Source: Caldicellulosiruptor acetigenus
GTDB lineage: Bacteria > Bacillota > Thermoanaerobacteria > Caldicellulosiruptorales > Caldicellulosiruptoraceae
Reading direction: 5' to 3'
NCBI RefSeq assembly: GCF_026914305.1
Contig: NZ_CP113866.1
Location: forward strand, 337,501-401,500
DNA: 64,000 nucleotides
Position 1 is the first letter of the stretch, and each line of letters opens with the position of its first letter. This document shows, in pieces, positions 1-64,000 of the stretch. The position numbers were made by a program, and so were the translations under genes. The notes beneath the pieces are model-generated. The model was not told the DNA's origin and ran no database searches. It saw only the letters and a program-made list of their open reading frames with translations.

Positions 1-615
<615 letters not shown>

Positions 616-676
616 AGAGAAGCTTTCTCCCTATTCACTTGCGAGGCTGCTGAAAAAAATGAATACAGGAAACAAA

Positions 677-793
<117 letters not shown>

Positions 794-942
794 TTTTTAT
801 TTTTGTGTATATGTGTTAAATGTTTAACAATACGCGTAAAAAAAGTTTGGGCTCACCAAATGGCAGGTCTTACAAATTGCAAGAGGTTTTTAAAAAGAGC
901 TGAGCTTAAATGTGTTCAGTCTATCTTAACTTGTTGTGTATT

Positions 943-1890
943 TCAAAAAGCAAAATTCTCACTTGGTACTGCTATCTTTTCAAGGATTTCATTTATCACG
1001 TCTGATGCTTTTGTGTTTTTGATTATATATTGATTTTTGAGAAGTATCCTGTGGCTGAGGACAAAAGGAGCTAAGTACTTAACAAAATCAGGAAGAACAA
1101 AATCGTAGCCTCGGACAGCTGCAAGGCTTTGCGATGCACGCATAAGAGCAATGAAGCTTCTGTTACTTGCAGGAAGCTGAACCATTTCGTGTTCTCTTGT
1201 GCTGTGACAAATTTCGTATATATAAGATAGAATATCTTCGTTTACATACACCTCTTTTATCTTTTCCTGAATCTTTATTACCTCATCCTTGGCCACCACA
1301 GGTTCTATCTCATCAAGTGGATTTTTTTCTCTGAACCTTGTGAGCATCTGGATAGTCTGTTCTTTGTTTGTGTATCCTAAACTAAGCTTTATCAAAAACC
1401 TGTCAAGCTGCGCCTCAGGGAGAGGATATGTTCCCTGGATTTCAATGGGGTTTTGAGTAGCAATAACAAAGAATGGGTCTTCTAACTTATGTGTGATACT
1501 GTCAATTGTCACCTGTCTTTCTTCCATGCACTCAAGAAGACTTGACTGTGTTCTCGGAGTTGCCCTATTTATTTCATCAGCCAGCAGTATATTTGTAAAA
1601 ATTGGACCTGGTCTGAACTCAAACTCTTGCGTTTTCATGTTGAAATAATATATACCTGTCAGATCTGATGGCAGAAGGTCTGGAGTGAACTGAATTCTTT
1701 TGAAACTGCAATCTATAGATTTTGCAAGAGCCTTTGATAGCATTGTTTTTCCTGTGCCCGGGACGTCCTCTAAAAGAACATGCCCGCCAGCAAAAAGAGA
1801 TGTTATTACAAGCTCAATTTGAGCTTCTTTTCCCACAATCACCTTTGATATGTTTTGGATAATCTTTTTTGCTTTATCTGCTATCTCCAT
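943..1890 (-). CDS. MoxR-family AAA+ ATPase
   Basis: This 315-aa protein is a MoxR-type AAA+ ATPase, a cytoplasmic chaperone-like enzyme usually thought to activate or insert metal cofactors into partner proteins with VWA domains. The Walker A motif GTGKT lies near residue 46, a Walker B-like LLADEINRA near 105, and a sensor segment FFVIATQNPIE near 140. MoxR genes normally head an operon with a DUF58 (VWA-like) gene. Here the gene runs straight into the 5S rRNA region, so that partner is absent locally. The ATG at 1890 has a weak upstream purine tract. Family assignment is firm; the substrate is unknown. Confidence 0.9.
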   Translation of the reverse strand: MEIADKAKKIIQNISKVIVGKEAQIELVITSLFAGGHVLLEDVPGTGKTMLSKALAKSIDCSFKRIQFTPDLLPSDLTGIYYFNMKTQEFEFRPGPIFTNILLADEINRATPRTQSSLLECMEERQVTIDSITHKLEDPFFVIATQNPIEIQGTYPLPEAQLDRFLIKLSLGYTNKEQTIQMLTRFREKNPLDEIEPVVAKDEVIKIQEKIKEVYVNEDILSYIYEICHSTREHEMVQLPASNRSFIALMRASQSLAAVRGYDFVLPDFVKYLAPFVLSHRILLKNQYIIKNTKASDVINEILEKIAVPSENFAF

Positions 1891-2155
1891 TTCTCATTCC
1901 TACCCTCTTTTTAAATCTTTTTATTAAAATTTTGACCTTACTATGTTTTATTTAAACTTACATACCTTACCTACAAGATTATTTTACCTCTTTTATGTAG
2001 CTATTTCAATGAACTGTGAGCAGGTTAAACTTACAAAATATTGTACGCTGTTTTATCAAAAATGTGCAAAAACAAATTTAAAATTTGTATACCCATAACT
2101 TAACAAAGTGAGATACAATATTATCATGTAAACAATTTCAAAGGAGGCAGAAAAA

Positions 2156-2611
2156 GTGGCGAATGAGATTTTGGGGACAGATGTTGTTGTGCAGATAGGA
2201 ATAATTGTTAGAGACATTGAAAAGACAGCAAAAGACTTTGCAGAGTTTTTTGGAGTTGAGGTTCCCCAGATTATCGAAACCGAAGAGTATGAGAAAACTC
2301 ACACAGAGTATAGAGGAAAGCCCACAAATGCCAGAGCTAAACTTGCCTTTTTCAGAAACTTCAAAAACATAGAGATTGAGCTGATTGAGCCGGATGAGAA
2401 TCCTTCTACATGGAGAGAGTTTTTGGAAACTCACGGCGAGGGTATTCATCATATAGGTGTGTTTGTAAAAAACATGGACGAGAAGATTGAAAATCTCAAA
2501 AAAGAAGGAATTGAAGTTGTTCAAAAAGGGGATTACACAGGTGGAAGATATGCTTACATGGATAGCACAGATAAGCTCAAATTCATCTTAGAGCTTTTGG
2601 AGAACTTTTAA
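2156..2611 (+). CDS. VOC-family (glyoxalase/methylmalonyl-CoA epimerase-like) protein
   Basis: This 151-aa protein is a single-chain vicinal-oxygen-chelate (VOC) fold protein. It has two beta-alpha-beta-beta-beta modules with typical segments QIGIIVRDIEKTAKDFAEFFG at the start and GIHHIGVFVKNMDEKI in the second half. The histidines and glutamates expected to bind a divalent metal are present (HHIGVF; FILELLE at the end). The start is GTG at 2156 behind a good AAAGGAGG site. Members include glyoxalase I and methylmalonyl-CoA epimerase; the actual substrate cannot be read from sequence. It is followed after 30 bp by a ThuA-like gene in the same direction. Confidence 0.85.
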   Translation: MANEILGTDVVVQIGIIVRDIEKTAKDFAEFFGVEVPQIIETEEYEKTHTEYRGKPTNARAKLAFFRNFKNIEIELIEPDENPSTWREFLETHGEGIHHIGVFVKNMDEKIENLKKEGIEVVQKGDYTGGRYAYMDSTDKLKFILELLENF

Positions 2612-2641
2612 AATTTTTTTAGGGAAGCGGGGAGTAAGAAT

Positions 2642-3286
2642 ATGAAAAGAATCTTAGCTTTGGTTGGAGATTTTTACCACAGTCATGACAACCTGCTCAA
2701 AGCCTTGAAGCAAGCCACAAATGCTGCTTTAGATAGTTGCGAGATAATAGATGCATCCATTGAAAACTTTGAGCAATTTCTTTCCCAAAATCCGGATGCG
2801 ATTGTGCTCTCTGCAGAAAACAGGATAAATCCGCAGGATGAAGTTGTAAGGTGCTGGATGACAGAGAAGGTGGAAAAGAGAATGAAAGAGTATGTTGAAG
2901 GCGGAGGAAGGCTTTTTGTGTGGCACTCAGGGCTTGCGTCATACCCTGAAGAAGGAGAGTTTTGCAAACTTGTAAAGGGATATTTTAAGTTTCATCCAGA
3001 TAAGCACAAACCAGTGAGATATCACTCTTCCAATAAAGCTACTCTTGACAGCAAAGAGTTTGACTTTGAAATTATGGATGAACACTATTTTGTTTTTTGC
3101 GACAAAGACAATACCAATATCTATCTTTACTCTGAATCAGAGGACGGCAGTTCAATTGCAGGATGGTGGCACAATTTTGGTAAGGGCAAGGTGGTTGCAC
3201 TTACACCTGCTCACAGAGAAGATGGGCTTTTAGATAATAACTTCCAGGAACTTCTCAAAGCAGTTTTGACCTTTCTTTTCAAGTAG
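2642..3286 (+). CDS. ThuA-like domain protein
   Basis: This 214-aa protein has the class-I glutamine-amidotransferase-like fold of the ThuA (trehalose utilisation) family. Recognisable blocks are the N-terminal RILALVGDFYHSHDNLLKAL, the central RLFVWHSGLASYP, and the C-terminal HNFGKGKVVALTPAHRED. ThuA-like proteins are linked to 3-keto-sugar metabolism in other bacteria, but the reaction here is not known. It follows the VOC gene by 30 bp and is closed by a clear intrinsic terminator, so the two probably form one transcript. Confidence 0.8.
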   Translation: MKRILALVGDFYHSHDNLLKALKQATNAALDSCEIIDASIENFEQFLSQNPDAIVLSAENRINPQDEVVRCWMTEKVEKRMKEYVEGGGRLFVWHSGLASYPEEGEFCKLVKGYFKFHPDKHKPVRYHSSNKATLDSKEFDFEIMDEHYFVFCDKDNTNIYLYSESEDGSSIAGWWHNFGKGKVVALTPAHREDGLLDNNFQELLKAVLTFLFK

Positions 3287-3316
3287 GACTTTCAAAAATG
3301 TAAATAAGACTTTTAC

Positions 3317-3356
3317 AAGGGCTTGTCCGGCTGCAGCTTTTGGATAAGCCCTTTTT
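3317..3356 (+). terminator. intrinsic terminator after the VOC/ThuA pair
   Basis: The stem AAGGGCTTGTCC pairs with GGATAAGCCCTT (one G-U), with a short loop, and is followed by a T run. Confidence 0.85.
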
Positions 3357-3456
3357 AAAAAACCGTTGACAGGATATAAAAAAACAATTAATATAGAAAT
3401 ATAAAGTGAACGATTAAGTAACCCATTTGCAAAACTTTTGAGAAGGTAGGTAGAAA

Positions 3457-4629
3457 ATGGATATTACCAGGTTTAAAGAAGATCTAAAAAGTCATCTTGA
3501 AGAAAAGATAATACCATTTTGGCAAAGTTTAAAGGACGACGAATTTGGCGGCTACTATGGATACATGGACTTTAATCTCAATATTAACAGGGAAGCTCAA
3601 AAAGGTTGTATTTTGAACTCGAGGATATTGTGGTTTTTCTCAGCATGTTACAATATCCTGAAAGATGAAAAGAGCAAAGAGCTGGCTTTTCATGCGTTTG
3701 AATTTTTGAAAAACAAGTTTTGGGACAAAGACTATGAAGGACTTTTCTGGATGGTATCCCATAAAGGTGTGCCCGTTGATGTAACAAAACATGTTTATGT
3801 TCAAGCTTTTGGTATATACGGGCTTTCCGAGTACTATGAAGCATCCGGGGACGAAGAAGCTCTTCATTTGGCAAAGAGGCTTTTCGAGATTTTAGAGACA
3901 AAATGCAAAAGGGAAAATGGATACACAGAACAGTTTGAGAGAAACTGGCAGGAAAAAGAAAACAGGTTTTTGAGCGAGAATGGAGTAATTGCCTCAAAGA
4001 CAATGAACACGCATCTTCATGTACTGGAGAGCTACACAAACCTCTACAGGGTTTTGAAGCTTGATGAAGTGTATGAGGCGCTTGAGTGGATTGTAAGACT
4101 CTTTGTTAACAAGATTTACAAAAAAGGCACAGGGCACTTTAAGGCATTCTGCGATGATAACTGGAATGAACTCATAAGAATGGTATCATATGGACATGAC
4201 ATTGAAGCAAGCTGGCTTTTGGATGAAGCTGCTAAGTATTTGAAGGATGAGAACTTGAAAAAGCAGGTTGAAGATCTTTCGCTGGAGCTTGCAGAAGTAA
4301 CTTTAAAAGAAGGCTTTGATGGGAAAAGCCTTATAAACGAGATGGTAGAGGACAGGGTTGACAGAAGCAAAATCTGGTGGGTTGAAGCAGAAACGGTTGT
4401 TGGATTTTTCAATGCATATCAAAAGTCAAAAGAGGAAAAATTTTTAGATGCAGCCATCAAGACATGGGAGTTCATAAAAGAGTATCTTGTTGACAAAAGA
4501 AAAAACTCTGAGTGGCTGTGGAAAGTAAGTGAGGATTTAAAAGCTTTGGATATGCCAATTGTTGAGCCATGGAAGTGTCCATATCACAACGGTAGAATGT
4601 GTTTGGAGATAATAAAGAGAGTTGGTTAA
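3457..4629 (+). CDS. ce: cellobiose 2-epimerase (N-acylglucosamine 2-epimerase family)
   Basis: This 390-aa cytoplasmic enzyme epimerises the reducing-end glucose of beta-1,4 disaccharides to mannose (cellobiose to Glc-Man, lactose to epilactose, beta-mannobiose to Man-Glc). The sequence is nearly the same as the C. saccharolyticus enzyme from memory. It has the (alpha/alpha)6 barrel and the catalytic histidine segments SYGHDIEASWLL (around residue 245) and CPYHNGR near the C terminus, plus the tryptophan-rich RSKIWWVEAE. The neighbours (GH130 phosphorylase and oligosaccharide importer) match the mannobiose route in which an epimerised disaccharide is phosphorolysed. Confidence 0.93.
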   Translation: MDITRFKEDLKSHLEEKIIPFWQSLKDDEFGGYYGYMDFNLNINREAQKGCILNSRILWFFSACYNILKDEKSKELAFHAFEFLKNKFWDKDYEGLFWMVSHKGVPVDVTKHVYVQAFGIYGLSEYYEASGDEEALHLAKRLFEILETKCKRENGYTEQFERNWQEKENRFLSENGVIASKTMNTHLHVLESYTNLYRVLKLDEVYEALEWIVRLFVNKIYKKGTGHFKAFCDDNWNELIRMVSYGHDIEASWLLDEAAKYLKDENLKKQVEDLSLELAEVTLKEGFDGKSLINEMVEDRVDRSKIWWVEAETVVGFFNAYQKSKEEKFLDAAIKTWEFIKEYLVDKRKNSEWLWKVSEDLKALDMPIVEPWKCPYHNGRMCLEIIKRVG

Positions 4630-4644
4630 AAATTTCAAGCTTGA

Positions 4645-4676
4645 CTCTGTAAAGTTACAGAGAAATAAAGTATAAT
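4645..4676 (+). promoter_or_regulatory. palindromic operator candidate with -10 box before lacI-type gene
   Basis: The perfect 18-bp palindrome CTCTGTAAAGTTACAGAG (4645-4662) lies just upstream of a TATAAT at 4671-4676. A LacI-family repressor gene starts at 4733, so an autoregulatory operator over the -35 region is a reasonable reading. A weak stem-loop at the end of the epimerase message is the alternative. Confidence 0.4.
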
Positions 4677-4732
4677 AGTAAGTAAAAAAGAAAAGGCTTG
4701 TAAAGCCTTATTTGAAGGGGAAAAAAGGTACA

Positions 4733-5740
4733 ATGGACAAGAGAGTTACCATGAAAGATATTGCTGAAAAGCTTGGTGTTTCCAAAGTAACAGTGTCAAA
4801 GGCGCTCAAAGACAGCCCTGATATCAGTTCATCCCTGAAAGAGAAAATCATAAAGACTGCCCAGGAGATGGGTTACATCTACAATGCAAAGGGCAGGATG
4901 CTAAGAGAAAACTTAACATATTCCATCGGTGTGATATCGTCAGAAAAGTATTATGGCAAAGACGACTATTTCTACATAGACCTTTACAAGCATCTTTCAA
5001 ACAGCTTAGAGAAGCTTGGCTTTACAACAACCTTCAACATCATAAGCCAGTCAGACGAAAATGATCTATCTGTCCCCAACGCGCTTTTGGAACAGAAAGT
5101 AGACGGTGTTGTTATTTTGGGTCAGATGAGTCTTGACTACATTCAAAAAGTTTTAAGTTACAGCTACCCGACAGTATTTTTAGACTTTTACTGTGACAAG
5201 TTTAACGTTGACTGTGTCATCACAGACAACTTTTACGCAACGTACGAGATAACCAACATGCTAATAGAGCATGGTCACACTAAAATTGGATTTGTAGGGA
5301 ACATCTATGCAACAAGCAGTATCCAGGACAGGTTCCTGGGCTTTTACAAAGCGCTTTTGGAGAACAAGATAGATCTCAACAAGGACTGGATAATAAAAGA
5401 CAGGGATGACAACAACAATTTCATAGATATTGTATTGCCCAAAAACCTTCCGACGGCATTTGTTTGCAACTGTGACAAGACTGCTTATCTTACTATAGAA
5501 AAGCTTAAATCAAGTGGCTACAAGGTGCCGGATGATGTGTCAGTGGTGGGGTTTGATGACAGTCTTCACGCAGTGCTCTCGCAGCCTAAAATTACCACCG
5601 TCCGCGTGAATTTGGAAGAGATGGGCAGAAGAACAGCCAAGATGATGGTTGAAAAGATAAAGCAAGGAGAAAAGCATTACGGCAAGATGCTCATAAAAGG
5701 CAAAATTATCGTAAGAGAGTCAGTTAAGGCTTTGAAATAA
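4733..5740 (+). CDS. LacI-family transcriptional regulator
   Basis: This 335-aa regulator has a LacI helix-turn-helix at the N terminus (TMKDIAEKLGVSKVTVSKAL) and a periplasmic-binding-protein-like effector domain with the typical VSVVGFDDSLHA and PKITTVRVNLEEMG segments near the C terminus. The ATG at 4733 is chosen over an in-frame TTG at 4712 because the TTG overlaps the GAAGGGG Shine-Dalgarno sequence. By position it should control the epimerase, GH130 and transporter genes in response to an imported oligosaccharide. The effector is inferred only. Confidence 0.9.
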   Translation: MDKRVTMKDIAEKLGVSKVTVSKALKDSPDISSSLKEKIIKTAQEMGYIYNAKGRMLRENLTYSIGVISSEKYYGKDDYFYIDLYKHLSNSLEKLGFTTTFNIISQSDENDLSVPNALLEQKVDGVVILGQMSLDYIQKVLSYSYPTVFLDFYCDKFNVDCVITDNFYATYEITNMLIEHGHTKIGFVGNIYATSSIQDRFLGFYKALLENKIDLNKDWIIKDRDDNNNFIDIVLPKNLPTAFVCNCDKTAYLTIEKLKSSGYKVPDDVSVVGFDDSLHAVLSQPKITTVRVNLEEMGRRTAKMMVEKIKQGEKHYGKMLIKGKIIVRESVKALK

Positions 5741-5811
5741 TACTTTTTCAAGATGGTCGGGTAAAATTTTAAATTCACATAAATCAAAAAATATGGAGGA
5801 GGAAAGATCTA

Positions 5812-6798
5812 ATGGATATTAAAATTATAGGGCAATCACTTCCAAACATGCCATGGGAAGAAAGACCAAAAGACTGCAAGGATATTGTATGGAGGTCTAA
5901 ACACAACCCGATTATCAAGAGAAATCAGGCAAAAGATGCAAACAGCATCTTCAACAGTGCGGTTGTTCCGTTCAAAGATGGGTTTGCAGGTGTTTTCAGG
6001 GTAGATGACAGGGCAAGAAGAATGAACATCAGACGTGGTTTTAGCAAGGATGGTTACAACTGGGAGATTGACGATGAACCAATCAACTTCATCCAGCAGA
6101 CAAGAGACCCGCTTGTAAGTGAGTACAAGTACGACCCAAGAGTAACTTTCATAGAGGATAGATACTATATCACATGGTGTAATGGCTATCACGGACCAAC
6201 AATTGGTGTGGGCTATACATTCGATTTTGAAAAGTTCTATCAGATTGAAAATGCATTTTTGCCATACAACAGAAACGGTGTGCTTTTCCCAAGAAAGATA
6301 AACGGCAAATACGCGATGCTTTCCCGCCCATCAGATACGGGGCACACAGCTTTTGGCGACATATTCTACAGCGAAAGCCCTGATATGATTCACTGGGGCT
6401 GCCACAGACATGTAATGTCAGCAGGCTATACTCCATGGCAGTCGCTCAAAATAGGAGCAGGGCCTACACCAATTGAGACAAGCGAAGGATGGCTGCTAAT
6501 TTATCACGGCGTGCTTCTTTCATGCAATGGTTATGTATACAGCTTTGGCGCAGCGCTTTTAGATTTGGAAAAACCATGGATTGTGAAGGCAAGATCAAAA
6601 TCTTATCTTCTTTCACCACAGGAGTATTATGAATGTGTTGGCGATGTTCCAAACGTAGCATTCCCATGCGCAACACTTTGCGATGCTAGCACAGGAAGGC
6701 TTGCAATATATTATGGCGGTGCTGATACTGTCGTGAACCTTGCATTTGCTTATGTTCAGGACATAATTGAGCTTCTCAAGAGGGAAAGCCAGGAATAA
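5812..6798 (+). CDS. GH130 beta-mannoside phosphorylase
   Basis: This 328-aa protein is a five-bladed-propeller enzyme of glycoside hydrolase family 130, which phosphorolyses beta-1,4-mannosides to alpha-mannose 1-phosphate plus the acceptor sugar. The [19 protein letters not shown] segment (around residues 60-80) contains the conserved acidic site, and [16 protein letters not shown] and [20 protein letters not shown] are family blocks. Next to cellobiose 2-epimerase it most likely acts on Man-Glc or manno-oligosaccharides; the precise subfamily and donor length are uncertain. AGGAGG precedes the ATG and a strong terminator follows. Confidence 0.88.
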
Positions 6799-6820
6799 AA
6801 ATATTGAATAAAAACATACA

Positions 6821-6858
6821 AAAAAAGGCCGGCGGTAGACAAAGCTGCTGGCCTTTTT
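6821..6858 (+). terminator. intrinsic terminator after GH130
   Basis: An A-rich AAGGCCGGC arm pairs with GCTGGCCTT (one G-U), followed by a T run. The 180 bp after it hold no gene and probably contain the promoter of the transporter operon. Confidence 0.85.
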
Positions 6859-7042
6859 GATTTTGTTATATTTTCCAAACTTAAAATTGGTTTATTTACT
6901 GGTAAAGTAAAATCTAAAATCTGCAGTATAAAATCTTAAATCTCTCGGGTTGTTAAATATGCACCACAAATTTTATAATGAATATGTAGTTGTTTTGCAG
7001 TTTTTCTATACAAAAATTACATTCTAAAAAGGAGGATTGAGT

Positions 7043-8689
7043 ATGTTTAAAAGAAGAGTTGCTTTATTGGTTGCTATTGCCTTTTTGATGACCATCATTC
7101 TTCCGGGATTTTTAAGTGCTCCAACAAAGGCAGTAGCAGCGTCTAAAAACCCAATAGTTTTTAAGATTTATTGGGGTGATTCTAACGCAGAACCGGTTGA
7201 TGTATGGAAGACACCAATTGGTAAAAAGGTTGAACAGATCACAGGTGTAAGGCTTCAGTTTGAATTTATTGTCGGCAGCGACGAGGAAACAAAGGCAGGT
7301 ATCATGCTTGCAAGTGGCGACTTGCCAGACTTAATCAATGCACACAATGTTGTAAACAAGTTTATTGAAGCAGGAGCTTTAGTTCCGCTGGATAATTACA
7401 TTGCTAAGTACGGCAAGAACATCAAAAAGTGGTATGATACAAAAGCGCTTAAAAAACTCAAATATCCAAAGGATGGGCACATTTACTATCTCACGCCTTT
7501 CAGAGAAGAGTCTGACCCGCTCTATTCGTTTGCTGGTTTCTGGCTACCTATATACGTTCTCAAAGAGAACAAATGGCCAGTTGTAAGAGATATTGACACA
7601 TATTTCAAGATTGTAAAAGACGCTGTCAAGAAACATCCAACATACAATGGAAAGCCAACAATTGGTTTTACAGCGCTGACTGATAGCTGGAGAATTTATG
7701 TACTGATGCAACAGCCGCTGAGGCTTGAAGGCTATCCAAACGATGGTGGCTGGCTGATCGACGAAAAGACAGGTGTTGTAAAAGACAGCTATACAATGCC
7801 ATATGCAAAGACATATTACAAGATACTCAACCAGATGTGGAACGAAGGTCTTCTTGACAAAGAGATGTTCTCACAAAACTATGATCAGTACTTAGCAAAG
7901 ATTTCGTCGGGCAGGGTTGTTGGTTTTTATGATGAAAGATGGCAGATACAGTCTGCAATAGACTCTCTTGAAAAACAAGGACTTTATGACAGAATTCCAA
8001 TTGCAATGCCAGTGCTCAAGAAAGGCGTAAAGAGAGATAGATACAACGTGGTTACAATGGGAACAGGTGCCGGAATATCAATTACAAAGAAGTGCAAGGA
8101 CCCGGTTGCAGCGTTCAAGTTCTTGGACAGAATGGCTGGCGAGGATATCTTGAAACTCATCAACTGGGGTATCCAAGGCCAGGATTACTATGTAAAGAAT
8201 GGTAAAATGTACAAGGATGCAAAACAGATTCAAAACTACATGAACCCAGATTACAGAAAGAAACAGGGCATTGGCGGAAATATCTGGTTTGCATTCCCAA
8301 GACCACCGTTTGACTGGACATATTCAGACAAGAGCGGAAAGATTTCTTGGGACTATTCAGACCAGGCATTAGAGCAGAGGTACAAACCATATGAAAAGGA
8401 AGTTTTGAAAGCTTATAAGATTAAGTCGTTCAAAGACTTGTTCTCACCAACATGGAACTCACCGTACGGATATGGCTGGGATATCAAGCTCCCAGACGAC
8501 CTGCAGGCAATCCAGAACCAGGCTGATGACTTGCAGAGAAGGTACATCACAAAAGCTATAATGGCAAAACCGGGTGAATACGATAAGATCTGGAATGAAT
8601 ACCTCAACAAGATGAAGAACATTCCTATCAAAAAGGTAATTGACTTTAGACAAAAAGAGATTCAGAGAAGACTCAAAGAGTGGAACTAA
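7043..8689 (+). CDS. extracellular solute-binding protein, oligosaccharide ABC transporter
   Basis: This 548-aa exported binding protein belongs to the large LplA/YtcQ-like group that works with LplB/LplC permeases. A signal peptide (basic start, hydrophobic core VALLVAIAFLMTIILPGFL) ends around AVAAS at residues 30-34. Unlike most Gram-positive binding proteins it has no lipobox cysteine, so the anchoring is unclear. ATG 7043 with GGAGG seven bases before is preferred to the overlapping TTG 7037. A stable hairpin separates it from the permease genes. A manno- or cello-oligosaccharide ligand is inferred from the neighbours. Confidence 0.88.
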   Translation: MFKRRVALLVAIAFLMTIILPGFLSAPTKAVAASKNPIVFKIYWGDSNAEPVDVWKTPIGKKVEQITGVRLQFEFIVGSDEETKAGIMLASGDLPDLINAHNVVNKFIEAGALVPLDNYIAKYGKNIKKWYDTKALKKLKYPKDGHIYYLTPFREESDPLYSFAGFWLPIYVLKENKWPVVRDIDTYFKIVKDAVKKHPTYNGKPTIGFTALTDSWRIYVLMQQPLRLEGYPNDGGWLIDEKTGVVKDSYTMPYAKTYYKILNQMWNEGLLDKEMFSQNYDQYLAKISSGRVVGFYDERWQIQSAIDSLEKQGLYDRIPIAMPVLKKGVKRDRYNVVTMGTGAGISITKKCKDPVAAFKFLDRMAGEDILKLINWGIQGQDYYVKNGKMYKDAKQIQNYMNPDYRKKQGIGGNIWFAFPRPPFDWTYSDKSGKISWDYSDQALEQRYKPYEKEVLKAYKIKSFKDLFSPTWNSPYGYGWDIKLPDDLQAIQNQADDLQRRYITKAIMAKPGEYDKIWNEYLNKMKNIPIKKVIDFRQKEIQRRLKEWN

Positions 8690-8731
8690 TTAGTTGTTTA
8701 TAACAGTAAATTTAATCTTGAAATTTTAAAG

Positions 8732-8767
8732 CTCACGGGACACCTAATTCTACAGGTGTTCCGTGAG
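8732..8767 (+). terminator. hairpin between binding-protein and permease genes
   Basis: A 14-bp stem (8732-8745 with 8754-8767, one G-U) has an 8-nt loop and only a weak T-rich tail. It resembles the partial terminators or 3'-stabilising hairpins that raise binding-protein mRNA over permease mRNA in ABC operons. Confidence 0.75.
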
Positions 8768-8813
8768 TATTTAATTTAATTGACGCTACAAGCTTTTAAG
8801 GAGGAAAAGTAAG

Positions 8814-9740
8814 ATGCAGTCATCTAAGAAAGGAATCTTTTCAACAATCTACAACCAACGCCAGCTAATTGTTCTTACATTTCCTTTTTTGATTATGGTG
8901 CTGATTTTTAACTACTTTCCACTGTGGGGCTGGCTATTAGCGTTCAAAGACTACAAACCGTATCTTGGTTTTCAAAATTCAGAGTGGGTTGGATTTAAAA
9001 ACTTTGCAGACCTATTTTCAGATGTTTATTTTTTCCAGGCGCTTAGAAATACCCTGGTCATAAGCTGTTTGAAACTAATATTCAACTTTTTGTCTTCTAT
9101 AACATTTGCAATACTTCTAAATGAGATTAAAAACATGCTATTTAAAAGAACAGTACAGACAATTTCCTACCTTCCGCACTTTGTTTCATGGGTTGTTGCA
9201 GCAAATATTATATACACAGTGCTTTCACCTGACTATGGGATAATAAACGAGCTTCTTGTCAAATTCCATATTCTAAAAGAACCGATTAACTTTTTGGGTG
9301 AACCTCAATATTTCTGGTTCATAGCACCAATTACTGAGGTTTGGAAAGAGATGGGCTGGAACGCAATTATATACTTGGCTGCAATGACAAATATCGACCC
9401 GCAACTTTATGAGGCTGCAAGCATAGACGGTGCAGGCAGGCTAAAGAGAATATGGTATATAACCTTGCCAGGTATTCTACCCACAGTCAAGATTCTTCTT
9501 ATCATGAACGTTGGGTGGATTTTGAACGCTGGGTTTGAACAGATGTACCTTTTGCAAAGACCATCAACCTTGGACTATTCGGATATCCTTGAGACGTACA
9601 TCTTAAGATATGGTATTGGAAGTGGAAGATGGTCATATGCAACAGCAGCTGGTATTTTCAACTCAGTTGTGAGCCTGATTCTGGTTACAACCGCAAACAA
9701 GATAGCATCTAAGATTGGTGAAGGTGAAAGGGTATTTTAA
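8814..9740 (+). CDS. ABC transporter permease, LplB type
   Basis: This 308-aa inner-membrane permease has six predicted transmembrane segments. The ATPase-coupling EAA loop reads EAASIDGAGRLKRIWYITLPGILP around residues 200-225. The N-terminal FPFLIMVLIFNYFPLWGWLLAF is the first membrane span. AAGGAGGAAAAG precedes the ATG. It forms the heterodimeric channel with the next gene; the ATPase is not encoded here and is probably a shared MsmK-type protein elsewhere. Confidence 0.92.
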   Translation: MQSSKKGIFSTIYNQRQLIVLTFPFLIMVLIFNYFPLWGWLLAFKDYKPYLGFQNSEWVGFKNFADLFSDVYFFQALRNTLVISCLKLIFNFLSSITFAILLNEIKNMLFKRTVQTISYLPHFVSWVVAANIIYTVLSPDYGIINELLVKFHILKEPINFLGEPQYFWFIAPITEVWKEMGWNAIIYLAAMTNIDPQLYEAASIDGAGRLKRIWYITLPGILPTVKILLIMNVGWILNAGFEQMYLLQRPSTLDYSDILETYILRYGIGSGRWSYATAAGIFNSVVSLILVTTANKIASKIGEGERVF

Positions 9741-9766
9741 AAAACTTTTTAAGGGGTGTTTTTGAG

Positions 9767-10669
9767 GTGCAAACGTCAGCAAAGTACAGGACAACAGAGG
9801 ATTTGGTCATTGACATTGTGGTATACACAGTCATGATAATTGTGATGATTGCTACTTTATATCCTTTTTGGAATATACTTGCGATTTCTCTTAACGATGC
9901 GCTTGACTCCATAAGAGGTGGAATATATCTGTGGCCAAGAAAATTTACACTTAACAACTATAGAGTCATCCTCAGCAATCCTGACATATACCATGCAACG
10001 CTTATATCAGTTTTGAGGGCTGTTATAGGGAGCATCACAAATGTTCTTTCATGTTTGATGGTTGCGTATGGAATTAGCCGAAAGGACTATATATTCAGAA
10101 AGTTTATATCCAGAGTTATAGTGTTTACAATGTATTTTAGCGGCGGTCTTATTCCCACATACCTTCTTATGAAAAATCTTCATCTTGTTGGAACATTCTG
10201 GGTGTACATTTTGCCTGGTATGGTAAGCGCGTTCAATATAATTGTGATAAGAAGCTATATAGACGGGCTTCCTCAAAGTCTTATTGAGTCAGCAAAGATT
10301 GACGGTGCAAGCGAATACAGGATACTGTTTCAGATAATTATGCCGCTTTGCCTTCCTGTGTTGGCAACTGTGACACTTTGGGTTGCGGTTGGTCAGTGGA
10401 ATGCGTGGTTTGACACCTTCCTTTACAACTCCGGAAAACCAGAGTTTTCTACTTTGCAATTTGAGCTTCAAAAGATTTTACAGTCTGTTCAGTCTGCATC
10501 AACAAACCCCGACTTTTCAGCATCACTTACATCTTCTGGCAGGACTGTGACACCAACTGCTATCCGTGCAACCATGACAATAGTCGCGACACTGCCCATA
10601 CTTTTTGTATATCCGTTCCTGCAAAGATATTTCATACACGGTCTTACAATTGGTAGTATAAAAGAGTGA
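9767..10669 (+). CDS. ABC transporter permease, LplC type
   Basis: This 300-aa permease is the partner of the upstream LplB-like subunit. It has six membrane spans and the EAA-loop segment ESAKIDGASEYRILFQIIMPLCLP near residues 185-205. Translation starts at GTG 9767 after AAGGGG. The C-terminal LTIGSIKE is typical for this subgroup. It ends 48 bp before the sensor-kinase gene, so transport and sensing genes are probably co-transcribed. Confidence 0.92.
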   Translation: MQTSAKYRTTEDLVIDIVVYTVMIIVMIATLYPFWNILAISLNDALDSIRGGIYLWPRKFTLNNYRVILSNPDIYHATLISVLRAVIGSITNVLSCLMVAYGISRKDYIFRKFISRVIVFTMYFSGGLIPTYLLMKNLHLVGTFWVYILPGMVSAFNIIVIRSYIDGLPQSLIESAKIDGASEYRILFQIIMPLCLPVLATVTLWVAVGQWNAWFDTFLYNSGKPEFSTLQFELQKILQSVQSASTNPDFSASLTSSGRTVTPTAIRATMTIVATLPILFVYPFLQRYFIHGLTIGSIKE

Positions 10670-10717
10670 AGAAGAGTGTGTTATAATTAAATCAATATCC
10701 TTTTAGCTTAAAAGAAG

Positions 10718-12520
10718 ATGGAAAGATTCATGCGCAAAATAAGTAAGATTATAAACGATATTCCACTGTTTAAGAAGATATTTTCCATATTTTTTATATT
10801 TGTTTTTATTCCCCTTTTGATTTTGAGCAGCCAATTTATCTCGCAGATTGATTTTTATATAAACGATAAGCTCCACAGCCAGCTTGAAAATGCGTCAAAT
10901 ATGACAATTTCAAATTTCAAGAAAGCTATTGAGCTTGCAATCAATCTTGCGTATACCATATATTCGGACCCGAGAGTAATTGAGACTGTAAATACCCGGT
11001 ACTTGTCTGTTGAGGAGTTTTATGATGCGTACGAGAAGAACATAAAACCCATACTTCAAAACGCAAGAATACTGTATCCGCAGATTTCGCAAATAACAAT
11101 ATACTGTGACAATCCTACCATACTAAATGCAGATGGGCTTGCGTTTTTGACAGAGGAATATAAAAAGTTTTTTCAAAAAGGAGGAAAAGAGGGTAAAAAT
11201 CTCTATGTGCTAAGTGGACTTGAAAATGAAAAACCGTATGTTTCTATTGTGCTAAATCTCAACTTTTATGAGCAATATGTACCCAAATACCAGCAAAGCA
11301 CAATTAAAAAGTTTTTAAGAATTGACCTGAACAGAGTGTATCTTAACAGTATTTTGAGCACGTTTAAAGATGGTCACATATTTATAGCAGATGAAGAAGA
11401 CACAGTATATTTTAGTGACCTTTTGTATTACAATCAGGTTGGAAGACTCAGCGACCTTTTGAAGGAAGAGAAAAATCAAACCATTGTGTTTGAAAAGCTT
11501 CTATCAACAGAGATTCCTTACTTTGAAAACTGGAGATACATTGTTACAACCAACAATAGTGGAATATCAAAGAGGCTATTTGAACATCAGAGAAATTACC
11601 TTGCAATTGTGGTTTTGTGTTTTGTACTTGCGTTTTTTGCACTTTTTTTAATAGTAAATTCGGTGGTAAGTAGACTTTCGGTTTTAGCAAGACACATAAA
11701 AAAGGCAAGAAAACAGCAGTTTGAAAGCATCAACATTGAAGCCGGCAAAGATGAGATAGGCCAGGTCATAGAAGAGTTCAATATCATGGCACAAAAGATA
11801 AAAGAGCTTCTTGAAAAGGAAATAAAGTATGAGCTAAGACAAAAAGAACTGGCGCTGGAGAAAAAACAGGCAGAGATAAATGCGCTTCAGAGCCAGATAA
11901 ATCCTCATTTTCTTTTTAACACCTTAGAGACAATCCGCATGAGAAGTATGCTCAAAAAAGAGTTTGAGACAGCAAATGCCATAAAACTTCTTGCAAAGCT
12001 TTTAAAACGAAGCATAAGGTGGGAAAACGACCTTATAACCATTGAAGAGGAAATTTTGGCTATTTATTACTACCTAGAGATACAAAAGTACAGGTTCGGG
12101 GAAAAGCTAAAATTTGAGGTTGAGGTTGAGGAGGATATAAAGTCAACAAAGATACCGAAGATGACCATACAACCTCTTGTTGAGAACGCATGTGTTCATG
12201 GGATAGAAAACAGCAAAGGTGAAGGAAGGATTGTGGTCAAGGTTTTCAAAGAAGGTGATATGATAGTAATACGTGTTGAGGACAATGGAAAAGGCATGGA
12301 AGATGAAAAGTTAGCAGAGCTCTTGCGGGCTATAAAAGGACTTTCATCTGACAAGGCAAGCAGTGTGGGGCTTAAAAATGTTTTTAGAAGACTTGAACTT
12401 TTTTATGACAAAGATTTTAGCTTTGACATATTTAGAGGCGAGCTTGGGGGATTAAAAGTTGTGATAAAAATACCGAACAAGAGGGACTTTGAAGATGCTG
12501 TACAAAGTGTTGATAGTTGA
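10718..12520 (+). CDS. YesM-type sensor histidine kinase
   Basis: This ~600-aa membrane kinase has a transmembrane helix (about residues 19-40), a ~250-residue extracellular sensor domain, a second helix (around 295-318), HAMP, coiled coil, and a His_kinase domain with phosphoacceptor SQINPHFLFNTLE. A HATPase follows, with an N box (VENACVHGIEN) and G box (VEDNGKGM). YesM/YesN pairs sense extracellular polysaccharide breakdown products in Firmicutes. The ATG at 10718 has a purine tract very close; ATG 10730 is an alternative. The end overlaps the response regulator by 26 bp. Confidence 0.9.
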   Translation: MERFMRKISKIINDIPLFKKIFSIFFIFVFIPLLILSSQFISQIDFYINDKLHSQLENASNMTISNFKKAIELAINLAYTIYSDPRVIETVNTRYLSVEEFYDAYEKNIKPILQNARILYPQISQITIYCDNPTILNADGLAFLTEEYKKFFQKGGKEGKNLYVLSGLENEKPYVSIVLNLNFYEQYVPKYQQSTIKKFLRIDLNRVYLNSILSTFKDGHIFIADEEDTVYFSDLLYYNQVGRLSDLLKEEKNQTIVFEKLLSTEIPYFENWRYIVTTNNSGISKRLFEHQRNYLAIVVLCFVLAFFALFLIVNSVVSRLSVLARHIKKARKQQFESINIEAGKDEIGQVIEEFNIMAQKIKELLEKEIKYELRQKELALEKKQAEINALQSQINPHFLFNTLETIRMRSMLKKEFETANAIKLLAKLLKRSIRWENDLITIEEEILAIYYYLEIQKYRFGEKLKFEVEVEEDIKSTKIPKMTIQPLVENACVHGIENSKGEGRIVVKVFKEGDMIVIRVEDNGKGMEDEKLAELLRAIKGLSSDKASSVGLKNVFRRLELFYDKDFSFDIFRGELGGLKVVIKIPNKRDFEDAVQSVDS

Positions 12521-14003
12521 AGATGAGGTATTTATGAGAGAAGGCCTAAAAAACCTAATTGACTGGAAAGAATTTGGGTTTGAGATAGTGGGCGAGGCAG
12601 AAGACGGAGTTACTGCCTTTGAATTTTTGAAAAAGATGCAGGTTGACGTGCTCATCAGCGACATCAAGATTCCGCTTTTAAGTGGCCTTGACCTTATAGA
12701 GAAGGTAAAAAAGGAGCTAAAAAACCCGCCTGAAGTGATAATCATCAGCGGGTATGCAGACTTTGAGTATGCAAAAAAAGCTATCCAGCATGGTGTTGTC
12801 AATTATATATTAAAGCCCATTGAAGAAGAGGAGCTTGTTGACACGCTTCTTAAAATAAAGTCAAAACTTAAAAAAAGGGAGTTAATTAAAGAAGGCGAGA
12901 GCCTGCTTGCACTTGAGAGAAGCTTTAAAGAAACGATAGAAAGTAGCAACATCAAGATAGAAAATGGAGTTTATGTTGGAATAGTCTATTTTAAAGAAAT
13001 GTCGAGCTGGCTAAGTCTCTTTCTTGATGAGAGAATAGAAAATATATTGTCAAGGATAAAGGGGTGTTTTGAGCAGCTAAAAAAAGAAGGACTTATGTAT
13101 GAATTTTCAGAGATTGAAGGCAAGTACTACGTAGTTGCAACATCTGAAGAGGACATAAAAAAGGCATATCAGAGCATAAAAAAGATGGTGGACTTTGCAA
13201 CAGAGATTGTGTTTGCTTTTTCAAGAAAGATTTCAAAATGGACTCAATTTTTTGATGCCATTTACGAGGCAGCATACTCTTTAAACTTTGCACTTTTTTA
13301 CAACCAGTTGGGAATTTCATTTTATAGTAGCAGTCTGCCCAATTCAAAAGAGCTTTTGTACTCAAAGGAATATGACAAAAAACTCATTTTGGCTATCGAA
13401 GAAGAAGATAGCCAGAGTCTACAAAAGATAATTAAAGAAATGATGGAGGATATTAAAGAAGGAAGGTATCAGCTTGACTTTTTGAGGACGTATTTGAGCT
13501 TTGTTGTGGTATCTATAAGCTCTTATTTTAGCAGGATAGGCCTAAATTTAGAAGATGAGATAGAGTACTTTTCAAGCTTGAGGCTTGAATTTTCAAACAT
13601 TGAGGAGATAGAAAAAAGCATATTAAAGTTTTGCGAAGGGATACTAAACAAGTTCAGACAGTGGAAAACAAGCCTATCTAACGGTATCATGAGTGAGCTT
13701 GAAAAGTATATAAAGGAAAACTATAACAAGAACCTGACACTAAAATCTGTTGCGCAAAAGTTTTATCTAAATCCTGTTTACTTGGGTCAGCTTTTCAAAA
13801 AGCATTATGGGGTGTATTTCAACTCTTATTTGCAAAAAATTCGTGTTGAAGAGGCAAAAAAGCTTTTGATGTCTACCAATATGAAGATATACGAAATTTC
13901 GCAGGCAGTTGGGTACAACGACACAGACTATTTTATCCAGTGCTTTACAAAACTTTGCAATATGACGCCCAACCAGTTTAGAAAAAAATATAGAAAAGTA
14001 TAA
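12495..14003 (+). CDS. YesN-type response regulator with AraC DNA-binding domain
   Basis: This 502-aa two-component regulator has an N-terminal receiver domain with phosphoacceptor Asp in VDVLISDIKIP (around residue 55) and lysine in VVNYILKPIEE. A ~280-residue middle domain is followed by a C-terminal pair of AraC helix-turn-helices (NLTLKSVAQKFYLNPVYLGQ and KIYEISQAVGYNDTDYF). ATG 12495, spaced 9 nt from GAGGG, is preferred over the TTG at 12489. It is likely to activate the transporter operon and possibly other polysaccharide genes. Confidence 0.92.
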   Translation: MLYKVLIVEDEVFMREGLKNLIDWKEFGFEIVGEAEDGVTAFEFLKKMQVDVLISDIKIPLLSGLDLIEKVKKELKNPPEVIIISGYADFEYAKKAIQHGVVNYILKPIEEEELVDTLLKIKSKLKKRELIKEGESLLALERSFKETIESSNIKIENGVYVGIVYFKEMSSWLSLFLDERIENILSRIKGCFEQLKKEGLMYEFSEIEGKYYVVATSEEDIKKAYQSIKKMVDFATEIVFAFSRKISKWTQFFDAIYEAAYSLNFALFYNQLGISFYSSSLPNSKELLYSKEYDKKLILAIEEEDSQSLQKIIKEMMEDIKEGRYQLDFLRTYLSFVVVSISSYFSRIGLNLEDEIEYFSSLRLEFSNIEEIEKSILKFCEGILNKFRQWKTSLSNGIMSELEKYIKENYNKNLTLKSVAQKFYLNPVYLGQLFKKHYGVYFNSYLQKIRVEEAKKLLMSTNMKIYEISQAVGYNDTDYFIQCFTKLCNMTPNQFRKKYRKV

Positions 14004-14050
14004 AAAGAAGGCTGGGACTTTTGCAAAAAGCACTTTCCCAGCCTTCTTTT
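14002..14050. terminator. bidirectional terminator between yesN-like gene and metE
   Basis: The 12-bp perfect stem AGAAGGCTGGGA / TCCCAGCCTTCT is flanked by A and T runs on both sides, serving two convergent genes. Confidence 0.9.
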
Positions 14051-14075
14051 GCTTTTATGTTAAGAGGAAGATTTG

Positions 14076-16349
14076 TTATAAGTTATTTCTGACTTCCCAC
14101 GCTGCAAGCACCATGTTTTGCAAGGTAGGCAAAACTTCTTCTTCCTTTCTGGTTTTAAGACCGCAGTCAGGGTTTACCCACAGCCTGTCTTTCCCAACCT
14201 TTTCTATCATCTTTAATATGAGCTTTTTCATCTCTTCCTTTGATACAATTCGAGGTGAATGCACGTCAAACACGCCAGGACCTACCTCTGCTTTTAAACT
14301 GCTTTTGTTTATGCTGTCGAGCAATGTAAAATCAGATTTAGCTGCCTCAAAAGTTATAACGTCCACATCCATCTTTGCTATTTCATCTAAAAGCTCATCA
14401 AAGTTGCTGTAACACATATGCGTGTGGATTTGCGTCTGTGGTTTTACCTTTGAGCATGTGAGCCTAAACGCCTTTATCGCCCATGATAGATAGCTACTAT
14501 GCTGGCAGCGCCTGAGCGGAAGCTTTTCAATCAGTGCTGCCTCATCAATCTGAATAATCTTTACACCCTCTCTTTCAAGCTCCAAAACCTCTTCTTTTAT
14601 TGCAAGAGCAAGCTGAAAAGCTACATCTTTCAATGGTATATCTTCGCGCACAAATGACCAGTTGAGGATTGTCACTGGTCCTGTCAAGATCCCTTTTACA
14701 GGCTTCGAAGTCAAGCTTTGTGCGTATTTTATATATTCCACTGTGAGTGATTTTTTTCTTTTAATGTCAGAAAATATTATAGGAGGTTTTACACATCTTG
14801 TACCATATGACTGAACCCAACCGTTTTGAGTGATTAAAAACCCTTCCAAGTTTTCACCGAAAAACTCTACCATGTCATTTCTTTCGTATTCGCCGTGGAC
14901 AAGCACATCAAGCCCGATTTCTTCTTGAAGCTTTATTACTCTTTCAATCTTGGATTTTATAAAGTTTTTATATTCTTCAAGTGTTATTTCACCTTTTTTA
15001 AGTCTGCTTCGTGCTGATCTTACGTCTGGGGTTTGCGGGAATGACCCAATTGTTGTTGTCGGAAGCTGGGGCAAGTTCAAAACCTCTTTTTGAAGCTTGA
15101 TTCTCTCCTCAAAACACGGTTTTCTTTCAAAGTCATCGTCTGTAAGACCACTTACAGCTGTGCTAACATCTGATAGTTTGTTTTTATTCAGCTCTTCAAA
15201 AAGCTGAACATTTTGAACATAGATGCTGTTTGCGGTAAAGCTTTCTTGAGAGAACAAAAGCTTTAGCTCAGACAGCTCTTTTAGCTTTTCCTCAGCAAAT
15301 GCTAAAAACTTCTTTTTATTGCTGTCAAGCTGTGTTTCGAACTTCAAAGAGTATGGCACAAAGAGTAAGGAACATGATGTTGAAATTACAATGTTTTTCT
15401 TGTCAACAAATGAGGAGAGCATATTTAAAAGCTCAAGCGTATTTTTGTAGTTGTTTTTAAACACATTTCTGCCATTCACAACTCCAGCAACCAGGAGCTT
15501 ATCCTGTGGGAAACCAAATTTTTTAATGAGCTCTAAATTGAACTTTCCATCAACAAAGTCAAGGCCGATTGCGTCAAAGTTAAGAGAGATTATCTTTTCG
15601 AAGCAGTCTCTGACATCTCCAAAATAGGTCTGAAGAAGTACCTTCAGCTTTCCTTTATTAAGAAGAAGGCTGCGATAAAAATCTTCAAAAAGCTCTATGT
15701 CTTTTGTACTTAAGTCTGTGACAAGTATCGGTTCATCTATCTGAACAAACTCGCTACCTAACTCTTCAAACCTTTTTAGTATTTGAATATATACATCAAG
15801 CAGCTTTTCCCAGAAAGATTTGTCGTACATATCAACATTCGTTTTTTTGGAAAGCTTTAAAAATGTCAGAGCACCGATTATTGTCGGTTTTGTCTTAACT
15901 CCTATTGAAAGTGCTTCGACAAATTCATCAAAAGGTTTTGTTGATGAAAGCTCAAATTTGGTGTTTTCAGTGATTTCAGGCACAAGATAGTGGTAGTTTG
16001 TAAAGAACCACTTTTTCATAGGCAAAGCTTTAAGATCAATGTTTTGGTCTTGATACCCTTTTGCAAGTGCAAAGTAGAGCTCGAGATCATCTGAGAAAAC
16101 CGCCTTGTATTCCTCGGGTATTGCGCCAACAAGCATTGCATGGTCTAAAAAAGTGTCGTAAAGCGAAAAGTCATTTGATGATATCAGGTCAACACCATAC
16201 TCTTTTTGAAGTTGCCAGTGAGTCTTTTTTAAGTTTTTTGAGTTTTGAATGAGCTCTTTTTTTGAAAGATTTTTGTCCAGATAGCTCTCAACCCATTTTT
16301 TAAGCTCTCTATTTTGTCCTATTCTTGGAAAACCGACAACTGAAATCAT
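14076..16349 (-). CDS. metE: cobalamin-independent methionine synthase MetE
   Basis: This 757-aa cytoplasmic enzyme transfers the methyl group of 5-methyltetrahydrofolate-Glu(n) to homocysteine. Both halves of the duplicated barrel are present: N-terminal VVGFPRIGQNRELKKWVESY and C-terminal LPTTTIGSFPQTPDVRSAR. Zinc ligands are visible in HMCYSNF and NPDCGLKTR. The gene is preceded by a cobalamin riboswitch and terminator, so it should be expressed only when B12 is scarce. Length is normal and the frame intact. Confidence 0.96.
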   Translation of the reverse strand: MISVVGFPRIGQNRELKKWVESYLDKNLSKKELIQNSKNLKKTHWQLQKEYGVDLISSNDFSLYDTFLDHAMLVGAIPEEYKAVFSDDLELYFALAKGYQDQNIDLKALPMKKWFFTNYHYLVPEITENTKFELSSTKPFDEFVEALSIGVKTKPTIIGALTFLKLSKKTNVDMYDKSFWEKLLDVYIQILKRFEELGSEFVQIDEPILVTDLSTKDIELFEDFYRSLLLNKGKLKVLLQTYFGDVRDCFEKIISLNFDAIGLDFVDGKFNLELIKKFGFPQDKLLVAGVVNGRNVFKNNYKNTLELLNMLSSFVDKKNIVISTSCSLLFVPYSLKFETQLDSNKKKFLAFAEEKLKELSELKLLFSQESFTANSIYVQNVQLFEELNKNKLSDVSTAVSGLTDDDFERKPCFEERIKLQKEVLNLPQLPTTTIGSFPQTPDVRSARSRLKKGEITLEEYKNFIKSKIERVIKLQEEIGLDVLVHGEYERNDMVEFFGENLEGFLITQNGWVQSYGTRCVKPPIIFSDIKRKKSLTVEYIKYAQSLTSKPVKGILTGPVTILNWSFVREDIPLKDVAFQLALAIKEEVLELEREGVKIIQIDEAALIEKLPLRRCQHSSYLSWAIKAFRLTCSKVKPQTQIHTHMCYSNFDELLDEIAKMDVDVITFEAAKSDFTLLDSINKSSLKAEVGPGVFDVHSPRIVSKEEMKKLILKMIEKVGKDRLWVNPDCGLKTRKEEEVLPTLQNMVLAAWEVRNNL

Positions 16350-16390
16350 CTTGCACTTTCAACCTCCAAACTAAAAATTTTATTCTACAG

Positions 16391-16460
16391 CCAGAAAAAA
16401 CAAAATGGGTCTTTACTGCTGCCAATAAAGGCTCAAATTTCGTCAAGGCAGTAAAGACCC
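16391..16460 (-). terminator. riboswitch-controlled terminator before metE
   Basis: On the minus strand GGGTCTTTACTGCC (from 16460 down) pairs with GGCAGCAGTAAAGACCC (to 16407), one unpaired trinucleotide apart, and is followed by a U-rich tract at 16406-16391. The 5' arm is also complementary to an upstream antiterminator segment at 16576-16592. Confidence 0.88.
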
Positions 16461-16575
16461 ATCACTACCATTCTTCAAAAAAGCTTTTGTGCTTTTAAAA
16501 TGCTTTTTTAAAGAAGCAAAAAGCTTTGAGAAATAAGGTATGGTAGGGGCTAAAAAGGACAAAATATCCCCCTGC

Positions 16576-16621
16576 GGTCTTTACCACCTTGACTCAGCTT
16601 CCCACCGAAGTAAAGTCAAGG
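16576..16621 (-). promoter_or_regulatory. antiterminator and anti-antiterminator segments of the metE leader
   Basis: Minus-strand 16592-16576 (TCAAGGTGGTAAAGACC) can pair over 17 positions with the 5' arm of the terminator at 16459-16443, using two G-U pairs. The same segment overlaps a smaller hairpin CCTTGACT/AGTCAAGG (16621-16614 with 16594-16587) lying next to the aptamer. B12 binding presumably favours the small hairpin and hence termination. Confidence 0.75.
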
Positions 16622-16624
16622 CAT

Positions 16625-16845
16625 CTCAAGCAGGCAGGTCTCCTGGCTCGCACCTCATCCTCACCCTCAGCACCTTCCCAGAAGGCAAGCTCCACTTTCA
16701 AAAGAGGAACCCAACCTTCCAGTGGCAAAAATTTTTTGAGGGCTTGTCAGTGCTCACAGTAGCGGGGGCTGCAGCGGATTTTCACCGCTTTCCCTATTAA
16801 GCCGCCAAATGGCAGCACCTGCTTGATAGGTAAAGGTGCCTATTG
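16625..16845 (-). promoter_or_regulatory. cobalamin (adenosylcobalamin) riboswitch aptamer
   Basis: The minus strand contains the conserved B12 box AGCCAGGAGACCTGCC (16648-16630 region) and the core segment GGGAAAGCGGTGAAAATCC followed by GCAGCCCCCGCTACTGTGA, the hallmarks of the cobalamin riboswitch family. It precedes the B12-independent methionine synthase gene, the classic regulated target. Confidence 0.95.
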
Positions 16846-17258
16846 CAAATATTCAATTTTTTATTTGTATTGCATATTTGCAATGAAAATTGACAATTGC
16901 ATTTATGCGACATGTTTTATATCAAACATGTTAATTGAAAAGTTAGGAATTGTCAATATGCTAAAAAGAACTGATTGGAAATTATTATTTGGAAGATTAT
17001 TTTCAATAATTTAGTATGATTGCTAAAAAATCATTATCCGACTTTAAAGCAGAAGATTTGAACAAAAAAGATCTTGTATTAATTTATAGAAAGAATTATA
17101 ATAGTATAAAATAAAATCTCTAAATGGGAATTTCTGTGTCGAAAAATGTCGAAATTTTCAAAACGACATAACATAAACTATATTCAAAAACTTGCACAAT
17201 TCCTATTTTGGTGGGACAATCTGAGAAATAGAAAAATAAAAACAGGAGGTGTTTGAGT
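16846..17258. promoter_or_regulatory. non-coding region with promoter for the OLD nuclease gene
   Basis: This very AT-rich 410-bp stretch separates the riboswitch from the divergent OLD gene. A good plus-strand promoter is visible: TTGTAT at 17074-17079, a 17-bp spacer and TATAAT at 17097-17102. The metE promoter must also lie here on the minus strand, but I could not pick it with confidence. No gene is evident. Confidence 0.6.
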
Positions 17259-18989
17259 TTGAAGATTAAATCAGTTCATATTCATAATTTCAGGTCAATA
17301 AAGGATGGGAAATTTGACTTATATGACTATAATGTGTTAGTAGGTAGTAATAATTCTGGTAAATCAAATGTTCTAACTGCGTTAAGGATTTTTTACGAAG
17401 ATGAAATTAAATATGATGAAAACAGTGATTTTCCTAAGTTTAAAACTGATGATAATGAAAGTTGGATAGAAATTGAGTATGTCTTATCAGAGGAAGAAGT
17501 GAAAAGTATTAAAAAAGAATACGTATATGACAATAATATGTTAAAAGTAAGAAAGTATTTAAAATCAGAAGATAGAAACAAGGTTAAAGCTAATCAAAGT
17601 AACATATATGCGTACGAAAATGGTAAGCTTTCAGAAAATTTGTTTTATGGAGCGAGAAATATTTCACAAGCAAAATTGGGAACAGTGATATATATTCCTG
17701 CACTTGCAACAACAAACGAAACTTTAAAAACCACAGGACCATCTCCATTTAGAAAGTTATTGAATTTAATAATTAAGGAATTATCAAAAAAGAGTAAATC
17801 TTTTCAAAGACTTTACGAAGAATTTGAAAAATTTAACATTAGTTTGAAAAATGAAGAAACAGAGGATGGATTGTCTCTAAAAAATATAGAAAACAAAATA
17901 AATAATAGCCTTCGTGAGTGGAATGTAAAATTTAATGTCAATATAGAACCTATTGGGCCTGACGAAGTAATTAAAAGTTTAGTTAAAACTAACTTTATAG
18001 ATGAAACATTAAATAAAGAAAAGAATGTTACTCAATATGGCTTGGGTTTACAGCGTCATTTAATTTATACACTTATAAGAATTGCTTCCCAGATAGAAAG
18101 AGAGACAGAAGAAGAATCTAATAATAAGAAAGATTTTTCGCCAGATTTCACACTTATCTTATTTGAAGAGCCTGAGCTTTTCCTTCATCCAACTCAACAG
18201 GAGATTCTTAACGTTGGACTGAGGAATCTGGCAAGTGAAGAAAATCACCAAGTTCTTATAACTACACATTCTCCTATTTTTGTTAGCAAAAATATAGAGG
18301 AAGTATCGTCAATTATAAAATTAAAAAGAGAAGAAGGGGTTACAGAAATATTTCAAATTACAAACGAAAAAATAGATGAATTAATAAAAAACAACAATGA
18401 ATTATTTGTTATTTTAAAAAATAAATTAGATGATCCGCAAACAGATGAGAAAATTAAGGAAAGGATTAGGGAATTGATTGGAGAAACGGAAGAAGAAAGA
18501 AGATTAGAAGAAGAATCAATTAGATACTTATCTTGGTTAGATTCAGAAAGATGTTGTGCATTTTTTGCTGATTTAGTGCTGATATGTGAAGGTGCTACAG
18601 AGAAGGTGTTTATTGATTATCTTATAAGAAATAAAGTGCAAAAATTAAATGAAAAAAAGATTTATGTTTTGGATGCAATGGGAAAATTTAATATTCATAG
18701 GTATATGAATTTATTTAAAGAATTAGGAATTTACCATTCTGTTTTAATGGATAAAGATGAAAACAGAAATCTTCATGAAATTGTAAATGATTTTATTTTT
18801 AACAATAAAAATGATTATACGAAAAAGATAGATTTATTTGAAAAAAATATTGAGGACTTTTTAAATGTGGCTCAAGTAAAACAAGGCTGGAAGAAACCAA
18901 TTAATATACTATGGCATTACTTCCATAATAAGATAGAAGAGAAAAAGTTAGAAGATTTAATCGAGAAAGTAAAACAACTTATAGAATGA
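17259..18989 (+). CDS. OLD-family endonuclease (ABC-type ATPase with TOPRIM)
   Basis: This 576-aa protein has an SMC/RecF-like ABC ATPase half (Walker A VGSNNSGKSNVL near residue 35; signature region YGLGLQRHL; Walker B FTLILFEEPELFLHP; H-loop LITTHSP). The C-terminal half is a TOPRIM domain (LICEGATEKVFIDYL near 445; later MDKDEN). OLD proteins are nucleases with roles in phage defence and DNA metabolism. No UvrD-like GajB gene is adjacent, so this is a stand-alone class 1 type rather than Gabija. TTG 17259, nine bases after AGGAGG, fits better than TTG 17253. Confidence 0.85.
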   Translation: MKIKSVHIHNFRSIKDGKFDLYDYNVLVGSNNSGKSNVLTALRIFYEDEIKYDENSDFPKFKTDDNESWIEIEYVLSEEEVKSIKKEYVYDNNMLKVRKYLKSEDRNKVKANQSNIYAYENGKLSENLFYGARNISQAKLGTVIYIPALATTNETLKTTGPSPFRKLLNLIIKELSKKSKSFQRLYEEFEKFNISLKNEETEDGLSLKNIENKINNSLREWNVKFNVNIEPIGPDEVIKSLVKTNFIDETLNKEKNVTQYGLGLQRHLIYTLIRIASQIERETEEESNNKKDFSPDFTLILFEEPELFLHPTQQEILNVGLRNLASEENHQVLITTHSPIFVSKNIEEVSSIIKLKREEGVTEIFQITNEKIDELIKNNNELFVILKNKLDDPQTDEKIKERIRELIGETEEERRLEEESIRYLSWLDSERCCAFFADLVLICEGATEKVFIDYLIRNKVQKLNEKKIYVLDAMGKFNIHRYMNLFKELGIYHSVLMDKDENRNLHEIVNDFIFNNKNDYTKKIDLFEKNIEDFLNVAQVKQGWKKPINILWHYFHNKIEEKKLEDLIEKVKQLIE

Positions 18990-19043
18990 AAGTTAAAAAT
19001 ATTTGTTGTAAAATTAAATGCAACAGAATAAGAAAATATTAAA

Positions 19044-19336
19044 GCCATAGCTTCAAACCATGTATGATATTAGTTGAAAAGACAAACCCATACACAGGAG
19101 GTTTGAAGCTATGGCCTATAATAATCATACAACAAAGAGAAGAAAATTTAAACACCTAAGTTAAGCAGAAGGTGGGATTATAAAAGAGCTTTCAGAATTA
19201 GTATATGGTGTGAGAGAGATAATAAAAGAATTGGTCAGAAGTGCAAATAATTATCACTGTAGAAGAGAATTGTTTGTTTTTGTAACTTTTGAAATGTTTA
19301 AAGTTAGAAAGCCGTTAAGTATCTACTTTATTTGAT
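19044..19336 (+). pseudogene. remnant of an IS30-like transposase gene
   Basis: A 16-bp inverted repeat (19044-19059 with 19100-19115) sequesters an AGGAGG and the ATG at 19111, an arrangement known from insertion sequences that block read-through expression. The reading frame encodes a helix-turn-helix resembling the IS30 N terminus (ELVYGVREIIKELVRSANN), but an in-frame TAA follows codon 17 and the frame ends near 19336 with no catalytic domain. It is a decayed fragment. Confidence 0.6.
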
Positions 19337-19354
19337 TATTTTTTTATCTGATTA

Positions 19355-19406
19355 GTAAACTATTATCTTAAAATAGGTTGACAAATCTCAATGCGGGAAA
19401 TATAAT
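19355..19406 (+). promoter_or_regulatory. BirA operator overlapping the bioY promoter
   Basis: GTAAACT, 14 bp, then GGTTGACAA (19355-19384) matches the BirA box pattern of Firmicutes. It overlaps a near-consensus promoter: TTGACA at 19378-19383, a 17-bp spacer, TATAAT at 19401-19406. A second such box precedes bioB. Confidence 0.8.
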
Positions 19407-19455
19407 AAAGTAAAAATAACATTAAATGACAAAACAGAAAGGAGAGATCAATCCC

Positions 19456-20034
19456 ATGAATACAAAAAGTATTTGCTTGGTTTCTCTCTTTGCGGCTTTG
19501 ACTGCTGTGGGAGCCTATATAAAAATTCCTATTCCTTATGTACCATTTACTCTTCAACTTCTGTTTTGTGTATTGGCAGGGCTTCTTTTAGGCCCCAAAC
19601 TTGGTGGACTCTCTCAAATAGTATATGTTGCAACTGGATTACTTGGCGTTCCAATCTTTGCAGAAGGTGGAGGTCCGTTGTATATTTTTAAACCAACCTT
19701 TGGCTATCTAATTGGTTTTATCGTTTGTGCATATGTAGCTGGCTATATATCTCATTTGAAGCAAAGCAGAAATATAAGCACAAACATAATAGGTTCATTG
19801 ATTGGTTTGTTTTTTGTATACTTATTAGGAGTTAGTTACCTGTATGTAATTTACAATTATTATCTAAAAATACCAAAAACCATTAGCTGGGCTTTATACT
19901 GGGGATTTTTAGTATGTGTGCCTGGAGATATATTTTTATGCATCGTTGCTTCCATTGTTGCAAAAAGATTAAAACCAATATTAGAAAAAATTTTGATTAT
20001 AAATACAAGATATTTACAAGATATCAAAGAATAG
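19456..20034 (+). CDS. bioY: biotin transporter BioY
   Basis: This 192-aa integral membrane protein is the substrate-binding S component of a biotin ECF-type transporter. It contains six hydrophobic segments and the family block IPIPYVPFTLQLLFCVLAG followed by GLLLGPKLG. ATG 19456 follows AAAGGAGAG; an in-frame upstream ATG at 19426 precedes that site and is rejected. First gene of the BirA-controlled bioY-bioD-bioA unit. Confidence 0.93.
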   Translation: MNTKSICLVSLFAALTAVGAYIKIPIPYVPFTLQLLFCVLAGLLLGPKLGGLSQIVYVATGLLGVPIFAEGGGPLYIFKPTFGYLIGFIVCAYVAGYISHLKQSRNISTNIIGSLIGLFFVYLLGVSYLYVIYNYYLKIPKTISWALYWGFLVCVPGDIFLCIVASIVAKRLKPILEKILIINTRYLQDIKE

Positions 20035-20057
20035 TTTTATTCAAGGAGAGAAAGAAA

Positions 20058-20789
20058 ATGAAATCTGTTTACATTATTGGAACTGATACTGATGTTGGAA
20101 AGACGTTTATATGTGCTGGACTTTGTTGGGCTTTAAAAGAAAAAGGATATAATATAGGATATTTCAAACCAGTACTAAGTGGGGCTAAAAGAAGAGGAAA
20201 GATGCTAATACCTCAAGATACAGAATTTGTAGTTAATTTTGCAAAAATAAAAGGGGATATTTACAGACTCACACCATTTGTATTTGAGAAACCAGCCTCC
20301 CCTCATATAGCTGCAAGTGATGAAAACGTAGATATTAATGTTAATCAAATAAAACAAACCTTTGAAGATTTATCACAGAACTACGAATTCGTAGTAATTG
20401 AAGGTTGTGGCGGATTGGCAGTGCCATTAAAAGAAGAGAAAAACCAATTTTATATGCAATATCAATTGATAAAGGAAATTTGCAACAATGTTATATTAGT
20501 TACCACAACAAAATTAGGAACAATTAATCACACTCTCTTGACAGTTGAGTTTGCAAAAGCTTACGGACTTTGTTTAAAGGGGATCATAGCGAATATGTAT
20601 AAGAATGAACCTGATGAAAATAGGGTAATAAATACAATAGCAAAGTTTACCAATATCCCAATATTAGCCAAAGTAGACTTTATAAATGATTTTCCAAGTG
20701 ATGTAGATGAGAATAAATTTAAAAATGTTTTTAAAAAATGCTTTGATGATATGGCAATAATGAAGATAATGGAGGTTTTTGAATGTTAA
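20058..20789 (+). CDS. bioD: dethiobiotin synthetase BioD
   Basis: This 243-aa ATP-dependent enzyme closes the ureido ring of biotin from 7,8-diaminopelargonate, CO2 and ATP. The P-loop [10 protein letters not shown] is at the N terminus, and [13 protein letters not shown] and the EFAKAYGL segment follow. ATG 20058 behind AAGGAGAG is chosen; longer upstream extension lies inside bioY in another frame. Its 3' end overlaps bioA by 7 bp, implying translational coupling. Confidence 0.94.
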
Positions 20790-22132
20790 ATGAATGGCAA
20801 CAAAGAGATTTAAAGTATATTTGGCATCCGTGCTCACAAATGAAGGATTATGAAGAACTACCACCTATCGTTATAGAAAGAGGCCAGGGAGTATGGCTAT
20901 ACGATGTTGAAGGTAATAGATATCTTGATGCAATTTCTTCGTGGTGGACAAATCTTTTTGGACATTGTAATAAAAGATTAAATGATTCTCTCAAAGCTCA
21001 AGCAGACAAGTTAGAACATGTAATATTTGCAAACTTTTCACACAAACCAGCTATTGAATTGTCTCAAAAATTAGTTGAAATAGCACCAAAGGGATTGGAG
21101 AAAGTATTCTTTTCTGATGATGGTTCAACGTCTGTCGAAGTTGCTCTTAAGATGAGTTTTCAATATCATCAACAGAAGGAGAATTATACAAAGCTCAAGT
21201 TTGCATGTTTTACAAATTCATATCATGGAGAAACCTTAGGGGCATTGTCTGTTGGAAGTATAGATCTGTATTCAAAGATATATAAACCCATTATGAAGGA
21301 ATCCATAAAAATTCAAGGTCCTGATTGTTTTAGATGTAAATACCACAAAACAAGATATAGCTGCGATGTAGAATGTTTTGAAGAAGTAGAAAAGGTTTTA
21401 AAAAAGCACTATAAAGAGATTTGTGCTGTCATAATTGAGCCAATTATCCAATGTGCAGGTGGCATGAAAATTTACCCACCTAAATTTTTAAAGCTATTGC
21501 GAGAAGCCTGCACCAGCTATGATGTTCATCTCATTGCAGATGAGGTAGCTGTTGGATTTGGTAGAACAGGAAAGATGTTTGCATGTGAACATGCAGGAAT
21601 AACTCCAGACTTTTTGTGTTTGTCAAAAGGTTTGACTGCTGGATATATGCCGTTGGCAGTAACACTTACCACTCAAGAAATTTTTGATGCGTTTTATGCT
21701 GACTATGTGGAACTGAAAGCTTTCTTGCATAGTCATAGCTATACTGGAAATCCTCTTGCTTGCGCTGTTGCTTTAGAATCATTGAAAATCTTTGAGGAAT
21801 ACAATGTCCTCAAGAAAATAAATGAAAAAGCAACCTACCTTGAAGAGCTTGCTAGAAAAACTTTTGAGAACCATAGGTTTGTGGGTGAATATAGGCAATT
21901 TGGATTTATTGGAGCAATTGAGCTTGTTGAAGATAAGGCTACTAAAAAGGAATTTGATTGGAGAAAGAGAGTAGGATACCACATTTATAAAACTGCTTTG
22001 AAGAAAGGGTTGCTTATTCGTCCTCTTGGAAATGTAATATATTTTATGCCTCCCTTTATTATTGAAGAAGATGAAATTGATTTTATGGTAAATAATACTC
22101 TTGAATCAATAAACCAATTTTTTGGTCTGTAA
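20783..22132 (+). CDS. bioA: adenosylmethionine-8-amino-7-oxononanoate aminotransferase BioA
   Basis: This 449-aa PLP enzyme uses S-adenosylmethionine to aminate KAPA to DAPA in biotin synthesis. It has fold-type I aminotransferase motifs: [16 protein letters not shown] at the start, [22 protein letters not shown], and the PLP lysine in [15 protein letters not shown]. No bioF is seen here, so KAPA synthesis must be encoded elsewhere or KAPA is acquired. Confidence 0.95.
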
Positions 22133-22157
22133 GTTACAGGAGGAAATTAAAAATTTA

Positions 22158-22197
22158 AAAGGGGCTATCAAAAGAAATTTTAGATAGCCCCTTTGCG
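22158..22197. terminator. bidirectional terminator between bioA and bioB
   Basis: AAAGGGGCTATC pairs with GATAGCCCCTTT, with A and T runs on both sides of the stem, between two convergent genes. Confidence 0.9.
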
Positions 22198-22208
22198 TTC
22201 CTTTATAA

Positions 22209-23234
22209 TTAGCTACAGTTGTGTATATTGGTTTGAAATTTTAAATCCAACGACTCCAGCATTTCAATCTTCTCTCTTATTCCTATCCCCTTTGTTGTAA
22301 GATAGTTTCCAACCATGCAACCATTTATGCCACACTCGTATGCTATTTTTTCCATATTTCCAAGTGCATTTTCCTTTCCACCTGCAAGAAGAATAGTCTT
22401 TTTAGGAAGTATAATCCTAAATAGTGCCAGGGTGATAAAAATTTCGTTTGGACTTATGATCATCATATCTTCAAAAGGTGTGCCTTTTATTGGGTTTAAT
22501 ATGTTGATTGGAACAGAGTCAACGTCTAATTCTCTCAGCTCAAATGCAAGCTTGATTCTTTCAATCATGTCTTCACCTATTGAGATTATTCCGCCACTGC
22601 AGATTTGAAGCCCTGTCTCTTTTGCGATTTTTAAAGTCTCTATCTTTTGGTCTTGAGTATGGGTGGAGCAGATATTTTTAAAATACGTGCTGGATGTCTC
22701 TAAATTATTGTGATACTTTACAACCCCGGCTTTCAATAACTTTTTTGCCCTTTCTTGAGTGAGAAAGCCGAGTGATGCGCACAGAAGTATGTTATAATTT
22801 TTTGAGATGTATGAATAAATATCTAAAATTTTTTCAAATTCAAAATCATCAAGCTTTTTACCACTTGTGACTAAGGAAAATCTTTTTACCGGAAAAATAA
22901 TTACATTTTCAAGATACTCTATTACCTCATCGAGCGTTGCAAGGTCTTTTATTTCAATTGAACAACTGTGATGGATAGACTGGGAGCAGAACTTGCAGTC
23001 TTCGCTGCAAAGACCCACTTTTGCAGGATAAATAGAACAAAGCTCAATAGTATTTTCAAAATAATGTTGTTTGATTGTATTGGCAAGGTTTTTTACCAAA
23101 TCGGCATCATGTTTTGCAATTTCATAAAGCATGATTGCCTCATTGAAGTCAATGTCTTTCTCATATTCAATTATCTTTTTTTCAACTTCTTTAACAAATT
23201 GAACTGATTGAAGAAAATTCAGCAACTGAATCAT
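22209..23234 (-). CDS. bioB: biotin synthase BioB
   Basis: This ~341-aa radical SAM enzyme inserts sulfur into dethiobiotin to form biotin. The SAM cluster motif [11 protein letters not shown] lies near residue 60. Further blocks such as [14 protein letters not shown] and [11 protein letters not shown] are typical. ATG 23234 is used, but no good Shine-Dalgarno sequence precedes it (GGAG is one base away); an in-frame TTG at 23225 would have proper spacing. It is convergent with bioA and under its own BirA-box promoter. Confidence 0.93.
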
Positions 23235-23247
23235 CTCCAAGCAAAAA

Positions 23248-23311
23248 TGTTTAATTATAATAATAGCATAGAAATTACAAATAGTAAACTATAAATTAAA
23301 ATATGGTTTAC
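23248..23311 (-). promoter_or_regulatory. BirA operator and promoter of bioB
   Basis: GTAAACT, 14 bp, GGTTTAC occupies 23284-23311 (palindromic, readable on both strands). On the minus strand its second half overlaps a TTTACT -35 box that is 17 bp from TATTAT, giving direct repression of bioB by biotin-bound BirA. Confidence 0.75.
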
Positions 23312-23468
23312 ATAGAAGCGCAAAAAAATAATTGTTCCTAAGAAGAAGACACGAAAGATGTCTAATAATAAAAACAAACTCATACAAAAATTGTTGTTTA
23401 CTGGTGCAAGATTTTTGAAGGGAGAGCGGATTTTTTCCAACTTAAACCACCCAAAAACCCAATAAAAA

Positions 23469-23529
23469 TGGCGGAGAGAGTGGGATTTGAACCCACGGTA
23501 CCCCTTTTGGGGGTACACACGATTTCCAG
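23469..23529 (-). other. left attachment site: 3' fragment of tRNA-Ser(GGA)
   Basis: On the minus strand these 61 bp match tRNA-Ser from the anticodon loop (CTGGAAATCG, anticodon GGA) through the long variable arm and T arm (GGTTCAAATCC) to an encoded CCA. Upstream there is no D arm or 5' acceptor strand, so it is a fragment. The integrase gene is 180 bp away. The 180 bp between carry short inverted repeats around CTAAC that may be integrase arm sites. Confidence 0.85.
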
Positions 23530-23710
23530 TCATATCTTCCGTGCTTTATTACAGCTTTCTATCCATATCCTGCCAGTAGATTTTCTCAAAGCCTTGATAT
23601 TTCTGACCTGGCAGAATGGTGTTACTGTAAATTATTGAAATTTACCATTTCGCTTTAAGTCATTTTCTAACTGTCGTTAGAAGAATGTTAGAAACATAAG
23701 TTGGGACAAA

Positions 23711-24838
23711 CTACTTTTGCTGGTTATTCAAAATGTCTTCAAAAGTTTCTGCTACTTTGCGCCGCTTTTCATCAAATACGTGACTGTAAATATTGAGTGT
23801 GGTAGTGATGGTACTGTGCCCCAGCCTGTCACTGATGTGCTTGGGGTCTATTCCGTGTTTGAGAAGAAGTGAAGCATGGGTGTGCCTGAGATCGTGAAAT
23901 CGTATCTTCGGCAATCCATGCTTTTCTATTGTCTTCTGAAATACTTTGGTGATATACTTGGGGTCCTGAACTCTGCCATCTTCAAACGTACATACAAAAC
24001 CTTCATCGTGATAAAGCTCTTTCAGTTCTTTTTTTAGCTTCTCCTGCTTTGCTTTCCACTCTTTTAGTTCTTCTACAACCTGGTTGGAAATTGCTACAAT
24101 TCTATAACTGTTCTTGTTTTCTGCTTTCTCCTTGATATAGGTCTGACCGTTAATTTTCATAAGTGTCTTGTTGACGGTTATATATCCCTGTTCTAAGTGT
24201 ATGTCATCCCACTTGAGAGCAGCTATCTCCCCAATTCTCATTCCTGTATAAATTGCCAGCAGCACAGGAATTCTAATGTTGGTTTCTTTAAAGATTTCTA
24301 GAGCTTTCTTTGCTGTTTTTTCATCCCAGATTGAAGGTTGATAACTTCGCTTTCTAGGAGGGTCTACATAGTCAGCTGGATTTTTCTCCAGCATATCCAT
24401 TTTAACTGCATAGTCTAATGCCTGATGTATTATTCGATGGTGGTAAAGAGCAAGCGTCGACGAAAGTCCTTTTTCGGTCATGATGTGCTGATAATACTTC
24501 TGCAGGTCCATAGGAGTGAGTTTGCTTAGCTCATAATCACCAAGAAAAGGCTTTATATGCAGCGCAATCGAACTTGAATACGATTGAAAGGTACTCAGAG
24601 AAACCCTGTTTTTTGCTACTGTGTTGAGCCATAAATCTAAAAGTTCACCAAAAGTTTTTCGTTCCAGCAGTTTGTTTTTATTCTGATAGATGATATTGAG
24701 AATCCCTGGCAATGCTTCTTCTGCTTCTGCTTTGGTATCAAAACCACCAAGCCATTTCTGCTTGCGCTTACCGTCAACTATACCAATGTCAACAACAATG
24801 TAGTACTTCTTTCCTTTTTTAGCGATGTGTCCTCTCAT
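23711..24838 (-). CDS. int: tyrosine recombinase (ICE integrase)
   Basis: This 375-aa Tn916/phage-type integrase catalyses site-specific recombination between the tRNA-Ser attachment sites. It has an N-terminal AP2-like arm-binding domain (GKKYYIVVDIGIVDGKRKQKW), a SAM-like core-binding domain (residues ~60-160) and a catalytic domain. The catalytic Arg is in YTGMRIGEIAAL, HxxR in FHDLRHTHASLLL, then RLGHSTITTTLNIYSHV with the nucleophile Tyr. It overlaps the upstream ImmA-like gene by 4 bp and sits beside the attachment fragment, as in many ICEs. Confidence 0.95.
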   Translation of the reverse strand: MRGHIAKKGKKYYIVVDIGIVDGKRKQKWLGGFDTKAEAEEALPGILNIIYQNKNKLLERKTFGELLDLWLNTVAKNRVSLSTFQSYSSSIALHIKPFLGDYELSKLTPMDLQKYYQHIMTEKGLSSTLALYHHRIIHQALDYAVKMDMLEKNPADYVDPPRKRSYQPSIWDEKTAKKALEIFKETNIRIPVLLAIYTGMRIGEIAALKWDDIHLEQGYITVNKTLMKINGQTYIKEKAENKNSYRIVAISNQVVEELKEWKAKQEKLKKELKELYHDEGFVCTFEDGRVQDPKYITKVFQKTIEKHGLPKIRFHDLRHTHASLLLKHGIDPKHISDRLGHSTITTTLNIYSHVFDEKRRKVAETFEDILNNQQK

Positions 24839-25269
24839 ATTTTCAGGTACCTCCTCTTGAAAACAGCAATTTCGTCTTCTATTGTTGATAGATTAATGTT
24901 ATCAAAGTCTTTATAGTTCATGCATAGAAATGCAAAATAATCGGCTTCTTTTTCTATCTTTGTAGTTTTCAAAAATGCGTTTGTCATAAATAAAAGACGG
25001 TTGTATTCATTGGTGTGAAATTTTAGAAGATGGTATAGTTCGTGTAACATTACAAAATACTTTCCTCTACCGGAAAGCTTTTTATTTATTACGATATACT
25101 TATCCCCGTTATAAACAAAAGAGAATCCCTGTATACAATTTGGAAGTTCCCATCCCAAACAAAAAATATTTTCTATTGCAGTAATTTTTTCAGGGTCACG
25201 AGTACCATACTCGGTGTCAACAAGTTCGATAAAGGAAATTACTTTTCTTACGAGTTGCTCGTGACTCAT
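24835..25269 (-). CDS. immA: ImmA/IrrE-family metallopeptidase
   Basis: This 144-aa protein has the zinc-peptidase motif HELYH in VMLHELYHLLKFH near residue 70. In ICEBs1, ImmA cleaves the repressor ImmR to induce excision. The same pairing and order (repressor, peptidase, integrase) are seen here, with a 4-bp overlap to int and 7 bp to the repressor gene. Role in induction is inferred from that parallel. Confidence 0.85.
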   Translation of the reverse strand: MSHEQLVRKVISFIELVDTEYGTRDPEKITAIENIFCLGWELPNCIQGFSFVYNGDKYIVINKKLSGRGKYFVMLHELYHLLKFHTNEYNRLLFMTNAFLKTTKIEKEADYFAFLCMNYKDFDNINLSTIEDEIAVFKRRYLKI

Positions 25270-25276
25270 TTATTTT

Positions 25277-25714
25277 TCACTCCTTTATCTCGTTATCTTC
25301 CTGTGTTTTTTCTTTGGCTTTTAGTCTAATTGCAAAGGTTATTGCTTCTACGATTGCCTGTTTTACATCAGGATCAGTGACCGGTATTCCTTTAAAATTC
25401 AAATTTTCTGCTTTCTTGATAATTTCATAAATATCCGGTGTTTTATCTTTTTCATTCGGGACAAGTTCTTCGTCACCAAGAACTATCTGTTCCATACTTT
25501 CTTCTACGAGCGTGTTAAGATCAACTTTCAATGCTTTTGCTATTCTCAAAAGATTCCCGAGTGAAAGTTCACTTTCTCCTCTTTCTGCTCTCATAATTGA
25601 AGTGGGATTTACTCCTGCGTAAAGTCCCAGTTGATTTATTGTCCATCCTTTTTCTTCCCTAAGTTTTTTTATTTTTAATCCCAGTGCTTTTGCAATTTTA
25701 TTCTTTTTTGCCAT
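25277..25714 (-). CDS. immR: XRE-family repressor (ImmR-like)
   Basis: This 145-aa protein has an N-terminal helix-turn-helix (KKLREEKGWTINQLGLYAGVNPTSIMRAERG) and a C-terminal region likely used for dimerisation and cleavage. ATG 25714 follows GGGGGATG; an in-frame extension to 25753 lies upstream of that site. It is divergent from a small Cro-like gene, so the 195 bp between should hold the genetic switch of the element. Confidence 0.88.
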   Translation of the reverse strand: MAKKNKIAKALGLKIKKLREEKGWTINQLGLYAGVNPTSIMRAERGESELSLGNLLRIAKALKVDLNTLVEESMEQIVLGDEELVPNEKDKTPDIYEIIKKAENLNFKGIPVTDPDVKQAIVEAITFAIRLKAKEKTQEDNEIKE

Positions 25715-25838
25715 GCCACATCCCCCTTTTTCACTTTTTATTTTACATTGCATTTGAGCAGTAATACAGTATCACTTCGTTTTTGTATTGCTGGAATGCA
25801 AGAATTATAAAATTGCACATTAGTATATATAAAAAGTA

Positions 25839-25867
25839 TTGCACAAAATCGATAATTATGTTATAAT
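25839..25867 (+). promoter_or_regulatory. promoter in the divergent switch region
   Basis: TTGCAC (25839-25844), a 17-bp spacer and TATAAT (25862-25867) point to the Cro-like gene. Similar TTGCAC/TGCAC words recur at 25813 and in inverse nearby and could be repressor half-sites. Confidence 0.75.
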
Positions 25868-25908
25868 ACTTTTGAAGTTGCAAATACGCAATAAAGAGGG
25901 TGCATTCA

Positions 25909-26103
25909 ATGAACTATGAATACATGAAAGAGTTTATTTCCAGAGTACCGACGTACAAATTTGCAAAACAAATGGGTGTGCATCCATCAACAATATTTCG
26001 AATCAAACAGGGCAGAAAGATAAGTCCAAAGCTGGTTATAAAAATGCTGGAGCTTAGACCAGAAGGTTTTGAAATTGAAAAATTTCTGGGTGAGTCAAAA
26101 TGA
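25909..26103 (+). CDS. small HTH protein, Cro/excision-control candidate
   Basis: This 64-aa protein is almost entirely a helix-turn-helix: VPTYKFAKQMGVHPSTIFRIKQGRKISPKLVIKM. It is the first gene rightward of the ICE repressor and overlaps the next gene by 4 bp, the position of Cro or an excision activator. ATG 25909 follows AAGAGGG. Exact role is inferred from position. Confidence 0.7.
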   Translation: MNYEYMKEFISRVPTYKFAKQMGVHPSTIFRIKQGRKISPKLVIKMLELRPEGFEIEKFLGESK

Positions 26104-26459
26104 GTATTGATGAATTGGTAAAAAAGATTGATGAAATTGAGAAAAATATCTCCGAGATAAAAAGCTGGATTATGAACCTTAAAGGTGAAGAAAACAGAGA
26201 TTTTTTAACTGTTGAAGAAGTGAGAAAGAAGTATAAAGTTGGCAAAAACTATTTGTACTGGCTTTGCAAGAACAATTACGTGGAAAACAGGTATCTGAAC
26301 AGGAAGTATTACATAAGCGAGAAGTCCTTTATTGAGTATTTGAACAATTCTAAGAAAATACATTCAGAGAAAAATAGTGTAAAAGATATGCAGAGCAGTA
26401 AATCTAAAGTGTCGGAAATAGAGAATAAACTTCAAGAGTATTTAGCGAGCATTAAATAA
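26100..26459 (+). CDS. coiled-coil protein with MerR/Xis-like HTH
   Basis: This 119-aa protein begins with a coiled coil (ELVKKIDEIEKNISEIKSWI) followed by an excisionase-type winged helix (DFLTVEEVRKKYKVGKNYLYWLCKNN, then RKYYISEKSFIEYLN). Such small proteins often serve as recombination directionality factors. It overlaps the preceding Cro-like gene by 4 bp, so both are expressed when the element is induced. Excisionase function is a guess from domain and position. Confidence 0.55.
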   Translation: MSIDELVKKIDEIEKNISEIKSWIMNLKGEENRDFLTVEEVRKKYKVGKNYLYWLCKNNYVENRYLNRKYYISEKSFIEYLNNSKKIHSEKNSVKDMQSSKSKVSEIENKLQEYLASIK

Positions 26460-26486
26460 AAAAAGCAGATGGGGGAGGAGAGTATC

Positions 26487-27011
26487 ATGGCAAGAAAACT
26501 CTCACAAGAAAAAATTAATGAAATTCTGAGACTTTTTTATGAAGAGCACAAAAAGAGAATAGAAATACACAGATTGACTAAGATCTCTCGACCCACAATA
26601 AACAAGTACATTAAAGAAGATCCCCGCTACTGGGATGAAGTAACATACAGAGTATTAGAAGCTAAGAATCGTAGAAAAGCTCAATGGCGTAGTTATCAAC
26701 AAAAACGCAGGGAAAAAACAAAAAGGGAACTGTGGGACGAAACATACGAGATTATGAAAAAAGAACATTTCCAGGCTGTAATGGAACTCTCATCCCACAG
26801 ATGGCCGTCCGTGCCCACTTTATATGAGTTTGTCCGTTCGTGTTACAAATGGGTAAGGGGGAAATTTGTGCGAAAAGACTGTTTAGAAGATGGTACCCTT
26901 GTGCCAACAACACTGCCCAAATATATCAGACCGATACATACACTGGCAGAAGGTTTAAAACGAAAAAGAAATACTGTCATCAATACAGCCAATAACGCTC
27001 TTGCATATTAA
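26487..27011 (+). CDS. HTH protein of unknown function
   Basis: This 174-aa basic protein has an N-terminal helix-turn-helix (HRLTKISRPTINKYIKEDP) and a lysine/arginine-rich middle (RRKAQWRSYQQKRREKTKREL), which suggest nucleic-acid binding. The C-terminal half is aromatic-rich without a motif I recognise. ATG 26487 follows GGGGGAGGAGAG. It sits between the regulatory genes and the transfer module. Confidence 0.6.
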   Translation: MARKLSQEKINEILRLFYEEHKKRIEIHRLTKISRPTINKYIKEDPRYWDEVTYRVLEAKNRRKAQWRSYQQKRREKTKRELWDETYEIMKKEHFQAVMELSSHRWPSVPTLYEFVRSCYKWVRGKFVRKDCLEDGTLVPTTLPKYIRPIHTLAEGLKRKRNTVINTANNALAY

Positions 27012-27021
27012 GGTGTTTGCT

Positions 27022-27276
27022 ATGATACAGATAACAAGGCATGCCATAAAACGCTACCAGGAGCGGGTTATGCCTTCCTGTTCTGACCTTGAAGCTGAGT
27101 TGCGCATTTTAGAAGCTGCTACCCATGGCGTTCTCCTCTCCCGGAAGGGAAAATACAGAGCTGTCCAGCACGGTAAAGCTGTGCTGATTATATACGATGA
27201 TGCAAACATCAGTGTTGTTAAAACTGTTGAGACTGTTAACTTTTCTGGGTTCTGGAAAAAGAAAAGGCGGGGATAG
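27022..27276 (+). CDS. small DUF4258-like protein
   Basis: This 84-aa protein begins ITRHAIKRYQERVMPS, a pattern seen in DUF4258-type and related RelE-like small proteins; the gene at 47516 has a comparable HALSRCARRKV segment. ATG 27022 follows AAGGTG with suitable spacing. No adjacent antitoxin is obvious, so toxin function is not claimed. Confidence 0.5.
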   Translation: MIQITRHAIKRYQERVMPSCSDLEAELRILEAATHGVLLSRKGKYRAVQHGKAVLIIYDDANISVVKTVETVNFSGFWKKKRRG

Positions 27277-27328
27277 CCATGCTGTCCTGCATGGTGGCAT
27301 CTGAGTTTGGTCACATGGATAAAGATGC

Positions 27329-27403
27329 GGTAGGCATAGTGTAAAGGCAACACGCCAGACTGTGGCTCTGGTATTGTGGGTTCAAACCCCACTGCCTACC
27401 CCA
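27329..27403 (+). tRNA. tRNA-His(GTG), ICE-borne
   Basis: The cloverleaf is complete. G-1 (27329) faces C73, and the acceptor GTAGGCA pairs with TGCCTAC. The D stem is GTGT/ACAC. The anticodon stem CCAGA/TCTGG has loop CTGTGGC (anticodon GTG). T arm GTGGGTTCAAACCCCAC, then an encoded CCA. The extra G-1 is the histidine identity element. It lies inside the transfer region, far from the attachment site. Confidence 0.93.
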
Positions 27404-27410
27404 GAAGAAA

Positions 27411-27479
27411 AGTTTGCCAGCAAAAGTTAGCCGTGTGGAAGGGGTTCTTCTACCCTTCTACACGGCTTTTGTTTTTTTT
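27411..27479 (+). promoter_or_regulatory. AGTTWGC-pair motif running into a terminator
   Basis: AGTTTGC (27411-27417), seven bases, AGTTAGC (27425-27431). The second copy forms the base of a 15-bp stem AGCCGTGTGGAAGGG / CCCTTCTACACGGCT (27429-27467, one G-U) followed by a T run to 27479. The copy at 49607 has the same terminator arrangement. Confidence 0.8.
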
Positions 27480-27503
27480 AGAGTCTGTCAAGGGGGTGAG
27501 ATA

Positions 27504-27788
27504 TTGAATGACCTGAATGGGATTGTAAAACCTGTCACACCAGAAGAGTTTTCAAATATCCTGACACGGCTTTTTGTAAATCTTTTGCATGTGGTTCAAA
27601 ATTTCATTAAACCAATTACCGGATTAGGGATAACAATCGCTGTGCTGTTCTTGCTAGTAGGCTATATCTTTCACGTGAGTACTGCTAAGAAATTGGGTGC
27701 TTCGATACTTGGCGGTGTGGGACTTGTGGTGATAATCTACTTGCTCGCTCCATATATACTTGGCGTCATTTATAACTCAGTCAAATGA
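27504..27788 (+). CDS. VirB2/TrbC-like small membrane protein (T4SS)
   Basis: This ~94-aa protein has two hydrophobic segments (GLGITIAVLFLLVGYIFHV and ASILGGVGLVVIIYLLAPYILGVI), the plan of VirB2/TrbC-type pilin-like subunits. TTG 27504 is proposed as start because AGGGGGTGAG ends a few bases before it and no better start is in frame. It is directly followed by a second pilin-like gene and PrgI, as in Gram-positive conjugation modules. Confidence 0.65.
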   Translation: MNDLNGIVKPVTPEEFSNILTRLFVNLLHVVQNFIKPITGLGITIAVLFLLVGYIFHVSTAKKLGASILGGVGLVVIIYLLAPYILGVIYNSVK

Positions 27789-27809
27789 AATGAGGGGGTG
27801 CAGTTTAAA

Positions 27810-28157
27810 ATGAACAAAATCAAAAAATTATGGTTTGCTGTTTTGACTGCTTTAACTCTTGCAATGTTACAGTTAACTGCATTTGCAACAGTCGATTTTT
27901 CTGGTATCGTGGAACAAAAAGACACAGCAACAGTTGTCAAAGATGTTGTTACCAAGGTTAAAACACCAATCCAAATCATAGCAGTTGGTGCAGCTGTGAT
28001 CTTATTCATGGTAAGAAGTGCACTGCTGGCTGCAACTCAGGACGAACACAAACAGGCGCAGATTAAAAAGTCTTTTGGTATTATGATTATTGGTTTAATC
28101 GGTGTATTCTTTGCAGCATCTATCATTGGTTTTGTAGTGAAAGCAATAAATGGTTAG
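27810..28157 (+). CDS. VirB2-like pilin candidate (T4SS)
   Basis: This 115-aa protein has a signal peptide (KLWFAVLTALTLAMLQLTAFA) and two further membrane segments (IQIIAVGAAVILFMVRSALL and FGIMIIGLIGVFFAASIIGFVV), separated by a short basic loop, which is the classical VirB2 layout. ATG 27810 follows GAGGGGG; the GTG at 27798 overlaps that site. Part of the conjugative channel at the cell envelope. Confidence 0.7.
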   Translation: MNKIKKLWFAVLTALTLAMLQLTAFATVDFSGIVEQKDTATVVKDVVTKVKTPIQIIAVGAAVILFMVRSALLAATQDEHKQAQIKKSFGIMIIGLIGVFFAASIIGFVVKAING

Positions 28158-28168
28158 TTGCTCGAAAG

Positions 28169-28202
28169 CCTGCTGGTAATCCTCCAGCAGGTTTTCTTTT
28201 TT
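28169..28202 (+). terminator. hairpin with T run after the VirB2-like gene
   Basis: CCTGCTGG/CCAGCAGG, 7-nt loop, followed by TTTTCTTTTTT. It lies inside what must be one transfer operon, implying partial termination or antitermination. Confidence 0.85.
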
Positions 28203-28228
28203 AGAAACCTGGAAGGGAAGGTGAAGCA

Positions 28229-28522
28229 ATGAGAACATTCAAGATCCCGTTGGATGAAAAAATAGAAGACAAAGTCATAGGTGGGATTATGACATTGAAA
28301 CAGTTTTTAGTGTCTGTTGTGCCTGCGGTTGTCGGTTTTGGATTATTTTCTGAGTTCAAATTCCCATTCTGGCTTGCTGCAATACTCGAAATCTTTATCC
28401 TTGCCACAGGTGCTGCTTTTGCGTTTCTTAAAATCAACGGCGATGAACTGGATGTGTTTTTGAAAAAGCTTTACAAGTTTTACACAGGCAAAAGAACAAT
28501 CCTGTACAGGAGTGATGATTGA
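28229..28522 (+). CDS. PrgI-family (VirB3-like) T4SS protein
   Basis: This 97-aa protein matches the PrgI family of Gram-positive conjugation systems: the N-terminal FKIPLDEKIEDKVIGGIMTLKQFL, two adjacent hydrophobic segments, and a C-terminal YKFYTGKRTILYR. It is the functional counterpart of VirB3 and typically precedes the VirB4 ATPase, as here. Confidence 0.82.
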   Translation: MRTFKIPLDEKIEDKVIGGIMTLKQFLVSVVPAVVGFGLFSEFKFPFWLAAILEIFILATGAAFAFLKINGDELDVFLKKLYKFYTGKRTILYRSDD

Positions 28523-28523
28523 C

Positions 28524-29318
28524 ATGTCAGATCTGCTTATTATTCTCATCGGCGGACTACTGATACTTGGCTACAAGTTGTTTGAAAAAAGAATAAAAAC
28601 AAAGGCAAATCTAAGTCCTTCCGGGTCAAAAGTACAGGGAATACAAAAGGTCGATGATAGAAACCAGTTAAAAAGAGTACTGGAGATAAAAAATATTCTG
28701 CCAGATGGAACTGTAGTTATGGACAATTTCAGATATGTCAGAATTTTTGGACTGTCATCACAGGATTTCGATTTAATGAGTGAAGCGGAGCAGGAAGCTT
28801 TTGAACTGAGTCTAATGTCGCTCATGCGTGCACTTGATGTACCCGTTCAATTTTTCGTAACAACTCAACGAATTGAAACAACCCAGCAAGTAAATGAAAT
28901 TGACAGGTTTTTGGCACAAAACACAGCAACTATCAATGAGAGTCTGAAGAAGTACTGCGAAATGCTCAAAAACGAACTTTTGCAGTTGCAAAAACAGAAG
29001 AGTTTGTATGTACGCAAGAGTTTTGTCACCGTCTGGGTACAAGAACAAAATGAAAAAGTAGTTTTCGAAAAGTTGAACGACAGAACAAAAAAGGTACTCT
29101 CACTTTTTAAAAACGCTGGAATAAAAATATATCAGCTTTCCATGCCAGAAGTGCTACAACTTCTGCACGATGAACTTAATAAAAACAAAATCTTCAAAGT
29201 TGATGAAGCTATAAAGAACCATGCCCTTGATTTGTATAACTCGGGAATAAGGGGGATCGCTATAGATGATTCAGTTATTGAAGAAGTCTTCGGGGAAAAA
29301 GCAGGCAAAACAGCATGA
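28524..29318 (+). CDS. membrane-anchored conjugation protein next to VirB4
   Basis: This 264-aa protein has one N-terminal membrane helix (LLIILIGGLLILGYKLF) and a soluble domain containing VMDNFRYVRIFGLSSQDFDLMSEAEQEAFE and FFVTTQRIETTQQ, patterns seen in the N-terminal part of VirB4/TraC proteins. It overlaps virB4 by 53 bp in another frame, and may be a split-off N-terminal domain of that ATPase. ATG 28524, 11 nt after AGGAG, is preferred to ATG 28515. Confidence 0.6.
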   Translation: MSDLLIILIGGLLILGYKLFEKRIKTKANLSPSGSKVQGIQKVDDRNQLKRVLEIKNILPDGTVVMDNFRYVRIFGLSSQDFDLMSEAEQEAFELSLMSLMRALDVPVQFFVTTQRIETTQQVNEIDRFLAQNTATINESLKKYCEMLKNELLQLQKQKSLYVRKSFVTVWVQEQNEKVVFEKLNDRTKKVLSLFKNAGIKIYQLSMPEVLQLLHDELNKNKIFKVDEAIKNHALDLYNSGIRGIAIDDSVIEEVFGEKAGKTA

Positions 29319-31137
29319 AGCCCAAAATCAACCAGCAAAGAGCAGCAGACTTGACAAGAACGCTCCGGGACTTTTAGAACTTGTAATCCCTGACTGCCTG
29401 CACCTTGAAAAAGACTACATCTATCTTGGTTCAGAAAGATATGCAAGAGTGTATGTTCTGGCAGTGCATCCGTATGAAATCAATATTGGCTTTTTCAACT
29501 CATTCTTCAATCTGGGTCAAATATCAATTTCAATCTATGTTGAACCTGCTGATACAGGCGAAGTAATAGTGGACCTTACAAAGAAAATTACAAAATTGAA
29601 ATCCAATGAGATTGTGAGTATGCAGCGAGGTAAAAAACCGGACTACCGCAAGATGACCCAGGCAGAAGACTACGAAATGCTAAGGGCGGCACTGCAGCGG
29701 GGTATCGAAAAAGCCCTGTATGTCCAGGTTTTCTTCACAATCTTTGCAGAAAGCTTGGAAAAGTTGAAAGAGAAATGTGAAGAATTTGAATCACGTTGCG
29801 CTGCCTACAATATCAAACCACGCTGTTTGAGTTTCGAACAATTTGAAGGATTGTTAACAACGTTACCGCTCGGAAATCAAAAGTATTCCGAGCATCAAAG
29901 GACGTACACAACAGGTTCTGCTGCGTCCACCGTCCCGGTAGGTAATACAGATGTCTACTATGAAGGGGGTGTATTCCTGGGATATAACCTGCTCACCGGT
30001 GCACCTGTTTTTTATAACCAGTTTGCACCGGAACTTACCGGTCCACATATGGCGATTTTCGGAACGGTTGGCAGTGGTAAGTCCACGACAATGAAAACAA
30101 TGCTTGCACGGGCAGCTGCGTTCGGATTTTCTGCCTGCGTCCTTGACCCGGAAGGCGAATACGAGAAACTTATAAACATGCTTGGCGGAAAATATGTAAA
30201 AGTCAAAAGTGGGGAAAAGATTGGCTTAAACCCGTTTGAGCTGGAAGTAGAAGAAGATGAGGGTAAAAGATTTGTAGACATTGACTCCAAGATCTCAGAA
30301 ATCAGGTTTATACTCGGCATCATCTCTGAAAACTTTATTGGTAAAAAGCTGGATGGAATACAGCTGGCTATAATCGAAAGGGCTGTCAGAAAACTATATG
30401 CAGACAGGGGAATTGATAAAAGCCCGGAAAGCCTGTACACAAGTTTTGCTACCGACAGTCAGGGAAGGTTTTACATTGGCAAGGTAAAGAAGAGATTACC
30501 GACACTCAGTGACCTGAGAGAGGAACTTTTAAAAGAGCAAGAAACACAGCAGCTTGCAAAAGCGATGGAAGTGTTCACAGGCGATGGGACTCTTGCTTTG
30601 TTTGACTGTGAGTCACAGATTGACCTGCAGGAAGGCGATAGAATAATAGGCTTTAACCTGAAAGAGTTTGACAAGGATCCATTTCTTAAGTTTTTCGCAG
30701 CAGTGAACATACTAAACTGGATCTGGAACAAGTTCTCCCACGCTAAGATGAGACAGCAAAAAAAGGTTGTTATCTTTGATGAAGCCTGGATGTTTACAAA
30801 GTACGAATCGACAAATGACTACCTTGAGTCGCTTTCCCGACGCGGGAGAAAATACAAAATATCGCTCTTAATTGCCTCACAGACAATACTCGAGTTCTTG
30901 AATACCACTGCTGGTCGAACAATGCTCAACATGTGTGCGACAAAGTTCATATTTAAACAGGAAGCGGACTTAGCTCAAGAGACGGCAGAGTATTTCAAAC
31001 TTTCGGACGCAGCTAAAAACTTCCTGATGACTGCTGAGAAAGGGCAGGGAATTCTGGTAAATTCAAAAGAAAAGGTTCTTCTGCAGGTGACTCCATTCGC
31101 ATTTGAATGGGATTATGTCACAACAACAAACTTTTAA
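29266..31137 (+). CDS. virB4: VirB4-like conjugation ATPase
   Basis: This 623-aa cytoplasmic motor ATPase powers the type IV secretion channel. The Walker A motif GTVGSGKSTTMK is near residue 268 and the Walker B motif KVVIFDEAWMF near 500; ASRRGRKYKISLLIASQ and TAEKGQGILVN are typical of the VirB4/TraE group. ATG 29266 follows AAGGGGGA at 9 nt spacing. Confidence 0.93.
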   Translation: MIQLLKKSSGKKQAKQHEAQNQPAKSSRLDKNAPGLLELVIPDCLHLEKDYIYLGSERYARVYVLAVHPYEINIGFFNSFFNLGQISISIYVEPADTGEVIVDLTKKITKLKSNEIVSMQRGKKPDYRKMTQAEDYEMLRAALQRGIEKALYVQVFFTIFAESLEKLKEKCEEFESRCAAYNIKPRCLSFEQFEGLLTTLPLGNQKYSEHQRTYTTGSAASTVPVGNTDVYYEGGVFLGYNLLTGAPVFYNQFAPELTGPHMAIFGTVGSGKSTTMKTMLARAAAFGFSACVLDPEGEYEKLINMLGGKYVKVKSGEKIGLNPFELEVEEDEGKRFVDIDSKISEIRFILGIISENFIGKKLDGIQLAIIERAVRKLYADRGIDKSPESLYTSFATDSQGRFYIGKVKKRLPTLSDLREELLKEQETQQLAKAMEVFTGDGTLALFDCESQIDLQEGDRIIGFNLKEFDKDPFLKFFAAVNILNWIWNKFSHAKMRQQKKVVIFDEAWMFTKYESTNDYLESLSRRGRKYKISLLIASQTILEFLNTTAGRTMLNMCATKFIFKQEADLAQETAEYFKLSDAAKNFLMTAEKGQGILVNSKEKVLLQVTPFAFEWDYVTTTNF

Positions 31138-31159
31138 AAATTAAGGTCACTTTTTTGAA

Positions 31160-31173
31160 AACCGTGGTATAAA
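31160..31173 (+). promoter_or_regulatory. extended -10 promoter, GTGGTATAAT family
   Basis: The extended -10 reads GTGGTATAAA with the hexamer at 31168-31173, preceded by a T/A-rich tract (TTTTTTGAAAACC). Six more copies with the same GTGGTATAAY core occur in the element. No clear -35 hexamer. Confidence 0.6.
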
Positions 31174-31209
31174 GAAGAATAGAACAAAACTTTTAAGGAG
31201 AAGTGTGAA

Positions 31210-32148
31210 GTGGAACAATTTATTTCTGCCATCTTCTACTGGGTCAAAAAAGTGCTGTATTTTCTCTTTGGTTCTGAAGGAATAAAGTCTCTGATTGCTA
31301 TATTCTATTTCTTTACTGACAGACAAAAATACGAACAGATAATCAACCAGATACCGGCTGTTGCACTTTCGGATTCCCCTGGTACTGCTCTTGTTCTTGA
31401 GGTTATCCTGATTGTAATAGAAACAGCAATATACATCTGGCTTGTAAAGAAAATTAGATACGCTTTTATGTGGCTAACACGAAACGCAAGAAGAATGCCT
31501 GTATTCAATCTCAAACCCGGTGTTGTGCTCTGCCTTGTACCCAGGAGAAAGATAACAATTAGTTCGCAGAAGGATGCAATAAGAGTTTTGAATACTTTGA
31601 AAAACTACAACAGAAACCTGAAGAAGTTTATACTCTGCCACGAGATTTCGATGTCACTGCTGCTGGACGAGAACAATGAACTTCTACTTGCCTGCATTGA
31701 CAACCACGGCGACTGCTGGGAAGTAAGGCAAATGGCACACGAAGTGGTCTACAGCTACAATACATCGTTCAACGGCAAATGCAAAAAAGTTATAGTTGCT
31801 CACACACACCCCGCAAGAGTTGATAAAAACATGGTATACGTCGAGAGCACAACCTTTCCTTCCAAGAGCGACTATAACTCTCATGAGTTTATCAAACATG
31901 CTATCCATCCCGTGAGAGTACTTGACGACCTTGTACTTCCAGCGCTCAACCATGAACGTGTTTTCTCTATTGCAACAAATAAACTGCTGCCAAAGAAAAG
32001 GTTTGGAAGGCTACCAAAGTTGTATTTCAGGGAAGTGTTTAACACATTCAAAGAAGATAAACCTTTGCATCCCACAATGATTGGAATCAGGTTGTTGTAT
32101 GGCGAAAAGAAAAATACTCCTAAAAAAGAGGAGGTTTTTGCAAGATGA
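31210..32148 (+). CDS. membrane protein with JAMM/RadC-like metalloprotease motif
   Basis: This 312-aa protein has hydrophobic N-terminal segments (ISAIFYWVKKVLYFLFG; VILIVIETAIYIWLV) and a C-terminal domain with VIVAHTHP followed ~15 residues later by FPSKSDYN. H-x-H-P with a later S-x-x-D is the zinc signature of JAMM/RadC-like proteins. A peptidase or deubiquitinase-like role is therefore possible but unproven. GTG 31210 follows AAGGAG at 10 nt. It overlaps the next gene by 4 bp. Confidence 0.5.
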   Translation: MEQFISAIFYWVKKVLYFLFGSEGIKSLIAIFYFFTDRQKYEQIINQIPAVALSDSPGTALVLEVILIVIETAIYIWLVKKIRYAFMWLTRNARRMPVFNLKPGVVLCLVPRRKITISSQKDAIRVLNTLKNYNRNLKKFILCHEISMSLLLDENNELLLACIDNHGDCWEVRQMAHEVVYSYNTSFNGKCKKVIVAHTHPARVDKNMVYVESTTFPSKSDYNSHEFIKHAIHPVRVLDDLVLPALNHERVFSIATNKLLPKKRFGRLPKLYFREVFNTFKEDKPLHPTMIGIRLLYGEKKNTPKKEEVFAR

Positions 32149-34374
32149 CGGGATTAAAAAAGTTAAGACTTACAGTCCTGACAGCATTCCTGTCAGGACT
32201 CTTTCTTTTATCCTGCAGTCTCTTTTGCCGACCCAGCAGCAACAGGTAAAACATTTATTACAAACCTTTCTAACAAAATAGTTTATGTGGGTATTGGTCT
32301 TGTTGTCATTGCTTTTATGCTGGCATTTTTAAAGTTAATGTTCACCCAAAACGAACAGGAACATGTCCAGACAGCTCAATGGCTAAAGTATATTGTCATT
32401 GCCTGCGTTATTCTGGGAATTTTCACATCCATCATAGGCGTAATTTTAGGGTTTGAACAGAAATTCACAGATGCAATGAAAGTGCTGCCATCAAACCAGC
32501 AAGGTAGTGGTTCAACAAACCAGATAAATGACGACGAAGACATAACTTTCATTGGCAGGGTTATAACATGGATATTAAATGCAATTATCCAGCTACTTGA
32601 GTGGATTGGAAGACTGGCAGGTTTTAAACCACTTAACCAACTGCTGTTTAACAATACCGTGTTCTCTGAACAGGAGTTTAAGTTTTTGCTTACATTCTAT
32701 TCATTTGCTGCTGTCTGTGCCACAGCTTTCATTGTTCTTATGGTTGGCAAAACTGCTATCCAGCTCACTGTATCAGGTCTTAATACAAGAAAAAGAGTAA
32801 ATCTAATGGAAGAAATCACAACATGGTTTTATGTTGTTTTGCTGATTGCTGCAGCACCATTGCTGTTTTCCTTTATGTTCTGGTTCTTTGAAAAAATCAC
32901 TGACTGGCTGTATGCTTATGTCAGAGCTGAGACAACGTATCTTGGTAACGTGGAAGGTACTGCTTCAAGCATAGCACGGTTCTTTGGATTCGGACTGGAC
33001 GAAAACAAAATCGCACAGAATGGATTCATAGACACCTTGGCACTGAACCTTGGTACATCTAACCCTCTCAATACTGCTATTGTAAAATTTATATACGTTT
33101 TACTGTACTTCAAAATCAACCTTATATTCCTAACCCGGAGAATCATCCTTGGTGTGTTTTTTCTGTTCACACCGTTTGCTGCTGCTATGTGGGGGATTAA
33201 AAAAGATGCAAACGTCATGAACGTCTGGTTTGGAGAAGTCATCACAAATGCATCAATGGCATTCTTCTACGCGTTTACACTGCTTGCAGTTTTGCACCTT
33301 TTCACAGCAGTAGGTCTTGATGGCTGGCTGTTTGGAGCGATAGCCATGTATTCTGTGCCCAAAATAGCTGATACACTCAGAAATCTGCTGCAGAACTATT
33401 TTGAACGACTTTCCGGTGTAGATGAAATGTTGCTGGCTAACCCATTCTTCAGCAGTACACTCGCAATGATGAAAGGCGCTCAGAACGGTTTTGTTCATGC
33501 ATTTGGCGCTCAATCTAAAACAAGTGAGTGGTCTACTGCAACAAGCAGTGGTGAATCAAATACTGGCAACCCGGCAGGCGGATTTAGCCCGACAGGTGGT
33601 GGTAGCGGCAGCGGTGGTTCAGGTGCAACGTTTACTGGCTCTACCAGCAGAACATTCGAAGGTGGACCAATACCGATGGGCGGTTTTTCAGGTGTGCCTG
33701 CTACCGGTGGTCCAAAACTTGAATTTGCATCTGCTTCAGGTTCTGCCCACGGTGGTTCAACAACAAGCCCATTGGACAGTCCGACAGGGTACAGAAATAT
33801 CTACGCAGATACCGACGCAACAAGGAAAGCTTTCGTGAGAAATTTAAACGCAATGACAGCCGGAAGCAAATTATACAGAGCAGGACAGTTCCTGCAGGGT
33901 ATTGGGGAAACACTGGGCAGAGACAATCCCGCTTTCCAGGCCTTCTCATACCTTGCAGGAGGCGTAATGAAATCTGTCGGTGCAGGTAACAGGATAGGAC
34001 AGGCTATAGACCTGACAACCCTTGAACGAATGTCACACATGCAGGAGTATAAACAACACTTTGCTAACCTTGCCCCAGTAGTCAATAAATTGACTTCCGA
34101 AGGCAAATATGGTGTTGTGATGGACGCTATAAGAAAAGGTGATGCAAGCATTCTTGCAATGAATGGGATTACAATGACAGATGAGATTTCAAACTCTGTT
34201 TTGAAACTCTCTGAGGCATTCAAAGGCGAAAGAGAAATTACAAAGAAACAACTGGGTATCAATGAAATAGTTGCTGCTAAAAAGCTGGGACATGGTTACG
34301 AAAACTTTGAAAGGTACTTTGCACAAAAACATCCCTACAAAGACGCAGCAGAAGCGTTTATATTCAAAGTCTAA
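32145..34374 (+). CDS. VirB6/TrbL-like channel protein, frameshifted in the signal peptide
   Basis: This large (~740 aa) polytopic membrane protein of the transfer channel has at least seven hydrophobic segments in its first ~380 residues and a Gly/Ser/Thr-rich low-complexity stretch (about 1300 bp into the gene), then an alpha-helical tail. Translation from ATG 32145 (GAGGAGG before it) gives a signal peptide but runs out of frame. The downstream frame, open from 32182, supplies the rest (AVSFADPAATGKTF, an ideal signal-peptidase site). One extra base between ~32201 and 32212 explains this. Without it, only a GTG at 32287 lacking a ribosome site would start the protein. Confidence 0.75.
32174..32210 (+). 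terminator. terminator-like hairpin inside the VirB6-like signal peptide
   Basis: A perfect 11-bp stem AGTCCTGACAG / CTGTCAGGACT with a 5-nt loop is followed by CTTTCTTTTAT. It overlaps coding sequence immediately before the frameshift. Confidence 0.7.
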
Positions 34375-34383
34375 AAAAACAGA

Positions 34384-34420
34384 CCCTGCTACTTTTGGAC
34401 AGTAGCAGGGTTTTGTTTTT
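34384..34420 (+). terminator. intrinsic terminator after the VirB6-like gene
   Basis: CCCTGCTAC/GTAGCAGGG stem, followed by TTTTGTTTTT. Confidence 0.88.
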
Positions 34421-34504
34421 GTGAAAACATGTTCCCGGTAGTTTTTGCAGTTTTGCTGTGGTATTTTTCTGAAAAAACAAAATACGAAAGGAGAGATTCT
34501 ATTC

Positions 34505-35053
34505 ATGCAAAATAACAACCCCAATTTTAATCCATTTGATGTGATGGTGGATATAGGCGAATGCTACGCTAAAGTGGTTAAACTGCCCGAAAATGAAAAA
34601 GAACTTTGCACCGAACCGGAATGCATTGAAGATGCCAGGTACATGGTCGTATACGAAGATGGAGATGAAAAAGTGTATTTATGCAAGAGGCATTATGATT
34701 TTATCAGGACAAACACTTTTTGCTATGTTATCGAAAACATCCTTGATAGCAGCAGTGTTAAAGAAATACCGGTGATCTTTGGTGAAAACAGAAAAACAAA
34801 AGTCTCATACATTGGTGAAATCAGCAGCATACTGCAGGAAACTGAAGAATATCTCAAAGCAATGGGGTTGCTTGAAAACGAAGAAGTGCTGGATCAGGAG
34901 ACTTTTTTGACAATGCTCAGGTCCTATGACAGGGTTGCATATGCGGACGTGATTGAAGACAGAATATTTGCCTATCTTCTGGACGAATTTAACGACGAGT
35001 ATGTAATAACCGAAAAAGAATGGGAAGAAATAAAACAGAGATTGGGGGAGTAA
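34505..35053 (+). CDS. unknown Cys-containing protein, paralogue 1
   Basis: This 182-aa acidic protein is not recognised. It has C-x4-C (CTEPEC) and later C-x2-H (CKRHYDF), a possible zinc site. Its C-terminal ~60 residues (QETFLTMLRSYDRVAYADVIED through KEWEEIKQRLGE) are clearly related to the same region of the next gene, so the pair arose by duplication. ATG 34505 follows AAAGGAGAG. A degenerate GTGGTAT element lies about 50 bp upstream. Confidence 0.65.
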   Translation: MQNNNPNFNPFDVMVDIGECYAKVVKLPENEKELCTEPECIEDARYMVVYEDGDEKVYLCKRHYDFIRTNTFCYVIENILDSSSVKEIPVIFGENRKTKVSYIGEISSILQETEEYLKAMGLLENEEVLDQETFLTMLRSYDRVAYADVIEDRIFAYLLDEFNDEYVITEKEWEEIKQRLGE

Positions 35054-35058
35054 ATAGC

Positions 35059-35634
35059 ATGAACGATATGCTTGATATACTGGACAGAGCAAGAATTGCT
35101 CTGCTTTATCCCAAGAACGAGTCAAAGAGAGAAAAAATTGAATACGAATTATCTGATAACATGCACTGTTCAATCTGCGGGGAAAAAGCGCACTACAGAC
35201 TCTCCAGAACACCTGCATGGTTCTGTACACGCCATTACAATCAGCTTTTAAATCGTTCACTGTGGGATTTCATTGACAGGTATCTTATTGAAATGGACCC
35301 GCTTGCAGTTCTGTACCTTGAGTATAAAGATAAAAATATCAACCTTGAAGTGTGGTTCGATGACAAATTGATGAAAGGAATTCAATACTACTTCAGAGAT
35401 GTTGGGTTTAGAAACTTCAGACTGGATAAAGAGACATTTCTGACAGTTGTGAGGAGTTGCAGTGGAGTTGCATATGCTGACTGGATTGATAACAAACTCA
35501 TAACCTTCATGATACCCGTTCATGATTGTCTGATTACAAAACAGGAGTGGGAATTTATAAAACAAAGGGTGATTAGAAAAGGACTGCTCAAGAAGGTACA
35601 AATAAACAATAAAAGCCCTGATTATGATTTCTAA
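35059..35634 (+). CDS. unknown zinc-ribbon-like protein, paralogue 2
   Basis: This 191-aa protein is paralogous to the preceding one (KETFLTVVRSCSGVAYADWID; KQEWEFIKQRV). C-x2-C (CSIC) plus C-x2-H (CTRHYN) make a likely zinc-binding site near residues 35-60. It starts 5 bp after its paralogue, with GGGGGAG in front. An 11-bp hairpin spans its stop codon. Function unknown. Confidence 0.65.
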   Translation: MNDMLDILDRARIALLYPKNESKREKIEYELSDNMHCSICGEKAHYRLSRTPAWFCTRHYNQLLNRSLWDFIDRYLIEMDPLAVLYLEYKDKNINLEVWFDDKLMKGIQYYFRDVGFRNFRLDKETFLTVVRSCSGVAYADWIDNKLITFMIPVHDCLITKQEWEFIKQRVIRKGLLKKVQINNKSPDYDF

Positions 35635-35642
35635 TCAGGGCT
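35614..35642 (+). terminator. perfect hairpin spanning the stop codon
   Basis: AGCCCTGATTA / TAATCAGGGCT, 7-nt loop; the TAA stop is the start of the 3' arm. No T run follows, so this looks like an RNA-stability or coupling element rather than a terminator. Confidence 0.65.
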
Positions 35643-35783
35643 GAGTTATATGCATGGGGGAGGAGAATACCCCCAACTGTTTTCTGCAAACTATTTAAAC
35701 GCAAACTCATATTTTGGCTAACTGCTCAATTTCAGTATACCAGAATAGAATGCGAACAAAAAACCGAACACTGAAAAATTTTT

Positions 35784-35822
35784 GCCTGTGAGAATGAGAC
35801 TTTTCTCACAGGCTTTTTTTAT
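35784..35822 (+). terminator. intrinsic terminator upstream of parM
   Basis: GCCTGTGAGAA / TTCTCACAGGC stem followed by seven T. Confidence 0.9.
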
Positions 35823-35861
35823 TTTGCGGGCAACAAAAATTTCAAAGGGGGAAGGATAGAA

Positions 35862-36812
35862 ATGAAATGCGCTGTTGATGTTGGCTTTGGTTTTACAAAG
35901 GCAGTGAATGAAAAGGGAAAAGAAGTGATTTTCCCATCTGCAGTAGCAAAAACTTTTATGACCGACATTGGGCTAAAGCCCACAAGTGACTACTTTGTAA
36001 CCTACATGAATCAAACATATGCAGTAGGAAAAGCAGCAACACAGTGCTTGATTACAGAAACAAGCTTTTCTGAAGACAGATTTGTAAATGAGTTTTCAAA
36101 ATTGCTTGTTCTGACAGCACTTATGGCACTCGAAAGCGACAAAGAAGTTGAGCTTGGTCTTGGTCTTCCGTTAATGCTTTATCCAAAACTGAAAGACAAG
36201 GTAAAAAACTACTTTGAGTTTGCAGAAGAAATAATCATTGACGCCAACAATATAGCACACAGCTATCACATTGCAAGATGTGAAGTGTTTCCTCAGGGCG
36301 TCGGAGCTTTATTTTCAATCTCATCCCCAGTAGAAGATGGAACATACTGCATTTTAGATGTTGGTTTTCGAACAACAGACGTGATTGTTGTTGAAATCAA
36401 AAACAAAAATATAAATCCGCTGCTTGACATGTGCTTTACTGTTGACAAAGGAATGTCATTAGCAGTTGAAAGACTTGGTCTCATGATTGAAAGAAAGTAC
36501 GGTGTGAGCTACGACACGAGCCTGCTTTTTGACATCCATGAACGCTCGCATATATCTGTTCGTGGCAGAAAGATAGATATTGAACCACACAAAAAAGAAG
36601 TTTTTGGTGCTATAGCAGACGACATAGTACAGTCTATTTCAAGAAGGCTGCAACGTGGTTTTGATACGTTCGACGGAGTGCTTGTCGCAGGCGGTGGAGC
36701 TTTCAACGTTGCATCTGTCCTCCAGAAGGAATTTAATAATGTTCAGGTACTCGACAACGCACAGTTTGCAAATGCAAAAGGATATCTGCATCTTCTTCAC
36801 ATGTACGAGTAA
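35862..36812 (+). CDS. parM: ParM/Alp-type actin-like segregation ATPase
   Basis: This 316-aa actin-fold protein has phosphate-1 motif AVDVGFGFTKAV at the N terminus, phosphate-2 motif CILDVGFRTTDVIVVE near residue 165, and adenosine motif GVLVAGGGAFN near 275, the ParM/StbA/Alp7A pattern. It would form filaments that push replicated DNA apart. It is followed by a repeat-rich region and a small ribbon-helix-helix-like gene, so a full type II partition system is present in this ICE. Confidence 0.85.
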   Translation: MKCAVDVGFGFTKAVNEKGKEVIFPSAVAKTFMTDIGLKPTSDYFVTYMNQTYAVGKAATQCLITETSFSEDRFVNEFSKLLVLTALMALESDKEVELGLGLPLMLYPKLKDKVKNYFEFAEEIIIDANNIAHSYHIARCEVFPQGVGALFSISSPVEDGTYCILDVGFRTTDVIVVEIKNKNINPLLDMCFTVDKGMSLAVERLGLMIERKYGVSYDTSLLFDIHERSHISVRGRKIDIEPHKKEVFGAIADDIVQSISRRLQRGFDTFDGVLVAGGGAFNVASVLQKEFNNVQVLDNAQFANAKGYLHLLHMYE

Positions 36813-36824
36813 CACTGTTCTAAA

Positions 36825-37065
36825 ATGCAATGCGTTGTAAAGGCTTGTGACAATTAGCTTACAAGTTATCAAATAATCAAAATTGTAATGCAGATATTTG
36901 AAAAATTCACTTTTCAAAACTAATTTGCATTACAAAAATCAAAGTATAAATGGCTATCATAATGGTAATTACAAGCAATAGACTTGCATTGCAATATTGC
37001 ATTGCAAAATAAGATGGTAAAGTGTTCGGATGTGTGATAAAATAAGCAATAGAGTTGCATTGCAA
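36825..37065. repeat. parC-like centromere candidate with TTGCATTGCAA repeats
   Basis: TTGCATTGCAA occurs at 36984-36994, 36997-37007 and 37055-37065. The first and third copies share a longer unit, AGCAATAGA(C/G)TTGCATTGCA. Diverged copies (ATGCAATGC at 36825, TGCATTACAA near 36924) extend to the parM end. The array lies between parM and the small DNA-binding gene and probably binds the latter. Confidence 0.75.
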
Positions 37066-37077
37066 AGGTGATATTTT

Positions 37078-37323
37078 ATGAAGAAAAACTTAACAATAAG
37101 AATACCTGAGGAACATCCGATATGGCAAGAAAGTGAGAAAACGAAAGTGATTCTCGACGCTCTGGAGTTATATTATGCAACAAAAGCGGTCGTGTCAGGA
37201 ACTATCAAGCTCAAAACAATCCAGATAGACAACACTGAGCAAAACAAACAACAGCTGGAAACTGGACTTGGTCTTGACAAAAAATCGGTCAAATCCCTCC
37301 TTGACGCTTTTTCAAAACTGTAA
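37078..37323 (+). CDS. parR: small ParR-like DNA-binding protein
   Basis: This 81-aa protein begins KKNLTIRIPEEHPIWQ, a beta-strand followed by helices as in ribbon-helix-helix proteins, and ends with a ParM-tail-like amphipathic helix (KKSVKSLLDAFSKL). It lies directly after the TTGCATTGCAA array, with one repeat 12 bp before its start, so autorepression is likely. Assignment as ParR rests on size, fold guess and context. Confidence 0.65.
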   Translation: MKKNLTIRIPEEHPIWQESEKTKVILDALELYYATKAVVSGTIKLKTIQIDNTEQNKQQLETGLGLDKKSVKSLLDAFSKL

Positions 37324-37351
37324 GGCAGGGTTTAAAACCCTGCCTTTTTTT
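37323..37351 (+). terminator. intrinsic terminator after parR-like gene
   Basis: AGGCAGGGTTT / AAACCCTGCCT followed by TTTTTT. The stem begins at the last base of the stop codon. Confidence 0.9.
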
Positions 37352-37386
37352 GTTGAGAAAAATCAAATTAAAGGAGTGTGCTGAAA

Positions 37387-38133
37387 GTGTCAGACCCAAT
37401 CACCAGAAGTTTTAAAGAATTAATAGAAACTTACGAAAAAGCTATGGAAGACATAGAAAGAAACATTTACAAAGTACGCAGGGCTTTGCAGAGAAGTGAA
37501 AACACTTTACTGTTCCTCGACCCTGCACTGCTTGAGGAACAGGGCATACACATCAACCCAACACTGCTTATGGATACTTTTGAAGTGTCCTGGGACGACA
37601 ACATTTTGCAGATACTCATATACGACATACCACCAAGGTATAAAGTTACCAATAATTATGAAACCATTTACTGGCGGGAACTAATATCCAATGCAGTATA
37701 CTCTCTCGAACAAGAACCACATTTTGAACAGGCATTCATCTGGTTTGAATTCTATGTGCCTGATTCAGTTGCAATAAAAGCGGATACAGACAACAGGATG
37801 GTAAAAACTATTATAAATGCTCTTGTTACTACACGAGTTATACCCGATGACACAATGAACCACATGGCTTTCGGTTGTATTGGCTTTCCTATTGACAATC
37901 CTTACCCCAAAACTGTAATCAAAGTAACCGACCTTTCAAACATGCACAAAATAATCTCCGCTCAACCCAGCAGCGAAATAGCAAACAAAGAACCAGTAAA
38001 GTCAGAACAATTATACAAGAAACTAACAGATAGATTGCCAAGGAGAAATGAGCAAGAATACCAGAAAGAGGATAGCAATTTACAGGAAAGCAAACAGCAA
38101 AAATACCAGATAGATGAAGAAGAATGGCTGTAA
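37387..38133 (+). CDS. RusA-like nuclease-fold protein
   Basis: This 248-aa protein contains KADTDNRMVKTIINALVTTR followed by VIPDD, matching the RusA pattern (D-x-D-N, K, then DD) that forms the metal site of this Holliday-junction resolvase family. RusA proteins are usually ~120-150 aa; here there are extra N- and C-terminal helical regions. GTG 37387, ten bases after AAAGGAG, is preferred over GTG 37378. It could process recombination or replication intermediates of the element. Confidence 0.6.
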   Translation: MSDPITRSFKELIETYEKAMEDIERNIYKVRRALQRSENTLLFLDPALLEEQGIHINPTLLMDTFEVSWDDNILQILIYDIPPRYKVTNNYETIYWRELISNAVYSLEQEPHFEQAFIWFEFYVPDSVAIKADTDNRMVKTIINALVTTRVIPDDTMNHMAFGCIGFPIDNPYPKTVIKVTDLSNMHKIISAQPSSEIANKEPVKSEQLYKKLTDRLPRRNEQEYQKEDSNLQESKQQKYQIDEEEWL

Positions 38134-38679
38134 ACTATTATAAAAAATGGTGCATAAAAGCCAAAAGTTTATAAACTATTCCACCCTGTATACCATCCGA
38201 TGTACCATATGGTATAAACCCATAAGTTTACACAGTTTATCATACCATCCATAACACCACCCATTATACCATATAATATACCACTGTCTGAGATAGCACC
38301 AGAACTGTTATCTGTGCCGCAGTTTTAAAAACAGTGGGAAAGAAACAGGAACGCAAAACTAAGTTTTGCGTACAAAAGCAGTGAATATTTACCACTGCAA
38401 CAGAGTAACGGAGAGATGGAAATGGCAGGGAAATGGTACAGGCAGACACATGGTAACAAAAGCCAGTAGCGTAGTAATTACCAGCAACAAGCCAGCAAAA
38501 CCCCAAGTTTTGCTGGCAATAAAACCAGTAGATACCATCAGTAATGGACACAGGCTATTTACAGGGAACAAGTTACAATAATAGCAATTAGCACACAACA
38601 GACAAAAAGCCCAGTAGCATGTTAAATGAAGCAATTGGACTTATTTAGCAAAAACATAACAGGGGGTGTGTTATAAGAT
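38134..38679. other. 546-bp non-coding region, oriT/origin candidate
   Basis: No credible gene. The first half carries repeated TACCAT/ATGGTA words (ACCATATGGT near 38203; TATACCATATAATATACCA near 38265). The second half has two perfect inverted repeats: 38351-38371 (9-bp stem, 3-nt loop) and 38491-38517 (11-bp stem, 5-nt loop). These share the arms GCAAAAC/GTTTTGC. CCAGTAG recurs three times. The region directly precedes the replication-relaxation and VirD4 genes, the usual place of a transfer origin. Confidence 0.5.
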
Positions 38680-39642
38680 ATGGTACAGATAAATGAAAAA
38701 GACAGGCAGTTGATAGATTTGATACTGAAGTACAAGATGTTACCGTACAAAGTAGTGAAGGAAGTTTACAATACAGGGAAGAGGAGTGCATATCACAGAC
38801 TTGAGAAGTTAAAAGATGATGAGATAGTAAGGAAGATAAGCAAGGAATACGTAACATTGGGCGAAGAAGGTATAAAGTATGTTGAAGATGAATATGGTAT
38901 AAAATTTAGTCCGTTGCCCAATCCAAGGAGCCCGATGACAGTGAGCAGGTGGAAGAGCGTATTCGAGATAGGTTACAGACCGCATATACGAAACAATTTT
39001 ACTACATGCTGGGATTTTAAGTCAGAGAAAGGAATAAGCGACAAGAACAAAGTACTGGGCATTGCAAATGGGTACGGGATATTCAAGATACCGCAGAACA
39101 TGAGCAAGAAGGCGATGACAGAGATACTGACAGATGTAGACGAGTTATGCGACCACAGGATAGAGAGATTTATAGTGCTTTGTGAGAGCGGGGAAAGGTT
39201 ACAGGAGTTTACAGAAGTAGCAAGCAGTAAAAACTCAAAAGCCAGGGCGATACACGTGTTACCTTACAGCAGTAGCGGGATGCAGCTGATGGATGTTATA
39301 GTGGCCATTCCTGACTGGAAACAAAAAGTGATAAATGCAGTCTACAGCAATGTTATGCCCAGTAGATACCCATTTTTTGATTGTGAAGCGAAGGGAAGGC
39401 AGGTGTATGTAGGTATAGATGGAGAAATACTTAGCAAAAGCAATGTGAAGAGTAACGTTATAAGCGGGATACGTGCAGAGGTAGAAGTGCTGTGCTTAGC
39501 GAAGCAGGAGTGGAGATTTGCGGACATACCAGGAGTGAAGATAAGAACGATAGCATTCAAAGATTTTTTACAGGCAGTAGGTTATGGACAACCTGCCGCA
39601 TCCAGCAACAACAATACAAAACAGGAGGCAGATAAGGTATGA
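38680..39642 (+). CDS. replication-relaxation family protein (winged helix)
   Basis: This 320-aa protein has an N-terminal winged helix (RQLIDLILKYKMLPYKVVKEVY ... AYHRLEKLKDDEIVRKI) and a C-terminal restriction-nuclease-like region, as in the Replic_Relax family found beside VirD4 in Gram-positive mobile elements. No canonical MobA/TraI or Rep_trans relaxase is seen in the window, so this is the best candidate for oriT processing or relaxosome assembly. It overlaps virD4 by 4 bp. Confidence 0.55.
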   Translation: MVQINEKDRQLIDLILKYKMLPYKVVKEVYNTGKRSAYHRLEKLKDDEIVRKISKEYVTLGEEGIKYVEDEYGIKFSPLPNPRSPMTVSRWKSVFEIGYRPHIRNNFTTCWDFKSEKGISDKNKVLGIANGYGIFKIPQNMSKKAMTEILTDVDELCDHRIERFIVLCESGERLQEFTEVASSKNSKARAIHVLPYSSSGMQLMDVIVAIPDWKQKVINAVYSNVMPSRYPFFDCEAKGRQVYVGIDGEILSKSNVKSNVISGIRAEVEVLCLAKQEWRFADIPGVKIRTIAFKDFLQAVGYGQPAASSNNNTKQEADKV

Positions 39643-41543
39643 AAAAAGTACTTGGAATTGCAGCAATACTGGCAATTTACTATTTGATGATGGCATACCT
39701 GATAGGGATGTTCCGCGGAGCAATATCACAGGACGCATGGGAAATGCTGATGGCAGGCAAGAGTCCGAAGGTAACGATACAGACAGACCCGGCAGTAGCG
39801 CTGGGTAACGTATTTCGCAGTCCAGAAGTTTTAAAGATCTGGTTTGGCATTGCAACTGTGCTGCTTGTGGTAGTGGTAGTGTTCATATTTGCTTACAGGG
39901 AAGAGTTGAAGATGCACTTTGGCAGGGAAGTACCGGCAGATGAAAGAAACACATATGGTTCTGCGGACTGGATGAAGATGAAGGAAGCGAAGAAAGTGTT
40001 CAAATTCGGAAGTGAACAAAAAGGAATACTGCTGGGCAAGGTGAATGGGCAGAAGATAGTGCTGCCAGCAGACACGAAGTACAACAAACACATAGCAATT
40101 TTTGGTGCACCGGGAACAGGGAAGTCAAGAACGTTTGCGCGACCGAACATAGTACAGATAGCGAAGATGGGACAGAGCATGATAATCACAGACCCGAAGG
40201 GAGAACTGTTCGAGGACATGGCGGTGTGGTTGGAAAAGCAGGGGTATGATACAAAGGCTTTGAACCTTGTCAATATTGAGTGCTCAGACCGGTGGAACCC
40301 GCTGGACGTGATTCAAGACGATTTAGATGCCACAGTGTTTGCGGATGTAGTTATCAGGAACACCCAGACAGGGGTGAAGAAAGCAGGCGGAGATCCGTTC
40401 TGGGACAGGGCGGAACTGAACCTGCTCAAAGCTCTTGTGTTGTACATCAAAGAAACCAGACCACCGGAGGAACAGAATCTTGGAGAACTGTACAGGTTGC
40501 TGGCAACAACAAACATGGCAGGGTTGCAGAACATGTTCATGAGCATACCGAATGACCGTGCGAGTAAAATGGCATACAACATATTTGCACAGGCTTCAGA
40601 ACAGGTAAGGACAGGTGTTATTATAGGGCTTGGTACAAGACTGCAGGTGTTTCAGAACAGGCTTGTCCAGAAGATGACACAGGTGAGCGACATAGATTTG
40701 GAGGCACCAAAGAAGAGAAAAGTTGCATATTTTTGTATCACGTCAGATACTCACAGCGCATATGATTTTTTGTCGTCACTATTTTTCAGTTTCCTGTTTA
40801 TAAAGTTAGTAAATCTACATGACACAACCACCGACCAGGAAATAAGAAATAGAGAAGTATACTTTATACTTGATGAATTCCCAAACATAGGTGAGATACC
40901 GGACTTTACAAAAAAGATTTCAACCATTCGTTCAAGAAGATTGCACTGTGCAATCATATTTCAAAGTATATCACAGCTTGAAAACAGATACCCTAACAAT
41001 CAATGGGAAGAGATTCTTGGAAGCTGTGACACTAAATACTTTTTGGGTTGCAACGATACAAGGACGGCGGAATATATATCAAATGTCCTTGGGGTTAAAT
41101 CAATCCACACCAGCAGCAAATCAAGAAAAGGCGGTTTTGAAGGATTAAGTGAAATAGAAAGGATAACACAGTCAGTGGGAAAAAGACAACTGCTCACTCC
41201 TGACGAAGTGGCAAGGCTTGACAACAAAAATGCGATTGTGATACTCAGGGGACAAAAACCACTTATGGTTGAGAAGATTGATATAAGCGAGCTGAAAGAA
41301 AGCAGGGAATTAACGGTCAGACCTGTGAAAGACTATTTAAGACCGTGGGCAGTAGAAGTTTTAAGCCAGCAGTCAAATCAGAATACAGTTGCGACAGCAG
41401 AGAAAACTGATGCAGATTCACAGGTAGAAACCGGAGCGTCAGCAGTCCAGCCGCAGGTAAACACTGCACAAACACGAACTATTTCTCCACCGCCAGTAGG
41501 AAGTAAAGAGCAGGAAGCAACAGAAAAAGATGAACTGCTATAA
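39639..41543 (+). CDS. virD4: VirD4/TraG type IV coupling protein
   Basis: This 634-aa membrane ATPase delivers the relaxosome to the secretion channel. It has two N-terminal membrane helices (around 5-25 and 65-90), Walker A IAIFGAPGTGKSRTF near residue 155, the all-alpha domain (DPFWDRAELNLLKALVLYIK onward, about 250-340), Walker B YFILDEFPNIGEI near 415, and a C-terminal Gln/Thr-rich tail. A diverged stand-alone copy of the all-alpha domain is encoded at 45076-45357. Confidence 0.94.
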   Translation: MKKVLGIAAILAIYYLMMAYLIGMFRGAISQDAWEMLMAGKSPKVTIQTDPAVALGNVFRSPEVLKIWFGIATVLLVVVVVFIFAYREELKMHFGREVPADERNTYGSADWMKMKEAKKVFKFGSEQKGILLGKVNGQKIVLPADTKYNKHIAIFGAPGTGKSRTFARPNIVQIAKMGQSMIITDPKGELFEDMAVWLEKQGYDTKALNLVNIECSDRWNPLDVIQDDLDATVFADVVIRNTQTGVKKAGGDPFWDRAELNLLKALVLYIKETRPPEEQNLGELYRLLATTNMAGLQNMFMSIPNDRASKMAYNIFAQASEQVRTGVIIGLGTRLQVFQNRLVQKMTQVSDIDLEAPKKRKVAYFCITSDTHSAYDFLSSLFFSFLFIKLVNLHDTTTDQEIRNREVYFILDEFPNIGEIPDFTKKISTIRSRRLHCAIIFQSISQLENRYPNNQWEEILGSCDTKYFLGCNDTRTAEYISNVLGVKSIHTSSKSRKGGFEGLSEIERITQSVGKRQLLTPDEVARLDNKNAIVILRGQKPLMVEKIDISELKESRELTVRPVKDYLRPWAVEVLSQQSNQNTVATAEKTDADSQVETGASAVQPQVNTAQTRTISPPPVGSKEQEATEKDELL

Positions 41544-41571
41544 GCCCTGAGCAAACACTCAGGGCTTTTTT
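41542..41571 (+). terminator. intrinsic terminator after virD4
   Basis: AAGCCCTGAG / CTCAGGGCTT followed by TTTT, starting on the stop codon. The 41577-41597 stretch after it contains a degenerate copy of the AGTTWGC leader (CACTTTA ... AGTTTGC) before the next ribosome site. Confidence 0.88.
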
Positions 41572-41617
41572 ACTGGCACTTTAAAAAACAAGTTTGCAGG
41601 GAAGGGAGAGATGAAAA

Positions 41618-42388
41618 ATGCAAAGCACATCACAAACAAAAACAGACAGAAGGATTTATGAACTCCAGCAGGCACTAAAAACAGGGAAAATTCTACTGGG
41701 TGAAGTAATAACCAAAGAACAGCAAAACGACAAATGGTATGCAGTTGTGAAATGGAAAGGACTGAGACTGTACTGCGATGAGGCGGAGCTTGGGCTGCAG
41801 GAACAGGTGAAAAACAAAGCGGACGCCCTGCTTGGAGCTTTGATTGAGTTTGTTGTGGTAGCCCAGCAGCACGGCAAATTTTACATTTCAAGGGTAAAGG
41901 CAATGGAGAAGCGAAGAAAAATCTGGCAGGAGAAAGTGAAAGAAGGTGATATTATAGAAGGCAGGATAACAGGAGTAACACCACGCAACGCATTTGTTGA
42001 AGTGTTAGGGTATGAATTTGCCCTGCCGGCAGAAGAAATGCTGTGGAACTACACAAATGATTTGAGAAGGCATTTCAAGATAGCAGACAGGGTTAAGGCA
42101 AAAGTGATAAGCAAGGATCCACCGAAAATAAGCGTCAAAGAAACTCTGTCAAACCCGTGGGATACACCACCAACTGTGTCGGTAGGTCAGGTTGTTGCTG
42201 CGCCAGTAGACGCCATTGCACCTTTCGGGTTTTTAGTTAGGCTGGACGACGGCAAACAGTGTCTGTGTCCGCCGTACTCGAATGCGAGAGAAATACCAAC
42301 CATTGGCACAAAGGTGGTGGTGCAGATACAGAAAATTGATTTAGAGAAAAAGAGAATCTTTGGAACGATACAGAGAATACTGAGATAA
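41618..42388 (+). CDS. S1-domain RNA-binding protein
   Basis: This 256-aa protein has two recognisable S1 OB-folds: WQEKVKEGDIIEGRITGVTPRNAFVEVLGYEFALPAEEM (about 105-145) and SVGQVVAAPVDAIAPFGFLVRLDDGKQCLCPP (about 190-225). A preceding region may be a third, diverged module. Such proteins bind RNA at ribosomes or in degradation. An S1 protein encoded by this element is notable given the repeated structured leaders; a link is speculation. ATG 41618 is placed seven bases after GAAGGGAGAG. Confidence 0.75.
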   Translation: MQSTSQTKTDRRIYELQQALKTGKILLGEVITKEQQNDKWYAVVKWKGLRLYCDEAELGLQEQVKNKADALLGALIEFVVVAQQHGKFYISRVKAMEKRRKIWQEKVKEGDIIEGRITGVTPRNAFVEVLGYEFALPAEEMLWNYTNDLRRHFKIADRVKAKVISKDPPKISVKETLSNPWDTPPTVSVGQVVAAPVDAIAPFGFLVRLDDGKQCLCPPYSNAREIPTIGTKVVVQIQKIDLEKKRIFGTIQRILR

Positions 42389-42422
42389 GAAAGGATGATG
42401 GGGCTTGGCACCAAAACTTATA

Positions 42423-42462
42423 CCGGTCTCTCAATTAATTGAGAAGTACGACAAAAGACCGG
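42423..42462. repeat. nested palindrome downstream of the S1-domain gene
   Basis: CCGGTCT/AGACCGG enclose the perfect palindrome CTCAATTAATTGAG (42430-42443). There is no T run. The remaining bases of this 307-bp gap (42389-42695) hold only the promoter and terminator listed next. Confidence 0.5.
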
Positions 42463-42560
42463 CATGGCAGAAGAAAATATCTGATATGATAACCCATCTG
42501 CAGATTATGCTTATCAAAATCAAAATAAAAATCAAAACAGCTTGCAGAAGAAAAAACAGA

Positions 42561-42570
42561 GTGGTATAAT
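42561..42570 (+). promoter_or_regulatory. extended -10 promoter, GTGGTATAAT family
   Basis: The consensus GTGGTATAAT (hexamer 42565-42570) is followed by AATAACA. Confidence 0.65.
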
Positions 42571-42626
42571 AATAACAACAGATGGGTAAAATGCAAGAAA
42601 AAAGTATCTACAGGAATGTAAAAATA

Positions 42627-42666
42627 AAAGCTCCGGCCTTTTTCAACCGGAGCTTTTTGTTTTTTG
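42627..42666 (+). terminator. intrinsic terminator in a leader
   Basis: AAAGCTCCGG / CCGGAGCTTT followed by T runs. It lies between the 42561 promoter and the gene at 42696, so that transcript meets a terminator about 90 nt into its leader. Attenuation is possible. Confidence 0.85.
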
Positions 42667-42695
42667 TAAACCTTTTAGCAGGGAGTGATGCGAAC

Positions 42696-43001
42696 ATGGC
42701 GAATTTGTTTGAGAGTATTGATGATTATCTGAATTTAGCTGAAGAAACATTGAAAGACGCCAGATTTAAGGGCAGGGTTTTAAGAACGTTCAAAAAACTT
42801 CCGACAGGCAGTAAAGGAGTAATAATAGAACCTTTTCCAGTAGTTGTAGAAAAATTTTCAAAACCAAAATACAAATTTGAAACCTGGCTGATAGGACATG
42901 TTCAGTCAATGGTAACAGGTGAGATACTGTTATTTTTAGCAAGTACAGGCAAAACTGTTGTAAGCAAAAAGCCCGAAAACTTCTTTGGCGGTCTGTTTTA
43001 G
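42696..43001 (+). CDS. unknown 101-aa protein
   Basis: This protein is not recognised. It starts MANLFESIDDYLNLAEETLKDA with amphipathic helices, then a central beta-rich stretch (GVIIEPFPVVVEKF) and a hydrophobic helix (VTGEILLFLAS). ATG 42696 is preceded by GGGAGTGATG. Its transcript begins at a GTGGTATAAT promoter and passes a terminator before the start codon. A diverged AGTTWGC-like leader (TTGTAAA ... TTTTAGC) precedes the ribosome site. Confidence 0.6.
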   Translation: MANLFESIDDYLNLAEETLKDARFKGRVLRTFKKLPTGSKGVIIEPFPVVVEKFSKPKYKFETWLIGHVQSMVTGEILLFLASTGKTVVSKKPENFFGGLF

Positions 43002-43022
43002 CAAAAGCACCTGCAGCAGAGA

Positions 43023-43060
43023 AAAAAGCTCTGGTAAAAAGCCAGAGCTTTTTGTTTTTT
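43023..43060 (+). terminator. intrinsic terminator
   Basis: AAAAAGCTCTGG / CCAGAGCTTTTT followed by GTTTTTT, upstream of the druA promoter. Confidence 0.9.
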
Positions 43061-43080
43061 GGGGTGCATTTTCAAAAATG

Positions 43081-43090
43081 GTGGTATAAC
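43081..43090 (+). promoter_or_regulatory. extended -10 promoter of druA
   Basis: GTGGTATAAC (hexamer 43085-43090), preceded by ATTTTCAAAAATG. The gene start is 34 bp downstream. Confidence 0.65.
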
Positions 43091-43123
43091 AATAATAGCA
43101 AGCAGAGAAGGAGAATTTGCCAA

Positions 43124-44275
43124 ATGAGCATGGCAGCATATCAACTTTGCTTTGCTGAGTATGTCGATGCACTCAAACAAGAAATTTTGCAAGAACTTGA
43201 AAAATTCCAAAAGTGCTTAAATACCACAGACAAAGAAAGCATGAGAAAACTTCACGAGATTGCAAGAAGCGAAGAAATCAAAAAGCACAGAGATTTTCTT
43301 CTAAGCGAAAGTCAAAAGATAGTAAACACGTTTTTTGCAGACGGCTTTGAAATAGAACCTGAGAAGATAGAACCTGTTCTCATCCCGGTAGAAAACGACG
43401 CACAGAACAGCATATTCAAGACTGCACGATTCACGTGGAGCCTGCCATATACAGAAGGCTATGGCAGACGGTTAAAGTTTTTGATATTCGACAATCACAA
43501 CGGCAAGCTGATGGGTATTTTAGGTTTGCAGTCGCCGGTGCTGGGACTGAAGGCAAGGAACGAGTATTTGGGACTTGGCACGGGTGCAGAAAAACTCAAG
43601 GTGCTCAACCGTACAATGGACATATACACACTTGGGGCAGTGCCACCGTACAACTTTCTGCTGGGCGGGAAACTGATGGTATTAAGTGCAGTTTCGAACG
43701 AAGTGAGGGAAGCATATCGCCGCAGGTATGAAGGAAAAACAACGGAAATAGAGAAGAATACAATAGACGGGCGCTTGATAATGCTGACAACCACATCTGC
43801 ATACGGCAGAAGCTCCATCTACAATAGAGTCAAATACAAAGGCAATCTCACCTGCATACCTGTTGGGTATACAGAAGGGCAGGGTACATTGTTCCTGACC
43901 AGTAGTCTATGCGAAAAAGTAAGAGAATACCTGCAAAACAAAGGCGTGAAAGTTAAAAGCGGCTATGGGAACGGACCAAACTACAAGTTTAGACTTGCAA
44001 AAGCGCTGGCAAAACAGCTAAAATTGGAAGGGATTGAGATTGAACTTGTAACCCATGGTGTGCAGAGAGAAGTGTACGTGTTCCCGCTGATTAAAAACCT
44101 GCATGAGTATGTCAGAGCACCGGATACAACTAGACCAGATTACTACGATTACCCGTTTTCTGAGCTGGCGAACTACTGGAAGGAAAGATACTGCCTGCCC
44201 AGGAGTAAAAGAAACAGGGAATGGCAGGCATGGCGAAAGGAACAGGCATGGCAGGACATTGCTAGGTTCTTATGA
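43124..44275 (+). CDS. druA: DruA-like DUF4338 protein (Druantia family), stand-alone
   Basis: This 383-aa protein carries the full set of DUF4338/DruA blocks: ARFTWSLPYTEGYGRRLKFL, GKLMGILGLQSPV, VLNRTMDIYTLGAVPPYNFL, LLGGKLMVLSAVSNEV, MLTTTSAYGRSSIYNRVKY and VTHGVQREVYVFPL. DruA is a component of the Druantia anti-phage systems, but the usual DruB-DruE partners are absent and the neighbours are small unknown genes with their own promoter. Defence or mobile-element function is therefore open. ATG 43124 is placed after GAAGGAG. Confidence 0.82.
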   Translation: MSMAAYQLCFAEYVDALKQEILQELEKFQKCLNTTDKESMRKLHEIARSEEIKKHRDFLLSESQKIVNTFFADGFEIEPEKIEPVLIPVENDAQNSIFKTARFTWSLPYTEGYGRRLKFLIFDNHNGKLMGILGLQSPVLGLKARNEYLGLGTGAEKLKVLNRTMDIYTLGAVPPYNFLLGGKLMVLSAVSNEVREAYRRRYEGKTTEIEKNTIDGRLIMLTTTSAYGRSSIYNRVKYKGNLTCIPVGYTEGQGTLFLTSSLCEKVREYLQNKGVKVKSGYGNGPNYKFRLAKALAKQLKLEGIEIELVTHGVQREVYVFPLIKNLHEYVRAPDTTRPDYYDYPFSELANYWKERYCLPRSKRNREWQAWRKEQAWQDIARFL

Positions 44276-44310
44276 GTCTTTTTTAAAAGCAGGGAAAGTT
44301 TTTAAAAAGC

Positions 44311-44320
44311 GTGGTATAAC
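44311..44320 (+). promoter_or_regulatory. extended -10 promoter, GTGGTATAAT family
   Basis: GTGGTATAAC (hexamer 44315-44320) after TTTTTAAAAAGC, 36 bp before the next start codon. Confidence 0.65.
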
Positions 44321-44355
44321 TATAATGGAAGCAAAAGAAGAAGGGAAGTTGAATA

Positions 44356-44682
44356 ATGTCAAACAACTACAGCTGGTTTGTTATTTTGCAGAGATGGTGG
44401 AGAGAACAAGAGAATGAGGAAATTTTTGAATTTGAAGAAGGTGAAAACGTGAACATGAAATGGCTAAGAATTAAAGACGAATGGTTGCCAGTTAACAAAA
44501 TAAGAAAGATAATGATAGAAGATGGAATACTTTGTTATAAAATAATCTTAGAAGTACAAGCTCAACGCTACATTCTTTCTACATTCAAGAAGCATGAGGA
44601 AGCTGAAGAATATGTAAGACAACTTTTAAAAGCCATAATCCAGCAAGACATAATAGAAATAGAAACAATACAGAACACCTAA
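44356..44682 (+). CDS. unknown small protein with INxxxI-type beta module
   Basis: This 108-aa protein is not recognised. Its C-terminal 75 residues (WLPVNKIRKIMIEDGILCYKI to HEEAEEYVRQLLKAI) share the strand-helix pattern found twice in the protein at 49981-50505, suggesting a small common fold used repeatedly in this element. ATG 44356 follows GAAGGGAAG. Own promoter 36 bp upstream. Confidence 0.55.
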   Translation: MSNNYSWFVILQRWWREQENEEIFEFEEGENVNMKWLRIKDEWLPVNKIRKIMIEDGILCYKIILEVQAQRYILSTFKKHEEAEEYVRQLLKAIIQQDIIEIETIQNT

Positions 44683-44686
44683 CAAA

Positions 44687-44707
44687 CAACAGGCAAAAAG
44701 CCTGTTG
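44687..44707 (+). terminator. short perfect hairpin after stop codon
   Basis: CAACAGGC / GCCTGTTG, 5-nt A loop, no T run. Confidence 0.55.
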
Positions 44708-44742
44708 GAATAAAAACAAACTCTGATGGGGGTGTGTTTTAG

Positions 44743-45021
44743 ATGTCAAAAGAAGAGTTAATCAAAGCAATGTCCCAGAAGAGCGGACTGACAAAGAAGG
44801 ATTGTGAGAAGGCACTGAACGTATTAACAGACGTTATTACTGAAACCCTGGCAAGGGGTGAAAAGATTCAGCTTGTAGGTTTTGGGTCATTCGAAGTAAG
44901 ACAGCGTGCAGAGCGAAAAGGTCGAAACCCGCAGACAAAAGAAGAGATCATCATCCCGGCAACAAAGGTGCCTGTATTCAAAGCAGGCAAAATGTTAAAG
45001 CAGGCTGTAGTTGCAAAGTAG
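44743..45021 (+). CDS. hup: HU-family DNA-binding protein
   Basis: This 92-aa histone-like protein has the complete HU sequence pattern: SKEELIKAMSQKSGLTKKDCEKAL, LVGFGSFEVRQRAERKGRNPQTKE and IIPATKVPVFKAGKMLK. It bends DNA as a dimer; on an ICE it could assist excision, partition or transfer complexes. It has a strong GGGGGTG ribosome site. The residue set in the DNA-binding arm (RKGRNPQT) is canonical. Confidence 0.95.
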   Translation: MSKEELIKAMSQKSGLTKKDCEKALNVLTDVITETLARGEKIQLVGFGSFEVRQRAERKGRNPQTKEEIIIPATKVPVFKAGKMLKQAVVAK

Positions 45022-45043
45022 GGGCAGGGAGACAGACCTGCCC
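45022..45043 (+). terminator. hairpin immediately after the hup stop codon
   Basis: GGGCAGG / CCTGCCC followed by a TGTTTACTTT tail. Confidence 0.65.
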
Positions 45044-45075
45044 TGTTTACTTTAAGAAGGGGAGGTGAATGAGAA

Positions 45076-45357
45076 GTGAAAACTCTGGATACCATGGTGA
45101 ATGAGCTGGAAACAACAATTGGAGCAGAAACAGGAAGAGACCCGTTCTGGGGACAGGCAGAAATAAAATTGCTCAGGGCACTGGTATCATATGTGAAAGA
45201 AGCAAGACCTGCGGAAAAACAGAATCCAGATGAAGTGTTAAAAATACTCCTGGTCAATGAGGGAAATTTAAACAACTTACTTGCTGACATTCCAAACGAT
45301 ATAGCCAGAGCAGTTTTTGCAAGTCTGAGGACAAGATTAATAAGACAGGGCAGGTAA
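45076..45357 (+). CDS. stand-alone VirD4 all-alpha-domain homologue
   Basis: This 93-aa protein reads RDPFWGQAEIKLLRALVSYV and then KEARPAEKQNPDEVLKILL, closely resembling the all-alpha domain of the VirD4 protein at 39639 (DPFWDRAELNLLKALVLYIK). IPND and a TRL segment align further on, with a short internal deletion. In coupling proteins this domain contacts the relaxosome substrate, so a free copy could act as an adaptor or a competitor. GTG 45076 is placed after GGGGAGGTG. Its stop codon lies in the loop of a hairpin. Confidence 0.7.
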   Translation: MKTLDTMVNELETTIGAETGRDPFWGQAEIKLLRALVSYVKEARPAEKQNPDEVLKILLVNEGNLNNLLADIPNDIARAVFASLRTRLIRQGR

Positions 45358-45381
45358 AATCAAACCTGCCCTGTTTTATTT
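45345..45381 (+). terminator. terminator hairpin enclosing a stop codon
   Basis: A perfect 11-bp ACAGGGCAGGT / ACCTGCCCTGT, TAA in the loop, TTTATTT tail. Confidence 0.85.
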
Positions 45382-45397
45382 GCCGGAGGCGATGATT

Positions 45398-45892
45398 TTG
45401 GGTACCAGAAAACAACAGCTAATAACACTGCTGGTTGTAGAAACTGGCTTTTTAGTTCTCTGTATCAGTATACTGTCTCTTGTTAACAGAATATACACTG
45501 AAAATTTCACACTAAAAAGCGCACAGAGCCTGTACATGGTCAGCAAAGCAAAAGAAGCAAATGCATCACAGTTGCTTGGACTGATATATGAAGGGAAGAC
45601 TATGGTGTTCAGAGATGATACAAACTCATACATTGTCTTCCCGGTAGACTCAGAAGGATTCCGGCAGCCATACAGGGTTCAAAAGAAAGTTATCGAAAGA
45701 CTGCAGAGTGATAAACACGTACAGAAATATTTAGAAAAGTTCAAAAAAACTACTGAGCTTTCGAACACTTCATTCTACAATGCAGTAGATAACGAGATAA
45801 CAAGTTACCTTGTTGTTTATGATCTGATAATAGTTCTCATCTTTGCAATTGTCATGATTGTTGCATGGGGAATGATAACAGGTACTGAGTAA
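45398..45892 (+). CDS. unknown membrane protein with two TM helices
   Basis: This ~164-aa protein has an N-terminal transmembrane helix (LITLLVVETGFLVLCISILSL), a ~100-residue soluble domain with FRDDTNSYIVFPVDSEGF, and a C-terminal helix (LVVYDLIIVLIFAIVMIVAWGM), so both ends would be cytoplasmic or both outside. Start is uncertain: TTG 45398 has proper spacing from GGAGG, ATG 45392 is only two bases from it. It may be an accessory envelope component of transfer. Confidence 0.6.
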   Translation: MGTRKQQLITLLVVETGFLVLCISILSLVNRIYTENFTLKSAQSLYMVSKAKEANASQLLGLIYEGKTMVFRDDTNSYIVFPVDSEGFRQPYRVQKKVIERLQSDKHVQKYLEKFKKTTELSNTSFYNAVDNEITSYLVVYDLIIVLIFAIVMIVAWGMITGTE

Positions 45893-45898
45893 TCGCCC

Positions 45899-45926
45899 GG
45901 CAGGTTCCAAGCCTGCCTGTTTTCTT
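45899..45926 (+). terminator. terminator-like hairpin
   Basis: GGCAGG / CCTGCC followed by TGTTTTCTTT, just after the stop codon. Confidence 0.75.
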
Positions 45927-45957
45927 TAAAAACATACAGTGAGAGGAGGATACAACC

Positions 45958-46458
45958 ATGAGTGTAAAGGATTTCTGGGAAAAGTGTACTGGTGAAATTA
46001 AAGGACTGAGTGAAGTTGACAGAATAGTGTACGTTGTTTTCACAGAAGATACGGAGAACGATGAACAATTTTACAAACGGTATATAAAAGCACTAAACAT
46101 GGAATTTGACGAGAATGAATGCAGGACGTTTGAAGCAAGGTTGGGACTCCACGGGTATTCGAACAGAATTGCAGACATAGTTACAGATGAAGCACTTGAA
46201 GATGATGAAAAACTTGCCGAACTGCTGTACAGCAGAGGAAGGACACATGAAACGTTGATAAAACTGCTTATATTTTATGTAGCACAGAAAATATGGAGAA
46301 AAGTACATGATACGGTTTTTGACCGTGCGAGGGAATCAGGAGGCGAAATTCTAAGACTTTTCCCGGACAGAATCTTCTATGAAGACGAGAAAAAAGCATT
46401 CCTTGACTTCTTTGCATACTTGAGAAAATACAGTCATCATCTTATGAAGGGAGAGTAA
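45958..46458 (+). CDS. unknown 166-aa protein
   Basis: This protein is not recognised. It is acidic, mostly alpha-helical by eye (KDFWEKCTGEIKGLSEVDRIVY at the start, a C-terminal KKAFLDFFAYLRKYSHHL), with no membrane segment or metal motif. AGGAGG lies 8 bases before ATG 45958. It ends five bases before the next gene, so the two are coupled. Confidence 0.6.
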   Translation: MSVKDFWEKCTGEIKGLSEVDRIVYVVFTEDTENDEQFYKRYIKALNMEFDENECRTFEARLGLHGYSNRIADIVTDEALEDDEKLAELLYSRGRTHETLIKLLIFYVAQKIWRKVHDTVFDRARESGGEILRLFPDRIFYEDEKKAFLDFFAYLRKYSHHLMKGE

Positions 46459-46463
46459 CAGAA

Positions 46464-46965
46464 ATGAGGATAAAAAAAGTACGAAATTGAAAGAATCATC
46501 AAATGTATTCCCAGCAATCACATAGAATGGAGTACTGAAGAGAAACTCTGTGTATCAGACATTCTGGACACTCTCTTATGTCGGATTGGAATGAGTTCTT
46601 TGTTTCGTATGTTTGGAATGTTTTACAAGTGTGAATACTCATCATGTGTTAAAGAGATAGTAGACAGGATAAAACGCAGCGAAGGTGGAATGAGTTTGTT
46701 CAGAAAGGCACTGCTTGACATAAAATACGATGGTGTACTTCAGGAACTGTACGAAAACCTTAGAACAGCATTCATGGATGAGTTCGCAGGTTTGATAGTT
46801 TTGAGATACCTGGGGAAAGCGGTTTTGCATGATACGGCAAAGGAACTGGGTGAAGAAATAAACCTGAAAGATGGAGCGAGCGTATACGAATTTGCAGGTC
46901 AGATAAGTGATGCACTTTTCGCAGAGGAAATACGAAAAAGAATGAAAGGAGACGAAAAACAATGA
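46464..46965 (+). pseudogene. unknown protein gene, frameshifted in an A7 run
   Basis: ATG 46464, after GGGAG, opens MRIKK and then meets a stop (codons ATG AGG ATA AAA AAA GTA CGA AAT TGA). Removing one A from the run of seven A at 46473-46479 joins it to a frame that stays open to 46965, giving ~166 aa (KYEIERIIKCIPSNHIEW ...). The intact part includes FRMFGMFYKCEYSSCVKEIVDRI. It overlaps the next gene by 4 bp. A sequencing error or transcriptional slippage could restore it. Function unknown. Confidence 0.6.
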
Positions 46966-47348
46966 TCCCACCTGATTGCAAACTTATAATCGGTCTTCCA
47001 GAGACAATCCAGGAAGACACAATAATCATATACCATGACGAAAAATACGATGGATATGACAGAGAAGAAAACGATGACAAAGTGCATGTGTTTGAACAGT
47101 ATCTTTGGCCAGAAAAAATAAGAATATTTTTCACCACTCTCAATTTGAACGACCTGACACTTGTACAAAAACTGAGAGACAGAGTACAACAGTATATTCA
47201 AAACAAAACACAGCTTGACATTATTGTTGTGCCGGTAACAGATTTTTCAATTAGAGAAGCAGACATTGTAACCATTTCCCCTGCTGTCGTCTTCCGTGAA
47301 AGTGGGAAGCGAAAAGTGAATTTTTACTTTTCCATTCTTCAACTGTGA
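46962..47348 (+). CDS. unknown 128-aa protein
   Basis: This protein is not recognised. It is a small alpha/beta protein starting MIPPDCKLIIGLPETIQEDT, with a strand-rich C-terminal half (LDIIVVPVTDFSIREADIVTISPAVVF). It overlaps the preceding gene by 4 bp (ATGA), with AAAGGAG ahead of the start. It is the last gene before a GTGGTATAAT promoter. Confidence 0.55.
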   Translation: MIPPDCKLIIGLPETIQEDTIIIYHDEKYDGYDREENDDKVHVFEQYLWPEKIRIFFTTLNLNDLTLVQKLRDRVQQYIQNKTQLDIIVVPVTDFSIREADIVTISPAVVFRESGKRKVNFYFSILQL

Positions 47349-47400
47349 CACCATTCGTTGCAAAAGTAAAGTAAAAATTATGGTACCAAAATTAAAAAAC

Positions 47401-47410
47401 GTGGTATAAT
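47401..47410 (+). promoter_or_regulatory. extended -10 promoter, GTGGTATAAT family
   Basis: Consensus GTGGTATAAT (hexamer 47405-47410) after AATTAAAAAAC. A transcript from here begins just upstream of the structured leader at 47436. Confidence 0.7.
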
Positions 47411-47435
47411 AAATAACAGAAGGCGCAAACAAGGT

Positions 47436-47515
47436 CTCTTCCACTCCCCGGGAAAATGCAAACTCCCCTTGCATGGAAGTTAGCCAATCAAAGTAAGCAA
47501 GGGGGAGTGGAAGAG
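47436..47515 (+). promoter_or_regulatory. structured leader with AGTTWGC pair, sequestered ribosome site
   Basis: AGTTAGC (47478-47484), seven bases, AGTAAGC (47492-47498). The following GGGGGAGTGGAAGAG, just before ATG 47516, can pair perfectly over 14 bp with CTCTTCCACTCCCC (47436-47449) or over 10 bp with CTCCCCTTGC (47463-47472). The two folds compete for the same Shine-Dalgarno strand. Confidence 0.75.
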
Positions 47516-47845
47516 ATGGAAGAAAAGTCACCATACGTACCAACCAGAGTAATAATAGACGGAATTAAATGCAAAATTGAGTGGAAAGACCATGCACTTT
47601 CACGCTGCGCCAGAAGAAAAGTACCGGAATATAAAATCAAGCAATTGTTAGAAATATCACCCGAAATTCTTGATTATCCAACTGAGACAGAGATCATTAT
47701 TCAGGCAAAATGGTTTGCCCCAGTAATCATAGTTAAATGCAACGGAACAGATATCGAAATACATATTAAAACAGTGATTGACAAGTCCAATGTAACACCC
47801 AAAAAAGAAACAGACATAATAATCGACAAAAGATTTTTTGAGTAA
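47516..47845 (+). CDS. small DUF4258-like protein
   Basis: This 109-aa protein has a central CKIEWKDHALSRCARRKVPE that resembles DUF4258-type small proteins (compare 27022-27276, RHAIKRYQERV) and a C-terminal strand-rich part (PVIIVKCNGTDIEIHIKTVID). No partner antitoxin is evident. Translation should depend on opening of the leader hairpin. Confidence 0.5.
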   Translation: MEEKSPYVPTRVIIDGIKCKIEWKDHALSRCARRKVPEYKIKQLLEISPEILDYPTETEIIIQAKWFAPVIIVKCNGTDIEIHIKTVIDKSNVTPKKETDIIIDKRFFE

Positions 47846-47866
47846 AAAAGTGAATAAATGGAGAGT

Positions 47867-47940
47867 AAAAAGGCAAACAGGGTGGAGGCAAAGGCTGTGG
47901 GAAGACAGCCCGGTTGTCGCTTTCCACCCTTTTGCCTTTA
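47867..47940 (+). ncRNA. compact structured RNA element between genes
   Basis: Nested helices AAAGGCA/TGCCTTT (47869-47875 with 47933-47939), GGGTGGA/TCCACCC (47880-47886 with 47923-47929) and GGCTGT/ACAGCC (47893-47898 with 47905-47910) are visible. A short T tract follows weakly. More elaborate than the other intergenic hairpins; could be a terminator or a regulatory element of the next gene. Confidence 0.5.
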
Positions 47941-47970
47941 ATAAGACCTTATGAAAGGGGTAGATAGAAA

Positions 47971-48513
47971 ATGGCAACAGTCAAGTTTGCAGAAGGTTTA
48001 AAAGAAGACAGAGAAGTGTTAGAATTTGTAGAAAGACAGATAGCTGAATACAATTTAGACAACGAAACATTCGAAGAAGAAGAGCCGATGTTTGCATTTA
48101 CAAGCGAAGAAGAAGACCTTGCAACAAGAGTGATAAGACGAAAAGATAAGACATACGTCATTGAGTGGTACACAAGAATCAGCGAATACTTCAAAGACAA
48201 CGAACCAAGAGAGTTCAAAGAATATACCCTTCCAAACGGCAGAAAAGTCAAAGTTTGCTTCGCACCATACTTCCCGCCAGAAGATCTGTTAGAAGACGCC
48301 GAAGAAGACGAATACCCACCAAAAGACAAAGTGCTCAAGTTTGTATTAGAGTGCCTTGTGAATGATGACACACCGATAGGCGAAGAAGCAGCATACTACG
48401 ATGTAGAAAAAGACAAAATCACAGCAATTTTCAAGAGACTCTCAAAAGACGAATACGAAATAGAAGAATACTACCGCTGCAATGCAGTGATAGACAAGAG
48501 AGAGTTTGAGTAA
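47971..48513 (+). CDS. unknown acidic 180-aa protein
   Basis: This very acidic protein (stretches such as EEEEPMFAFTSEEEDLA and EDAEEDEYPPKDK) is not recognised. No membrane segment. GAAAGGGG lies ahead of ATG 47971. High acidity is common in DNA-mimic anti-restriction proteins on mobile elements, but I see no specific family match, so this remains a possibility only. Confidence 0.6.
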   Translation: MATVKFAEGLKEDREVLEFVERQIAEYNLDNETFEEEEPMFAFTSEEEDLATRVIRRKDKTYVIEWYTRISEYFKDNEPREFKEYTLPNGRKVKVCFAPYFPPEDLLEDAEEDEYPPKDKVLKFVLECLVNDDTPIGEEAAYYDVEKDKITAIFKRLSKDEYEIEEYYRCNAVIDKREFE

Positions 48514-48520
48514 ACCACTG

Positions 48521-48586
48521 GGCAGGTCCAAAGCCTGCCTGTTTTCATACAGGCTACTGGGTGGGGAACTATTCCCTGCCCAGTAG
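48521..48586 (+). terminator. two consecutive hairpins before 48618 gene
   Basis: GGCAGG/CCTGCC with a TGTTTTC tail (48521-48546), then CTACTGGG/CCCAGTAG (48554-48586) enclosing GGGGAA/TTCCC. Confidence 0.7.
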
Positions 48587-48617
48587 CAATTAGAATCCAA
48601 AAGGGAGATGATTTTTC

Positions 48618-48836
48618 TTGGATGAGCTGCAAAGAAGACGATGTCTGAAATGTGATTACCTGAACAATGATATCCCGATCAACAAAAAGAAACCAAACTG
48701 CAAAAACTTTCTAGACTGCGAAGTGTACAATGTTACGATTAAATTAAAGATGCGAATTCAATATCTGCGTGGCGAAATAGGTCCTATGTTTATATGTGCT
48801 AAAGATAGCTGTACAGTGGAGAATTTTAAATTTTAA
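48618..48836 (+). CDS. small Cys-rich protein
   Basis: This 72-aa protein has C-x2-C (CLKC), then CKNFLDC and a C-terminal CAKDSC, giving six cysteines, a probable zinc-binding or Fe-S module. The start TTG 48618 is ten bases after AAAAGGGAGATG. Function unknown. It is followed by a ~0.7-kb non-coding structured region. Confidence 0.5.
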   Translation: MDELQRRRCLKCDYLNNDIPINKKKPNCKNFLDCEVYNVTIKLKMRIQYLRGEIGPMFICAKDSCTVENFKF

Positions 48837-48897
48837 CATTTTGTTTGCAAAACCACTGTCATGTTCAAAAGACCTGAAAACACAACATTTTGAGATA

Positions 48898-49545
48898 CCC
48901 GGAAGTTCTGTCCGGGCTTTTCGTGCAGCCATCCCCTGCCAGAAGGTTCAGAACTCCCCGTTCAGGACAGTTCTACAAGAAAGGCCAACATTTGTTCGCT
49001 ATTTAAAAGCAAAGCACATGAAAAGCAGGTCTTTGCAAATGTAGTCTGGGGCAGGTCAGCTCAAAAGCCCGGACAGGAAACAGCACATGGGCAAAAACAC
49101 AGTAAAATCAAGGATTTTGGGTAACTGCAAATTCGCAAAATGAATAAAGGCTTAAAAATCGCATTGCAAATGTGCAGGTAATATAAAAAATTACCTTTCA
49201 TGCAAAAATCGTTCAATGTAGGGAAAAAGCAAACGGTTTCATGGGGTATTTTTGGGGGTGTATATGCTGAACTTCCAACTTCAATTTCAAGACCTGGGTG
49301 TTCCCCGGAAACCTTGAAAATACTAAGTTTCAAGCTCATAAAAATGCCGATCTGGGCTTTGGAATCAGCCGAAACAGCAACAGACGACAAACAGCGACGG
49401 AGTTTTCAAAGGGGAAAACCGACAATAGCGAACAAATGTTAGCTTAAAGTTAGAAGGCAATCACAAGGCAGGTTTTAGACTTTTGCAGCGTTGGGCAGCA
49501 GAAAAGCCAGCTAAAAAGCCCGGACTGGTATTCCTGCCCGGTAGA
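48898..49545 (+). ncRNA. candidate large structured RNA (~650 nt)
   Basis: No gene is credible here, yet the sequence is rich in complementary segments. AACATTTGTTCGCTATT (48987-49003) is perfectly complementary over 17 bp to 49424-49440. GTCCGGGCTTTT (48910-48921) is perfectly complementary over 12 bp to 49514-49525, closing the whole domain. The same 5' segment (48908-48921) is also complementary over 14 bp to 49063-49076. Local hairpins include GGTAAT/ATTACC (about 49180-49196) and AGAACT/AGTTCT (about 48950). Size and design recall the large ornate RNAs ROOL and GOLLD of mobile elements. Strand is chosen from neighbouring genes. Confidence 0.6.
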
Positions 49546-49572
49546 AAAAAGCTGTTGCAAACAAAAGTTTTT

Positions 49573-49582
49573 GTGGTATAAT
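49573..49582 (+). promoter_or_regulatory. extended -10 promoter, GTGGTATAAT family
   Basis: GTGGTATAAT (hexamer 49577-49582) after AAAAGTTTTT. It starts a series of seven leader-plus-gene units that reaches 53107. Confidence 0.7.
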
Positions 49583-49606
49583 AAAATCAGGAAGTGAATA
49601 TCGAAA

Positions 49607-49672
49607 AGTTTGCCAATGAAAGTTAGCCCTGAGCTGGGAAGCGGAAGCTTCCTTCTCAGGGCTTTTCGTTTT
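49607..49672 (+). promoter_or_regulatory. AGTTWGC pair running into a terminator
   Basis: AGTTTGC (49607-49613), seven bases, AGTTAGC (49621-49627). The second copy begins a stem AGCCCTGAG / CTCAGGGCT (49625-49663) followed by TTTCGTTTTT. Same design as at 27411. It lies 25 bp downstream of a promoter, so attenuation of the whole series is plausible. Confidence 0.8.
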
Positions 49673-49676
49673 TATT

Positions 49677-49726
49677 ACCCCCGCAATTGGCTGTTTGCCA
49701 AAAATAGTTTGCAGGGGGTATTGGAT
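49677..49726 (+). promoter_or_regulatory. structured leader with AGTTWGC pair
   Basis: TGTTTGC (49692-49698), seven bases, AGTTTGC (49706-49712), then AGGGGG and the start codon at 49727. ACCCCCGCAA (49677-49686) can pair with TTGC and GGGGGT around the ribosome site, with one bulged A. Confidence 0.75.
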
Positions 49727-49912
49727 ATGAACCTGATCCAAAAATTTTGTTCCGAAGTTTGTCCGTATGGTGGTTCTGAAAAATACCCGGGTTGCAAAGT
49801 TTTAAAAATGTTGAATAACGATGAGCGCTGTCCGGCATGGCTGCTTGCAAAGTATCTCAGACAAAAAGTCAACAAAGAACTGGACACAGGAGAAGAAAAA
49901 GAAGACCGGTAA
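49727..49912 (+). CDS. small Cys-containing protein
   Basis: This 61-aa protein has C-x3-C (CSEVC), a further CKVL and RCPAW, so four cysteines may bind a metal; the tail is highly charged. ATG 49727 is eight bases after AGGGGG. Function unknown. It is the first gene of the leader-separated series, and its stop codon abuts the next hairpin. Confidence 0.5.
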   Translation: MNLIQKFCSEVCPYGGSEKYPGCKVLKMLNNDERCPAWLLAKYLRQKVNKELDTGEEKEDR

Positions 49913-49913
49913 G

Positions 49914-49980
49914 CAGGGAAAGGGAATCTCCTTTCCCATGGCAGTTTGCCAGAAATAGTTTGCAGGGAGGTTGGAAAAAA
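49914..49980 (+). promoter_or_regulatory. structured leader with AGTTWGC pair
   Basis: The hairpin GGGAAAGG/CCTTTCCC (about 49916-49937) is followed by AGTTTGC (49943-49949), seven bases, AGTTTGC (49957-49963) and AGGGAGG before ATG 49981. Confidence 0.72.
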
Positions 49981-50505
49981 ATGAAGTTATCCTGCGGTGG
50001 TATACTGGTAAGTCCCGAAAACTTCAAGTCCATCAGAGTAATAAGAGACCAGAAGACTGATATGGACAACGTGGATGTTTGCACATTCAACGGTATCATG
50101 AGAATTTTCAGCATATACAACCAGAGAACTGATTTGAAAAGCTCACCGGCAGCAAGGTTCGTAGAATTGTTGCTACAAAAACTAAGAATACAGGTATTTA
50201 GAAGTTACAAACCTTTGGAAGACTACGATCTGGGTAAAGCGTTGTTTGTGCAAACAACATATTCTGATGATGATATCTACTGGGTCAATGCAAAGTATAT
50301 CAGACAGGTAAGGATAGACAGCAAAAAAACAACATTTGGAGAAGAATATACAGTATTTATTGAAAACAGTCTTTCTGAAGAGTACCCTGTAATTCACACA
50401 CTCGACAGGACAGTAGCAGAAAACTATGTCAACATGCTTCTTAAAATCCTGCAGGAAAGCGTAATAGAAGTTGAAAAGCTGATAAGAGACTTTGTATGCT
50501 GGTAA
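49981..50505 (+). CDS. unknown protein with two related beta modules
   Basis: This 174-aa protein is not recognised by family. It appears to contain two copies of one module: SPENFKSIRVIRDQKTD ... ARFVELLLQKLRIQ and VNAKYIRQVRIDSKKTT ... AENYVNMLLKILQE. Each has an initial I-R-x-(I/V) strand and a closing amphipathic helix. A single copy forms the protein at 44356. ATG 49981 is 10 nt from AGGGAGG. Confidence 0.55.
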   Translation: MKLSCGGILVSPENFKSIRVIRDQKTDMDNVDVCTFNGIMRIFSIYNQRTDLKSSPAARFVELLLQKLRIQVFRSYKPLEDYDLGKALFVQTTYSDDDIYWVNAKYIRQVRIDSKKTTFGEEYTVFIENSLSEEYPVIHTLDRTVAENYVNMLLKILQESVIEVEKLIRDFVCW

Positions 50506-50513
50506 AAAGTTGT

Positions 50514-50573
50514 GCAAGGGAGTTTCCCTTGCTCTGGAAGTTAGCAAATCAAGGTTTGCAGGGGTGATGAGTA
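50514..50573 (+). promoter_or_regulatory. structured leader with AGTTWGC pair
   Basis: GCAAGGG (50514-50520) pairs with CCCTTGC (50526-50532). The latter can instead pair with GCAGGGG (50558-50564), which contains the Shine-Dalgarno sequence. Between them lie AGTTAGC (50539-50545), seven bases, GGTTTGC (50553-50559). Confidence 0.78.
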
Positions 50574-51059
50574 ATGGATAATCTCATCTACAAAATTCCT
50601 GTGCCAGAAGAAAAGGCAAAAAAAGAGTTACAAAAGTTTTTAGAGTACTTTGAACAGGAAGAAGGCGTAAACTGCCTGCAGTTTTTCAAATCAGAAGACA
50701 TTATCTACGACATTGCCTACTGGGCAAGGGTAACAAACGATAACTGGCCGCTTGGTGGGACAGTGTGGTCGTACGAACCATGGGAACACTGCCAGAAAAC
50801 GTATCTCATACACACAGATGGTACAATAGAAGAAGTAGACGGTTTTGAGTTTTTCGAACTGCAAATCTGGAAAGTTTTCGAAAAGTACCCGCACAAACTT
50901 CTAACGACAGGATATATCGTTATCGTAGAGATCCACGGAGATGTAGCAACAATCTGCTACACAGAAAACACCACAGCAGTCCAGAACAAGATACTCAGGA
51001 TAATCAGGGAAAAACAAGAAATCAGGCAAAAAATTCAAAAGCTACTGGCAGGGTTATAA
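50574..51059 (+). CDS. unknown 161-aa protein
   Basis: This acidic protein is not recognised. It has tryptophan-rich segments (AYWARVTNDNWPLGGTVWSYEPW), a central strand region and a basic C-terminal helix (RIIREKQEIRQKIQKLLAGL). Start ATG 50574 after AGGGGTGATG. The stop codon lies in the loop of the next hairpin. Confidence 0.55.
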   Translation: MDNLIYKIPVPEEKAKKELQKFLEYFEQEEGVNCLQFFKSEDIIYDIAYWARVTNDNWPLGGTVWSYEPWEHCQKTYLIHTDGTIEEVDGFEFFELQIWKVFEKYPHKLLTTGYIVIVEIHGDVATICYTENTTAVQNKILRIIREKQEIRQKIQKLLAGL

Positions 51060-51114
51060 GCTCTGCCAGTAGCTTGGAAGTTTGCAAAAATAAAGTTTGC
51101 AGGGGGAGATAAGT
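51042..51114 (+). promoter_or_regulatory. structured leader with AGTTWGC pair
   Basis: CTACTGGCAG (51042-51051) pairs with CTGCCAGTAG (51063-51072), with the upstream stop codon in the loop. CTCTGC (51061-51066) can alternatively pair with GCAGGG (51099-51104) at the ribosome site. AGTTTGC (51079-51085), eight bases, AGTTTGC (51094-51100). Confidence 0.78.
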
Positions 51115-51684
51115 GTGATTAATAACTATGTTGGCAAACTGATAGTATACACCGGAAGTATGTTCAGCGGGAAAACGACGCAACTTCTGGAAACCCTGAG
51201 AAGGTTCCAGATAGCGGGATATTCAACTATGCTGTTCAAACCATCAATAGATACACGGTACAGTATTTCGGAAGTTGTTAACCATCCCAAAAACTACAGA
51301 TTTTCTGCTGTCAGTATCGAATATATAGAAGACATAGAACGATATGCTGAAAGTGTCCAGGTTATTGGTATAGACGAGTTCCAGTTTATCAAATCAATAT
51401 TTGGTCCTCTGAAAACAATCGACAAATTGCTTCTCAGGGATAAAACAATAATTATTGCAGGACTGGACATTGACTTTAAGGGAAGACCATTCGAAAGTAT
51501 GAAAGAAGTACTGCCTGTTGCGGATTATGTGTACAAGCTGCATGCAATATGTGTTAAGTGCGGACAGGACGCATGGATCTCTCACCGTACAACAGACGAA
51601 GGGGAGAGAATCGTAATAGGCGCAGAAGAAAAGTATCAACCTTTGTGCAGAAGGTGCTTCTACAGAGTCACTCAGGGGAAGTAA
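51115..51684 (+). CDS. tdk: thymidine kinase (type II)
   Basis: This 189-aa enzyme phosphorylates thymidine to dTMP. The P-loop is GSMFSGKTTQLL near residue 15, the Walker B-like VIGIDEFQFI near 85, the lasso region GLDIDFKGRPFESM, and a zinc site from CVKC plus CRRC at the C terminus. Start GTG 51115 behind AGGGGGAG. A nucleotide-salvage gene on an ICE suggests a phage-like need for dNTPs during its own replication. Confidence 0.93.
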   Translation: MINNYVGKLIVYTGSMFSGKTTQLLETLRRFQIAGYSTMLFKPSIDTRYSISEVVNHPKNYRFSAVSIEYIEDIERYAESVQVIGIDEFQFIKSIFGPLKTIDKLLLRDKTIIIAGLDIDFKGRPFESMKEVLPVADYVYKLHAICVKCGQDAWISHRTTDEGERIVIGAEEKYQPLCRRCFYRVTQGK

Positions 51685-51748
51685 AATCTTCCCTCTCCCT
51701 TTTTGGAAGTTAGCCAAACAAAGTTAGCTGGAAGGGAGAGGGTTTGTC
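51674..51748 (+). promoter_or_regulatory. structured leader with AGTTWGC pair
   Basis: AGGGGAAG (51674-51681) pairs with CTTCCCT (51688-51694) around the tdk stop codon. CCCTCTCCCTT (51691-51701) pairs perfectly over 11 bp with AAGGGAGAGGG (51732-51742), covering the ribosome site. AGTTAGC (51708-51714), seven bases, AGTTAGC (51722-51728). Confidence 0.82.
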
Positions 51749-52183
51749 ATGTCCGAGTTGGCGAGGGAAATTGCAAGGGAAATCAAAGAAGTAAAAGATG
51801 CTTTTCTGGACACGCTGCAGGAACTGTTCAACCCAAAGTACCCTGTTCAAAAACTTGGCTGGAAGCAGGTATGGAAAACAGTTAACAGCAAACTACCGGA
51901 CGATAACTCTTACAGAAACAGGTATGGCAAAGGAAAACCGTATCCGGATAAAGACGTCATCAAACTGATAGAAGCAAGATTTGACGGTAAAACACTGGAA
52001 CTTGCAAGGCACAGGGTACTGTTTAGCATTGTCAGAACACCCGATGGCTTTGTGGAATGCTACAAGCTTTTCCAGCAGTTTGAACGTACACCGGCAAAAG
52101 AAGCAATAGAAGCAATAGAAAGAGCACTCGATACAGATCTGGGCAGTATCAACGATATGTTTGTAAAGATGTATGCTTATTAA
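51749..52183 (+). CDS. unknown 144-aa protein
   Basis: This alpha-helical protein starts SELAREIAREIKEVKDAFLD and ends TDLGSINDMFVKMYAY; not recognised. A central segment PDDNSYRNRYGKGKPYPDKDV is polar and basic. ATG 51749 lies just after the GGGAGAGGG strand that the leader hairpin would hide. Confidence 0.55.
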   Translation: MSELAREIAREIKEVKDAFLDTLQELFNPKYPVQKLGWKQVWKTVNSKLPDDNSYRNRYGKGKPYPDKDVIKLIEARFDGKTLELARHRVLFSIVRTPDGFVECYKLFQQFERTPAKEAIEAIERALDTDLGSINDMFVKMYAY

Positions 52184-52185
52184 GA

Positions 52186-52250
52186 AGGCAGGGGAGTAAA
52201 CCCTGCCTGTGGTGGTTTGCCAAAAACTGTTTGCAGAAAGGGGGATTAAT
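52186..52250 (+). promoter_or_regulatory. structured leader with AGTTWGC pair
   Basis: AGGCAGGG (52186-52193) pairs with CCCTGCCT (52201-52208). It is followed by GGTTTGC (52214-52220), seven bases, TGTTTGC (52228-52234) and AAAGGGGG before the TTG start. Confidence 0.75.
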
Positions 52251-52514
52251 TTGAGCATCACGCAAAAAGAAGTAGAAACATTTTTAGAAGAGTATAGAAA
52301 GTACCTGTTATCTCAGGTTGAGGAAATTAAGGATATCCTGCAAACCCTGCCAGTAGACGCAGTAGAAAGAGCATTCTCATATAAAGATGCTGCTAAGATT
52401 GCCGAGAAACTCAAATATTATCACAGTATGTATCAAATTGGTCTACATGCTTTAGAAGAAGTTTTTGGTAAAAACAAAATTAGCTTTTCCATAAGGGGAG
52501 TTAACGTGGTATAA
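52251..52514 (+). CDS. unknown 87-aa helical protein
   Basis: This protein is entirely alpha-helical by eye (QKEVETFLEEYRKYLLSQVEEI, RAFSYKDAAKIAEKLKYYHSM), not recognised. TTG 52251 is proposed because GGGGG is 6-10 bases upstream and no ATG fits. Its last codons overlap the next GTGGTATAAT promoter. Confidence 0.5.
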   Translation: MSITQKEVETFLEEYRKYLLSQVEEIKDILQTLPVDAVERAFSYKDAAKIAEKLKYYHSMYQIGLHALEEVFGKNKISFSIRGVNVV

Positions 52515-52579
52515 TCAAATTAGAAACTTCCCCTTTGCCCGGCAGTTTGCCAAACAAAGTTAGCAAAGGGGGCATATAG
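52506..52579 (+). promoter_or_regulatory. promoter and structured leader with AGTTWGC pair
   Basis: GTGGTATAAT (hexamer 52510-52515). CCCCTTTGC (52530-52538) pairs with GCAAAGGGG (52563-52571), which holds the ribosome site of ATG 52580. Loop contains AGTTTGC (52544-52550), seven bases, AGTTAGC (52558-52564). Confidence 0.8.
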
Positions 52580-53107
52580 ATGGAGACAGGTACAATGCCA
52601 AACCAGAACAGCAAACCAGGGAAATTGCCAGCAATAACTGCAAGGTTGCTTGACAACAAGATTGACATGCTGCGTCTGGAACTGAAACAGGAAACAGCAA
52701 ATATCAGACGTGAAATTGCTGAAACAAGAACAGAACTTAGTTCTAAAATCAACGAAACAAGAACTGAATTGAGCAGTCGAATCAACGAAGTCAGGGCAGA
52801 ATTAAAAAACGATATAGCTGACCTTAAAAATGACATTGCAAGAGAAATGGGCAATATCAAAAGTGAAACAGCCGGGTTCAAAAATGATACCGCAAAAGAA
52901 GTAAACGGCGTAAGAAACGAGACAGCAGCAATCAGGAACGAAATAGCAGCTGTCAGGAACGAGATAGCAGCAATCAGGAACGAAATTGCCGATATCAAAA
53001 ACACTTTTCGCTGGAACACTGTCGGTATAATAGCAGCGCTACTGATGGGTTTTGCAGGTATAATTGCAGCTATAATCATTCCACAGATGATACTAAATCA
53101 CCACTGA
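52580..53107 (+). CDS. coiled-coil protein with C-terminal membrane anchor
   Basis: This 175-aa protein consists of a long coiled coil made of seven- and fourteen-residue repeats (ETRTELSSKINETRTELSSR, later IRNEIAAVRNEIAAIRNEIA), ending in a hydrophobic helix (TVGIIAALLMGFAGIIAAIII) and a short tail. It resembles DUF1640/Bdr-type anchored coiled coils of phages. Orientation would leave the coil in the cytoplasm. An IS is inserted four bases after the stop codon. Confidence 0.65.
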   Translation: METGTMPNQNSKPGKLPAITARLLDNKIDMLRLELKQETANIRREIAETRTELSSKINETRTELSSRINEVRAELKNDIADLKNDIAREMGNIKSETAGFKNDTAKEVNGVRNETAAIRNEIAAVRNEIAAIRNEIADIKNTFRWNTVGIIAALLMGFAGIIAAIIIPQMILNHH

Positions 53108-53110
53108 AAA

Positions 53111-54909
53111 GAGGCTGTCCAAAAACAATAATTTTTAATAACCAGAATCGAGGATTTAATGCCATTAAATGTTAATATTGAACTATGCAGTAAACAAAAA
53201 GAGGGTTGGGTGGCAGTTTTACTCCAGCCCCTATTATTATCTTCGCTAATTTTTCTATGTTATAGGCAATACAAACCAAACCCCACTCAAGCTTTACACC
53301 CTTCATACCCCTGAGCAGGAATCTCCTAAACCCTTTATTGTTCTTTATTATCCCAAATACTGTCTCAACTTCTATCTTCCTTTTTTCGTAAATCTCTTTG
53401 CCTTCTTCACTCAATAGCCTTTGCCTTACCTCTTCCTTCAATTTCTCTAACCTAGGTCTTATACTAAATCTCTTCTTCCATCTTTTACCTTTATAACATT
53501 TTTCTCTGTGTTCACAGCCATTACAAATCTCTTCGCATTGATATACCTTCTCATAACTTACAAATCCTCTCTCATTTGCACTTATCTTCGGATACAAATA
53601 TTTAACCTTCTTACCCGCAGGACAAATATAGGCATCTTCTTCAGCTATGTACTCCCAGTTCTTTACATTAAAAATATCCTTCTTAAATCTTCTTGTCTGC
53701 TCCATGTCAAATGTGTTATACTTAATGTAGCTATTTATGCCACATTCTTTCAGATGAAGGTAGTTTTCTTCAGACCCATAGCCACTGTCTGCTACAAGGT
53801 TCTTGGGCTTGTGGCCTGTTATCTTCTCCACAAGCTCAAGGTGTTCCTTTAGACAGACAGTGTCTGTGGGACTTTGGTGGATGCTAAAACCTATCACAAA
53901 TCGGTTCTGTGTGCCGATTTGCACATTATACCCAGGTTTTAGCATCCCATTTTTCATATGGTCTTCCTTCATCCTCATGAATGTGGCGTCATTGTCTGTC
54001 TTAGAGAAACTGTTCCTGCCATTTAAAATCTGTTCGTAATTCTCATACTTTTTAAGTCTGAAAACACAATCGTTCTTCAACACTTTTACCAACTTCTTCA
54101 CTCTTTTCTCTTTCCTTTTGCTTTTAAATTCAGCCTCCTCAAGCTTTCGATTTATTTTTTCAACACTTTCTTCTAATTGCTTGCTATCATAGTCAGTCTC
54201 TAACTTCACATCTAAATCTCCTAATGCCTTATCTTCTTCTTCATTTATCCTTTCAATCTCTTCAAGTATGTTTTTCACTTTTTCTCTTAACTTCTTCTTG
54301 AAAGTTCTTGTACTTTTAGCCCATACAAATGTGTACTTGTTTGCATTAGCTTCAATCTTTGTCCCATCGAGATAGTAATACTCGAAGTTTACGTACCCCA
54401 ACTCTACAAGAAGCTCAACCACTTCGGCAAAAACATCTTCAATTGTATCTCCCAAAATCTCTTTTCTAAATCTGTTGATGGTTCTAAAATCAGGCGTTTG
54501 GTATTTGGCAAGCCACATGAAGGTAATATTCTCTTGCAAAGCCCTTGCTATTTTTCTTGATGAATAAATACCCTGTATGTAGGCATAGATTAAAACCTTT
54601 AGGAGCATCAATGGGTGGTAGCTGCTTGTGCCACCACCTTTATATTTTTCTATTAAACTTGAGATGTCTAGTTTATCAATGATTTTATCAATTGTTCGTA
54701 CCAAGTGATTTTGAGGGATAAAGGCCTCTGGGTCAATTGGCATTAGATATTGGTTTGGATTGTAATTTTTGAAGACCACTTTATCATGTTTGCGAGCCAT
54801 TGTCGCATCCCCTTGTATTATCATTTTTGATATATTATATCAAAAATATATCACTATGTCAAAAGAGCAAAATTAAAGGGACTATCCACTTATCTTTTTG
54901 GACAGCCCC
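53111..54909 (-). mobile_element. IS1182-family insertion sequence, intact
   Basis: Terminal inverted repeats GAGGCTGTCCAAAAA (from 53111) and GGGGCTGTCCAAAAA (from 54909 on the minus strand) flank one full-length transposase gene. The flanks are AAAA on the left and TTTT on the right, a palindromic setting, and no direct target duplication is obvious. It sits between two convergent gene blocks. Confidence 0.85.
53172..54800 (-). CDS. IS1182-type DDE transposase
   Basis: This 542-aa transposase has the N-terminal DUF772-like domain (YHPLMLLKVLIYAYIQGIYSSRKI; TINRFRK), first catalytic Asp in YYLDGTKIEANANKYTF (around residue 145), second in LVADSGYGSEENYLHLKE (around 330) and Glu in KIEVETVFGIIKNNKGFRR near the C terminus. 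A Cys-rich insertion (CEEICNGCEHREKC) precedes the last part. ATG 54800 after AAGGGGA is chosen over ATG 54824. The frame is intact, so the element may be active. Confidence 0.92.
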   Translation of the reverse strand: MARKHDKVVFKNYNPNQYLMPIDPEAFIPQNHLVRTIDKIIDKLDISSLIEKYKGGGTSSYHPLMLLKVLIYAYIQGIYSSRKIARALQENITFMWLAKYQTPDFRTINRFRKEILGDTIEDVFAEVVELLVELGYVNFEYYYLDGTKIEANANKYTFVWAKSTRTFKKKLREKVKNILEEIERINEEEDKALGDLDVKLETDYDSKQLEESVEKINRKLEEAEFKSKRKEKRVKKLVKVLKNDCVFRLKKYENYEQILNGRNSFSKTDNDATFMRMKEDHMKNGMLKPGYNVQIGTQNRFVIGFSIHQSPTDTVCLKEHLELVEKITGHKPKNLVADSGYGSEENYLHLKECGINSYIKYNTFDMEQTRRFKKDIFNVKNWEYIAEEDAYICPAGKKVKYLYPKISANERGFVSYEKVYQCEEICNGCEHREKCYKGKRWKKRFSIRPRLEKLKEEVRQRLLSEEGKEIYEKRKIEVETVFGIIKNNKGFRRFLLRGMKGVKLEWGLVCIAYNIEKLAKIIIGAGVKLPPNPLFVYCIVQY

Positions 54910-54916
54910 TTTTCTT

Positions 54917-55687
54917 TTATCTCACATTCTCAACTTCCTTCTTAATCACCACTTCTATTCCTTTCTTCTCCCCAAACTCAAGTACTTTCAAAGCCATTTC
55001 ACGATAGAATTGGTCTGGTTTTGGATAATTGAGCTTTCCATAATTCCACCGCCCAAAAACTATCCTGTTCACAAAACTGATGCTTTCCAGCAGTTCTTCT
55101 ATGTCCTGTTCGATGATATTGGGAGTTGGATAAGGCTCAATGCTAACCCATGTTTTAAAACCGCACATGTGCATTGCAAAAAGACTTTTGAGCCGTTCAT
55201 TGGCAGGTGCTGTGTTTGGTTCGTATTTTTGCCTGAACTTTTCCGAAAGCGACACCAGAGTTATACCAAAACTGTTTTCGGGATGATTTGAGACTTTTGC
55301 TACATCCAGTGTGTAAACGCCCTTTGTCAGTGTTCTCACAGGAATACCATGAGAGTTAATAAAAGCAATTACATCGCAGGAAAGTTTCACAACTTCCGGC
55401 CGGTTGTACATGAACGGGTCTGTCGCAAAACACATGTTGATGTATCTGACTTTCCCTTTGAGTTTCGGCAGTTCTTTTTCCAGAAGCTCAATTGCATTTT
55501 CAACAATCTTAGGTTTGGTCCAGTCTTCGTACGTGATGTTTCTAAACCGCTTGTTCATCAAAAACGCATAGCAGGGATATCTGCAGCCGTGAGCACAGCC
55601 CAGGACATGGTTCAATGCATAGTCGCCGTATTCAACACCGGTTCTGTACAGCAGTTGCTTTCTAATAACTTTCTCCAACTGTATCAT
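54917..55687 (-). CDS. radical SAM protein, SPL-like, CX3CX3C cluster
   Basis: This 256-aa protein resembles the spore-photoproduct-lyase-like radical SAM group. Its cluster motif reads CAHGCRYPC (near residue 31), i.e. CX3CX3C instead of CX3CX2C; the extra proline is seen in a distinct subfamily. Further blocks are YINMCFATDPFMY and FGITLVSLSEKFRQKYEPN. A possible role is modification or repair of DNA or a peptide; no substrate can be read. A Cys-rich gene lies 12 bp upstream on the same strand. Confidence 0.75.
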   Translation of the reverse strand: MIQLEKVIRKQLLYRTGVEYGDYALNHVLGCAHGCRYPCYAFLMNKRFRNITYEDWTKPKIVENAIELLEKELPKLKGKVRYINMCFATDPFMYNRPEVVKLSCDVIAFINSHGIPVRTLTKGVYTLDVAKVSNHPENSFGITLVSLSEKFRQKYEPNTAPANERLKSLFAMHMCGFKTWVSIEPYPTPNIIEQDIEELLESISFVNRIVFGRWNYGKLNYPKPDQFYREMALKVLEFGEKKGIEVVIKKEVENVR

Positions 55688-55699
55688 CTCCCCTGTGGT

Positions 55700-55975
55700 T
55701 CAAAATCTTGGTTCAAACTTCTCACAGGCACCATCGTCAGGGCTCACCCACTGCTGTTTTATCTCACACACAGCAAAAGGTTCCCATGGCTTTGGATTGT
55801 GCCTGCAGGAAAAACATCTGTGCTGCATGTACTCTTTATAATCACAGTTTCCACAGAGTTTTTCCACAACATCCTTAACAGGACACTCCAGCCCAAAATC
55901 ATACAAAAGCTTGCAGTATGAGTGCGGTGTACCACCTATCTTCTTGTTGTATCTGCAATACCTGCAATACTCCAT
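55700..55975 (-). CDS. small Cys-rich protein, partner of the radical SAM gene
   Basis: This 91-aa protein contains about eleven cysteines, including CRYCRY, CGNCDYKEY, CFSCRHN and a final CEKF. This can hold Fe-S clusters or zinc. It is encoded immediately upstream of the radical SAM gene, in the same direction, so it may donate electrons or act as substrate. ATG 55975 with GGGGG nine bases before is preferred to TTG 55984. Confidence 0.6.
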   Translation of the reverse strand: MEYCRYCRYNKKIGGTPHSYCKLLYDFGLECPVKDVVEKLCGNCDYKEYMQHRCFSCRHNPKPWEPFAVCEIKQQWVSPDDGACEKFEPRF

Positions 55976-56000
55976 GTCTTTCAACCCCCAGTAGCTATTT

Positions 56001-56324
56001 TCAGCCCGAAACTATTTGACCGCTCAGAATCATTAAAATCAATTTCGCACCATCATGAAAACCATTCCGGTAACTGTTTAGCTCCGCAAGATTCATAAGA
56101 TACATGTGCCTGTCCAGCAGCTTGTTAATAAGATCCAGTACTTTCTGTTCGTCCTCAGCAGTCGAAGTTAAAATTTCAATATTCTTCTTTATTTCCCTGA
56201 CAAGATTTTCAAACTCTTCTTTTGTCCTGCACCACTCCTAGTTGTTCTCAAGCTCTTCCCGGTACTCAACAACCGCATTATAGATCAGATTCTCAAGAAG
56301 CTCTTCTATTACCGGTCTTGGCAT
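56001..56324 (-). pseudogene. small helical protein gene with internal amber codon
   Basis: ATG 56324 opens a 107-codon frame (MPRPVIEELLENLIYNAVVE ...) that would end at TGA 56001 with RNGFHDGAKLILMILSGQ, a pattern of small DUF6809-like phage proteins. Codon 29 is TAG (56240-56238). Either the gene is broken by a nonsense mutation or the stop is read through. It overlaps the preceding gene by one base. Confidence 0.6.
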
Positions 56325-56584
56325 TATTCATCACACTCCTCATCTTCCAGATCTTCTTCATCATCCTCCTCAACATTTTGCAAATATTCTTCTCTGTCAA
56401 TCACAGTGATGTATTCCTTTTTGATGTGCATGACGTCAGCCAAAAATTCACGCAGAGCTTCTACTTTCTCGACTGTATCAACGGACCGGTTAATTTTGAT
56501 TTTTGAATACACCGTGACATAATTGCCGTTCCCATCAACACCCCATTTTGCCTGTTCGCTTACCCTGAAATAAATGTACGACAT
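56324..56584 (-). CDS. unknown small acidic-tailed protein
   Basis: This 86-aa protein has a beta-rich N-terminal half (SYIYFRVSEQAKWGVDGNGNYVTVYSKIKI), then a helix (DTVEKVEALREFLADV) and a strongly acidic tail (VEEDDEEDLEDEECDE). Not recognised. It starts three bases after the upstream gene, with no separate ribosome site, so translation is probably coupled. Confidence 0.55.
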   Translation of the reverse strand: MSYIYFRVSEQAKWGVDGNGNYVTVYSKIKINRSVDTVEKVEALREFLADVMHIKKEYITVIDREEYLQNVEEDDEEDLEDEECDE

Positions 56585-56586
56585 AA

Positions 56587-56961
56587 TTAATCACTTTCCT
56601 TTGAAAGAATTTTTTCAATTTTTGCAATCAATTTCTCGATATCACCAAGCTTTAAATCAACAATAAAAGCCAGTGTATCAACATAGTTTGCTGCTTCATT
56701 CAGACCACTTCTTTTCAGTTTTGCTGCCTTCCTCTTGAGTGTGTCTTTCAAATTGCGCTGTTCCACAGAAACACCATATAAGATATTTCTAATCTGTTTT
56801 AGTTCCTGTGTTTCCAGTACTCTGCCGTAGAGATACTCCGCTGTCTCACACAGGTTTTTGATTATGTCTCTATCACGTTCAGGATAAACAGTACCCTTTG
56901 TAATCGTAACATCAAATTCCATTTCTCTGTAACGCTTCACATCTTCAAGAGACAAAATCAT
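56587..56961 (-). CDS. unknown 124-aa helical protein
   Basis: This mostly alpha-helical protein (SLEDVKRYREMEFDVTITKG; ELKQIRNILYGVSVEQRNLKD; a C-terminal coiled segment) is not recognised. ATG 56961 is preferred to GTG 56970, which lies only three bases from AAGGAGA. The phage-like neighbours suggest an accessory replication or regulatory protein. Confidence 0.5.
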   Translation of the reverse strand: MILSLEDVKRYREMEFDVTITKGTVYPERDRDIIKNLCETAEYLYGRVLETQELKQIRNILYGVSVEQRNLKDTLKRKAAKLKRSGLNEAANYVDTLAFIVDLKLGDIEKLIAKIEKILSKESD

Positions 56962-56966
56962 CAGAA

Positions 56967-57383
56967 TCACTCTCCTTCAAGGTTTGAAAATATATCTCCT
57001 GTGACCCTGCATTTTTTAACCCAGTAGCCTAAATCCTGCCGCAGCATTTCATTCTTTTTCTCTTCCAGAAAATAAACATAAAACCCAATGTGTTTGTTTC
57101 CATACTCGCCAAATTTGATGACTGCTTGTTCAAATTCTTCCTTTACAACTTCAATTTCTATCACATCACCCTCATATATTGGTTGTCCACACCTGTCAGA
57201 CACACCTGTGTATTGTCCAACAGTTTCAGGTATAACAAGTACTTTCGCAATATCAATATCTTCTGCCTTTATGTGCGGGATTATTGTGACTGCGGAATTC
57301 CAGCGGAGATAATCACCGTATAACCATTCACCGGTAGCTCTGCTTTTCCCACGAAAATTTATCTCTCTTGGTACTTTCACCAC
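56967..57383 (-). CDS. YopX-family protein
   Basis: This 138-aa protein has the YopX pattern: INFRGKSRATGEWLYGDYL at the start and VGQYTGVSDRCGQPIYEGDVIEI in the middle. YopX proteins are small beta-barrel-like proteins of Firmicute prophages and ICEs with unknown function. It begins with GTG 57383 and overlaps the upstream gene by 7 bp. Confidence 0.8.
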   Translation of the reverse strand: MVKVPREINFRGKSRATGEWLYGDYLRWNSAVTIIPHIKAEDIDIAKVLVIPETVGQYTGVSDRCGQPIYEGDVIEIEVVKEEFEQAVIKFGEYGNKHIGFYVYFLEEKKNEMLRQDLGYWVKKCRVTGDIFSNLEGE

Positions 57384-57760
57384 TGGTCACCGTCCTTATT
57401 TTCATCGTCTTCAACGTTTTGCGAATTTTCTTCTTTCAGTGTATTTTCAATAACTGCCAGCGCCCGGGTTACATCTTCCTTTACTGCTTCTTCTGCTTTA
57501 CCCCTGAGATGTTTCACAGCTATATATGGTGAAGGTGATACCGCAGGACTGCAGCAGTGAACAAGCAAGCCGAACAACTCCCACAGGTCATCTCTCGTTA
57601 ATCTGTCTTTATCTCTTTTTGAAATTCCGAAATAATAAAGAGCTTTGATGTAATATACCAGTTCCGGTTCGTATTTCTTTACAAATTCGTCTGGATGTTC
57701 TCTATAAATGGTTTCCAAAACTTGCAGCAAACTTTCTTTCATTCTCTGGCTGTAACTCAT
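57377..57760 (-). CDS. unknown 127-aa protein
   Basis: This helical protein (SYSQRMKESLLQVLETIYREH; YYIKALYYFGISKRDKDRLTRDDLWELFGLL) has a charged C-terminal tail, not recognised. ATG 57760 after GAAGGGAG. It lies between the DnaC-like loader and YopX gene in a tightly packed minus-strand operon. Confidence 0.5.
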   Translation of the reverse strand: MSYSQRMKESLLQVLETIYREHPDEFVKKYEPELVYYIKALYYFGISKRDKDRLTRDDLWELFGLLVHCCSPAVSPSPYIAVKHLRGKAEEAVKEDVTRALAVIENTLKEENSQNVEDDENKDGDQW

Positions 57761-57787
57761 AACTAGAACCACTCCCTTCAAGAATCT

Positions 57788-58711
57788 TTAACTGTTTAAA
57801 AGTCTGTTTACAATCTGAGCTTTTTGATAGGCAGATTTGAGTCTTCTGGATGTACCGCCAATTTCTACTGGGCAGCACATCTCTATAAGCCTATCAAAAA
57901 TACGAATCCCAAGCTTTTCTTTCAGTTCTTCAAGGTTATAGTTTGTGGTTACAATCAGTGGCTTTTCATCACGGTACCGCATATCCACAAGCATGTACAG
58001 TTTCTCAACAGCCCAGCCAGTAGAACTCTCAGCTCCCATGTCATCTAAAACTATCAGATCAGCATTTTTAAAATTGTTCAAAACTTCAATCTCCATCTCA
58101 CCGGAAGAAGAAGAATACAGCTGTTTGAGCTTTGCAAGAAAACCTATCGTGGATACCGCAATAACTGGATAGAACCTTTCAATGAGATAGTTTGCAATAC
58201 AAAACGCAAGAAACGTCTTCCCTGTTCCCGATGGTCCATAAAACAAAAGTCCAACATTCTGCCTTTTCATTTCTTCAAACTGTTCACAGTAGTTTCTGGC
58301 AAGACGGTAAAACTGTTCATTTTCAGAGTCTATCTTGAAATTTTCAAAAGTGCACGACTCAAACTTCCTGTCCATAAGCGAAAAATTTCTCAACCTTTCA
58401 AGTCTCAGAGCTTTTTCTCTTATTTTCTGCAACTGTTGATGTTTTTCGTATTCCTGCTTCTGGCACCCGCACGCACACGGAAGTTTTCTTATCAACCCGA
58501 ATATCTCAACTTCAGTCCAGAGCCTGCTGCCACATAAAGGACACACTTCTTCACGCTGTGCTATTTGGTCCAGGTCGAATAGGCTGGATAAGGGAGTACG
58601 GGTCAAAGTCCGGATCCGGCTGCTTTCCAAGTCTGATTGGTTTGATGATTGAGTATGGATCGTCTGGAGGAAGTTGACCATATTTTCTGCTGTCTTTCTT
58701 ATGCTTTCCAT
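57788..58711 (-). CDS. DnaC/IstB-type helicase-loader ATPase
   Basis: This 307-aa protein has a zinc ribbon (VCPLCGSRLW ... LPCACGCQKQEY), then an AAA+ domain: Walker A LLFYGPSGTGKTFLAF, Walker B LIVLDDMGAES, sensor PLIVTTNYNLEEL. It would load the replicative helicase at an origin set by the adjacent initiator. A strong AAGGAGAG eight bases before ATG 58711 fixes the start inside the initiator gene, giving an out-of-frame overlap of about 160 bp. GTG 58546 is a weaker alternative. Confidence 0.82.
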   Translation of the reverse strand: MESIRKTAENMVNFLQTIHTQSSNQSDLESSRIRTLTRTPLSSLFDLDQIAQREEVCPLCGSRLWTEVEIFGLIRKLPCACGCQKQEYEKHQQLQKIREKALRLERLRNFSLMDRKFESCTFENFKIDSENEQFYRLARNYCEQFEEMKRQNVGLLFYGPSGTGKTFLAFCIANYLIERFYPVIAVSTIGFLAKLKQLYSSSSGEMEIEVLNNFKNADLIVLDDMGAESSTGWAVEKLYMLVDMRYRDEKPLIVTTNYNLEELKEKLGIRIFDRLIEMCCPVEIGGTSRRLKSAYQKAQIVNRLLNS

Positions 58712-59612
58712 CACTACCACTCTCCTTTTTGTTGTTTTTCAAAACATTGATTAAATACCCTTCCGGCTTTTCAACCGACTCATGTTTGAGCTTGTATTCA
58801 AGCCTGTCCAGAGCCCACAAAACTTCAGCATAGCCATACTGATTGTACAGCTGCCCCAGCAGCGGATAGAGCTTTTTGTCATACTTGCCGGTGATCTCTT
58901 CAAACCGCTTAACAAGGTCCACTATCAACTCTTTGTTATTTACTGCTGGTGGTGAATTGTTAGCATCTTCCCCAGTAGATTCCTGTGTCTTCAAACCCGC
59001 TTCTGTGTTAACGTTAGTTAACTTATTATCTTTTAAAATCTCTAAATTATCTTGATTATTTAGAGTGTTAGTATTATTGTTAATAATATAACTGTCAAAG
59101 ATATTTATATCTTTCTCGTTTTGCGGGTTTTGATTTTCAGGCTTCAGGGTGGGCTGCTCTGAAGCCTGTTTTTCTGCCTTTTCTGAGTTTTTGTCAGATA
59201 ATTCCATGTAATTTTCCACTGTAAAATTACACTGTAAATTTACCTTGGAATTTTCCACTGTATTTTTCCACTGTAAATTTCCACTGGAAATATTCAGTGA
59301 ATCTTTTGGCTGTAATTCATTTAAATGGCAGTTAATAAATGAATTCAGCCTGTATCGAGTAGGTTCACCTTTTCTGCCAATAACAAAATCTATTAATCCT
59401 GCTTCTTTTAGTTTATTTCGCATTTCTAACAATGTTTTTTCAGAGATTTGAGCAAAATTTACTAATTCCCAGTTGCTTATTGCAAACCACCCGTTGTCGT
59501 CGGCACGCTGGCTTAAAATTAGGAATTTATACCACAACAGCTGTGCCAGTGGCGGAAGAGAGTGAGTTTTTAACCACTCTTCAAATAATTCTATTTCTTT
59601 TTGGATGCTCAT
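58551..59612 (-). CDS. replication initiator, winged-helix with internal iterons
   Basis: This 353-aa protein has an N-terminal winged helix (LLWYKFLILSQRADDNGWFAIS; KTLLEMRNKLKEAGLIDFVIGRKG), as in RepA_N/DnaD-like initiators. A repetitive linker is encoded by tandem 13-bp repeats, then a low-complexity Asn-rich part, a helical domain (YDKKLYPLLGQLYNQYGYAEVLWALDRLEY) and a C-terminal repeated motif (DPYSIIKPIR / DPYSLIQPIR). RepA_N-type plasmids often keep their origin inside the rep gene; that fits here. AAAGGAAG precedes the ATG. Confidence 0.7.
   Translation of the reverse strand: MSIQKEIELFEEWLKTHSLPPLAQLLWYKFLILSQRADDNGWFAISNWELVNFAQISEKTLLEMRNKLKEAGLIDFVIGRKGEPTRYRLNSFINCHLNELQPKDSLNISSGNLQWKNTVENSKVNLQCNFTVENYMELSDKNSEKAEKQASEQPTLKPENQNPQNEKDINIFDSYIINNNTNTLNNQDNLEILKDNKLTNVNTEAGLKTQESTGEDANNSPPAVNNKELIVDLVKRFEEITGKYDKKLYPLLGQLYNQYGYAEVLWALDRLEYKLKHESVEKPEGYLINVLKNNKKESGSDGKHKKDSRKYGQLPPDDPYSIIKPIRLGKQPDPDFDPYSLIQPIRPGPNSTA
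59216..59293. repeat. six tandem 13-bp iterons inside the initiator gene
   Basis: Units start at 59216, 59229, 59242, 59255, 59268 and 59281, consensus CCACTGTAAATTT on the plus strand; unit 3 is most diverged, and weaker copies extend to 59203 and ~59306. Thirteen is not a multiple of three, so the constraint is on DNA, not on the protein. Likely replication origin or initiator-binding array. Confidence 0.78.
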
Positions 59613-59618
59613 TTCTTT

Positions 59619-59819
59619 TCACTTCCTTTCGTAAACCAGCTGACATATATCTATTTCTAACACTTCAGCAATTCTTTTGGCGATTTCAATTGATGGATTT
59701 GTTTTAATTCCTGCTTCAAGTTCACTAATATATGATTGTGAGATACCTGTTAATTTTGCTAATTCTTTTTGAGTAAGACCTTTTTCTTTTCGCAAGTGTC
59801 GAATTTTCTTTCCTATCAT
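59619..59819 (-). CDS. small XRE-family regulator
   Basis: This 66-aa protein is a single helix-turn-helix domain (KIRHLRKEKGLTQKELAKLTGISQSYISELEAG). ATG 59819 follows GGGGTGAT. It is divergent from another XRE gene at 59968, with a palindrome ATATCG-N7-CGATAT between. Probably controls the replication operon downstream of it. Confidence 0.8.
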   Translation of the reverse strand: MIGKKIRHLRKEKGLTQKELAKLTGISQSYISELEAGIKTNPSIEIAKRIAEVLEIDICQLVYERK

Positions 59820-59845
59820 ATCAATCACCCCAATCAATTTATATT

Positions 59846-59864
59846 ATATCGCTATAGACGATAT
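59846..59864. promoter_or_regulatory. operator palindrome between two XRE genes
   Basis: ATATCG, seven bases, CGATAT. It overlaps likely promoter sequence of the minus-strand gene. Confidence 0.6.
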
Positions 59865-59967
59865 ATTGCAATAGTGTTTAATAAATGATTGTTAAGGCTA
59901 TAATCAAAATTGGGTTTGGTTGTGGTAATCTATAAATAGCCAAAGTTATAAGGAGGCAATTACTTTA

Positions 59968-60405
59968 ATGGATGTTGCAAGAAGAATTATTGAACTTCGT
60001 AGAAAGTATGGAATAAGCCAATATCAACTTTCAAAATTAGCCGGTGTATCTCAATCTGCTTTATCAGAAATTGAACGGGGAATAAAACAACCAACCATCA
60101 CCACAATAGAAAACATATGCAGAGCTTTCAATATAACCCTTGCTGACTTCTTTGCTGAAAAAGAACCTGAGATTTCACCTGAAGTCAGGAGTCTGATTAA
60201 CACCGTAGCAAATTTGAGCTCAACACAGATAAAGCTGCTGGATAGCTTTTTAAAAACCTTTCAACCAGAAAGGGTTATCTTTCTTGACGACTTGTCTCCA
60301 GAAACTGCTGAGTTGATAAAGATAACTAAAAAGCTCGATAAAGAAAAAATAAGGATTTTATTGAATGTCGCAAGGTCAATGTCTGAAAGTAGGGAAATAC
60401 TCTAA
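59968..60405 (+). CDS. XRE-family regulator
   Basis: This 145-aa protein has an N-terminal helix-turn-helix (RRKYGISQYQLSKLAGVSQSALSEIERG) and a ~75-residue helical C-terminal part for oligomerisation. It is SinR-like in size and layout. AAGGAGG is located 11 bases before the ATG. It is followed by a convergent XRE gene. Confidence 0.85.
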   Translation: MDVARRIIELRRKYGISQYQLSKLAGVSQSALSEIERGIKQPTITTIENICRAFNITLADFFAEKEPEISPEVRSLINTVANLSSTQIKLLDSFLKTFQPERVIFLDDLSPETAELIKITKKLDKEKIRILLNVARSMSESREIL

Positions 60406-60434
60406 ACCCTTTTCAGCCGGTCTTGCCATTATAA

Positions 60435-60653
60435 TCACTCTCCAGACTTATTAAGAATAGTTTGATTAAGTATCGTCTTGAACAACTCCTCCGGAGTGGT
60501 TTGATAGAGCTTAGCCATCTTTGTAAGCAACTTGTATGAAGGTGTTCTTTTTCCTCTTTCTATCATTGAAAGGTAGTCTTTGTGAATGTTGAGTTGCTCG
60601 GCAGCTTCATATTGAGTTAATTTCATTCTTTTTCGATAATCCTTCAAAGTCAA
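60435..60653 (-). CDS. small XRE-family regulator
   Basis: This 72-aa helix-turn-helix protein (RKRMKLTQYEAAEQLNIHKDYLSMIERGKR) starts at TTG 60653, eight bases after GGGGTGAG. Divergent from the next XRE gene, with two GAAC-N5-GTTC palindromes in between. Confidence 0.8.
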   Translation of the reverse strand: MTLKDYRKRMKLTQYEAAEQLNIHKDYLSMIERGKRTPSYKLLTKMAKLYQTTPEELFKTILNQTILNKSGE

Positions 60654-60670
60654 CTTGACTCACCCCAATA

Positions 60671-60719
60671 GAACAATTAGTTCTGAACTTACAGCTCTAT
60701 TATACTGAACAAATTGTTC
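60671..60719. promoter_or_regulatory. twin GAAC-N5-GTTC operators
   Basis: GAACAATTAGTTC at 60671-60683 and GAACAAATTGTTC at 60707-60719, plus diverged half-sites near 60750-60785. They lie between two divergent XRE genes and are probably bound by one or both. Confidence 0.7.
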
Positions 60720-60813
60720 TATGTCAATATGTTTTTAATAAAATCAGACCATTTAGTTCAAAATATTTTGCAGAGAGGAACAAAATGTTATAGTTATTAT
60801 TGAGGTGTTCACA

Positions 60814-61173
60814 GTGAGAAATCGAATAAGAGAACTAAGACTTGAAAGGGGACTAAGTCAAGAGGAACTTGGTAAAGTCCTTAATGTGAGCGGAAGAACC
60901 ATTGGACACTACGAAAACGGATCTCGTGAACCAAGCCCAGAAGCTTTAAATAAACTTGCAGATTTCTTTGGGGTAACCATAGATTATCTGCTGTGCAGGA
61001 CTGATGTGCGCTCTAAAGATGAGCAAGACACAAGAAACAACCTGCAGACCACGGCAGATGCTAACAAAGAAGCTGCCGCTGACGATGTAAAAGAGTTGCT
61101 GCTTCTGGCTCAAAATCTGCAGGAAGAAGATTTGAAACTGTTGAAGCAAATAGCAAAAAGACTCGGGAGATAA
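60814..61173 (+). CDS. XRE-family regulator
   Basis: This 119-aa protein has an N-terminal helix-turn-helix (RELRLERGLSQEELGKVLNVSGRTIGHYENG), a short FFGVTIDYLL segment typical of phage repressors, and a helical tail. GTG 60814 is placed six bases after GAGGTG. It stands just before the DISARM cargo and could keep it silent, which is inference. Confidence 0.82.
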   Translation: MRNRIRELRLERGLSQEELGKVLNVSGRTIGHYENGSREPSPEALNKLADFFGVTIDYLLCRTDVRSKDEQDTRNNLQTTADANKEAAADDVKELLLLAQNLQEEDLKLLKQIAKRLGR

Positions 61174-61475
61174 TTTCCGATTTCCTGTATCAGGCAAAAG
61201 TATTATTTAATGTTGAACAGCAAACAATTATAAAACTCAGTTTTCAGGTAAGGGTCTGTTGCATTTGAAAACAGAGTAAGGTACAATTAGAATTAAAGGC
61301 AATATATGCTGTATCAGCTTGACCGGAGTAAATTTAAAAACATGCAGAGGAACCCGGACGGTATTGTTACCCGGATCGGACCTTTTGTTTCCCGCTTGAG
61401 TGACTGGAGAACCACCTTTTTCTGTGTACTGCTGTCAGGAAATTTTACCCTGAGTTTGAAAAGAGGTGAACCCGG
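61174..61475. other. non-coding gap before the DISARM methylase
   Basis: Roughly 300 bp without a convincing gene. A 74-codon frame from ATG 61306 overlaps the methylase start and shows no family pattern. The stretch presumably holds the promoter of the methylase; AAGAGGTG lies just ahead of its ATG. Confidence 0.5.
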
Positions 61476-62792
61476 ATGCCAGGAACGGAACTGTTTGCCG
61501 TGGACCTCTTTGCAGGCGCCGGTGGATTGATGGAGGGTTTCAGAAGAGCAGGTATAAATTTTATAGCCCATGTGGAAAAAGATAAGTACTGCTGTCAAAC
61601 TCTTCAAACACGCCTTATTTATCACTTTTTACGTGAGAACGGCGAAGAAGACCTGTATTATAAATATCTTTACGGAGAAATTACCAGAGAAGAATTTGTC
61701 AATTTATACCCGGATGAGTTCGGACAAATAAGTAAAACAATTATAAACATTGAAATAAATGATAAAACACTGCCATATATAGTTGACAGGATAAACTGTT
61801 TGATGAGAGAAAAAGGACTAAAAAACATAGATTTGCTGATTGGCGGGCCACCGTGCCAGGCATATTCACTTGTGGGGAGAGCCCGGGACCCGTACAACAT
61901 GGAAAACGACCCGCGCAACTATCTCTACAGATACTATATCAGAATCCTCAAAAAATTTAAACCCGAAGTATTTGTATTCGAGAACGTACCCGGGATACTT
62001 TCCGCGGGTGACGGAAAACTTTTTTCAACTGTTCAGCGTTACTTTAAAAAAGCCGGCTACGAAATTGAATACCGTATTCTGAACAGTGCGGATTTTCTTG
62101 TTTTGCAAAACAGAAAAAGAGTTATATTGATGGGATGGAAAAAAGGCAGTAATTTCAAGTATCCTGAGTTCAAAAAAATAGAGCATAACTATAAAGTAAA
62201 AGACCTGCTTCTTGACCTGCCACCTCTCAAACCAGGTGAAGGAGAGGACAGAAAGCCATTGAATTATATTGCACCACCTTCAGATTACCTCAGCAAAACA
62301 GGAATAAGACAGGACAGGGATGTTGTAATACATCACAGGGCCAGAAACCACAGAGCACTTGACCTTGAAATTTACAGAATTGCAATAGAGTACTATCTGA
62401 ATGGTAAAAAATTAAAATACACAGATTTACCGGAACATCTTCAGACGCACAGAAATAAAGATTCGTTCCTCGATAGATTCAAAGTTGTTGACTGGGAGGC
62501 GCCATGCAGTCATACTGTTGTATCTCACATAAGCAAGGACGGTCATTATTATATTCATCCGGACATCAAACAGCTAAGATCAATCACCGTACGGGAAGCA
62601 GCAAGAATTCAGTCTTTTCCCGACAACTACATATTTGAAGGATCACGAACACAGCAATTCATACAGGTCGGCAATGCAGTTCCGCCTCTCATGGCATATG
62701 GAATAGCTGCAGAGATAAAAAAATGTTCTCATAATGTTTTACAGCAAATAAGTCCGGATTTTCAAATAATTGTTTGCAAAGGAGGGCTTTAG
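61476..62792 (+). CDS. drmMII: DNA cytosine-5 methyltransferase (DrmMII-like)
   Basis: This 438-aa m5C methylase has motif I VDLFAGAGGLMEGFRRAG, motif IV with catalytic Cys in LIGGPPCQAYSLVGRARD (around residue 125), motif VI FVFENVPGI, motif VIII QNRKRVILMG and motifs IX-X with QVGNAVPPLMAYGIA. The target-recognition region (about 240-380) includes HHRARNHRALD. It is one base from the DrmA gene, so it most likely is the DISARM methylase that marks host DNA. Confidence 0.88.
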   Translation: MPGTELFAVDLFAGAGGLMEGFRRAGINFIAHVEKDKYCCQTLQTRLIYHFLRENGEEDLYYKYLYGEITREEFVNLYPDEFGQISKTIINIEINDKTLPYIVDRINCLMREKGLKNIDLLIGGPPCQAYSLVGRARDPYNMENDPRNYLYRYYIRILKKFKPEVFVFENVPGILSAGDGKLFSTVQRYFKKAGYEIEYRILNSADFLVLQNRKRVILMGWKKGSNFKYPEFKKIEHNYKVKDLLLDLPPLKPGEGEDRKPLNYIAPPSDYLSKTGIRQDRDVVIHHRARNHRALDLEIYRIAIEYYLNGKKLKYTDLPEHLQTHRNKDSFLDRFKVVDWEAPCSHTVVSHISKDGHYYIHPDIKQLRSITVREAARIQSFPDNYIFEGSRTQQFIQVGNAVPPLMAYGIAAEIKKCSHNVLQQISPDFQIIVCKGGL

Positions 62793-62793
62793 A

Positions 62794-64000
62794 ATGAGAG
62801 AACTTATTCTTGCCGACCTGATCAAAGATGTGCTCGGACCGAGAAATGGTGTTGATGAAATTCTGAACCACAGTCCGTCAGGTGAATTTATCACGGGAGT
62901 ACTTGCACCACAAAACATTCATGAAGAAAGGGATCCGGATACAGAAAACGCTGCATTTATCGAAATTGATACCGGAGAACCCGAAGACATGGATACCGGC
63001 GAAAATACAGCGGTCTTTTCGCCCGAACTCAACCCGAAAGATATACCGCATTCAATGGGGATTTCATTCTGCCTGTCTGCCAGAAACAATAACCCTGAAA
63101 TTCAGATATGTGTTACCTGGGCAAGGTATTTTCAGGTGGAAGAAAATCAGTGGAAGAGAGAGGCAAGGGCTTTTGTTTCCGGTCCGGTGGAAGTCTTTGT
63201 TCCATCAGAGAAAGAAAACAGAAGCAGACGGAAACTGAAAATAGATAAGGACGGTGAAATTGTCCCGGATGATACTTCCGCGGAAGTCTGTCTGTATATA
63301 GATAGCAAAAAAACTGCTGAAAACCTTTTTTATGTGAGCATATATCTGGTTAATGTCATACAGAATGAACTGGGAAAAAACAGTGATGAAAAAAGATATT
63401 CCAGCCACAGATACGCATCGTATGTGCTGAAAACACAAAAGTAGAATCAATGCAGATTGACATAAAAGATGCCGGAATGGAGGATGAGGAGATAAATTTC
63501 CTTTACAGAAATTTTCCTCTTATAGCAAAAGGGCATCTCTGTTCAGCTGTATGGAGGGAAATTGACCCGGCAGGCTGGTTGAACGAAAACAGCATGTGCG
63601 AATATCCGTTTGGCTGGCCGGATGGCAGAATTGTTGCCAGAAAATACGGTGAAGAAATATACCGGAAATTTTTCCTGCCGGATCTGCGAACAGAATTCGT
63701 TCCTGTCTATACAATTGCCAATCCAGACTTTGAGTGGAAGAATGACGAAAGACCTGAACTTGATACTGCTGTGCTTGCAGAACTCTGGGATGAAGAGGAG
63801 ATTGAAAGAAAGCTGTTGCCGCTGTACAGAGGTTACAGCCGGTGGATTGAAGAACAGGAAAAACAGACCGGAAATTTAAAAGAAAAAGAAAGAGAAATAG
63901 CTTTCCGGCTCATAAACAGATGCAGAACGGTACTTGAAAGAATTAAAAAAGGAATAGACCTGCTTGTACAGGATGAAGAAACAAGACTGTGTTTTTGTTT
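62794..64000 (+). CDS. drmA: DISARM DrmA helicase, N-terminal part, frameshifted, truncated by window end
   Basis: The first frame (62794 to 63444) reads NHSPSGEFITGVLAPQN, HSMGISFCLSARN, VTWARYFQV and FYVSIYLVNVIQN, the order of blocks at the start of DrmA. It then fails. The other frame, open from 63390, gives KKIFQPQIRI, LYRNFPLIAKGHLCSAVW, RTEFVPVYTI, LLPLYRGYSRWIEEQE and RIKKGIDLLVQDEE, continuing the same protein to the window end. A missing A in the run at 63389-63394 explains the break. The helicase core lies beyond 64000. Confidence 0.78.

Follow-up and report, generated by a model that had tools for sequence, protein, structure and literature searches.

A paired RNA heptamer, AGUUWGC, recurs in the leaders of a conjugative element of Caldicellulosiruptor acetigenus, its two copies being separated by 6-12 nt that are mostly A-rich. 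It occurs in two geometries, immediately 5' of ribosome sites or at the 5' base of intrinsic terminators. At least 20 element genes are preceded by the paired signal, and several intrinsic terminators also contain it. This pattern is indicative of a so far undescribed mode of control at the RNA level. In our judgement, the balance tips just in favour of a cis-acting RNA code in a family of conjugative elements, with one trans-acting reader that would bring about antitermination and translation activation and be titrated by a decoy.

The analysed window is a stretch of 64,000 nt. All ten motif copies listed in its first-pass annotation were present at the positions given there: in eight cases a start codon with its purine-rich ribosome site lies close downstream, and in the other two (27411, 49607) a terminator hairpin does. 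A search for AGTTWGC-N7-AGTTWGC with up to 2 mismatches gave 12 matches, compared with a mean of 2.14 and a maximum of 6 in 100 dinucleotide shuffles. Nine of the ten listed copies were recovered; the copy at 51079 falls outside the pattern due to its 8-base gap. The other three matches are on the minus strand, one overlapping the proposed decoy locus (35672-35692) and two within the gene at 51749-52183. Five of the ten copies are exact N7 pairs (27411, 49607, 49943, 51708, 52544), 51079 is an exact N8 pair (heptamers at 51079 and 51094), and four have 1-2 mismatches (47478, 49692, 50539, 52214). Two weaker copies had been suggested as well, and both are poor as pairs: of the one near 41577 only the heptamer at 41591 is real, and the copy at 42667 is doubtful. 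The window features on the plus strand are:

27411-27431, plus strand: AGTTTGC-N7-AGTTAGC pair of the transfer-operon attenuator, immediately 3' of a tRNA-His gene
27429-27478, plus strand: intrinsic terminator, its first pairs being the AGC of heptamer 2
41591-41597, plus strand: single heptamer, a weak member, 5' of the S1-domain protein gene 41618-42388
47478-47498, plus strand: ribosome-site pair, 5' of gene 47516-47845
49607-49627, plus strand: terminator pair, 3' of the promoter-like sequence GTGGTATAAT (49573-49582)
49625-49675, plus strand: intrinsic terminator sharing bases with heptamer 2
49692-49712, plus strand: ribosome-site pair, just 3' of the 49607 attenuator and 5' of gene 49727-49912
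49943-49963, plus strand: ribosome-site pair, 5' of gene 49981-50505
50539-50559, plus strand: ribosome-site pair, 5' of gene 50574-51059, with a hairpin upstream (50514-50532)
51079-51100, plus strand: ribosome-site pair (N8), 5' of the thymidine kinase gene 51115-51684
51708-51728, plus strand: ribosome-site pair within the CTTCCCTCTCCC/GGAAGGGAGAGGG hairpin, which may hide the ribosome site of gene 51749-52183
52214-52234, plus strand: ribosome-site pair, 5' of gene 52251-52514
52544-52564, plus strand: ribosome-site pair in the CCCCTTTGC/GCAAAGGGG loop, 5' of gene 52580-53107

Homologous copies were found outside the window, both in the same genome and in related elements. With up to 1 mismatch, the source genome has 24 pairs in forward and 4 in reverse orientation, where the reversed-pattern control gives 1 and 0, and a second motif cluster lies ~58 kb past the final window copy. 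Exact pairs in a single orientation numbered 27-30 in each of 4 of the 12 genus genomes, while the control gave 0 in all 12. The stretches read from five related conjugative elements, four within the genus and one from a sister genus, held 28-44 clusters per element, and clusters were also present in an additional MAG fragment. Start-to-start spacing of the heptamers ranges from 13 to 19, and T occupies position 4 in 97-100% of unique copies. The first-pass annotation knew of no named family with this consensus. At gathering score, Rfam gave no match to the motif, either in the window or in five further stretches, and limited full-text literature searches found no description of an AGTTWGC-pair system.

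In all 39 terminator leaders, the 5' part of the terminator is shared with the putative binding site, as in RAT-like attenuators. The stem starts at base 4, 5 or 6 of heptamer 2 in 1, 31 and 7 cases, respectively, as determined by a script allowing starts across an 18-nt range, and the final 2-4 letters of this heptamer form the first terminator pairs (three letters in 31 of 39). The proposal that the heptamers sit in loops is right for several ribosome-site leaders; in the terminators it fails, heptamer 2 ending within the stem. Of the 39 leaders, 36 have a start codon no more than 260 nt downstream, and in only 3 of 39 does a promoter pattern intervene; upstream, 16 of 39 have a promoter pattern at a distance of up to 90 nt. 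For the attenuator at 27411, ~37 nt without a promoter pattern separate the terminator from the next gene start. Orthologous attenuators exist in G001, G003 and G005, and a similar pair-overlapping terminator in G012. Because the terminator stem is built on the last letters of heptamer 2 (usually AGC), occupied heptamers would be expected to block termination. A factor competing with the terminator would then let transcription enter the transfer operon and other operons.

In the ribosome-site leaders, conservation is centred on the motif. Across 53 ortholog pairs, identity was 94% in the heptamers, 72% in the linker, 56% in the upstream 8-20 nt, 50% in the ribosome-site region and 38% beyond. 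GG upstream of the heptamers is common here (87%, 92%), while G reaches only 17% and 41% at the same positions of terminator leaders. By inspection, many ribosome-site leaders closely follow the preceding gene. Pairing between a leader's own strands scored 15.83, compared with 13.86 ± 0.29 for permuted partners, and none of 200 permutations reached it. As had been claimed, the strands differ while their pairing is kept; stems that change while pairing persists support selection at the RNA level. A strong helix hiding the ribosome site was present in only 57 of 101 leaders, neither helix in 24 and both in 29, with bases common to both in 24 of these 29; only 22% of 103 leaders were individually significant against shuffles. 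The alternative upstream pairing proposed earlier is visible in some window leaders. At 52530, however, the far strand is located upstream of the -10 element, so a transcript from that promoter would not contain it.

These data also bear on whether the pairs act as DNA. Plasmid dual heptamers governing establishment genes are already known: in the sections of PMC8708921 consulted, EGeRS2 is a DNA operator, next to a promoter, of a ribbon-helix-helix repressor, and Reg of p576, a protein of this kind, binds TTATCCC-nn-TTATCCC. The pairs described here could likewise be operators of an element-encoded repressor, the least probable of the explanations considered: their spacing is variable, they are anchored at ribosome sites and terminators, with a promoter pattern close upstream in only 16 of 39 terminator leaders, and the RNA stems covary.

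In the RNA code that we favour, each pair would be recognised, in growing or completed mRNA, by a single sequence-specific factor. This factor would most likely be a protein that binds two or three single-stranded heptamers. In ribosome-site leaders, structures that can hide the ribosome site carry the heptamers in their loop or have them alongside, and the factor would shift this switch. Its translational sign is uncertain. Activation by opening is favoured, since tandem terminator and ribosome-site leaders should act alike. The genes under control would include those for the T4SS, ArdC, RecT, a primase-like protein and thymidine kinase, and the likely purpose would be to silence transfer and establishment genes except when the element has been activated or has just arrived.

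The same code could be read with the opposite sign, by a translational repressor that sits on the ribosome site and is relieved by the decoy, giving a burst of expression in a factor-free recipient. We consider this rather unlikely. In its favour, heptamer 2 often abuts the ribosome site, and a third heptamer (up to 1 mismatch; 19 exact) lies 0-4 nt before the start codon in 36 of 113 ribosome-site leaders, compared with 3 of 113 for a reversed-heptamer control. A gene for a 73-aa protein has its ribosome site between the heptamers in 4 of 5 elements and a heptamer inside its coding start in all 5. Both this leader and the third heptamer fit repression by occlusion better than activation. The related G006 element, from the same genus, has a different, AGUURAAC-like motif at the same positions, and in several of its leaders copies stand on either side of the ribosome site. 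An analogue is offered by p576: its establishment genes are controlled by a repressor that does not travel with the DNA on transfer, according to the part of PMC8708921 used. Against repression, in all 39 terminator leaders a factor on heptamer 2 should impede termination rather than promote it, so that repression and antitermination would cancel each other in tandem leaders. Moreover, the second heptamer of the primase-like leaders in four elements lies in a hairpin loop ~20-30 nt from the ribosome site.

A further locus, on the strand opposite to the regulon, looks like a decoy RNA. Its parts are:

35753-35770, minus strand: TGTTCG-N6-TGTTCG direct repeat, 5' of the proposed decoy RNA
35734-35742, minus strand: extended -10 (TGGTATACT) of the proposed decoy promoter; TGNTAWACT in 5 of 5 elements
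35686-35723, minus strand: three heptamers (AGTTAGC, AGTTTGC, AGTTTGC) at the 5' end of the proposed decoy RNA
35605-35642, minus strand: intrinsic terminator of the proposed decoy RNA

Each element has one such locus, with TGTTCG repeats, extended -10, three heptamers, hairpin and terminator in this order. The three-heptamer locus with its promoter-like element is kept in 5 of 5 elements, and the TGTTCG repeat occurs directly upstream of it, once in the stretches read from each of the five. Homologues were found in 4 of 4 genus regulon genomes, the source genome included, with a counterpart in G012; a search of the G006 stretch gave none. A consensus two-hexamer scan of 35500-35900 detected no promoter in either direction, so that the putative decoy promoter is indicated by the extended -10 alone. 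The anatomy suggests an RNA of ~120 nt that would titrate the factor in a CsrB-like manner.

Read on the plus strand, the locus is the sole plus-strand tandem array of GCWAACT in the 2.74 Mb genome, and a plus-strand terminator is present 3' of it. The first-pass annotation had left open whether the reader was an RNA-binding factor or an antisense RNA. An antisense transcript of the plus strand (35.65-35.78 kb) could pair in trans with the leaders through its three antiheptamers, and two adjacent antiheptamers could match the position-5 types T,T (62 of 113) and A,T (11 of 113) of ribosome-site leaders; the position-5 test is therefore insufficient alone against it, as many such leaders could match the array. 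We regard it as very unlikely nonetheless: the conserved promoter-like element and terminator point the opposite way, terminator leaders mismatch at position 5 (A,T in 1 of 39, the reverse order in 28 of 39), and GCTAACT is absent from the array of G012 even though 20 of its 49 exact heptamers are AGTTAGC. The other option, a single RNA-binding factor, holds as probable.

The candidate reader is probably a protein. The S1-domain protein of the element (41618-42388) might be this reader, as an RNA-unfolding activator of translation. It has two S1 stretches, is present in 5 of 5 regulon elements and in the G006 variant element, and its own leader has one heptamer. Such a role appears improbable, since homologues occur in related elements of the same-class genomes G016 and G020, which lack the heptamer motif, and none was found at E 1e-10 in G004, whose nrdD leader carries three heptamers. 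CsrA and ANTAR proteins were also considered and fit poorly: each of 7 genomes has one CsrA (PF02599) match, chromosomal and far from the element, and ANTAR genes lie outside the element in all 7.

Chromosomal heptamer leaders in regulon-free genomes precede nrdD (2 of 12), an HTH/SecB-like locus and Rpn-like genes, which suggests a host-encoded reader, whereas the distinct G006 motif suggests an element-encoded one. These readings conflict, and both cannot be simply true. A self-contained RNA-level system, with a new class of RNA-binding protein, ~30 leaders, decoy titration, element-specific motifs and co-opted host genes, is possible but not the likelier case; nrdD and the toxin-antitoxin-chaperone-like locus would then be wired in as element sensors or exploited genes.

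In known systems, LicT/SacY-type antiterminators read leader RNA and choose between terminator and read-through, and T4 RegA controls many early genes close to their ribosome sites. Decoy RNAs are used by CsrA/RsmA regulons (CsrB/RsmY), with a GGA-centred CsrA binding motif, and by the ANTAR system (EutX/Rli55). Like CsrA/RsmA targets, the leaders described here have a short RNA motif near many ribosome sites and are accompanied by a putative small RNA with several copies; unlike them, the motif is AGUUWGC, and terminator overlap is a second main feature. Plasmid-borne RsmQ illustrates that mobile elements can bring CsrA-type regulators (PMC9928087, in part). TRAP and Sac/Bgl proteins also decide termination by reading leader RNA, as summarised in excerpts of PMC3369931. 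The motif, spacing and setting of TRAP, LicT/SacY and RegA are unlike those found here, and no similar protein was detected among the element genes searched, a part of the gene set.

ANTAR targets share a tandem RNA motif that recurs across an operon, with the second half over the base of an intrinsic terminator; the EutV targets are two mini-hairpins with hexaloops, with A at position 1 and G at position 4 (same excerpts, PMC3369931). Here, position 4 is nearly always T, the heptamer-1 hairpin is weak (43% versus 35% permuted), and no heptamer-2 hairpin was evident in the leaders tested. In pLS20-family plasmids, EGeRS1 and EGeRS2 are upstream sequences defining an establishment regulon that includes ardC, a likeness to the present leaders; EGeRS1 is 420-750 bp long, rich in inverted repeats, directly 5' of the likely ribosome site, and stops read-through (sections of PMC8708921). 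Compared by description only, our unit differs in being an RNA of ~21 nt with stems, serving single genes or terminators, with a proposed decoy. Processive antitermination also controls transfer genes of Gram-positive conjugative elements, by canT of Tn916 (PMC11658703) and conAn (PMC8955417); as far as the consulted parts describe, these act once near the transcript start, and the polymerase then passes many terminators. In contrast, every terminator of our class has its own heptamer pair within the stem.

If the favoured reading is true, one RNA word governs transfer and establishment at both elongation and translation, with a built-in decoy, and host genes bear the same word. There would be a new RNA-binding protein to seek. 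Several Caldicellulosiruptor species can be genetically modified, so the reader could be found by pull-down or genetics. The family would then be a test case for how a conjugative element stays silent and is switched on all at once.

Pairs of the heptamer AGTTWGC in the window were genuine, as the first-pass annotation had claimed: 12 pairs matched with up to two mismatches, against a shuffle mean of 2.14 and maximum of 6 (100 shuffles). Reading of the sequence bore out that eight copies closely precede a ribosome site, and that the other two are found at terminators. An Rfam search of the window gave no family at the heptamer pairs, in line with the annotation's remark that it knew no named family with this motif. 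A description of the motif was also absent from the literature searched, which was mostly outside subscription papers, with not every search aimed at the motif. The genome is a single contig of 2.74 Mb that contains the window. Beyond the window, clusters lie at 410.9 kb and 414.5 kb; another large group, starting about 58 kb past the last window copy, spans 447.6–458.3 kb.

A script collected 182 clusters, defined as pairs with at most one mismatch and a spacing of 13–19. Two heptamers were present in 129 clusters, three in 51 and four in 2. By class, ribosome sites followed 113 of them and terminators 39, with 30 unclassified; at least one terminator leader (the transfer attenuator of genus genome G005) was placed by the script in another class, and its terminator geometry is visible on reading. 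The ribosome-site consensus was TTGGN-AGTTWGC-MAAAWAM-AGTTWGC-purine-rich site, and terminator leaders were without its TTGG (130 of the 182 clusters, after removal of near-identical, >80 or 85% identity, and stretch-end clusters). A mini-hairpin round heptamer 1 (TTGGC-AGTTW-GCCAA) was weak, with stems of at least 4 in 43% of cases vs 35% when permuted, a value reached by 4 of 500 shuffles. Pairing with 16S rRNA was dropped as a reading, on our assumption that AGUUUGC alone would pair and AGUUAGC would not.

In all 39 terminator leaders the stem began at base 4, 5 or 6 of heptamer 2 (1, 31 and 7 cases), within an 18-nt range of starts allowed by the script. The AGC of heptamer 2 usually formed the first terminator pairs, despite stems of differing sequence. 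From this geometry, an occupied heptamer 2 would block termination. A start codon followed within 260 nt in 36 of the 39, and an intervening promoter pattern was present in three. The transfer operon opens with a heptamer attenuator in the four genus elements, with stems that differ yet pair, and the sister-genus genome G012 has a similar attenuator. A tRNA-His gene (window 27330–27403) separates an element gene from the transfer attenuator. At that position in G003, heptamers come immediately behind the end of the gene, and in G005 the sequence is tRNA-like.

Sequence conservation was centred on the heptamers. Over 53 ortholog leader pairs (those of 115 with spacing 14), identity was 94% in the heptamers, 72% in the linker, 56% in the strand 8–20 nt upstream, 50% in the ribosome-site region and 38% beyond. 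That stem sequences vary while pairing is kept, as had been proposed for the window, held in the larger set: upstream and ribosome-site strands paired better with their own partner (15.83) than when permuted (13.86, sd 0.29, 0 of 200), and RecT leader orthologs kept their hairpin with a changed sequence. Upstream hairpins were stronger than plain, not dinucleotide, shuffles (17.7 vs 11.6). Among 101 leaders, both helices were strong in 29 (mutually exclusive in 24), the hiding helix alone in 28, the upstream hairpin alone in 20 and neither in 24. Structure was individually significant in just 22% of 103 ribosome-site leaders, which speaks against a simple story. These tests kept 103 and 101 of the 113 ribosome-site leaders, with near-identical and stretch-end rows removed, and their statistics are to be read with kinship among leaders only partly removed.

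The heptamer-bearing DNA is a conjugative element, as indicated by VirB4/TraG-like and coupling-protein ATPases and the other neighbouring gene content. Genes near the heptamers also encode an actin-like ParM-type protein, HU, an S1-domain protein and thymidine kinase; others encode RecT, an ArdC-type antirestriction protein, a Cas4-like nuclease, a CHC2-zinc primase-like protein and a sigma factor. Nameable genes with heptamer leaders include those for thymidine kinase, RecT, ArdC, the nuclease, the primase-like protein and the sigma factor. Apart from the transfer operon with its attenuator, most other heptamer-led genes were without assigned function. The element also contains a DruA-family protein gene (window 43052–44275).

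A type-I-toxin-like gene was seen at about 453.1–453.5 kb of the window's own genome (G000 C1; about 13.2–13.5 kb of fetched stretch L036). With copies in G001, G003, G005, G012 (two) and G006, seven copies were present in six elements. It has a short membrane-peptide frame and a ribosome site, GGGGGTGAT, complementary to upstream TCACCCCC; its 5' and 3' ends can pair too. The C. acetigenus copy matched no Rfam family.

The search for copies elsewhere in the genus and the Firmicutes found them. Four of 12 genus genomes (G000, the window's own, G001, G003 and G005) had 27–30 exact one-orientation pairs, and the other eight 0 to 5. The same heptamer regulon was found in G012. The pattern of pair plus ribosome site was positive in 9 of 37 class genomes and 6 of 398 phylum genomes, the former all belonging to the family and the latter all to the genus; it was not found outside the family in these sets. 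Three stretches of the assembled-contig collection matched the pair pattern. One of them, a 4.2-kb contig filed as a Bathyarchaeota MAG (WUQU01000099.1, L111), bears a true fragment of the element, and is probably a piece of a bacterial element mis-binned as archaeal. In viral contigs, a looser pair scan matched at least 120 stretches (79 with a single match and one with two among the 80 stretches listed), a stricter scan gave 13 single matches and the decoy promoter pattern 58; all were treated as chance. Lone heptamers before a ribosome-like site gave 50 matches in nine other genomes vs 17 for the reversed control, and none of the 11 places fetched was an evident leader; beyond these, the matches read were those of G012 and of the individual loci described below.

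The only plus-strand tandem array of GCWAACT, the reverse complement of the heptamer, in the C. acetigenus genome lay at window 35686–35723, and homologues were present in G001, G003 and G005. The locus was laid out as follows.

Proposed decoy locus, minus strand: TGTTCG-N6-TGTTCG, extended -10, three heptamers, hairpin, terminator

The layout was identical in G012. The TGTTCG repeat occurred once per element in the fetched stretches of all five, always at this locus, and was absent from the fetched G006 stretch. A consensus promoter scan of the locus gave nothing on either strand. Our first reading, a plus-strand antisense RNA from the array at 35.69–35.72 kb, was reversed, because an alignment of four elements showed a conserved minus-strand promoter-like element and terminator, and because heptamer types mismatch those of an antisense partner in terminator leaders and in G012. 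Downstream on the minus strand no gene was evident, the frames there all lying opposite a plus-strand gene, so the locus resembles a small-RNA gene that carries the putative reader's site three times. Such a decoy would argue for a titratable binder. The first-pass annotation had left the choice between one factor and an antisense RNA; the factor is favoured, and an antisense RNA acting on the leaders is unlikely given these mismatches, although types would match in 73 of the 113 ribosome-site leaders. With up to three mismatches allowed, the antiheptamer pattern did not exceed chance in the window (29 vs 24.1, reached by 12 of 100 shuffles).

Genome G006 carries a related variant element (protein matches: RecT 48%, coupling protein 54%, S1 42%, ParM 92%). 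Gene-content comparisons between elements covered the inter-cluster regions of G001, G003 and G005 in part. In the homologous leaders of the G006 element, AGTTRAAC-like motifs (a consensus derived by eye, with about eight leaders as its basis) replace AGTTWGC, before the ribosome site and between site and start. TTGAAAG, the first lead from a tandem-repeat search of G006, looked like coding sequence on inspection. Inspection of the more distantly related elements of G016 and G020 revealed no motif of this kind, and the pattern search gave no match there. Heptamers were also found in the leaders of host genes.

G004 C1:1978257–1978295: nrdD (anaerobic ribonucleotide reductase) leader heptamers
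G006 C1:2280639–2280676: nrdD leader heptamers
L040 1501–2345, also L070, L066 and L092: HTH-antitoxin-like and SecB-like genes, heptamer-pair leader

The nrdD leader with three heptamers was present in G004 and G006 only, taking the place of a different leader in the other ten genus genomes. Its heptamers stand between the ribosome site and a conserved ACACAATATATAGT box, which we take to be NrdR-box-like. The pair in the leader of the chromosomal HTH gene, beside the SecB-like gene (a Pfam match below cut-off), was read in G001, G004, G005 and G006; for G009, G010 and G003 the finding comes from pattern search alone, with matches of the same sequence in the first two and a close match in G003. 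The locus may be a toxin-antitoxin-chaperone module linked to the heptamer reader. In G010, heptamers accompany two Rpn-like genes. A CRISPR spacer of C. diazotrophicus (G004 C1:2417788–2417811, L068) contains a heptamer pair, AGTTTGCCAAATAAATTAGTTTGC, and resembles the element's RecT-type leaders by eye.

As reader, the S1 protein was weakened by homologues in heptamer-free elements. A search of 61 genomes for a 73-aa protein (G000 C1:455593) gave matches in precisely the five that carry the regulon, beyond which there was one weak match containing a stop. In four of the five elements, heptamers flank the ribosome site of its gene, and the protein looked like a candidate self-regulated reader. 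Pfam and PHROGs gave no match to it, nor did Foldseek at E 0.001 with a low-confidence model (pLDDT 62). This leader argues for a bound factor that represses by occlusion, as does a third heptamer (with one mismatch or none), which ends 0–4 nt before the start codon in 36 of 113 ribosome-site leaders; the reversed heptamer does so in 3 of the 113. Tandem attenuator and ribosome-site leaders, such as those at 49607 and 49692, point to the same direction of control in termination and in translation, namely activation, which we consider about twice as likely as repression. The heptamer system did not show the tested features of ANTAR membership. It works like protein-read attenuators and, although it failed tested features of CsrA membership, like Csr with its decoys.
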